A program made the position numbers and the translations under genes. From a virus: a DNA stretch of 29,104 nt. The notes beneath the pieces were generated by a model, which searched no databases, was not told the origin of the DNA, and saw only the letters and a program-made list of their open reading frames with translations. Location: IMG/VR virus record IMGVR_UViG_3300027671_000037, positions 1 through 29,104 of that record. The stretch is one strand, 5' to 3'. This document shows positions 1-29,104 of the stretch, piece after piece. The stretch's first letter is position 1. Every line of letters begins with the position of its first letter.

Positions 1-693
1 CTATTCGTTCGATGCGTATCTGAAGTACTTGATCGGGCGCGTTCTGATAATCGCGCAAGCCGACCAACGATATGCCATCACTGTTGCTGGCAAAGAGTTC
101 CTCAAGTGGATGACCGAAATGGGACTCCCTGAAGACAAAGCCTTGTGAGACCTCCCGTTGCCCCGTGGCCCTATTAATTCCCTTAACCGCAATCTGGCAC
201 CGAAACTGCGAGACATGATGGTTCCGGTCTTTAGGCGTAAAATTCTCGAAACATCCCGGAACGGCAATTCACAATAGTTGGCTAGCAGCACCAGAATCTT
301 TTGGTCTTTCGGGAGCTGCCTGACCGCCGATCGGAGTTGGGCAAGCTTTTCCCGGTGCAACAAGGAATCCTCTGGCGAAGGCGTAGCCTCATCTACCACC
401 AAATCCAAGGAAGACTCGCATTGATCAACTTGGTTCTTAGAGCAGTAATCCAAAGCCGTATTTCTCGCGATAGCCCAGATCCAGGTGGAGAGCGCCGATC
501 GACCGGCATACGAGGGGAGAGCATTAAAGACCCGTAGAAAGACTTCCTGTAAGAGTTCTTCGGTGATTGCTGGTTGACGGACGATTCCAGAGATCAAACG
601 TTTGATCGGACGGCGTTGCTGGTTAACCAGTTTCGAGAAGGCAAGGGGATCTCTCAAACATTCCCGAGCGAGTTGGATATCAGATGTATACAT
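1..693 (-). CDS. ECF-type RNA polymerase sigma factor (sigma 1)
   Basis: Predicted sigma-70 family factor of the ECF type, which would direct RNA polymerase to alternative promoters. From the ATG at 693 it has 230 residues. Region 2 is clear (EELLQEVFLRVFNAL about 45-59, then STWIWAIARNTALDY 69-83), followed by an acidic linker and region 4 (about 115-174: AVRQLPKDQK, then a helix-turn-helix with DVSRILRLKTGTIMSR). An upstream TTG at 726 is in frame, but the ATG has an AAGGA about 10 bases ahead and a TATAAT at 710-715 that would place the transcript start between the two, so I prefer the ATG. The last 56 residues after RELI are unlike ECF factors and rich in R, S and I. It is a paralogue of the factor at 3469-4056. 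Its promoter looks host-type, which would fit early expression. The family call is firm; the regulon is inference. Confidence 0.85.
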   Translation of the reverse strand: MYTSDIQLARECLRDPLAFSKLVNQQRRPIKRLISGIVRQPAITEELLQEVFLRVFNALPSYAGRSALSTWIWAIARNTALDYCSKNQVDQCESSLDLVVDEATPSPEDSLLHREKLAQLRSAVRQLPKDQKILVLLANYCELPFRDVSRILRLKTGTIMSRSFGARLRLRELIGPRGNGRSHKALSSGSPISVIHLRNSLPATVMAYRWSACAIIRTRPIKYFRYASNE

Positions 694-709
694 ACGAAAC
701 GATTCCTTG

Positions 710-715
710 ATTATA
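710..715 (-). promoter_or_regulatory. Candidate sigma70-type -10 box for sigma 1
   Basis: TATAAT reads on the minus strand 17 bases ahead of the ATG at 693. No good TTGACA-like -35 lies 16-18 bases upstream, so this is a -10 match only. It contains no GTCYAA motif of the kind found before the late genes. Confidence 0.4.
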
Positions 716-803
716 TCACATATCAAAGGTTGGGATTGATGATGGGGAGTTACTACGTATCAAGGTCACCAGCGGATAATCACCAACAACCAATTCCCTA
801 GAG

Positions 804-844
804 AGCGCGTAGCAGCGTAGGCCCTCAAGGCCGTAGCGCGTAGC
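804..844 (+). repeat. 10-base direct repeat pair AGCGCGTAGC
   Basis: AGCGCGTAGC occurs at 804-813 and 835-844, 31 bases apart start to start (about three helical turns). A third partial copy, AGCGTAG, lies at 814-820, and a short GGCC inverted repeat sits between them. The second copy runs into a 5-bp stem (AGCGC, GTA loop, GCGCT) followed by TTTT, so a weak plus-strand terminator is an alternative reading. The position beside the iteron cluster suggests a part in replication or partition, but that is inference. Confidence 0.45.
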
Positions 845-890
845 GCTTTTCTCAAATATACTATTTACTGGTGTAAATACTCACCGTTTA

Positions 891-1131
891 GGTGACGACA
901 CTGTCACCTGTTAGGTGACGGCAGAGGGGTTTCCCGTCACCTTCCCCGTTTTGGGTTTCCTACTAGGTGACTGCCTATTGGGTGACGGTGGTTGTCACCT
1001 GTTGGGGCGAATTGTCCTAAACAATCCATTATTTCGATTTATCAATCCTGTTGACCAGCGTATCAGTTTATGTTATCATGTCTACAATTGGAGTAGCAAT
1101 CTTATTGTATGTAATTGAGCTGTTGGGTGAC
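891..1131 (+). repeat. Iteron-like cluster: eight GGTGAC elements, candidate replication origin
   Basis: GGTGAC occurs in plus orientation at 891, 914, 966, 981 and 1126, and as GTCACC at 903, 936 and 994. Most copies extend to TTRGGTGACG or CAGGTGACA. The cluster precedes a gene for a winged-helix, initiator-like protein, and an AT-rich stretch (about 1015-1115) lies between the main cluster and the last copy. Repeated short sites next to an initiator gene are the hallmark of iteron-controlled plasmid origins. The last copy lies downstream of the proposed transcription start of the initiator gene, where binding could autoregulate it. No convincing DnaA box was seen. The repeats are observed directly; the origin role is inferred. 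Confidence 0.65.
1051..1079 (+). promoter_or_regulatory. Sigma70-type promoter of the early plus-strand operon
   Basis: TTGACC at 1051-1056 and TATCAT at 1074-1079 are separated by 17 bases. Transcription would start near 1086 and give a leader of about 130 bases before the ATG at 1215. That leader contains the last iteron and the interleaved inverted repeats. This is the best host-type promoter in the window. Confidence 0.6.
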
Positions 1132-1149
1132 CTAGTACCAGCGGCTCGG

Positions 1150-1206
1150 CTCCGCGACGGTGGCCTGATCTCCTAAACAGGCTGCTTCGCGGAGAGTTTT
1201 TAGGAG
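1150..1206 (+). promoter_or_regulatory. Interleaved inverted repeats (possible pseudoknot) covering the initiator RBS
   Basis: CTCCGCGA (1150-1157) is complementary to TCGCGGAG (1187-1194), and CTCCTAAA (1170-1177) is complementary to TTTAGGAG (1199-1206). The order is A, B, A', B', so the two stems are either mutually exclusive or form an H-type pseudoknot. B' contains the AGGAG Shine-Dalgarno, 8 bases before the ATG at 1215. Pairing of B with B' would hide the ribosome binding site, so translational control of the initiator gene is likely. The perfect 8-bp complementarities are visible; the mechanism is inferred. Confidence 0.6.
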
Positions 1207-1214
1207 AACAGAGA

Positions 1215-2288
1215 ATGAGCAAACAATTAAATCCCAAGTTTGAAGCGAAGTGGCACAACCGGGGACTAACGCGATCCTATTTGGTGGTATCTGACATTTT
1301 GCTTTATTGGCATGCCGACCTTGGTTTGACCGAAGCAGAGATGGCGTCTTTTCTAAAGCTGTTCCGAATATTCGAACATCCCAAAACCACCCCCAACACC
1401 AAAGCCCTTCACATTCCCGCCAACACCTGGACCGATCGGCTGAAGAAGTTCGAAAAGCTTAAGTTTGTGGAGGATTTGTCGATAAGACACCCGAAGAACC
1501 CGGTCAAATGGATCCCCAAATATCGGATCACCGAACACTTTTTCGATGAGTGCGAAAGAATATTGAAAAGGGAGTTTGCGACCGGCGACGAAGCTGCGGA
1601 ACCGACCCACGCGGAACCCGCTGAAGAACCTGTCCAAGCCACACCAGCTCCAGCACTGCCCGCCGCAAAGCCGGTTGCTCCGCCGACGGTTTCCATACCA
1701 AAACCAGTACAAGCGCCGCCCGCGCCGAGAACAGATCCGGTCGACACAATTCAAATCGGTGAACCGATGTACCAGTCAAATGAAGACCAATTCGAAGAGG
1801 ACAGCCAAGATATCCAGGCGCGAATCGATCGCGAGCTTGCCACATATCCGAGGCTGACCGTTCGGGAATTGTGCAAAATGGTTTCCAAGACACTTGCTCT
1901 CGAAAAACCTCACCCGCTTACGCTGATCAAAAAAATTCCAGATGAGCGGCTTTTGTCCATTCAAGAAACCATCCTAAACGCACTTGCCGAGAAGGGAGAC
2001 CTTTTCCGGAATGGTCCTGACTATGTCTTAGCAATGATCATTGCCGAAATTTTGGACTATGCTTACGAGAGCGAGAGCGTGAAACCAACCGCACTGGTCG
2101 AACCCCGAGTCGAACTCCCCATCGAAGACATAGAAGACTTGGATCCGGAAGCTATGCAAGCTATCCCCCCAGCGATGCGTGAGTACATCCGCGAACGACG
2201 CCCAGATAGTCTTCTTCTAGAAGACACATTTGATGACGCTCCCCAATTGTACACAAGTACCGAGATCGGGGAACCGACGTATCAGTGA
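1215..2288 (+). CDS. Winged-helix, replication-initiator-like protein
   Basis: A 357-residue protein. The N-terminal part (about 15-115) reads as a winged helix-turn-helix domain: a helix with LTEAEMASFLKLF, then a helix with TWTDRLKKFEKLKFVEDL, then a basic wing (RHPKNPVKWIPKYRIT). This is the style of plasmid and phage initiator or DnaD-like proteins. A Pro/Ala-rich linker (about 128-178) leads to an acidic stretch and a helical domain (about 200-290). The heptapeptide IGEPMYQ at 181-187 returns as IGEPTYQ at the very C terminus. The gene follows the iteron cluster, a sigma70-type promoter and a structured leader, and has a good SD (AGGAG, 8-base spacing). It overlaps the next gene by GTGA. 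I recognise no named family, so initiator function rests mainly on context. A transcription regulator binding the GGTGAC sites is the alternative. Confidence 0.6.
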   Translation: MSKQLNPKFEAKWHNRGLTRSYLVVSDILLYWHADLGLTEAEMASFLKLFRIFEHPKTTPNTKALHIPANTWTDRLKKFEKLKFVEDLSIRHPKNPVKWIPKYRITEHFFDECERILKREFATGDEAAEPTHAEPAEEPVQATPAPALPAAKPVAPPTVSIPKPVQAPPAPRTDPVDTIQIGEPMYQSNEDQFEEDSQDIQARIDRELATYPRLTVRELCKMVSKTLALEKPHPLTLIKKIPDERLLSIQETILNALAEKGDLFRNGPDYVLAMIIAEILDYAYESESVKPTALVEPRVELPIEDIEDLDPEAMQAIPPAMREYIRERRPDSLLLEDTFDDAPQLYTSTEIGEPTYQ

Positions 2289-2818
2289 TAACCCGTAAAC
2301 ACGCCCTCAATCCAAAAGGATTTTGCAATCAGTGCGATAGCATTAACTCGACAGTAGACCAGCCCTGCCCAATCTCGGTTCGAGCTAAAACCCATCGAAT
2401 CAGCGCGCGACCGAAGGTCATTCCGGAATGGCGAAAAGCCTCGCTGTCAGCCGAGCGGCTAGAAGCTCTTGAAAAGGAACTCGCACCGTGGCTGGTGAAA
2501 AAGTTCGTTGGCAAAGGAAGTCTGTCCACGATCGCGGCAGCCCTCGAAGCTGAAGCAAACCCCGAAACCTGTTCTAGTCTTAATCACAACCTCGAAGGTG
2601 ATTGCCATTCGAGCATTTTTGGTTGTCGTTTGAATCACACCAGAGTGTCTTTGATTGAAGATGGCAAGCGTTGCCGTCGCGGTCGCCATGTACTGAAGGT
2701 TCCGGGACCTTGCCCAAAATGCAGGGCCAGGAACGTGGCCAGGGCCAACGCCAACCGAAAGCCGCGATCTGTGATTACTTTGGAGCGACAACGAGCTCAA
2801 AATCTTGAGGGATTATGA
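2285..2818 (+). CDS. Cys-rich small protein, putative zinc-binding, unknown function
   Basis: A 177-residue protein starting at a GTG that overlaps the stop of the initiator-like gene (GTGA), which suggests translational coupling. Cysteines fall at 14, 17 and 28 near the N terminus and at 96, 107, 114, 130, 143 and 146, the last two as a CPKC knuckle, so one or two zinc sites are plausible. The region 44-92 is probably helical. The C terminus is basic (RARNVARANANRK and on), consistent with nucleic-acid binding. Not recognised as a known family. Co-expression with the initiator-like protein suggests a role in replication or early takeover, by inference only. Confidence 0.6.
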   Translation: MITRKHALNPKGFCNQCDSINSTVDQPCPISVRAKTHRISARPKVIPEWRKASLSAERLEALEKELAPWLVKKFVGKGSLSTIAAALEAEANPETCSSLNHNLEGDCHSSIFGCRLNHTRVSLIEDGKRCRRGRHVLKVPGPCPKCRARNVARANANRKPRSVITLERQRAQNLEGL

Positions 2819-2885
2819 GTGCTTGTGAGGCAGTTAAAAGTGTTGGTTTTGAAGGTGGCTACTACCCTAGCCAGTCAATGCAATT

Positions 2886-3095
2886 ATGATCACGAGTAAG
2901 CGCAAAGCCTTCACCTATACGAGCCAGGATTGCTCCGCGTGGACGGAGTATCTCCGGCAGATGGCGTCGGATGCCCGGAGGGATGGATTAGATCCAAGGA
3001 TATTCCTATTGGCTTCGGAATTGATGGCAAAGAAATACTTGGAATTATGGGCGATGGACCGCAGCCTCTTCTCTGGGCCGGTCGGAGAGGCTTAA
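2886..3095 (+). CDS. Small hypothetical protein
   Basis: A 69-residue ORF from ATG 2886, following a 67-base gap after the Cys-rich gene. It is probably helical, with a mix of aromatic and charged residues. No strong Shine-Dalgarno precedes it. It is accepted because it is collinear with the early plus-strand cluster and is followed 8 bases later by another small ORF. Function unknown. Confidence 0.4.
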   Translation: MITSKRKAFTYTSQDCSAWTEYLRQMASDARRDGLDPRIFLLASELMAKKYLELWAMDRSLFSGPVGEA

Positions 3096-3102
3096 GTCCG
3101 GC

Positions 3103-3264
3103 ATGGATGCGTTCGAGACGGTGCAGGAGTTGAAACGCCGAAACTATCGATATGCGATATTTCATGCGGACAATTATACGATGCTCCGTCTTCTGAACGA
3201 ACTTGTTGCACGTATACAAAAACTTGAGACTGCACTTACTGCGACGAAGCAGACGAAGCAATGA
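3103..3264 (+). CDS. Very small hypothetical protein (53 aa), coiled-coil-like
   Basis: ATG 3103 opens a 53-residue frame ending in TGA at 3262-3264. It overlaps the next ORF by ATGA, a usual sign of coupling. An AGAGG lies 12 bases upstream. The C-terminal half (LLNELVARIQKLETALTA) has a heptad-like leucine pattern, so a short coiled coil is likely. Function unknown. Confidence 0.45.
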   Translation: MDAFETVQELKRRNYRYAIFHADNYTMLRLLNELVARIQKLETALTATKQTKQ

Positions 3265-3500
3265 GCTGGACCGTGACATTGACCAACCTGTGTCTGGATC
3301 TGGAAGAAAGAGGACTCCCCTCTAGCTATGAATTACTGCTAGGATGCGATGCGTTCAATTCCCTAATCTTGGAGCTGGGAGCTAAAATATGCTACACACC
3401 GGACGGGGCGATTCTGCTGTCGAGTCGAGACGGCACTGTCACGATCCATAGTTCTGCCCGCGCAGTTGTCACATCGAAGAAGAGGGCGACTTTTCCTTAG
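3261..3500 (+). CDS. Small hypothetical protein
   Basis: A 79-residue ORF whose ATG overlaps the stop of the 53-residue gene (ATGA). Its composition looks like a small folded alpha/beta protein (LTNLCLDLEERGLPSSYELL, then a beta-like TPDGAILLSSRDGTVTI). Its 3' end overlaps the convergent sigma 2 gene by 32 bases. Last gene of the early plus-strand cluster; function unknown. Confidence 0.45.
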   Translation: MSWTVTLTNLCLDLEERGLPSSYELLLGCDAFNSLILELGAKICYTPDGAILLSSRDGTVTIHSSARAVVTSKKRATFP

Positions 3501-4056
3501 CCCGGAGCGCTGGTGACCGATAAATCCCCATCAATTTTTCCCTCGCAACTTGCGCCGTCGCTCCGTCTCCCCGACCCCCGAGAACTCGGGAAATATCTTT
3601 CTGCTGAAAACCCAGCAAGATTAGGAGTGCGACCAAGCGCTGCTGGCGTGGGAGTTGGCGGATAGCTTTGGCGAGTGATCGAAGCTTTTCTCGGTTTATA
3701 AACACTTGTTCGGGATCGGGGAATGGGTCGGTCAATTCGAGGGTTGAGTCCCCAACCTCGGCACCCGGTTGCTCACCAAATGTATGGGAGTGCCAATAGC
3801 GGTAGCACTGATGGCGAGCGATGGTCAAAATCCAGCTTTTCAATGGCGATATGGCTCGCCAATCCGGAAGCGATCGATGGATGTTGAGCCAGGTATCCTG
3901 CAGGACATCGTCCACCACACAGCGGTCATTTAAAATCCGGTAGATAAGAGCGCGTAACGGCTTGCGATATTGCCGGTGGAGTTCTTCGAAGCGCTCGGGG
4001 TTGGCGATAATTTCCCGCACCCATTCCACTTCGTTTCTTCGCTCCAGCGTTTCCAT
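3469..4056 (-). CDS. ECF-type RNA polymerase sigma factor (sigma 2)
   Basis: A 195-residue sigma-70 family factor of ECF size. Region 2 holds DDVLQDTWLNIHRSL (49-63) and SWILTIARHQCYRYW (74-88). Region 4 (about 126-180) holds AIRQLPRQQR and a helix-turn-helix with QQKDISRVLGG. It aligns with sigma 1 (both have REKL, then a leucine-rich RQLP segment and DISRVL/DVSRIL), so the two are paralogues. No SD precedes the ATG; instead a GTCTAA -10-like element ends 7 bases before it, at the correct distance from an AAATTT -35-like element. The gene may therefore be transcribed from the viral late-type promoter and be leaderless. If this factor reads that promoter it activates itself. Family firm, target inferred. 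Confidence 0.88.
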   Translation of the reverse strand: METLERRNEVEWVREIIANPERFEELHRQYRKPLRALIYRILNDRCVVDDVLQDTWLNIHRSLPDWRAISPLKSWILTIARHQCYRYWHSHTFGEQPGAEVGDSTLELTDPFPDPEQVFINREKLRSLAKAIRQLPRQQRLVALLILLGFQQKDISRVLGGRGDGATAQVAREKLMGIYRSPALRAKEKSPSSSM

Positions 4057-4063
4057 GATCGTT

Positions 4064-4091
4064 TTAGACGCTGCGAAGGTGGGCGAAATTT
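4064..4091 (-). promoter_or_regulatory. Viral ECF-like promoter P1 (sigma 2)
   Basis: Minus strand: AAATTT (4086-4091), 16 bases, GTCTAA (4064-4069). The ATG of sigma 2 follows after 7 bases. The -35 is one of two that begin with A rather than G. Member of the nine-site family. Confidence 0.6.
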
Positions 4092-4101
4092 CAAAAAGAG
4101 A

Positions 4102-4419
4102 TTAAGCTACTGGACCCAAAATGAACCAAACTATAGTTGAGGTCTCGGTATTCGATTCGCTTTCAATCACAAAAGATGAACCATCGGCAATTGTGCCTAT
4201 GCTCAACTCACCCAGGGCACCGCGTTTAACGATCCGAGAGTAAAGTATATATGAATCACGATTAACAGCAGTAGTATTGACTGTGACGGTGCCGCCAACT
4301 AAAATTGCCTTCCCAATGACTGGCCCGTCATTATTGTTTAGTAATAATTTGCCGCCCAAATCGATGGCGGCCTTTTCAAGATCATTTATGTCTCTAAATG
4401 AAACAATCCTATTGGGCAT
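4102..4419 (-). CDS. Small beta-rich virion/tail-associated protein
   Basis: A 105-residue protein with many alternating hydrophobic strands. The segment with ILVGGTVTVNTTAVNRDS and, later, SIGTIADGSSFVI and STIVWFI resembles the C-terminal beta domain found in many phage tail and fibre-associated proteins, often of unknown role. It is the last gene of the operon starting at 5968, directly after the lipoprotein gene. A receptor-proximal or decoration role is plausible but not shown by any catalytic motif. Confidence 0.6.
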   Translation of the reverse strand: MPNRIVSFRDINDLEKAAIDLGGKLLLNNNDGPVIGKAILVGGTVTVNTTAVNRDSYILYSRIVKRGALGELSIGTIADGSSFVIESESNTETSTIVWFILGPVA

Positions 4420-4425
4420 TGAATC

Positions 4426-4677
4426 TCACAGCGACACGCCTACCATGCACGCCTGGATTTCATCGAGGCTGTTGTAATGCTCGATGCAGTCTTTCTGCCG
4501 GTCGATTTCTTGTCTTGACTCTCTAACTTGAGCAACACAGACGTTGACCTGGCTTATATCGGCTCCCATGAGTCTGACAACCTTGACGCACGCATCCCGG
4601 TCGGTAAATGGCCGGGCCTTACATCCAGCCAGGAAACAGACACAAAGCAACATCAACCAAAAAGCCTTACTTCGCAT
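4426..4677 (-). CDS. Small lipoprotein, possible outer-membrane spanin-like
   Basis: Begun at the ATG at 4677, the 83-residue product has a classic lipoprotein signal: basic MRSK, a hydrophobic core, then the lipobox LAGC with the lipidated Cys at 19. A longer frame opens at 4731, but its added 18 residues would destroy the signal-peptide layout, so I prefer 4677. The mature part is charged, with several cysteines (DAC, VCVAQ, DCIEHY, ACMV). The gene overlaps the holin-like gene by 11 bases, which fits a lysis cassette. Rz1-type spanins are usually proline-rich and this one is not, so spanin is a suggestion only. Confidence 0.6.
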   Translation of the reverse strand: MRSKAFWLMLLCVCFLAGCKARPFTDRDACVKVVRLMGADISQVNVCVAQVRESRQEIDRQKDCIEHYNSLDEIQACMVGVSL

Positions 4678-4915
4678 TCCCGTTTCCGTTTCGCCCGTTG
4701 ACCCAAGACACGAGTGCATGGCCTCCGGCAAAAATGCCGAAGACTGTACATAGCCCGGTTATAAGCGTTGGAAGGCTGGTGGCGAGCGCGCCCCATTTTG
4801 CGGTTAATAAAAAAGCCGTAAACATTAGAAGGCAGACGCCTGCCCCAAAGAGCAGCTTTTGTTCGCGCCACGAATCGCCGTTGCCGTTGCCGTTTGGAAG
4901 ATGTGGCGGATTCAC
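4667..4915 (-). CDS. Holin-like small membrane protein
   Basis: 82 residues with two hydrophobic segments, about 21-39 and 48-71, a short polar turn between them and an Asn/Gly-rich charged tail. Both size and topology match two-helix holins. It starts at GTG 4915, three bases after the stop of the upstream gene. A small lipoprotein gene overlaps its end. The endolysin is at 26357-26953, far away, but carries the same promoter motif. Holin function is inferred from topology and neighbours. Confidence 0.55.
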   Translation of the reverse strand: MNPPHLPNGNGNGDSWREQKLLFGAGVCLLMFTAFLLTAKWGALATSLPTLITGLCTVFGIFAGGHALVSWVNGRNGNGNAK

Positions 4916-4918
4916 CGA

Positions 4919-5416
4919 TTAACTCGCAAAATACGAAATGAATCCATCGGCTCGGACCAAGATATCGGTTCCGGCTGATACGACTATTCCGTTTGGAACC
5001 CAAAGCAACCGCTGGCCGAACCTCGCGGGGTTTCGGATCGTGGCGAAGGTCATGGAATTGCGCACGGTGGTGGACCCGGAGCTGACCCACTGAACCGTTA
5101 GGTCCAAAGCTATGCACCGCGACCAACCGGCAACCCCACCGTTACGGACAAATTCGTCGGGATTCCAGCACCAGCAATCCAAAAAATTGTTGGCTCCCCC
5201 GGTAATCGTTGCGCCTGGATTTGCCCATAGCGAAACGATGACAGCCGTCAAGCCCGTAACATTCAGGCCATCGCCCGCTTTGGTACTGCCAACCCCGGGA
5301 TCGCCTGGGTTGCCGAGTCCCTGCATTGGTTTTTGGATGGTCGCGCCCGAAGGAATCGCTGGAGGGATCGGGCTGCGAGTTAGAGCGGAACGCTCGAAAT
5401 AGATCTTATCTGCCAT
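4919..5416 (-). CDS. Putative virion structural protein
   Basis: 165 residues. The N-terminal third is rich in Pro, Gly and Ala (SPIPPAIPSGATIQ), and the rest is beta-like with many aromatic residues (CWCWNPDEF, GWSRCIALDLTVQW). A GGCGGT lies 9 bases before the ATG. The protein sits between the His-rich protein and the lysis genes in the operon driven from P2. Such proteins are often tail-fibre or head-decoration components; no family is recognised. Confidence 0.55.
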   Translation of the reverse strand: MADKIYFERSALTRSPIPPAIPSGATIQKPMQGLGNPGDPGVGSTKAGDGLNVTGLTAVIVSLWANPGATITGGANNFLDCWCWNPDEFVRNGGVAGWSRCIALDLTVQWVSSGSTTVRNSMTFATIRNPARFGQRLLWVPNGIVVSAGTDILVRADGFISYFAS

Positions 5417-5422
5417 TGTGAT

Positions 5423-5968
5423 TTACCGCCTATGCAACTTCAAAGCTCTGGCGAAATCGCGCGAGTGTTTGTCTTCAGCTGATCGTTCGCCGTGGCCGTC
5501 GTCTTCGATATCTTCGAGCTGCCGGTAATTGTGATCCGCATAGGCGTGTTCGTTGTCCTCAACTTCGCCGCGCTCCACCTCGCCACCGTGGGCGAATTTG
5601 TGTCCGCACCGTGGGCATTCGACTTCTCCCCCGTGCGCGTAATGGTCGGCTTTCTCGGGCTCGTAACGCTCATGGCCTACGCCGTGATCGTATTCGTTTT
5701 CGGATTGGCCCATTTCATTTTCGACACGTCCACCGTGGGCAAAATGCTTTTCGAGTTTCCCGCCCCGGCTAAGTCCGTACCGCTCGCCGTCTGTTGAATA
5801 ATGTTTCATTGATTGTATTTCTCCACCTCTGTAATGCTTTACGTGTTCCGGTAGCTTTTTGATGTTAGGGGTTGCGTGTGCAAATTCCTCGGCTGTCCCG
5901 GCCTTCAGCTCCCCTCGTTTTTCAAGGGTGAACAGCTTTCTCAATTGGGCGAGGCTTTTTGCGGGCAT
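5423..5968 (-). CDS. His-rich protein with repeated AHGG motifs and a zinc knuckle, unknown
   Basis: 181 residues, strongly charged. The motif (A/Y)HGG(E/R)V recurs: HFAHGGRVE, HYAHGGEVE and KFAHGGEVE, plus related RGGEI and RGGKL. Between two copies lies CPRCGHKF, a rubredoxin-like knuckle that could bind metal together with nearby histidines. The N-terminal region (about 1-50) is helical and more ordinary. First gene of the operon reading to 4102, preceded by viral promoter P2 and a GGGGAAG that may be only partly in the transcript. Function unknown; metal binding is inferred from residues. Confidence 0.6.
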   Translation of the reverse strand: MPAKSLAQLRKLFTLEKRGELKAGTAEEFAHATPNIKKLPEHVKHYRGGEIQSMKHYSTDGERYGLSRGGKLEKHFAHGGRVENEMGQSENEYDHGVGHERYEPEKADHYAHGGEVECPRCGHKFAHGGEVERGEVEDNEHAYADHNYRQLEDIEDDGHGERSAEDKHSRDFARALKLHRR

Positions 5969-5980
5969 AGTTCTTCCCCG

Positions 5981-6008
5981 TTAGACGGTAAGGCTGGCTT
6001 CAGGATTC
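5981..6008 (-). promoter_or_regulatory. Viral ECF-like promoter P2 (lysis/tail operon)
   Basis: Minus strand: GAATCC (6003-6008), 16 bases, GTCTAA (5981-5986). The ATG at 5968 follows after 12 bases. It lies in the short gap after the 845-residue virion protein gene. Confidence 0.7.
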
Positions 6009-6012
6009 GGGG

Positions 6013-8550
6013 CTAATCCTGCCGATTCGCCGCGTAGCTGATGGGCGTTTGCAATCGCTTGCTTAGTGTAATTTTACCGGCTCCGCCCTTGGTGGGTCTG
6101 ACCGCTTTAGGTGGCGGCATCGGTGCTAGTTGTCCCGCTTGCTGGTTGCTCAAAAGTCCCGCATGGGATCCGTCGAGATCTTGCCCCATCAACATTGAAA
6201 GGGTTTGGCGTTGCTGGTAAGGAATCGGCTCTGATCGGTCGGTGATTTTCTCTAAGACGGTTGAACGCAGTTTTTCGAGTAGTTTGGGGTAGACCGTTTG
6301 AAGCGTCTCGATCTCTTCTGGACTCACTGACCCGGCTTTCGCATGCGCCAGCACGGAAAGCGGATTTTCAACCGCGTTTTTGTAGCGAGCATATTTTGCG
6401 ATCTCCGCTGCGCTCGGCTCCCACTTGCTGGCTAACGGGCCTTGCTGCTGATGTTGGGGCACCTTCGATGCGAGAAAGCCCACTGCCGCACTGGTCGCCA
6501 GATGGAGCGCATCGCTCGTTTTTGGTGCGTGGGGATACATGTTCGCCGTGGCATCGCTCAACTTGTCGGCCAGGGCTTCGGGATTGTTTGCGAGCGATCG
6601 GATTTGGTCCGTATGCTCGATAAATTCCGACTTGGTTAATTGGGCTGCAACCCGACCAGCTCTTTGCTGTGCCGCTTGAATGGTTCCTTTAACCAAATCA
6701 GCCGCTCCGGAATTGATGGAGCGATCGACCGCATTCGAAAGGCGTTCTAGCTTTCCTAGAACTTCGGCCACTCGAACAGGATTCGCAAACTCGGATACGG
6801 CATGGAGCGGACCGATCAATGCGCCGACCGGTCCCAGAACGGCGTGGCCGATTGCACTCTCCCCAACGGCAGTGAATCCGCTTACGCCGCGCCCTCCCAT
6901 TTCTTGCATTGTCTCTAAAAGGGCGGCTTCCTTGCGGGCTTGCTGGATTCCCTCGGCGGTTTTGTCGATCAGGTTTTTGTGGGCAAGCGGAGAGTAATCC
7001 CCGGTCGGGACAAACTTGTGGGATTCCTCCAGCGCCGCGTTGTAGTTGTTTGAATCCTCGATAAACTTATCGAGAATGTTGGAGCGGATCTCGCCGGTCG
7101 CCGGATCGTTGATCTGCTTGAAGTAGCTAACCATCTTCTTCGGATCGAACTTGCCCCGAGTGGTGAACTCTTTGGTAATAGCTGCTTGGCTGTCTCGGAG
7201 CTGACTCTCGGCCTCGTTGACCGCTGCCTGGCGTGCGCCTGCTTTGCCCCAAACGTTCTGGTCTTCGAGCGTAGTCTTAAATTGATTCCAGAGGTTTCCG
7301 ACTTCTCTCGCGCTGTTCTGGCTGACTCTATCCGCCATCGGTGAGGCTTTTTGCCAATCCCACAAAGTTCTTTTGGCTTCTTCGATCCGCTTGAACTTGT
7401 CGAGCGTCGTCAACTCGTTCTCGGGGTTGAAATCCCGAAGCAAGCCGTCGCGCATCAGCTCCAGCTGGCGGGCGGTTCCTTTGTCCCACAGGTCCGGTTC
7501 GGTGCGGAACTTCTGCGCCATTTCCCCCATGTCGTTGATGAGTTTTTGGGCCGCGCCGTCTACTTTGCTCGGAGCCGCATCGGCTAGCATCGCTTCAAAC
7601 TCTTTTGGTTTAAGCGTCTGGTGCCAAGTGCTGATTGATTCTTCGTTGGCCTGGTGAACAGCGCGCAGCCGATCGGTCATGTCCTTTGCGAATTCGGGTT
7701 TAAGTAAATTCTCCGCGCCACCCGACTGGATGATCTCTCTAATTTCCTCGGGAGTTCTTCCGGTAATCTTGCTTGCCAGGTTGGGGTAAACCTCGACGAA
7801 AGCTTGTTTCCCTTTCTCGGCCAGCTCGCCCAATGCCTTCTTGGATGCCGTGATCGCCTTGGGGACGGCGATCTCCGCTGCGCCCAATGCTCCACCCAAC
7901 CCTCCGCCTAAAAGCGCTCCTAGGCCGATTTGTGACAGAGCCGATTCGGCGGTGAGCCCCGGATCGCCCAAAGCGCTTTCGTGGATGACATTGCCGGTGG
8001 AATAAATCGCCCCCTCAACCGCAGATCCGAGACCTAGTTCTGCGGCTCGTTGAGCAATTCTGCCGCCTAGTCCGGTTGCCGCTTCCCCAAGCATCGGCTG
8101 GACTGCTCCTCGAACCGCTTGACCAGCTTTGGCGATCAAACTCGGCGCGGTGAATTCGGCTGCGGTGCGAGCTGCCCCGAGCGCTCCGGCTTCAGCGGGC
8201 GCCGCTGCCCCTCCGGTCAATAGCAGTGGAGCGGCTATCCCGATTCCGGTCCCGATTGTATGGGCTACCGGATTGATTCGTTCGCGGGCTGCGATGTCTT
8301 CGGGATTGACGCCGAGAATTCTTTCGGCATGGGTGGACAGCCCAAAGGTTAAAGCGCTGCCAGCTGCTTCCGCTGCGGTCTTTAGCTGTTCAAGCGGGGA
8401 GCTAAACTTTTGCTGCAGCTCGTATTCTTTGATCTGCTCATCCGAAGCGGGGACGTAGCCCAGATTCCCGGCATATCTAACCTGATCAGGCGCTAGCTCT
8501 GTGATGTTGCCTTGCTGGTCGATGAAATGCTGCGGGGAATTTTCAGCCAT
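6013..8550 (-). CDS. Large internal virion (ejection/core) protein
   Basis: 845 residues. The N-terminal third has long Ala/Gly-rich amphipathic or membrane-active stretches (IGTGIGIAAPLLLTGGAA; ALLGGGLGGALGAAE), followed by long alpha-helical, charged regions. This is typical of podovirus internal core proteins that are ejected with the DNA. The ATG overlaps the stop of the upstream virion gene (TAATG), so translation is coupled. No transglycosylase or protease motif was spotted. Last gene of the operon driven from P3. Confidence 0.6.
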   Translation of the reverse strand: MAENSPQHFIDQQGNITELAPDQVRYAGNLGYVPASDEQIKEYELQQKFSSPLEQLKTAAEAAGSALTFGLSTHAERILGVNPEDIAARERINPVAHTIGTGIGIAAPLLLTGGAAAPAEAGALGAARTAAEFTAPSLIAKAGQAVRGAVQPMLGEAATGLGGRIAQRAAELGLGSAVEGAIYSTGNVIHESALGDPGLTAESALSQIGLGALLGGGLGGALGAAEIAVPKAITASKKALGELAEKGKQAFVEVYPNLASKITGRTPEEIREIIQSGGAENLLKPEFAKDMTDRLRAVHQANEESISTWHQTLKPKEFEAMLADAAPSKVDGAAQKLINDMGEMAQKFRTEPDLWDKGTARQLELMRDGLLRDFNPENELTTLDKFKRIEEAKRTLWDWQKASPMADRVSQNSAREVGNLWNQFKTTLEDQNVWGKAGARQAAVNEAESQLRDSQAAITKEFTTRGKFDPKKMVSYFKQINDPATGEIRSNILDKFIEDSNNYNAALEESHKFVPTGDYSPLAHKNLIDKTAEGIQQARKEAALLETMQEMGGRGVSGFTAVGESAIGHAVLGPVGALIGPLHAVSEFANPVRVAEVLGKLERLSNAVDRSINSGAADLVKGTIQAAQQRAGRVAAQLTKSEFIEHTDQIRSLANNPEALADKLSDATANMYPHAPKTSDALHLATSAAVGFLASKVPQHQQQGPLASKWEPSAAEIAKYARYKNAVENPLSVLAHAKAGSVSPEEIETLQTVYPKLLEKLRSTVLEKITDRSEPIPYQQRQTLSMLMGQDLDGSHAGLLSNQQAGQLAPMPPPKAVRPTKGGAGKITLSKRLQTPISYAANRQD

Positions 8551-10136
8551 TATTCTCCCGCTGTTTGAGATTCCGCCGAGCCCGAAGGCACAGCGCCCTT
8601 CCTTCGGGCTTCAGCATGTGCCGTCATTATTCCGGCGAGGCGCTTTCGAGCATCCTTGGCAATTTCCAGGTTGATGGAGTGTGTATCCTCAAGCATCTTT
8701 TCCCAGCCCTTGACCACCGGATTGTTAGGTCTGGTAATCCCTTCCATGGCCATCAAGCCCTGAAGTATTTGATTATCGGAGGCCGATGCCGCTCTAGTAG
8801 ATGGCAAGACATCGGGTAAGTACGACATGCCAGGAACAAGCCCGGCAACTTTCGCAAGCATACTTTTATCGGTCGCGGTTTTAACACCTTCCATCGCTTC
8901 CAGAGTTTTGGTGTCTGGTGCCATTGCTCTAATTCGTTTCAGCATTTCCTCGGGCAAAAGCATTTCGCCCCCCGGAGGCATCTGTCCGGTGCGGAGGTAT
9001 TGGCCGAGGGCTTGATATTGTGCCTTTTGATATTCGAAAGCTAAATTCGCTTGTTTCTCCCCCATCTCTTCATGGCGTAAGACCGCCTGGGTTTGGGCGA
9101 TCTTCATCACGTTATCGACGTGTTGCTGGCTCAGTCCCGCGTTAAGCTGGGAGGCCTTGGCTTGAGCTTCGGGGCCTCCATATCGGGTAGCAATTTCCAA
9201 ACCCTTCGCTCCGGCATCGGCCATCATCCTAGAGCGGAGTAGCGATTCCGCTTGGGCGGCGCTATAGCCTTGCTGTAAGAGGTTTGAGTAATCGGTTTGC
9301 TTTTTTCCGAGGTTTGCCTTTTGAGCATCGATGTCTTGGTCGATATATTTTTGGATGATTCCTAGTGCTTGGTTTGGCCCCCCGGTGAGAGCTGCCCCGA
9401 ATCCTCCCAATGCAATCCCCAAGGCTGCGCTGATCTTTTGACCTATGTTCCGACTGTTGAGCCAGTGCTCTGGATCTATCGTCCCGGCTGCGATTTCTTT
9501 CCGCTTTGCATCTTCATCGGCCAGCTGCTTCTGTTGGCGGAGTGCCGCTTGTGTGTCGGCCTGGGCGATTTTATCGTTCCAGTATTTTTGATTCTGGGCG
9601 AGATCATCGGCCTTGGCTTCAGCAATGTTTGCCGCATTGATGTTGGCCCCCTTTGCTTCCTGTTCCGCTGCGCCCGCTAATCCCGCCCAATTAGGTCCGC
9701 CGCCACCTCCGCCTTTTTTCTCGTGGGCGGTAAGCGCGGCGTTCACCGCTTCCGGAGTAATTGTCCCGACTGGAGTTGAAACGCTTCCTGAGGGAGCTTC
9801 CGGTCCTATGCCGAAATCACCTGTCGCTCCGGTAGTTGGTCTATCTTCGGGGGGCAATTCTCGCCCGAACGCTTTTTCGCCAAGGCGACCAGCCGCCGAT
9901 GATACTTGTGGGATTTCTGTAATCGGCGCTCCAGTTGAGGGTTCGACTTCGGCTTTTATCGGCTGATCCGGAGTTCCCTCCGCCAGTTTGAGAACGGGTC
10001 CGCCGTGGGCCATCTTGCGGATTTTATCCTGCAAACTCTTCGAGATTCCTTTTTTGGCCACGCGGTATGGCTTCCCATCCCCGTGGTCAATGTGAAATTC
10101 CTTTTCGTTTTCGTGCGAGATTTTGAATGATTTCAT
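8550..10136 (-). CDS. Internal virion protein
   Basis: 528 residues. It has an N-terminal short domain ending in MAHGGPVLKL (about 42-51), a disordered Pro/Gly-rich part with a six-Gly run, then a long helical, Gln/Ala-rich region (about 165-390). The segment ALGIALGGFGAALTGG followed by DIDAQKANLGKK is a pattern seen in internal virion proteins of podovirus-like phages. It overlaps the next gene by one base (TAATG). The neighbouring genes, an S74 protein upstream and a large internal protein downstream, support a place in the inner virion. Confidence 0.6.
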   Translation of the reverse strand: MKSFKISHENEKEFHIDHGDGKPYRVAKKGISKSLQDKIRKMAHGGPVLKLAEGTPDQPIKAEVEPSTGAPITEIPQVSSAAGRLGEKAFGRELPPEDRPTTGATGDFGIGPEAPSGSVSTPVGTITPEAVNAALTAHEKKGGGGGGPNWAGLAGAAEQEAKGANINAANIAEAKADDLAQNQKYWNDKIAQADTQAALRQQKQLADEDAKRKEIAAGTIDPEHWLNSRNIGQKISAALGIALGGFGAALTGGPNQALGIIQKYIDQDIDAQKANLGKKQTDYSNLLQQGYSAAQAESLLRSRMMADAGAKGLEIATRYGGPEAQAKASQLNAGLSQQHVDNVMKIAQTQAVLRHEEMGEKQANLAFEYQKAQYQALGQYLRTGQMPPGGEMLLPEEMLKRIRAMAPDTKTLEAMEGVKTATDKSMLAKVAGLVPGMSYLPDVLPSTRAASASDNQILQGLMAMEGITRPNNPVVKGWEKMLEDTHSINLEIAKDARKRLAGIMTAHAEARRKGAVPSGSAESQTAGE

Positions 10137-10137
10137 T

Positions 10138-11538
10138 TTATTGGTACGCGCTGATCATCTTGTCGAGTGCGGCGATCTGCCGCTTGATTTCCCGCTGCTT
10201 GGCCAAAACCTGCCCGTAGCCTTTGCCCGGGACTGCTCCGCCCTTGGCTTTCTTGATCGCGGCAACGAACTGGCGCGCTCGATCTGGAGCGTCTTCCGCC
10301 TGAGCAACGGTTCGGGGCAGAACGATTTCCCCGGGGGAAAGCATCGCCGGGACGGTGTCGTTTTCCTCGGCATCACCCTTGCGCTTCGCTTTGCCGCCGA
10401 CCAGCACACCCCGGGCTGCGTTTTGCAGAAAGGAATAGTCAACCCATCGGTGACCGCGTTCGTCCTTTTTGACGTATTCGGGTGCAACCTTTTCCAAATC
10501 TTGGGCAATCACACCCATCCATTTTTGATGTTTCGGATCTTTTTTGTACTCAAATTTTGCGAATGGAACTCCGGGCGCCGCTTCTTCATCCAAGCGCTTG
10601 ATATTCTTCTTGTCTCGTTCATCCGATGCGAAAGCAGCCCCGACCGCGCCTGCGGCACTGGTAAGCCCCCCGATCAGTCTTCCGGGACTGATGTCGGTCT
10701 GCGCGTTGATCGATTGCTGATGTGAAAAGACGTTCCCGCGTTGCGCTTCGAGATTGAGCAAGGCTTGCCGATCTTGCTCGGAGAGCGAGCCGCCCATTCC
10801 CGCTATTCCCATCGATTCGCCGCCTACCCCCGAAAGGATCTGGCTTGCCAAGTTTTGTCCCTGGAGTCGGCGTTCCATTTGGCGCTGTTCTTCTTGGGCT
10901 CGAAGCTGCGCGGCTTGCGCGTTCGATTGGCCCACCATGCTGCCCTGAGCTTCAAGAATGCTGCGCATCGATGCACCAGGGCTCGCCCCGGCTCCCGATT
11001 GCCCGAGCGCCATTGCGCTTTTGAGTGATTGATCTAAGCCGGATTGAAATTGCGCTTGCGCGGCGCTGGGGCCTTGGTTCTCGGCTTGGTCCAGAATCTT
11101 CTGGGCTAACTCCCTTTGCTGATCTTGGGTTTGATACAGCCCGCCCAAACCTTTGTTGAGGATGTCAACGCCGCTGCCGCCGCGACCCGCCACTCCGAAG
11201 TTAGTTACAAACGGACTATCAGGGATGATGCCGGGGTACTGTTGCAATGCAACCGTTCCCTTAATGTCGTATGGACCACGGCCCCCGTATTGACCGCCCG
11301 TATGCGGGATTGCACTCGGACTCGCCGCGTAGGGGGAATTGGAGTAGCCCGGAGTTTGTCCGGGTTGTAACCAGGGTTGTGGCTGACCATTGGGACCCAT
11401 GCCCGTGTTGGCCGCATTGTCCTGTCGATCCCAGCGCGGGGTTTGACGCCTCAGCCAGTCTCGGGCCGCGTCCCAGCCACCGCCAGCTGGAAAGGGGTCT
11501 GTGTTCGGATCATTTGGATCTTGATCGTAATTCGGCAT
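10138..11538 (-). CDS. Virion protein with embedded peptidase S74 intramolecular chaperone
   Basis: 466 residues from the ATG at 11538. That ATG has AGAGGA at a good distance, and the TTG one codon earlier is less likely. The first 300 residues are low-complexity and helical, rich in Gln, Gly and Ala. An S74 (endosialidase-type) chaperone domain starts at ASDERDKKNI (Ser 305), continues through FAKFEYK and MGVIAQDLEKVAPEYV, and ends near residue 370. S74 domains normally trimerise a fibre and then cut themselves off. Here about 95 residues follow, with TVPAMLSPGEIVLP and AKKAKGG-like motifs. First gene of the P3 operon. A host-binding or internal virion role is possible. Confidence 0.75.
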   Translation of the reverse strand: MPNYDQDPNDPNTDPFPAGGGWDAARDWLRRQTPRWDRQDNAANTGMGPNGQPQPWLQPGQTPGYSNSPYAASPSAIPHTGGQYGGRGPYDIKGTVALQQYPGIIPDSPFVTNFGVAGRGGSGVDILNKGLGGLYQTQDQQRELAQKILDQAENQGPSAAQAQFQSGLDQSLKSAMALGQSGAGASPGASMRSILEAQGSMVGQSNAQAAQLRAQEEQRQMERRLQGQNLASQILSGVGGESMGIAGMGGSLSEQDRQALLNLEAQRGNVFSHQQSINAQTDISPGRLIGGLTSAAGAVGAAFASDERDKKNIKRLDEEAAPGVPFAKFEYKKDPKHQKWMGVIAQDLEKVAPEYVKKDERGHRWVDYSFLQNAARGVLVGGKAKRKGDAEENDTVPAMLSPGEIVLPRTVAQAEDAPDRARQFVAAIKKAKGGAVPGKGYGQVLAKQREIKRQIAALDKMISAYQ

Positions 11539-11555
11539 CAATATTCCTCTGGGAA

Positions 11556-11583
11556 TTAGACGAGTCAGCCGCCGATAACATTC
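11556..11583 (-). promoter_or_regulatory. Viral ECF-like promoter P3 (internal virion operon)
   Basis: Minus strand: GAATGT (11578-11583), 16 bases, GTCTAA (11556-11561). The ATG at 11538 follows after 17 bases, with AGAGGA in between, so this transcript can have a short leader with a ribosome binding site. Confidence 0.7.
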
Positions 11584-11586
11584 CGG

Positions 11587-14500
11587 TTAGCCAAGGCTGA
11601 CCGCTGCAGGCAGCTTGAACGCGCCTTTCTTAATTCCCACCTCTAGCGTCAGGTCTTCCAGCCGCCAGGGCGCTTGATTGATCTCTGGAGTGAAAGCGAT
11701 TCGGAATTTCACCGCTTCGCAGGTCTCTTTGTACAAGCCGTGTCGAATTTGGAGCGGCTCGGCGGTGGGCAATGGCAAAGGAATAAACATCCCACCGATC
11801 GGACTGTAGGGATTTCCGAAGGTGTATTGATTGCCGTCGTAATCGAAGGCTACGGTGATCGTCGGGCTGTGTGCTCCGCCTTGGGTTGCTCCGGCTAAAA
11901 GCGCTCTCCAGACCCGCTGGAAGCCTTGGATACCAGCTAAATGAATCCAGCTCGTTTCGGCGATTCCGCTGATGCCTGATGTGGAGGTAACTCCGGCGAC
12001 GATCCGGGTATCGGAATTCGTCGAATCGGAATCTTGGCAAACGGCATTATCGGAACCGATGTGGACGAAGTTGCTTTGCCAAATCGCGGAATCGACCGCC
12101 GCATAATTGGTGAACACCGACCATTTATAAACGTCCATGTTGGTCGGGTCTGCATCCATCGCGATGGCGTCGGTATAGTCCAGCAAAAGGCAAGTGCCGC
12201 TCGCGGTAGTCCAGCGCACTTGATTCTTTTTGGGCAATACCTGTACCGAGGTAAAGACCAGTTGCGGCTGACCGAACGGGTTAACAAGGTTCTCGACGGG
12301 CGCACCGATGTAGTGAGGGGTCAAGCCTCGATCGAGTAGCCAGAACCCTTTCTTCGAGAGAAAAATAACCCCGAATGGGAGCTTGACGATCGTGCGTGCA
12401 TCGGCACAGCCGATATCACCAGAAATAGGCTGGGGTTGCGGAGTGAAAGTGTTTTGCTGGCCGAGATCATTCGGCCCATCACCTTGAAAGTAGTAGGAGG
12501 CGGTTTCCTTGAAGCAGACGAGCTTGTCATCGAGGGAAGCACCGCCCATCAGCGCTCCCCCGGGAGCATCCACTCGCAGAGTCAAGCCATCGTTGAAATT
12601 GATTCCATCCCCGCTGACATATTTTCGCGAGTACCAGATCAGGTTCGGGTCTTCCATTCCCATCAAGAACAGTCGGTTTTGATGGGCAACAACGTAGCGC
12701 GCAGCGGGTGGAGCAATATTCGAAAGGGCTCGACCCGTATATAGGATCTCGTTGCTGTTCACCGCCGAGTCGGCTTGGATGATTGTATAACCGAGCGTGT
12801 CCGTGGTCGTATTATTTAAGATTGAGTTGTTCAGCGGAGTATCGCGGAACAGAGTTGACCCGTTCAAAACGGTTCGCCAAACAACTATCCGAGCCGGAAC
12901 CCTCGGGGTGATTTTATTTGTATGCCGGAGCATCGGCCCGGTGACGACGATCGAGTTCGTTGTACCCGCCCCGGTGGCGATTGTCTGGGCTGGGGTCGGC
13001 GCGCTCTGATAACGATTCCCAGCGTTGTCCGTCCACTCGTAGGTAAGCGCGACTTGATAATTTCCGTTCCCGAGGTTCCCACCGGTCGTACTGGTGGTCA
13101 TCGTTAGAACTTCTGGGTATTGAAGAAAGCCCAGCTCGACCGGATTAGCGCCGTCATAAATAGAAAGAAAGCCTCCCCCGGTGACCACAACTCCGCCGAA
13201 TTGAGCCGAGGTGATTGGCGAGGTTCCTTGAGGTGAGGCTGTTACCCGGGCGATTCCTACCGCTGAAGTGTTCTGGGTGTTCGAAAGTTGGAAAATGAAC
13301 TGCTCTAGCCACGTGGTAAATGGGCGTGACTGGCTATCGAGCAAGGTCTGAGCAACGCGAACGCCATTTGCCCCGGCGACGTAGCTTCGGGCGGTTCCAA
13401 ACAAAGCCTGTGCGGCGATTCGCGACGCGGTTCCGTTTTGGAGTGTATCTTCGAACAAGCAAATGGATCGGCCAACTTGGACATTGGGAAATGGGCTTAG
13501 AGGAATCCCCCATGCGGTGGAGAGCCAAATGTATTCGCGACCGCCGAAAAGAAAGGGCATACTCGCAACGACGGCACCTCTTTGGAAGGTGTTAAGCGTC
13601 CCGATCGTCCCGCTGCTGGTCAGGTTTACAGACCGTGTAGCTGGGTTGGTGTTGACGGCAATTCCGCTGGGTGAGTAATAGAGATCGCAAGACGTTGCTC
13701 GGGACAAAAACCCTGCAACTAGAAATTGGATGTTAAATCCGACTTCGATCGTTGCGGCTGCTTGCGTCACGGTACAAGTGAGATCAAAGACAGTCCGCTG
13801 AAGGCCGTTAACGGAATTGTTCCCCACTACATACAAAAAATTGTCTTGAGAGCTGCCTAAAGCAACGCCGTTGTCGCCGGTAATCCCCGAACTCGTCGGT
13901 CCACCGATGATAGTCCCGGAGCTGTTCACCTCGATCAGACTCGTGGGATTGGCTGCAGCATTGAAGGTAACGAATGCGCGATTGTTGACCACAACCGCGT
14001 CGAGAACCTTCAACCCGGTGGCGCTTGCAGTAAGCGAGGCTTTCGCGGTCCAGCCCGCGTTCGGGTTGGTGGAATTCCACGTGCTGAACTGGATGGTGGA
14101 AGCCTCCCACCACATTGCGAAGAAGACTCCCGCAAAGAAAATGATTTTGGGGAGACTAAAGGCGTTAGCGCCACCGGTCGAAAGCAAGGCGTTCGCGGTA
14201 ATGACCGTGCCAACTGATTCGTCGATCACCTGTGCTCTAATTTCGTCGGTGCTGGTGTTCGGCTGCTGATGCCATAAGTAACAGGTAAACCCCGCTCCGG
14301 TGCTACAGTCGGATTCGGAGACCTGAGCGGATGAACGATAGACCGGAGTCTTCGAGATTCCCGCGAGATCGAACCCGGTTCCCTTCGAGATCCAGGTGCT
14401 ATTTTGAGCCGACCAGCTCCATAGCGAAGAACCTTGAGCCAGTAGCTCGTTGTTGTAGACGTAGCCCTTGGCCAAGCTGGTGATATTTGCGCCGCCTAGA

Positions 14501-14664
14501 ATCGAAGTCGGTAGTGCGGTGTAGCCGGTGCGCCGCTCAACCGTCTTGCCTCTCCACACAACATCCTGCGCGGTGAGAAGCTTACCCGCCAACACCAATT
14601 TAGTGGCGGTTCTCTGATCAACCGAGCGAGTGAAATCAACCTGGATTTGGCGCTTCTCTAGCAT
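11587..14664 (-). CDS. Tail nozzle / stabilisation protein (T7 gp12- or P22 gp10-like)
   Basis: 1025 residues. The opening (QIQVDFTRSVDQRTATKLV, then AGKLLTAQDVVWR and RRTGYTAL) is the pattern seen at the start of tail tube nozzle or stabilisation proteins of podoviruses. The rest is beta-rich with many Ser/Thr/Asn residues and a blade-like section (NRLFLMGMEDPNLIWYSRK; DKLVCFKETASYYFQGDG), consistent with a beta-propeller. It follows the fibre-like gene and the head-tail adaptor in the operon, the usual order for tail tube genes. Confidence in tail function is good; the exact homologue is not settled. Confidence 0.7.
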   Translation of the reverse strand: MLEKRQIQVDFTRSVDQRTATKLVLAGKLLTAQDVVWRGKTVERRTGYTALPTSILGGANITSLAKGYVYNNELLAQGSSLWSWSAQNSTWISKGTGFDLAGISKTPVYRSSAQVSESDCSTGAGFTCYLWHQQPNTSTDEIRAQVIDESVGTVITANALLSTGGANAFSLPKIIFFAGVFFAMWWEASTIQFSTWNSTNPNAGWTAKASLTASATGLKVLDAVVVNNRAFVTFNAAANPTSLIEVNSSGTIIGGPTSSGITGDNGVALGSSQDNFLYVVGNNSVNGLQRTVFDLTCTVTQAAATIEVGFNIQFLVAGFLSRATSCDLYYSPSGIAVNTNPATRSVNLTSSGTIGTLNTFQRGAVVASMPFLFGGREYIWLSTAWGIPLSPFPNVQVGRSICLFEDTLQNGTASRIAAQALFGTARSYVAGANGVRVAQTLLDSQSRPFTTWLEQFIFQLSNTQNTSAVGIARVTASPQGTSPITSAQFGGVVVTGGGFLSIYDGANPVELGFLQYPEVLTMTTSTTGGNLGNGNYQVALTYEWTDNAGNRYQSAPTPAQTIATGAGTTNSIVVTGPMLRHTNKITPRVPARIVVWRTVLNGSTLFRDTPLNNSILNNTTTDTLGYTIIQADSAVNSNEILYTGRALSNIAPPAARYVVAHQNRLFLMGMEDPNLIWYSRKYVSGDGINFNDGLTLRVDAPGGALMGGASLDDKLVCFKETASYYFQGDGPNDLGQQNTFTPQPQPISGDIGCADARTIVKLPFGVIFLSKKGFWLLDRGLTPHYIGAPVENLVNPFGQPQLVFTSVQVLPKKNQVRWTTASGTCLLLDYTDAIAMDADPTNMDVYKWSVFTNYAAVDSAIWQSNFVHIGSDNAVCQDSDSTNSDTRIVAGVTSTSGISGIAETSWIHLAGIQGFQRVWRALLAGATQGGAHSPTITVAFDYDGNQYTFGNPYSPIGGMFIPLPLPTAEPLQIRHGLYKETCEAVKFRIAFTPEINQAPWRLEDLTLEVGIKKGAFKLPAAVSLG

Positions 14665-14667
14665 GGT

Positions 14668-15135
14668 TTAGTTCTCGGCCAGGAATTGGACGCCATCCAA
14701 CGACCAATAGCTGTTATCTTGTGTCGAACCAGGTATGCCTGAGGCAGACCAGATTAGTCCGTCGAGACCTACGTTTATTCGAATCACCATATTTTGACCG
14801 GTTCCAGTACCCATCCCGGCGCAAAGGAAATTAGTCTTTGGTCGATAGCCAGGGGGCAGGATGAACGGCGTTATTGCTGCCGGTGCCACGTTGGTGGCAC
14901 CACCGGTCAGCAATCCACGCAGCCGAACGATACCGAAGATATCTCTTGAGAATCCGGGGGCCATCCAGCCTTGGCCATAAGCTTTCCATCCATTCTGAAA
15001 CGGAGGCGCCCCGGGAGAGCCGACGGTTATCCAGACCAGCGGATTGACAAACTGTTGGATGGCCGCGATCACCTGGTCCTGAATGCGGTTAAGCGTTACG
15101 TCGTCGGTTTGAATTCGAGTAAGCGGAGCAGGCAT
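14668..15135 (-). CDS. Fibre-like or tail-associated structural protein
   Basis: 155 residues. A short helical start (TRIQTDDVTLNRIQDQVI) precedes a beta domain with GWKAYGQGWMAPGF, VRLRGLLTGG, LPPGYRPKTNF and a C-terminal VQFL. The phrase L.G.(L)..GG followed by LPPGYRP is common in tail-fibre knobs and capsid fibres of phages. The gene sits between the head-tail adaptor and the tail nozzle genes. Not assigned to one named family. Confidence 0.6.
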   Translation of the reverse strand: MPAPLTRIQTDDVTLNRIQDQVIAAIQQFVNPLVWITVGSPGAPPFQNGWKAYGQGWMAPGFSRDIFGIVRLRGLLTGGATNVAPAAITPFILPPGYRPKTNFLCAGMGTGTGQNMVIRINVGLDGLIWSASGIPGSTQDNSYWSLDGVQFLAEN

Positions 15136-15137
15136 GG

Positions 15138-15893
15138 TTAGTAATAGTCATTGTCAAAAAACCCGCTGGGCGTAACGAACGAATTGCCGTAACGAGTGTC
15201 AGACACGACTTGCGGGCCGTTCTGGTCGCGGTTTTCGGCGGCGATTTCAATTCGAGCGAGTAGCTCTTTCTTCCGCTGATTCAGGTCTGGCGATTCCTCT
15301 TCGCGCTTGCCTTTGGCTTTTATCGCTGCGTCAACTTGGATGAAGTCTTCCCAGCCGGAAACCCCGTCCACGATATCCACATCCGAAACAAGAGGAGTGA
15401 GCCGGGGTGCGTACCAAACCCGGAAGGTTTGAGCGGATTTCGGCAAAGGCTGGAGCCAGAGCGAATTTTGCCGCAGCCGGTATCGCGCGCGATTGATGCC
15501 GGGATACACCGCCTGCAGGTAAGGGAAATTATATCGATTCCGCTCGGCCATCGGAAACGGCTTCAAAGGAATGTAGGTGCCAGTCGGGTCGCCCGGCGCT
15601 CCGGTCAGCTGGATATCCACTCCCAGAAGTTTGTAGAAAGCTTGGGCGGTCCCGGAGCCATCGGGAAGGGCGAAAGTATCGTTGATCCCATCAGAGGTGA
15701 TCAGGAACGGAGAAGCGAAATAGTATTCATTCCCGTAAGCGGTGATCAGGATGTCATACAGCTCCTGATAGGAGTTGTTGATCCAAGTGAGCCACTCACC
15801 GGGAGAGATAAAATTGTCGTTGATGGTGTCGGAGTAGCTCTGAGCGGTGTTACGGATCGTCGCTAGAGTAGTTTGTCCGGGGTTGAGAGCCAT
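15138..15893 (-). CDS. Head-tail adaptor (tail tubular protein A-like)
   Basis: 251 residues. ISPGEWLTWINNSYQELYD (about 29-47) followed by YGNEYYFASPFLI is the motif of the podovirus adaptor between portal and tail tube (T7 gp11 / P22 gp4 type). RVWYAPRLTPL and a helical end (VDAAIKAKGKREEESPDL) also match this family. A strong SD, GGAGGT, lies about 10 bases ahead of the ATG. The size is near the family's usual length. Confidence 0.72.
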   Translation of the reverse strand: MALNPGQTTLATIRNTAQSYSDTINDNFISPGEWLTWINNSYQELYDILITAYGNEYYFASPFLITSDGINDTFALPDGSGTAQAFYKLLGVDIQLTGAPGDPTGTYIPLKPFPMAERNRYNFPYLQAVYPGINRARYRLRQNSLWLQPLPKSAQTFRVWYAPRLTPLVSDVDIVDGVSGWEDFIQVDAAIKAKGKREEESPDLNQRKKELLARIEIAAENRDQNGPQVVSDTRYGNSFVTPSGFFDNDYY

Positions 15894-15915
15894 TTGTTAA
15901 CAAACCTCCGGACCA

Positions 15916-16245
15916 TTACCGATCGTCTTCTTCTTCGGGCGAGCCCTCGGCTTCGTCTTCCTCGGATTCGCAAATATCGAAAAACGTCTTGAGGGCATCG
16001 GCGAGCCGACGCGCCTTATCTTGAAACTTGTTCTTTTCAGATTCAGACGCGGATTCGCCCGTTCCAAAATCCTGTTCGAGCGAGATCAAAATCTCTTCAG
16101 CTGCCGCTTGCAGTCCTTCATCCTCGTGGGGACCGTCTACGACTTCGCCACCCTCAGCCAGACCAGCGGGAGAGCTGGGCATAAATCCAGAATGACTTTG
16201 CCGGGAATTCTTCTGCAAAAGGATGTCGTGAGCAGGCGACTTCAT
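15916..16245 (-). CDS. Small acidic virion-associated protein, unknown
   Basis: 109 residues with a very acidic C terminus (ESEEDEAEGSPEEEDDR). SSPAGLAEGGEVVDG near the start carries the same GG(E)V motif seen in other virion proteins here. Helical segments follow (LQAAAEEILISLEQDF; RRLADALKTFFDI). It lies two bases from the end of the upstream structural gene. Possibly a head-completion or chaperone protein; not recognised. Confidence 0.55.
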   Translation of the reverse strand: MKSPAHDILLQKNSRQSHSGFMPSSPAGLAEGGEVVDGPHEDEGLQAAAEEILISLEQDFGTGESASESEKNKFQDKARRLADALKTFFDICESEEDEAEGSPEEEDDR

Positions 16246-16247
16246 TC

Positions 16248-16808
16248 TTAGTTGGTGCCTTCCTCGACTTGAACTTCGTAGGAGAGGGTCTGGCCTGTCG
16301 CCAAAACAGCGGATTGGGTCACGCAGAGAAAGTCAGATGCCCCGTTGAGGATCGGCGCTTGATCCATTCTGGTGGTGAAATCCCAAACGATTGTATCTTT
16401 TGCCGTGCTCGCTGCGGTTGCAGCTGAAACCAGTGCAGCGGCGCGGATCGGTCCACCAACCGCAGTCCCGGCAGTAGGCGCGGCAGTGAAGTCCGTTAGA
16501 ACTGTTGACGCAGCCGCGACACCCGCACGGTTATCGAATTTCGCTAAAACTCGGGTATTGCCAGTTCCACCGCTTGCCGCAGTCGATCGCCGCTGGAGGG
16601 TATAGGTTTGGCCTCCAGCAACGGTTCCAGACTGAAGGGTTAACATTATTCTTTTAATGCGAGTAACTACGCCAGCCGCACCAGTAAGCTGGATAATATC
16701 GGTCGGCGCAGCACCCGGAGCAAGTGACGCGCTGGCGAAGCCATACGCAACGTCGTAGTTCGGGAGCTGAACCGCGTTGCCGTTTAAATCTTTAATTCCA
16801 AGGGACAT
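16248..16808 (-). CDS. Putative beta-sandwich virion structural protein
   Basis: 186 residues, rich in Ala, Thr and Gly with alternating beta pattern (IIQLTGAAGVVTRIKRIML; TYTLQRRSTAASGG; DTIVWDFTT). It looks like a decoration or head-fibre protein. First gene of the operon that runs through the head-tail adaptor and tail nozzle, and preceded by viral promoter P4 with a GAGGT ribosome binding site. No family recognised. Confidence 0.6.
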   Translation of the reverse strand: MSLGIKDLNGNAVQLPNYDVAYGFASASLAPGAAPTDIIQLTGAAGVVTRIKRIMLTLQSGTVAGGQTYTLQRRSTAASGGTGNTRVLAKFDNRAGVAAASTVLTDFTAAPTAGTAVGGPIRAAALVSAATAASTAKDTIVWDFTTRMDQAPILNGASDFLCVTQSAVLATGQTLSYEVQVEEGTN

Positions 16809-16831
16809 TTATTCAATTACCTCACTACGTT

Positions 16832-16859
16832 TTGGACGCCAATTCAGTGTCCAAGATTC
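16832..16859 (-). promoter_or_regulatory. Viral ECF-like promoter P4 (structural/tail operon)
   Basis: Minus strand: GAATCT (16854-16859), 16 bases, GTCCAA (16832-16837). The ATG at 16808 follows after 23 bases, with GAGGT between, giving a normal short leader. Confidence 0.65.
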
Positions 16860-16864
16860 TTTTG

Positions 16865-17392
16865 TTACACACCCAAAATGACCAAACCTGACATCAGATT
16901 GTCTTCGAACCGGAAGCCCCAACCGTATGAGTTGGGAACGCTGGTGTGGCCCGAAGCCGGAAGGTTCGGATATTGACCAGAGTTAGCAAAGGTTGGCTGT
17001 ATCGTCCCAGGCACACTGGAAATCGATGCTTGGGTCGGGATGATGTTGACGCTGGCTGGAGGTGCTGTGGTCACCGACCCGTCGTCCGTGTAGACGGTGC
17101 AGCCAATTTGAAAGTTGAAAGGAACCGGATTGGTGACCGGTTGAATGTTGCACCAAAAGACCTGGGTGAACGGGATTGAGATCGATCCGCCAGCCGGGAT
17201 TTGGGTTTGTCCGCTCTTCGGTGGGAAGAGCGAGTTAACCGGCTCGCTGGCGGTAGCAGGGGTCACGTAGGGATTGATCGCAGTCAGATTGACTGGCGCT
17301 CCCCCGGTGTTGTTGATCGTCAAAACGCAATCGACTTTTGCGTGCGATTGCGCGACCGATCGGGCGAGTGAAATGGAAGCAGTGATCGCCAT
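16865..17392 (-). CDS. Ig-like structural protein (paralogue A)
   Basis: 175 residues. The N-terminal 125 residues resemble an Ig-like or BACON-type beta sandwich: TASISLARSVAQSH, then VLTINNTGGAPVNLTAINPY, IPAGGSISIPFTQVFW and CTVYTDDGSVTT. They align with the next gene's product. The extra C-terminal 50 residues (PNLPASGHTSVPNSYGWG) are unlike it. Its ATG overlaps the stop of paralogue B (TAATG). Such domains are common on capsid surfaces; a decoration role is inferred. Confidence 0.6.
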   Translation of the reverse strand: MAITASISLARSVAQSHAKVDCVLTINNTGGAPVNLTAINPYVTPATASEPVNSLFPPKSGQTQIPAGGSISIPFTQVFWCNIQPVTNPVPFNFQIGCTVYTDDGSVTTAPPASVNIIPTQASISSVPGTIQPTFANSGQYPNLPASGHTSVPNSYGWGFRFEDNLMSGLVILGV

Positions 17393-17784
17393 TATGCGTT
17401 CACCGTTAAGGTTGCAGCGGTCGGGGTGAACACTGAACCGTCGTTGGATTGGACGATTGCGCCGATCGAATACTGGAAGCTCGAAGGGCTGGAAAGAAAT
17501 CCGGATCCACCGAGACGAACCGGAGCGTAAAGAACTTCAGTCCACTGGAAGACCAGCGATCCACCACCAGGAACGGCTACAGTTGAGCCGGGTCCGATGA
17601 ATGGCATCCCGTGGAGCACCGAAACGCTCTCCGGGTTGGCCCCGCTGGGAGAAGCGGTCGGCAGAATCGAAGTAACCGAAACCGGCTGGGTGCCGGAGTT
17701 GGATACGGTTAGGTTCACGGCCACTTGCTGCGGCCCGGTGGTAACGCTGGAGGGCGTAATCGATATGGTTGCAGACATCGCCAT
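17392..17784 (-). CDS. Ig-like structural protein (paralogue B)
   Basis: 130 residues, a single Ig-like beta-sandwich domain. Repeating features shared with the neighbour are ATISITPSSVTTGP, LTVSNSGTQPVSVTSI, VPGGGSLVFQWTEV and AIVQSNDGSVFTPTAAT. It lies next to the capsid gene block. The two genes look like a tandem duplication. A second in-frame ATG lies two codons downstream; either start is possible. Confidence 0.6.
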   Translation of the reverse strand: MAMSATISITPSSVTTGPQQVAVNLTVSNSGTQPVSVTSILPTASPSGANPESVSVLHGMPFIGPGSTVAVPGGGSLVFQWTEVLYAPVRLGGSGFLSSPSSFQYSIGAIVQSNDGSVFTPTAATLTVNA

Positions 17785-17786
17785 GG

Positions 17787-18221
17787 TTAAATGCTCGTGC
17801 TATCCATTAAGGTCAGGTTGATAACTACTTGCTCACCGCTCGCGGGATCGGTTGCGGTACCGCTTGAGTTCGCGAATTGAACCTGGATGCTGGGGGTGGC
17901 GGATACGTTTAGATTCGCGTTTGGAGTCGGCCAAAATTGGAAAGGCGCAGCGGAAGCGCTCGCGTTCTGAAAGCTAATCGCCGCGCCAAGGAATTTGTTG
18001 TAGGGATCTTGCAGCGTAATTGTATACAAACCGGTTGAGACCCTCACGATGCTTTTAATGCCTTTGGTCCCGGTGGATCCCGCAGTGGAATAGCTTCGCT
18101 TGATGGGATCCCAGGTCTGCAAAGTCGGAGCGCCAGAAGCTCCGAAACTCACCGTAGCGAAGAGATTCACCATTCTTCGCTCTAGCGAGTAGTTGAATTC
18201 GATAAAGGTACGATTAGCCAT
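17787..18221 (-). CDS. Capsid-associated structural protein
   Basis: 144 residues: EFNYSLERRMVNLFATVSFG, then TKGIKSIVRVSTGLYTITL and DPYNKFLGAAISF. This pattern is seen in small proteins encoded next to the major capsid gene in podovirus-like phages, with unknown or decorating roles. AAGGAT lies about 8 bases before the ATG. It directly follows the capsid gene in transcription. Confidence 0.6.
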   Translation of the reverse strand: MANRTFIEFNYSLERRMVNLFATVSFGASGAPTLQTWDPIKRSYSTAGSTGTKGIKSIVRVSTGLYTITLQDPYNKFLGAAISFQNASASAAPFQFWPTPNANLNVSATPSIQVQFANSSGTATDPASGEQVVINLTLMDSTSI

Positions 18222-18239
18222 TACTTGAGATCCTTCGGA

Positions 18240-19466
18240 TTACTGGCTAAGCGCGATGTTCGAATTGAAGACAGGCGCGTTCGTCCAGAGGTTCCCGTAC
18301 AAGCCCACGCGACCTTCCATCGCGTCAGCATTCACAATTCGAAGCAGCTGGTGGGTGTCTCGGTATTCCAAAATGTGTGGGGCTTTGTTGATTGACCCAA
18401 GCTTCCAGGTCGCTAAGTCCACCATGAACGCGGTGGCCTGGGGGACGAAGCGATCGGCGATAACCCTGATTGGACCGGTAGGTCCTTGAATCAGAATTGA
18501 TCGAAACGCGATTTCAGCGTCTTCGGCCTGAATATCCAGGTATTGGATTCTGGCGCTGAGAGCTTTTTGTAAACCGCTGTAAGAGGGGAAGGGTAAGAAG
18601 ACGTAATCGGGAGTTGATCCGAATTCGGCCAGCTTTACCGCGCTATCAACCAAAGCCTCTTCAGTTGCCTGGTTAGTGGTTAAAGGAAGACCGCGAAGCC
18701 GGGTGTCTTGGCTTCTATTAACTCCGTAGAAATTGTCTGTAGAAGACGGCGCCGAAGTTGGGCACCAAGCCAGAACACCGCTGATTAGAGCGTTGTTGTT
18801 GCCGGAAACCAGCAAGAAGTCATTTGCGGTCCAGCCGGTAGGTGATCCAGCAGATCCACCTTGAGCGGTGGCGCTGACGGTTACAGTTCCGGCAATACGG
18901 TCAACGTTGATGACATAACCAACTGCGGCCCGGGGAGTAGCTCCACCGTCGGTCGCATTCGCAGCAATAACTTTGCCGACTTCAAAGTTGTGAGCGTCAA
19001 CGATGTTAACCAGCGTGACTACGCCAGCGCTGATTGAGGAAATTTGGCCGATTGAACCAGTGCCAGCCCTAAACGCCATTGAAGCCAAGGCCAGGGTTGC
19101 ATCCCGGATTCCACCATCAACCGCAGTGGTAAGCAGGGACATGAACGCTGCGGCATCACCTTCTGACGCCAGCATTGCTTCATTGGTCACGCTGAACAGT
19201 GCGTAATGGCTCTTTCGAGTCATCTGGAACTGCACCAGCTGAGCGGGGACTTGGTTGGATTGTGCGTTCTGGAAGTTCGCGTTAGCCGATTGGCTGGTCG
19301 CGAATAAAACAGGCACGGGATAAAAGGCCCCGCGCATGTTTTCGTTCTTGGGAACGAGCGCTAAGAAGGGGAAATTTTTGTAGACGAGCCAGTTAAGTTT
19401 CTGGTTGTCGTAATAGACTTTGAGTGCCGCAGAACCAGCCGCGACATCCATGTAAGTTGAAGCCAT
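18240..19466 (-). CDS. Major capsid protein
   Basis: 408 residues, about the usual size for podovirus HK97-fold capsid proteins. The N terminus has KVYYDNQKLNWLVYKNFPFL and RGAFYPVPVLFATSQS. Later come VTNEAMLASEGDAAAFM and, near the end, TATAFMVDLATWKLG and EYRDTHQLLRIVNADAMEG, a typical capsid-like end. It follows the scaffold gene and an AGGAGT ribosome binding site. The order portal, scaffold, capsid supports the call strongly. Confidence 0.85.
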   Translation of the reverse strand: MASTYMDVAAGSAALKVYYDNQKLNWLVYKNFPFLALVPKNENMRGAFYPVPVLFATSQSANANFQNAQSNQVPAQLVQFQMTRKSHYALFSVTNEAMLASEGDAAAFMSLLTTAVDGGIRDATLALASMAFRAGTGSIGQISSISAGVVTLVNIVDAHNFEVGKVIAANATDGGATPRAAVGYVINVDRIAGTVTVSATAQGGSAGSPTGWTANDFLLVSGNNNALISGVLAWCPTSAPSSTDNFYGVNRSQDTRLRGLPLTTNQATEEALVDSAVKLAEFGSTPDYVFLPFPSYSGLQKALSARIQYLDIQAEDAEIAFRSILIQGPTGPIRVIADRFVPQATAFMVDLATWKLGSINKAPHILEYRDTHQLLRIVNADAMEGRVGLYGNLWTNAPVFNSNIALSQ

Positions 19467-19560
19467 GGGACTCCTGAAAACAGAAAAATTGCGTGCCCTG
19501 CGCTAGTTGGAGCGAGGGGAAGCTTGGTTGTTGGTGGTGCGGGAGCTGTTTTCTGGGCTG

Positions 19561-20637
19561 TTACGCTTTGGTAGTCTGGAGAGCCGCGATTGCTTCTCGC
19601 AGCCTTTGATCATCCGAGCGCTTGCCGTTTGAGACGGCGGGCCTACTTGAAACAGTCATTTGATTACTGAGCGTCTTTGCACCGCTTGCGCTAACAACTG
19701 GCTTGCGTTCCTGTTTAGGTTCAGGTGAACCTTCGCTGCGGGACTTCCACTTTTGGGTGGCGGTCCCTTTCTCCACAAATTCCCGCATGAGATAATCATC
19801 GGTCATCTGCGCAGCTTCCTCGTAAGACATGATCTTCTTCGTCTTCTGGAAGTTGAGTTCTATGACCTGGCCGACCAAATTCGCTGCATCGAATAGATTT
19901 ACGTATTCGTAGGTCTGGGCGTTGGTGGTAACGAAATCCTTCACATCGCCATAGAACTGGTTGAGTGTTTGCTTTTCTTCATTTATTAGACGGGATTTCT
20001 GCGCTTTGATTCGGGTGTCGCGTTCGGCTGCGGTTTCCGCCTTGAATTCGTCCAGCTCTTCCTTGAGCGCCTTGATTTGAGTTTCAGGGGCAGGCTTGCC
20101 ATCATTCAGGACAGCGCTGGTCAAATCCTCATACTCAAGACCGAGTCCTTCCCTCACTGCTCTTAACGGATCCTGCTTGGCGGTTTGCCGTAGCTGATTG
20201 AATTGGCGCACCTCGGCCAATCCGTTTTCTAGCTCTTGGCGCATTGCGCGCAGCTCGTTGCGCTCGCGGGCTAGTTTCTTTTCCTCTTTGGCCAGTGCGG
20301 CGAACCGCTTGGCGTCGTTCGATCTCGGCTGCGGTTTAACTTCGGGTTCAGGGGCTGCGCCTTCGGGCTTTGCCTCTGTGCCGAGTTGCGGTTCAGTTCC
20401 GGGGACCTGGGGTTGCGGTTCGGGCGCTAGGTTGTGCTTTGCGACGGAGACATTGCCGGAGGGACTTTGGTTCACCGGCTTATCAACCCAATTTACCTGG
20501 GGCGCGTCTTCAGGGTGAACGTCGGGACCTTGGGGACCTGGATCGGTTCCTTTGGGCGTTACTGCGCCCTTGCCTGGACTGAATTGGGCCGTTTGAACGG
20601 TCTGGACGATTTGGGTTTCTGCTGGGGTCATTGACAC
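19561..20637 (-). CDS. Capsid scaffolding protein
   Basis: 358 residues. A Pro/Gly-rich disordered start (about 20-105) leads to long heptad-patterned, charged helices (about 108-150 and 185-225), as expected of scaffolds. The C-terminal region is basic, with a helix rich in K and R, where scaffolds touch the capsid protein. The GTG at 20637 has AAGGAA 7-8 bases upstream; an ATG two codons later is the alternative. Located between portal and major capsid genes. Confidence 0.75.
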   Translation of the reverse strand: MSMTPAETQIVQTVQTAQFSPGKGAVTPKGTDPGPQGPDVHPEDAPQVNWVDKPVNQSPSGNVSVAKHNLAPEPQPQVPGTEPQLGTEAKPEGAAPEPEVKPQPRSNDAKRFAALAKEEKKLARERNELRAMRQELENGLAEVRQFNQLRQTAKQDPLRAVREGLGLEYEDLTSAVLNDGKPAPETQIKALKEELDEFKAETAAERDTRIKAQKSRLINEEKQTLNQFYGDVKDFVTTNAQTYEYVNLFDAANLVGQVIELNFQKTKKIMSYEEAAQMTDDYLMREFVEKGTATQKWKSRSEGSPEPKQERKPVVSASGAKTLSNQMTVSSRPAVSNGKRSDDQRLREAIAALQTTKA

Positions 20638-20648
20638 GAGTTACTTCC

Positions 20649-22571
20649 TTAAGCTGTTGCTTTGACGGAATTGGGGACTAAATCTGATGGTCGGGGAGGC
20701 ACTGCCGGGGATGGAGGTTGATTCAATTGCCCGGAAGCAGCTGCTTGTGCGGCTGCGGCTGCTGCGGCTTGTTGTTTTGCTTCTTCTTCGAACACATCCA
20801 GCTGGGACATGAATCGTCGCAGCAATTCCAGCTTGTCTTCCTCTAGCCCATGGAGCTTGCCCAAAGCGTATTCCTGTAATGCAAGCTCGCGAGCCAAGGT
20901 GAGATCGTCAAAAGGCTCCGGAGCGGTGTATTTGCCGTCTTCGACAATTTCTTCCAAAATCGAATGGATGTACTCTTCCCGCGAGTCCGACAAATCTTGC
21001 TCGGTCTGAAGGTCGGGGAACGCGAGTAAGCGCTTAGCGGTGCGAGGGGAAATGTATCCCGCTTGCGCCAGCTCGGTAACGGTTTGGATTCGGCCTTCCG
21101 GACTGTTCGGCAGCGAGGAGACCGGGAAGACATCGGTTACGTAATCGGTCGCGGGGAGCTGGATATCTTTCCAATCCAGCTCATCGGCATAGCGGTTTTC
21201 TGTTGCAGAGACTTTGTATTCGCCGGTCTCTTCGAAAATGTCCTCGACCACTCCCAAGGACAATTTGGAGCAATCTAGGAATAATTGCTCGTAAGCGTGG
21301 CCCTGGACGGTGAACCGATCGGATTCGATCGAGTTGAGTTCGCGCAGCGCTCGACCGGAATCGACTCCTTGCGGCTTGAGGCTGGCCGCAGAGAGCTGAG
21401 AGATCCCGAACAGTTCATAAGCCTTCTGCACCAGCTCCCTAAGGTGCTCGTAAATCTCCGGGGGAACGATGTTGGGTGGGATGATGTATTCGGGCTTTTC
21501 AAGGCTGTTGATGATCGAGCCGATGTCATTGTTGATTTGACCGGGGACGATCTTTGAACCGGTTCTGACCCAGATTTTGAACGAACCGGCTAGGTGAAAA
21601 CTGCGTTGGATGGTCGAAAGAATTTTGTTGATTTCGAGCTGGATGGACTGGAGCTGTTGCCCGCCCGACTGCCCATAGAAACCGAACAGCGATGGAATCC
21701 ACTGGAGGTGAGCGAATGGAAAATAGTCGTGTTTCCATTCCTCCATTTCGGTAAGGTTCGCCCCATCGATCGTGATGATGTGCTTGCCGTCGCCTGCATC
21801 TTTGGAAGTGGGAAGACGCCAGCTTTCTCGAACGATCACCGCATCGGTAACGGTCGGAAAAACCGCGCTATCGATGGTGCGGGTATTGTTGGCCGCTAAA
21901 ATTTCGGTTTTGCGTTCTGGATGATTCTCTAGGAGGATTTCTCGATCGACCGCCTTGGCCCGGTGGAGCTGGAGCGGCTGACCGTACAGAGCTTCGATCT
22001 GGTCGATCCAAAGCTCGTGGAGCAGGACTCTTTCCCATGCAACTCGCCCGTTCTTGTTGAAAACGTAGATAAACCCATCACCGAAGACGCAGCTGTCGCG
22101 GAAGATCTGCGGGCCGAGCTGGTAGGCTTTAACGTCGTTGAAAAGACCAGCCGTAAAACGGTTGAGCTTTTGGGCTTTGCGCCGCTTCCGATAATCGCCG
22201 CCCGATGTCAGGTAGAGGGGAGCCGGGCGATTCTTCGCCATTTTGGCGGTTACGGTATCGACGCAGGACTGAACGATGTTTAGGGTTAGCCGATCGCTGA
22301 TGAAGCTCCGCATGACCGAAGAAAGCGGACTGAACGACCAGCCAAACGGGAATCCACCGAACGCCTGATTGCCATACAACTTGGCATCCATCGCCAAGCG
22401 CTGAAGCCGGGTGTTTTGGTTGGTCTGGAGGAAATTGATTGTTTGAGTTATCGAATCGGCTGCCTTGGCTGCTTCGAGTTCCCACCATTTGGCGATATGC
22501 GTTTCCGGATCTCGCGCTGGAGGTTTTTCACCCTTTTTGTGAAAGGATCTGAAATCGACTGTGTTGCTCAA
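20649..22571 (-). CDS. Portal protein (head-tail connector)
   Basis: 640 residues. KWWELEAAKAADSITQTI, then RFTAGLFNDVKAY, FRDSCVFGDGFIYV and VLLHELWIDQIEA are typical of podovirus portals. The C-terminal part has helical, Gln/Ala-rich repeats. The start is a TTG immediately after the TAA of the upstream gene (TAATTG), which suggests reinitiation. It lies between terminase and scaffold, as expected for the DNA-packaging connector. Confidence 0.85.
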   Translation of the reverse strand: MSNTVDFRSFHKKGEKPPARDPETHIAKWWELEAAKAADSITQTINFLQTNQNTRLQRLAMDAKLYGNQAFGGFPFGWSFSPLSSVMRSFISDRLTLNIVQSCVDTVTAKMAKNRPAPLYLTSGGDYRKRRKAQKLNRFTAGLFNDVKAYQLGPQIFRDSCVFGDGFIYVFNKNGRVAWERVLLHELWIDQIEALYGQPLQLHRAKAVDREILLENHPERKTEILAANNTRTIDSAVFPTVTDAVIVRESWRLPTSKDAGDGKHIITIDGANLTEMEEWKHDYFPFAHLQWIPSLFGFYGQSGGQQLQSIQLEINKILSTIQRSFHLAGSFKIWVRTGSKIVPGQINNDIGSIINSLEKPEYIIPPNIVPPEIYEHLRELVQKAYELFGISQLSAASLKPQGVDSGRALRELNSIESDRFTVQGHAYEQLFLDCSKLSLGVVEDIFEETGEYKVSATENRYADELDWKDIQLPATDYVTDVFPVSSLPNSPEGRIQTVTELAQAGYISPRTAKRLLAFPDLQTEQDLSDSREEYIHSILEEIVEDGKYTAPEPFDDLTLARELALQEYALGKLHGLEEDKLELLRRFMSQLDVFEEEAKQQAAAAAAAQAAASGQLNQPPSPAVPPRPSDLVPNSVKATA

Positions 22572-22874
22572 TTACGGTTTCTCTGCGGGGATTGACTGCG
22601 GTGCTACGCCTTGGGGTGCCTCGCTCGGCTCGGCTTCAGGCTCCGGCTTTCCTTGGAAATAAGGCGTGCTCCAAAACAACATATTTTCGTCATCGTCGCG
22701 CACGGGGTTTGAAAGGAAGGTGTTCGATGGCTCTGGGAGCCGCAGCGGAGCCGCGAAAGCTTCGTCGGCTAACTCAAGCTCCAGCTCGGCGGTCTTCAGC
22801 TTTTTGACGCCATACTGCTTCATCAGCTGCAGCGTGTTCTCTAGGTTAGTTTTGTTGGTCGTCTTCTTTGGCAT
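22572..22874 (-). CDS. Small hypothetical protein
   Basis: 100 residues. The N-terminal part is helical (LENTLQLMKQYGVKKLKTAEL); the C terminus is Pro/Glu-rich (PEPEAEPSEAPQGV). It overlaps the upstream small gene by 29 bases and adjoins the portal start. Co-transcribed with portal and capsid genes, but its role is unknown. Confidence 0.5.
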   Translation of the reverse strand: MPKKTTNKTNLENTLQLMKQYGVKKLKTAELELELADEAFAAPLRLPEPSNTFLSNPVRDDDENMLFWSTPYFQGKPEPEAEPSEAPQGVAPQSIPAEKP

Positions 22875-23091
22875 TCTTGTTTCCGAAAATCCGTTCCCAG
22901 CCGCGCTGGTAAGCCTCGGAGTTACCGAGTGGCCCGTCTGCGGTGGCTTTGCAGAACTGGCGCATCAACTTGTCTTTCAGCCGTTGCTGGGTTGGCGTAA
23001 GCGGCAAGTCTTTGGCTGAAACACTCTTCCCCGGTTCGTTGGGGATTCGCCGGTAAGCGTTTTGGTTGAAGTCCTGGGGTTTCTGCGGCAC
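22846..23091 (-). CDS. Small hypothetical protein, first gene of the portal/capsid operon
   Basis: 81 residues starting at a GTG. No SD is present, but viral promoter P5 ends 5 bases ahead, so the mRNA would be leaderless. The sequence is basic and partly helical (QRLKDKLMRQFCKATADG). It may be a packaging or head cofactor, but no family is recognised. Its position just behind terminase is suggestive only. Confidence 0.55.
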   Translation of the reverse strand: MPQKPQDFNQNAYRRIPNEPGKSVSAKDLPLTPTQQRLKDKLMRQFCKATADGPLGNSEAYQRGWERIFGNKNAKEDDQQN

Positions 23092-23096
23092 GCCAA

Positions 23097-23124
23097 TTAG
23101 ACGGCAGAAACCGCTCTACAATTC
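23097..23124 (-). promoter_or_regulatory. Viral ECF-like promoter P5 (portal/capsid operon)
   Basis: Minus strand: GAATTG (23119-23124), 16 bases, GTCTAA (23097-23102). The GTG at 23091 follows after 5 bases without any SD. Confidence 0.7.
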
Positions 23125-23137
23125 GGAGACCTAAGCC

Positions 23138-24661
23138 TCAGAACTCCGACCGGTGAAAATCGAAGAAATCACTTATCGCGTCGTTCTCTTCGCGGTGCTT
23201 CTCATCCAGGACCCGCTCTTCCGCTGCCCAATGGTCCGCAATTTCTTGTTCGTAATTGCGTTTGTAGAACTCGGGGGTACCGGGTTGCGGTTTGTGTTCG
23301 AGCGTTTCTGAGAGATATGAATAGGTGTAACGCCAGGCGTACAAGGTCGCGTCGGTACAGTGGTTGGGGCAGCTGGGGTGCTCTTCGCGCTTGGTGCTCT
23401 TTGGGTCCCAGATTAGTTCCTGGTATTCGGTGATCAGTGGTTGGCACGTCGCCGGGTTGAGTAGAACCTTCCCGGTCGCAAACTCGCTGTTCATTATCTC
23501 GATGAAATCGGACTTGCCCCGCTTGTCTGCTGGAGTGAGGGCGATTCCATGGCGGTTCTCTATTTCAGCGGTGGCTTGCTTATTGGCGTTATCGATGATC
23601 ACTCGTTCGATCGCCGGGAACTTCGCCAAATAAAGCTTGATTCGATCCGCGACCGCCGTGACATCCATCTTTGCCTGTTTGGAGGATTCGAGTATTCGAA
23701 GGACCGGGTCGTAATCGTGCCAAGTGCAAACAGTGAAAGCCGATGGATCGGTGTGACCGAGATCGACGCCTAGGGAATAGTGCCAAGCACCTTTCCGGTA
23801 TTCGGGAAGCGTGCCGCTCCAATCGTTGAGCCCTGGTTCATAGCGGTAGACCAGCTTGCTGGTATCGGTGGTCCATAGACCAAGGTAGTTCTTTCTAAAC
23901 CACGGCGTTTCCCGGACCCGGGGATTTTGCGATTCGAGATCGGTGATCTCTTTCGCCCAATTTTCTCGAACGTATGGATTTTGAAATGCGCTCCAGCGGT
24001 GACCGCTCCAACCTGCAACGGACCACGTTCCGGGGTTGCTCGGATCTTGGTCCTTGGTGAGATCGTAAAAAATCCCCTTCTTCAAATCGGTGGGGACTCC
24101 AGAAAGAACGATCGTGCCGCGAACGTCAGCGCAAGCGGGCTTTAGGACAGAGAAGACCAGCTCGGTGAGATCGATGGTGAACGACCCGCATTCATCGATG
24201 ATTGCCAGTGCCAGCGATTGACCGAGAATTTTCGACTTTTGATCTTCGTCCGAATCAACCCCCATCAAATAAATCACCGACCCGTTGCGGAGGCTGATCG
24301 AAAGTTCGGTTTCATTGAACCTTGCTCCGATCTTGAATTGGCGATCGATCCTTTTGAGAATCGGACGCCACATGATCTTTTTTGCGCTTTCCCGAGTCAG
24401 TGCGACGTAGAGCGAGGTTGAACCAGGAATCTCTAAAGCGGTTTTGAATAAATACAGGCCATCGCCGAAGGACTTCCCAGAGCGGCGAGTGCAGAAAACC
24501 GCCTTGAGCTTTGCGGCATCGAGAATGAACGCGGTCTGCTCAGCAAAGACCGGGATCTCTGGTCCAAGTGCTACCGCCCCACTTGGAGAGTTTGCACCTT
24601 GGCGATCCTGAAGCTGTTGGAGCTGCCGTTCGAGATTATCTAAGAGCTTCGATACTGCCAC
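23138..24661 (-). CDS. terL: Large terminase subunit
   Basis: 507 residues, the expected length. The ATPase has a Walker A CTRRSGKS (57-64) and a Walker B ALAIIDE (150-156, with D155 and E156). The nuclease domain shows SLGVDLGHTDPSAF (D299), ERVIIDNANK (D356) and HCTDATLYAW (D436) as candidate metal-binding acidic residues. It packages DNA into the procapsid through the portal. It starts at a GTG with no SD; promoter P6 ends 6 bases ahead, predicting a leaderless mRNA. The tRNA-Tyr gene lies directly upstream, so the -35 of P6 touches the end of the tRNA. Confidence 0.93.
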   Translation of the reverse strand: MAVSKLLDNLERQLQQLQDRQGANSPSGAVALGPEIPVFAEQTAFILDAAKLKAVFCTRRSGKSFGDGLYLFKTALEIPGSTSLYVALTRESAKKIMWRPILKRIDRQFKIGARFNETELSISLRNGSVIYLMGVDSDEDQKSKILGQSLALAIIDECGSFTIDLTELVFSVLKPACADVRGTIVLSGVPTDLKKGIFYDLTKDQDPSNPGTWSVAGWSGHRWSAFQNPYVRENWAKEITDLESQNPRVRETPWFRKNYLGLWTTDTSKLVYRYEPGLNDWSGTLPEYRKGAWHYSLGVDLGHTDPSAFTVCTWHDYDPVLRILESSKQAKMDVTAVADRIKLYLAKFPAIERVIIDNANKQATAEIENRHGIALTPADKRGKSDFIEIMNSEFATGKVLLNPATCQPLITEYQELIWDPKSTKREEHPSCPNHCTDATLYAWRYTYSYLSETLEHKPQPGTPEFYKRNYEQEIADHWAAEERVLDEKHREENDAISDFFDFHRSEF

Positions 24662-24667
24662 GGTGGT

Positions 24668-24695
24668 TTAGACATCCCCACCAGGCTCAGTATTT
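24668..24695 (-). promoter_or_regulatory. Viral ECF-like promoter P6 (terminase)
   Basis: Minus strand: AAATAC (24690-24695), 16 bases, GTCTAA (24668-24673). The GTG at 24661 follows after 6 bases. The -35 abuts the discriminator base of the tRNA-Tyr (24696). This is the weakest -35 with P1. Confidence 0.55.
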
Positions 24696-24779
24696 TGGAT
24701 GAGGCAGGGATCGAACCTGCTGTGCCCCGAAGGACGCTTGTTTTACAGACAAGGGAACCGCCATAGGTTCATCTCATCC
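24696..24779 (-). tRNA. tRNA-Tyr (GUA)
   Basis: A complete class II cloverleaf: 7-bp acceptor (GGATGAG with CTCATCC), D arm GAAC/GTTC with GG in the loop, anticodon stem CTTGT/ACAAG with loop CTGTAAA (anticodon GTA at 24744-24746), a long variable arm (GTCC, TTCG, GGGC) and T arm GCAGG/CCTGC with TTCGATC. The long variable arm agrees with bacterial tRNA-Tyr. The discriminator is A and CCA is not encoded. It lies between the small membrane peptide gene and terminase, within the operon. Confidence 0.92.
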
Positions 24780-24842
24780 TTATTTCGTCGTGAGTATAGA
24801 AAGGGCTAACGCAAGACCAACGAAAATGATCGAAGTAATCAA
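24780..24842 (-). CDS. 20-residue hydrophobic membrane micropeptide
   Basis: A TTG at 24842 overlaps the stop of the upstream gene (TTGA) and opens a 20-residue frame ending in a TAA at 24780-24782, directly next to the tRNA. The product begins LITSIIFVGLALALSILTTK (first residue Met if TTG initiates), one transmembrane helix with a Thr-Lys tail. An AGAGGT lies 9 bases before the TTG. Tight packing and an SD support it, but the size is too small for certainty. Function unknown; membrane location inferred. Confidence 0.4.
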   Translation of the reverse strand: MITSIIFVGLALALSILTTK

Positions 24843-25129
24843 TTTAGCTTTACCTCTTTATCTAGAATGCTTTGGTTGGGGAGAAGCTTGATTTGGGATG
24901 GGGCTTGCGTTTGGGTGGTGAGATCTTCCAAAGCCTTTTCGATCTTAGCGATCCGAAGCTCGGTGTTGCTGTCGCGTAAAATGGCTGCCAAGGTTGCGCA
25001 GCCGTTGATGATCACTTTCGCCCGATCGAGCTGTCCGATGTCACCGGATAATTCGAGCTTCCGCAAGGTATGGGAGAGCAGCAGGCAGATCTGCTGAGGG
25101 GTTTTGAGTACGCGACCTTTGATAGCCAT
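24839..25129 (-). CDS. Small helical protein, unknown (possible terminase-associated)
   Basis: 96 residues. It starts MAIKGRVLKTPQQICLLLSH and continues with helical segments (DRAKVIINGCATLAAILRD; ELRIAKIEKALEDL). An AAGGAG lies about 9 bases before the ATG. It is encoded ahead of terminase, where a small terminase subunit could sit, but no clear DNA-binding motif is visible. Treated as unknown. Confidence 0.55.
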   Translation of the reverse strand: MAIKGRVLKTPQQICLLLSHTLRKLELSGDIGQLDRAKVIINGCATLAAILRDSNTELRIAKIEKALEDLTTQTQAPSQIKLLPNQSILDKEVKLN

Positions 25130-25133
25130 CGGA

Positions 25134-25433
25134 TTATTTCTCCTTGTCGATCGGAGTCGGTTCGTCGGTTGTGTAAACGATGTTGTCGAGCGGGACGGTC
25201 ACCGCATGGAGTTGGTGATCGCGGTCATCAATCCAGCTCACCCTTAACCCTTGGGGGCAAAAAGTAAGCTTTGCACCGTATTTCTCGGCATCGATGCTCG
25301 TGACCACTTCCCGACGCAGCAGCACCCCAATGTTGAATTGGGCTTTGGTGATTTTCGCTTGCGCTGGCGCGGGTTGGGGAGCGGCGCTCTTGGGGGATTT
25401 CTTAGAAGAAGGCATTGAAGTTCTCATAGGCAT
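25134..25433 (-). CDS. Small hypothetical protein
   Basis: 99 residues. A Lys/Pro/Ala-rich start (KKSPKSAAPQPAPAQAK) leads to a beta-like domain (AKLTFCPQGLRVSWIDD; AVTVPLDNIVYT). Two in-frame ATGs (25433 and 25415) are possible; the longer is shown. It overlaps the gene before it by up to 32 bases and is likely co-transcribed with it. Function unknown. Confidence 0.5.
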   Translation of the reverse strand: MPMRTSMPSSKKSPKSAAPQPAPAQAKITKAQFNIGVLLRREVVTSIDAEKYGAKLTFCPQGLRVSWIDDRDHQLHAVTVPLDNIVYTTDEPTPIDKEK

Positions 25434-25581
25434 CGGTGCAAGCCGCCAAGAACTCTTCCTTGGATCGGGCTTGATCGATAAAAAATAGAATTGCTCCAGC
25501 GGATAAAAGTTGATGGGCGGTCAGGTCGCCAGCCAGCTTGCGGGCTTTCTTTCGAGTTTGGTTAGTGGGTTTCTTAGACAT
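25402..25581 (-). CDS. Small hypothetical protein
   Basis: 59 residues from the ATG at 25581, chosen because GGAGAT lies 5 bases ahead; a longer frame from 25599 has no such signal. A basic start (KKPTNQTRKKARKL) is followed by a helix (LTAHQLLSAGAILFFIDQAR). Function unknown. Confidence 0.5.
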   Translation of the reverse strand: MSKKPTNQTRKKARKLAGDLTAHQLLSAGAILFFIDQARSKEEFLAACTDAYENFNAFF

Positions 25582-25611
25582 GTTTATCTCCTCATCCATA
25601 AGATTAAGTTC

Positions 25612-26073
25612 CTAAATCATGTATGGATCATATGCTGCTGGCCCTAGCGGCTTTTTCAGGAAGCCGGTGGCATAGGTCTGGTGCGTGTAAACCACGAAGC
25701 GATTGCCATCGATCAGTTTGGTGGCGATCCCGAGCTGGCGGTAAGGCTTTTTGACATAAACGTAATGGAGAACCTTTCCTTCGATGCACAGCCAGCCAAG
25801 GATCGCACTCGGTTCATCCTGCAAGCAGGCAATGGTAAGCTTTCCGCCGCGTTGCAAGATTCTTTCGATTATCTGGTGATGGTGCGGAAAATAGAGTTTT
25901 GGGGGTATCCCCTTGGCGAAATCCGAGGATTGGTAGCTTCTAAGCCAACTATTGAAAACGAAGCTGATATCGTTTTCTTCGGCTGGCCGAAGTGTGACTG
26001 AGTGCAGACCGAGTTCTCTTGGAGCTTCGGAAGGTGCGGGGGTAGTGGTTAGAGCTTCTACTGTTTCACTCAT
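25612..26073 (-). CDS. GNAT-family N-acetyltransferase
   Basis: 153 residues. LRPAEENDISFVFNSWLRSY (28-47), then ILGWLCIEGKVLHYVYVKK (91-109) and the acetyl-CoA-binding RQLGIATKL (112-120) fit the GNAT fold. GNAT proteins with this SWLRSY start are often encoded near the terminase in podovirus-like phages; their substrates are unknown. The ATG overlaps the stop of the upstream gene (ATGA). A host or virion protein modification role is inferred. Confidence 0.75.
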   Translation of the reverse strand: MSETVEALTTTPAPSEAPRELGLHSVTLRPAEENDISFVFNSWLRSYQSSDFAKGIPPKLYFPHHHQIIERILQRGGKLTIACLQDEPSAILGWLCIEGKVLHYVYVKKPYRQLGIATKLIDGNRFVVYTHQTYATGFLKKPLGPAAYDPYMI

Positions 26074-26321
26074 GATCGTTGTCGTACTCGCTTGATTTGC
26101 CCCATTGGAGACTGGAGAACCTCGGCTTCGGCCTTCTTCACATACTCGGCCAAATAATTCTGGAGAGCTGAATGGGTCAGCTGGAGGAAGCCAGCCGCCG
26201 ACCTCTCATTGATACTCTGCAAATGATTAAATTGGGTCGCCAGAATGACCATCGCGGTTTCAAATGCAAAGACCACCGCTTGGGCTTCAGGGGTTGCGCT
26301 GGTCACTTTCGCCGAGTTCAT
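26070..26321 (-). CDS. Small hypothetical protein, first gene of the GNAT operon
   Basis: 83 residues from the ATG at 26321 (a TTG one codon earlier is less likely). Probably helical throughout (AVVFAFETAMVILATQFN; LQLTHSALQNYLAEYVKKAE). No SD is visible; promoter P7 ends 8 bases ahead, so a near-leaderless mRNA is predicted. Function unknown. Confidence 0.5.
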   Translation of the reverse strand: MNSAKVTSATPEAQAVVFAFETAMVILATQFNHLQSINERSAAGFLQLTHSALQNYLAEYVKKAEAEVLQSPMGQIKRVRQRS

Positions 26322-26329
26322 CAACTAAA

Positions 26330-26357
26330 TTAGACGGTCAGCGCATAATGCGGATTC
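26330..26357 (-). promoter_or_regulatory. Viral ECF-like promoter P7 (GNAT operon)
   Basis: Minus strand: GAATCC (26352-26357), 16 bases, GTCTAA (26330-26335). The ATG at 26321 follows after 8 bases. The -35 touches the stop codon of the endolysin gene. Confidence 0.7.
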
Positions 26358-26953
26358 TAGGTGCGCGAGGTGCGCAAGGCTCTCTCGAAAGAATCGGCAT
26401 ATTGCGCAATACGATCAGCTCGATCTAACCCATTAATCACTTTGCGGGCGTTGTAGTAATCGGGCGGGTGGCTTTGAGTGTAATCACCGAGCTTATGGCC
26501 AGTGAACCAACCTTCCCGCATACCCCTGGCCGCGATTGCGTAGCTAATTGCGGGATTCAGGACCAACTCGGGGTTTTGGACCAGTGTTTCAGGACCGATG
26601 TCGAAACCGCCGATTGTCTCTCCGTCCAGCATTTGGCTGGCGTGGCGGTAGCCCTTCTCCCAAGTGAGCTGTACATAGCCCCTGCCATAAAAGCCGCTGG
26701 GCCAATACCGATTTTGCAGCTCGTATAAATGGGTGTACGTGGGATCGGCTCGGCGCTCTTTCACCGGCTGAAAGGTGTTTGCGGTCTCCCAGCGGATAGT
26801 TGCCAGGAAATAAGAGACATCAGGGATCTGCTTGAAGCCGGGATCGCCTTGGACGGCACCTAAAAGGAAGTTGAGACCATCGGAGACTTCTAGTGTGAGG
26901 GGGAAGGATAATAGAGCACGTAAGAATTTCGATACATCGATTTGTAATGACAT
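26357..26953 (-). CDS. Endolysin, GH19/chitinase-like lysozyme fold
   Basis: 198 residues. YFLATIRWETANTFQPVKE (48-66) carries the likely catalytic Glu 56, and GFYGRGYVQLTW (87-98) is the GH19-family signature. ARGMREGWFTGHKLGDY and YNARKVINGLDRAD complete the match to phage endolysins of this fold. It would cleave peptidoglycan at lysis. No signal peptide is visible, so a holin is expected; a candidate is at 4667-4915. No SD; promoter P8 ends 6 bases before the ATG, so the mRNA would be leaderless. Confidence 0.8.
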   Translation of the reverse strand: MSLQIDVSKFLRALLSFPLTLEVSDGLNFLLGAVQGDPGFKQIPDVSYFLATIRWETANTFQPVKERRADPTYTHLYELQNRYWPSGFYGRGYVQLTWEKGYRHASQMLDGETIGGFDIGPETLVQNPELVLNPAISYAIAARGMREGWFTGHKLGDYTQSHPPDYYNARKVINGLDRADRIAQYADSFERALRTSRT

Positions 26954-26959
26954 GCCGGA

Positions 26960-26987
26960 TTAGACTGGAATTCTCTCCGGCGAATTC
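26960..26987 (-). promoter_or_regulatory. Viral ECF-like promoter P8 (endolysin)
   Basis: Minus strand: GAATTC (26982-26987), 16 bases, GTCTAA (26960-26965). The ATG at 26953 follows after 6 bases. The -35 is a palindrome shared with promoter P9 on the other strand. Confidence 0.72.
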
Positions 26988-27009
26988 GCGGAGGTTCAAA
27001 GCAGTCCAA
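26982..27009 (+). promoter_or_regulatory. Viral ECF-like promoter P9 (methyltransferase), divergent from P8
   Basis: Plus strand: GAATTC (26982-26987), 16 bases (26988-27003), GTCCAA (27004-27009). The ATG at 27019 follows after 9 bases and no good SD is present. It uses the same six -35 bases as P8 in the opposite direction. Confidence 0.65.
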
Positions 27010-27018
27010 TCCCCTTGA

Positions 27019-28098
27019 ATGTTGAAGTTGGTTCAAGGCGATTGTTTACAAGTTTTGAAGACTCTCGATTCGGATTCGATCGATGCGCTGGTGACCGATC
27101 CGCCCGCTGGGATTTCGTTTATGGGCAAGGCTTGGGACTCGAACAAAGGCGGGCGCGAACAGTGGATCAGCTGGTTATCTGAAGTTATGGGCGAGGTGAT
27201 CCGGGTGCTCAAGCCTGGTGCTCACGGTTTGGTCTGGGCGCTTCCTCGAACCTCCCATTGGACTGCGACCGCGCTAGAGAACGCAGGGTTTGAAATTCGG
27301 GACGTGGTTACTCACCTATTCGGAACGGGCTTTCCGAAGTCGCTCGATGTGGCCAAGGCGATCGACAAATCGGCGGGCATATCGATGAAGAGCGTGCCAG
27401 CCGGTGGAGTTGGATTTATGCGACCCGACTCCGAAGATTGGCACCAAACAAAAAATAGAATGCTCTGGGATGGACCAGTCACGGATGAAGCCAAGCGCTG
27501 GCAAGGTTGGGGAACGGCGCTCAAGCCAGCAGCCGAGTTTTGGATCCTCTGCCGCAAGCCTTTGGTCGGTACGGTTGCCGCGAATGTTCTGGAGTTCGGA
27601 ACCGGAGCGCTGAATATCGATGGGTGCCGGATCGGAGAGGAATCCAGGGTTAATCAACCAGCGGTAAGCATTTACGGCACTGGAATGCCGCCCGATGCCT
27701 TGCCGAAAAAATGCACCGGACGCTGGCCAGCGAATTTGATTGTGGATGATGAAGCTGCAGAGGTTGTGCCCAGATTTTTCTACGTACCCAAGGCTTCCAA
27801 AGCTGAGCGCGAGCGGGGATGTGGGAATTTGCCGAGGCAGGCGCTGGGGAAATCTGCGCTGCTGGAGTGCGCGGAAGACCGCGCGACCAGTTCCCGTAAT
27901 CACCATCCGACCGTCAAGCCCCTTGCGCTAATGCGCTACTTGATCCGGTTGATCACGCCACCCGGTGGGACCGTGTTGGACTGCTTCATGGGTTCGGGGT
28001 CAACTGGGATCGCTGCGCTGGAAGAAGGATTCTCGTTCGTCGGGATCGAGCGCGAGGAAGAATATTTCGCGGTGGCCGCACAGCGGATCGCCATCTGA
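27019..28098 (+). CDS. DNA methyltransferase, beta class, orphan
   Basis: 359 residues. DPPA at 27-30, then MGKAWD, a variable target-recognition region, HPTVKP (296-301) and FMGSGSTG (323-330) in the beta-class order (catalytic motif first, AdoMet-binding motif last). These act on adenine N6 or cytosine N4. The catalytic motif is DPPA, not DPPY/W, so the aromatic position is altered; similar DPPA enzymes occur in phages, but activity is not assured. No restriction partner is nearby. The gene is the only late-type promoter target on the plus strand, divergent from the endolysin. Confidence 0.8.
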   Translation: MLKLVQGDCLQVLKTLDSDSIDALVTDPPAGISFMGKAWDSNKGGREQWISWLSEVMGEVIRVLKPGAHGLVWALPRTSHWTATALENAGFEIRDVVTHLFGTGFPKSLDVAKAIDKSAGISMKSVPAGGVGFMRPDSEDWHQTKNRMLWDGPVTDEAKRWQGWGTALKPAAEFWILCRKPLVGTVAANVLEFGTGALNIDGCRIGEESRVNQPAVSIYGTGMPPDALPKKCTGRWPANLIVDDEAAEVVPRFFYVPKASKAERERGCGNLPRQALGKSALLECAEDRATSSRNHHPTVKPLALMRYLIRLITPPGGTVLDCFMGSGSTGIAALEEGFSFVGIEREEEYFAVAAQRIAI

Positions 28099-28146
28099 CG
28101 GCGCTGATGGGTGTGTGTGGCAAAATGTCGCTGACGCTAAGAAAAT

Positions 28147-28165
28147 CGGGTTTCGCGAAAGCCCG
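28147..28165 (+). terminator. Hairpin after the methyltransferase gene, possible terminator
   Basis: CGGGTTT pairs with AAAGCCCG (one T-G wobble) around a short loop, 48 bases past the stop. There is no U-run behind it, so termination is doubtful; it could protect the 3' end instead. Confidence 0.3.
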
Positions 28166-28309
28166 GTAAATCGGCGTTGGAGCGACTTTGGCGGTCAATT
28201 GTTTGACAGCGTTCGGAGTTGTGGCTTTACAACGGTCAGGGATTGGTGCCAGTCTTGTATGTAAGTAGTGGGATCAGGGTCCTAACAGAGGGAAAAAGCT
28301 AAGCTGGTG

Positions 28310-28383
28310 GGCGGCGAGTCAGGTTTGAACTGACATCCCCTCGGTTACTAGGCGTGGTGCTTTGCCAGTTAAGCTATCGCCGC
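28310..28383 (-). tRNA. tRNA-like gene with irregular anticodon arm (Thr AGU possible)
   Basis: Good acceptor (GCGGCGA with TCGCCGC), D arm GCTT/AAGC with GG in the loop, and T arm GTCAG/CTGAC with TTCAAAC. The anticodon region does not fold regularly: CCACG against CGAGG leaves one mismatch and a 9-base loop, CCTAGTAAC. Within it CTAGTAA would give U33, anticodon AGT and A37, that is Thr. Length is 74 with a C discriminator and no CCA end. It may be a decayed or unusual tRNA; isotype is uncertain. Confidence 0.6.
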
Positions 28384-28819
28384 CGCCAGCCGTTTTTCAC
28401 CTCCATGATCCACTTCCCGCGCCTTGTGGTCAATTTAAGTTCGTCCCCGCACACCCACTCATTTTAGGGAGCATACGAGCTACAGTAGTGCCCAATCGCC
28501 CTTTTCACCAACAGCCAGAAAAGGCTTCCAACGGGCAAAACCAGCCTGGAAGGATTCTAGGGCGGGGATCTGACAGCGAACCGGCGAACATCCTCCGATG
28601 CGCAACGTCACCAGACGGTTAAGGCCTATTGGGGAGGCTTCCCGGCCGTCACGGCGATCAACTCCTCTGGAGGATTGCGAACAGCCAAACGTTCGTTGAG
28701 GCAGTGAAGCACGCTCCAGGGTGATCTGCGAGGTGCTCTCCCGGCTACAATCGCGAAGCGCAACTCCAAGCCGAAGGGTAAACCCCGTAAACCAAAAAAG
28801 CGCCGATTGCGGTCCCGGG
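28384..28819. other. 436-base stretch without a convincing gene
   Basis: No clear coding frame, RNA or repeat was found. A 65-codon minus-strand frame (28626-28823) opens at a TTG that overlaps the next gene's stop (TTGA) and may be a small real gene, but its Arg-rich composition makes it doubtful. No copy of the viral promoter is present. Confidence 0.4.
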
Positions 28820-29104
28820 TCAACCGGTAGCGAGGTGCCGTTTCATCAGATCGAGCGTCCGCTGCAAATCAAGCTCGCGTTGCCCTGGTGGCTTTCCCAC
28901 TGTTGCCGCTTCGAGGATGGGGAAAGCTCCCGGTGGTCTATTCGCTCCACCAACCAGCTTGCCGAGTGCATCGAGGGATTCTTGAGAATTGCCGAAGGCT
29001 GACGGTTTGGCCGCAAGCTCGCACAACTCGATCGCCTTGGCCGGGCCACCGATATGTTGGATGACTTGCGAGATCTCGTGTTCCTCGCGTGGGTCAAGAG
29101 CCAT
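28820..29104 (-). CDS. Hypothetical protein, starting at the window edge
   Basis: 94 residues from an ATG that is the last codon of the window, so a start further upstream cannot be excluded. HEISQVIQHIGGPAKAIELCE is helical, and the C terminus has GKPPGQRELDLQRTLDLMKR. No family recognised. Its promoter, if any, lies outside the window. Confidence 0.55.
   Translation of the reverse strand: MALDPREEHEISQVIQHIGGPAKAIELCELAAKPSAFGNSQESLDALGKLVGGANRPPGAFPILEAATVGKPPGQRELDLQRTLDLMKRHLATG

Follow-up and report, generated by a model that had tools for sequence, protein, structure and literature searches.

Nine bipartite sites in the genome of an uncultured virus of bacteria are probably promoters that together form one phage regulon and are read by an ECF sigma factor of the virus itself, with a relay from a first sigma factor (sigma 1) to a second (sigma 2) and with leaderless starts. 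The principle is already known, Salmonella phage 7-11 being the closest known case. The new points are the predicted leaderless starts, a -35 element shared by two divergent predicted promoters, and the existence of relatives which lack the sigma genes and in which the motif is rare. The first-pass annotation had read the sites as a dedicated viral late regulon; the leaderless starts, the shared -35, a feedback-type site before sigma 2 and a sigma-70-type promoter of sigma 1 go beyond it.

Nine sites with a strict 16-base spacer

The window analysed is the entire 29,104-base virus record IMGVR_UViG_3300027671_000037. The sites (-35, spacer length, -10) and one further candidate are listed below.

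4064-4091, minus strand: site 1, AAATTT-16-GTCTAA, before sigma 2, ATG 7 nt past the -10
5981-6008, minus strand: site 2, GAATCC-16-GTCTAA, before gene 5423-5968, ATG at 12 nt
11556-11583, minus strand: site 3, GAATGT-16-GTCTAA, before gene 10138-11538 (Peptidase_S74), ATG at 17 nt, Shine-Dalgarno in leader
16832-16859, minus strand: site 4, GAATCT-16-GTCCAA, before gene 16248-16808, ATG at 23 nt, Shine-Dalgarno in leader
23097-23124, minus strand: site 5, GAATTG-16-GTCTAA, before gene 22846-23091 and the portal-capsid genes, GTG at 5 nt
24668-24695, minus strand: site 6, AAATAC-16-GTCTAA, before the terminase large subunit, GTG at 6 nt
26330-26357, minus strand: site 7, GAATCC-16-GTCTAA, before gene 26070-26321, ATG at 8 nt (an alternative TTG start is possible at 26324)
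26960-26987, minus strand: site 8, GAATTC-16-GTCTAA, before the endolysin (lysozyme) 26357-26953, ATG at 6 nt
26982-27009, plus strand: site 9, GAATTC-16-GTCCAA, before the DNA methyltransferase 27019-28098, ATG at 9 nt
19986-20012, minus strand: candidate tenth site, GAATCA-15-CGTCTAA, spacer 15, within a scaffold-like ORF

A scan of both strands with GAAT-N18-GTCTAA, allowing at most one mismatch, returned nine matches in the window, at the same coordinates and on the same strands as the promoter family described in the first-pass annotation. One hundred dinucleotide shuffles gave a mean of 1.23 matches and a maximum of 4 (Poisson P ~6e-6 for nine). As this pattern was picked after the sites had been seen, an open enumeration of all gapped word pairs (3-6 letters, gaps 10-25) was added. 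The top-scoring pair was again GAAT-18-GTCTAA, which has five exact copies where 0.044 would be expected. The constant 16-base spacing claimed earlier was borne out, the counts with at most one mismatch being 1, 0, 0, 2, 9, 1, 0, 0 and 0 for spacers of 12 to 20 bases; the lone match at spacer 17 is the site at 4064 shifted by one base in register. None of the spacer-16 matches lies in coding sequence, and neither shuffled nor coding sequence carries the motif at a comparable frequency.

The consensus of the sites is GAATNN-16-GTCYAA. AAT, GTC and AA are invariant; the base before AAT is G in seven sites and A in two, and the -10 is GTCTAA in seven and GTCCAA in two, in agreement with the counts given earlier. 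The spacer letters vary freely, and the nine sites are therefore not copies of a repeat. All nine occurrences of the hexamer GTCTAA in the window are on the minus strand; seven belong to the sites, and one of the other two to the candidate at 19986.

The sites are placed at gene junctions

Each of the nine sites has at least 27 of its 28 bases in intergenic DNA, a class that makes up about 5% of the possible positions, and a start codon follows 5 to 23 bases downstream. Terminase, capsid-region, tail-region, lysozyme and sigma 2 genes are preceded in this way. Within the array running from sigma 2 up to the methyltransferase, ten gaps are at least 34 bases long, and eight of them contain one site or two. 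A site is missing from the gap above tRNA-Tyr and from the 94-nt one in front of the major capsid gene. No standard site was found in the latter gap; the candidate at 19986-20012, which lies about 520 nt upstream of that gene, could act as a tenth promoter and serve it.

The sites had been described as standing before operons and not inside them. All nine are intergenic, but the second part goes too far, as several of them divide one continuous same-strand late-gene array, and read-through from upstream units could occur.

At 26982-26987, a single GAATTC forms the -35 of both site 8 (minus strand, endolysin) and site 9 (plus strand, methyltransferase). The word reads GAAT on either strand, and the two predicted promoters point apart. 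Judged from this overlap, only one holoenzyme at a time should occupy the shared element.

Site 6 directly adjoins the 3′ end of a tRNA gene (24696):

24696-24779, minus strand: tRNA-Tyr, its end abutting the terminase promoter exactly

Two small genes on the minus strand at 4426-4915, distant from the endolysin at 26357, encode a holin-like protein with several stretches of membrane type and a spanin-like protein that carries a lipoprotein signal.

Two ECF sigma factors are encoded

1-693, minus strand: sigma 1, ECF sigma factor, ATG at 693; the ORF extends to 726 with a TTG start
3469-4056, minus strand: sigma 2, ECF sigma factor by Pfam and TIGR02937

By their family scores, both genes belong to the ECF superfamily. 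The two ECF-like sigma factors noted earlier reach 72.6 bits (sigma 1) and 53.6 bits (sigma 2) with the NCBI model TIGR02937 (sigma70-ECF), the cut-off of which is 42.9 bits. In Pfam, sigma 1 matches Sigma70_r2 (2.4e-13) and r4_2 (5.9e-7), and its region 4 is clear; sigma 2 matches Sigma70_r2 (5.7e-13) and, weakly and under the Pfam cut-off, r4_2 (0.0015). The two proteins are 30% identical over 155 residues (E 1e-23). The best solved relatives of sigma 1 are Pseudomonas sigma-H (4e-15) and E. coli sigma-E (1e-13), and its whole sigma domain can be aligned with sigma-E and AlgU, both of solved structure. Single-sequence structure prediction of the two sigmas was of low confidence (pLDDT 51 and 54).

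ECF (group 4) sigma genes are usually autoregulated from their own promoter class, and a linked anti-sigma gene is common, though not universal. Sigma 2 has this usual layout, with site 1 directly before it; sigma 1 has no such site. A family scan of the neighbouring proteins recognised no anti-sigma gene beside either sigma. At 1-147, a protein-like frame on the opposite strand (YSFDAYLKYLIGR..AGKEFLKWM) lies across the C-terminal tail of sigma 1 and is cut by the contig end. The contig edge may affect the sigma 1 stop.

Comparison with known systems

ECF-type promoters are bipartite, with -35 and -10 elements, a strict spacer and a GTC-containing -10. The nine sites fit this layout, with a strict 16-bp spacer and a (C)GTCTAA -10. 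The N. meningitidis sigma-E -10 is CGTCTAAH (PMC2893595). The ECF-like form proposed earlier is thus upheld by the GAAT -35, the strict spacing and a -10 that is the same as that of N. meningitidis sigma-E. The likeness to bacterial sigma-E/AlgU lies in this -10 and in the full-domain alignment of sigma 1; the -35 differs, being GGAACTT for sigma-E in E. coli, GTAAGGTT in N. meningitidis and GAAT in the window.

In line with the reading proposed for the window, phage 7-11 has an ECF-like sigma with region 4 (gp47) that works with the host core RNA polymerase, bipartite late promoters before late genes (eight, with a 16-bp spacer) and sigma-70 early promoters (PMC8948821). Its consensus is GTAAtg-16-aCTA, whereas that of the window is GAAT-16-GTCTAA (PMC8948821). 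Phage 7-11 has one sigma, whose gene lacks a late promoter, whereas the window encodes two and has a site before one of them; the three 7-11 late genes inspected have ordinary leaders, in contrast to the leaderless starts predicted here. The 7-11 sigma is 24-26% identical to the sigmas of the window, and the 7-11 genome is 90 kb. In phiEco32, an ECF-type phage sigma (gp36) likewise directs middle and late genes, with gp79 as co-regulator, but its promoter is the single element tAATGTAtA, as gp36 has no region-4 homology (PMC8948821). Sigma 1 of the window does have region 4, and the window promoters have a -35. The window consensus matches neither GTAAtg-16-aCTA nor tAATGTAtA, and the Pfam scores for SU10 capsid (21.6 bits, cut-off 24.1) and portal (19.2 bits, cut-off 30) do not place the virus in the phiEco32/7-11 group. 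In cascades of the type of Bacillus phage SPO1, which has a large genome, successive phage sigmas drive successive gene classes. The SPO1 sigmas are not known to be ECF factors and read other promoter sequences, and the cascade of the window is a putative one.

Relatives lack the sigma genes, and the motif is rare in them

Alignment of the capsid protein identified more than 80 phage contigs, 44-52% identical in this protein; most are fragments, and 49 related contigs (1.23 Mb in total) formed the control set. Sigma70_r2 had no match in these 49 contigs. The same model recognises the phage 7-11 sigma at 26.4 bits, so this negative result is meaningful. The broader phage sigma family gave a single weak match, with an internal stop codon, in 23 large contigs. 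The exact motif occurs twice in the 1.23 Mb of the relatives and five times in the 29 kb of the window, being about 100-fold rarer in the former, and with one mismatch it is at chance level (1.45 per 29.1 kb). No comparable gapped motif of the relatives was ECF-promoter-like, and the high scorers resembled repeats.

The best syntenic relative (G003) shares the gene order of the window from terminase to the tail region. At the junctions of sites 5, 4, 3 and 2, its gaps are -4, 20, 2 and 2 bases, against 46, 56, 48 and 44 in the window; the comparison is least exact at site 5, because G003 carries an additional small gene at that junction. Since the G003 junctions are nearly closed and the relatives are without sigma and motif, the promoters seem to have been added at the junctions, or lost from the relatives along with the sigma genes. 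The absence of both sites and sigma factors from the relatives suggests that the whole gene-control circuit joined the virus at once. Searches of IMG/VR with the terminase, sigma 1, sigma 2 and an alignment of sigma 1 and sigma 2 found no relatives, and no second sigma-bearing relative turned up in which a joint change of sigma and motif could be followed. The portal and capsid proteins had no match among 50,697 phage records. G003 also carries long arrays of short repeats (L010:1-3400; CACG-20-CACGCT, more than 80 copies) with open frames on both strands.

What reads the sites

The candidate readers of the sites are the two phage sigmas and host ECF sigmas. If a host ECF sigma, for example one of envelope stress, read them, late timing would be set by host stress and the phage sigmas would serve otherwise. 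The (C)GTCTAA -10 is common to bacterial sigma-E promoters, and sigma 1 is close enough to sigma-E/AlgU that host and phage promoters could overlap. We nevertheless consider this unlikely, as a site stands directly before sigma 2 and the relatives lack both sigma genes and motif, which argues for a pair owned by the phage. The recurrence of the sites at the junctions of one gene array would also be expected of repressor or activator binding sites or RNA processing sites. This reading is very improbable given the asymmetric bipartite form, the strict 16 bp, the ECF-type -10 and the unconserved spacer; moreover, the start codons follow at so short and fixed a distance that a separate promoter could not fit in between. 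Chance resemblance, picked by eye from short words in a free search, is refuted by the shuffles, in which nine was never reached, by the first rank in the open enumeration and by the intergenic placement with no spacer-16 match in coding sequence. A dedicated viral regulon, as first proposed, is supported at the level of sequence by the ECF-type layout, the two ECF proteins, and the relatives without sigma and without the motif above chance.

Predicted leaderless starts

Genes with leaderless mRNAs have the start codon at or near +1 and no Shine-Dalgarno sequence. From site 1 to site 9, the -10 and the start codon are 7, 12, 17, 23, 5, 6, 8, 6 and 9 bases apart. In phages 7-11 and phiEco32, the distance between promoter element and transcription start is 6-9 bases (PMC8948821). 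The gap of 5-9 bases in six of the nine units leaves no room for a Shine-Dalgarno sequence, and the mRNAs of these units should be leaderless. Shine-Dalgarno-like matches precede 26 of 29 other genes and one of the six short-gap genes (Fisher P 0.0009); the single match is upstream of the -10 of its gene, and none of the six units has a Shine-Dalgarno downstream of the -10. Where the gap is longer, the predicted leader contains a clear Shine-Dalgarno at 17 and 23 bases, and the 12-base unit is ambiguous.

Predicted early promoters and the proposed cascade

709-717, minus strand: TGATATAAT, extended -10 of housekeeping-sigma type, before sigma 1; read from sequence
1051-1079, plus strand: TTGACC-17-TATCAT, sigma-70-type promoter with TG before the -10, before early-looking plus-strand genes

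Upstream of sigma 1, TGATATAAT is a perfect extended -10 and is followed by an AAGGA Shine-Dalgarno. TTGACC-17-TATCAT has 10 of 12 matches in addition to the extended -10, and the plus-strand genes run from 1215. Sigma-70-like sites in this region were not more frequent than in shuffles, so we only infer the order host sigma, sigma 1, sigma 2 together with the late genes.

In the proposed regulon, host core RNA polymerase with a phage-encoded ECF sigma would read all nine promoters. The housekeeping-sigma promoter would give early synthesis of sigma 1, the putative early activator, which would then open site 1, in front of sigma 2, along with the late units. Sigma 2, in turn, would sustain the late phase through positive feedback on its own site. 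In six of the nine units, the transcript would start at the start codon or within about 4 bases of it, giving leaderless mRNAs; the remaining units would have a longer leader, two with a clear Shine-Dalgarno. Promoter activity, timing, the succession of the sigmas and leaderless translation are all deduced from the sequence.

The plus-strand gene 1215-2288 had no match when compared with plasmids. Between sigma 1 and this gene, at 884-1131, TTAGGTGACGG-like units are repeated in both orientations and resemble plasmid iterons; they are a possible replication origin.

Implications

We tentatively propose, as a scenario that falls somewhat short of an even chance, that the phage lineage acquired a pair of related ECF sigma genes and reorganised its whole late programme around them. 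Promoters would have been inserted at junctions that are closed in the relatives, with the -10 near enough to the start codon to make most late mRNAs leaderless, and sigma 1 would act early in a two-step relay in which sigma 2 amplifies itself. A single phage that has two ECF sigmas and a regulon of nine sites, set against dozens of relatives with neither, is a natural comparison in which the building of new regulons by viruses can be addressed junction by junction. Were the late transcripts leaderless, the choice of promoter would also set the mode of translation, a link that to our knowledge is hardly studied in phage biology. The compact promoter set and the two sigmas could also provide a ready orthogonal expression module. 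The window also encodes a tRNA-Thr:

28309-28383, minus strand: tRNA-Thr, with the unusual anticodon AGT
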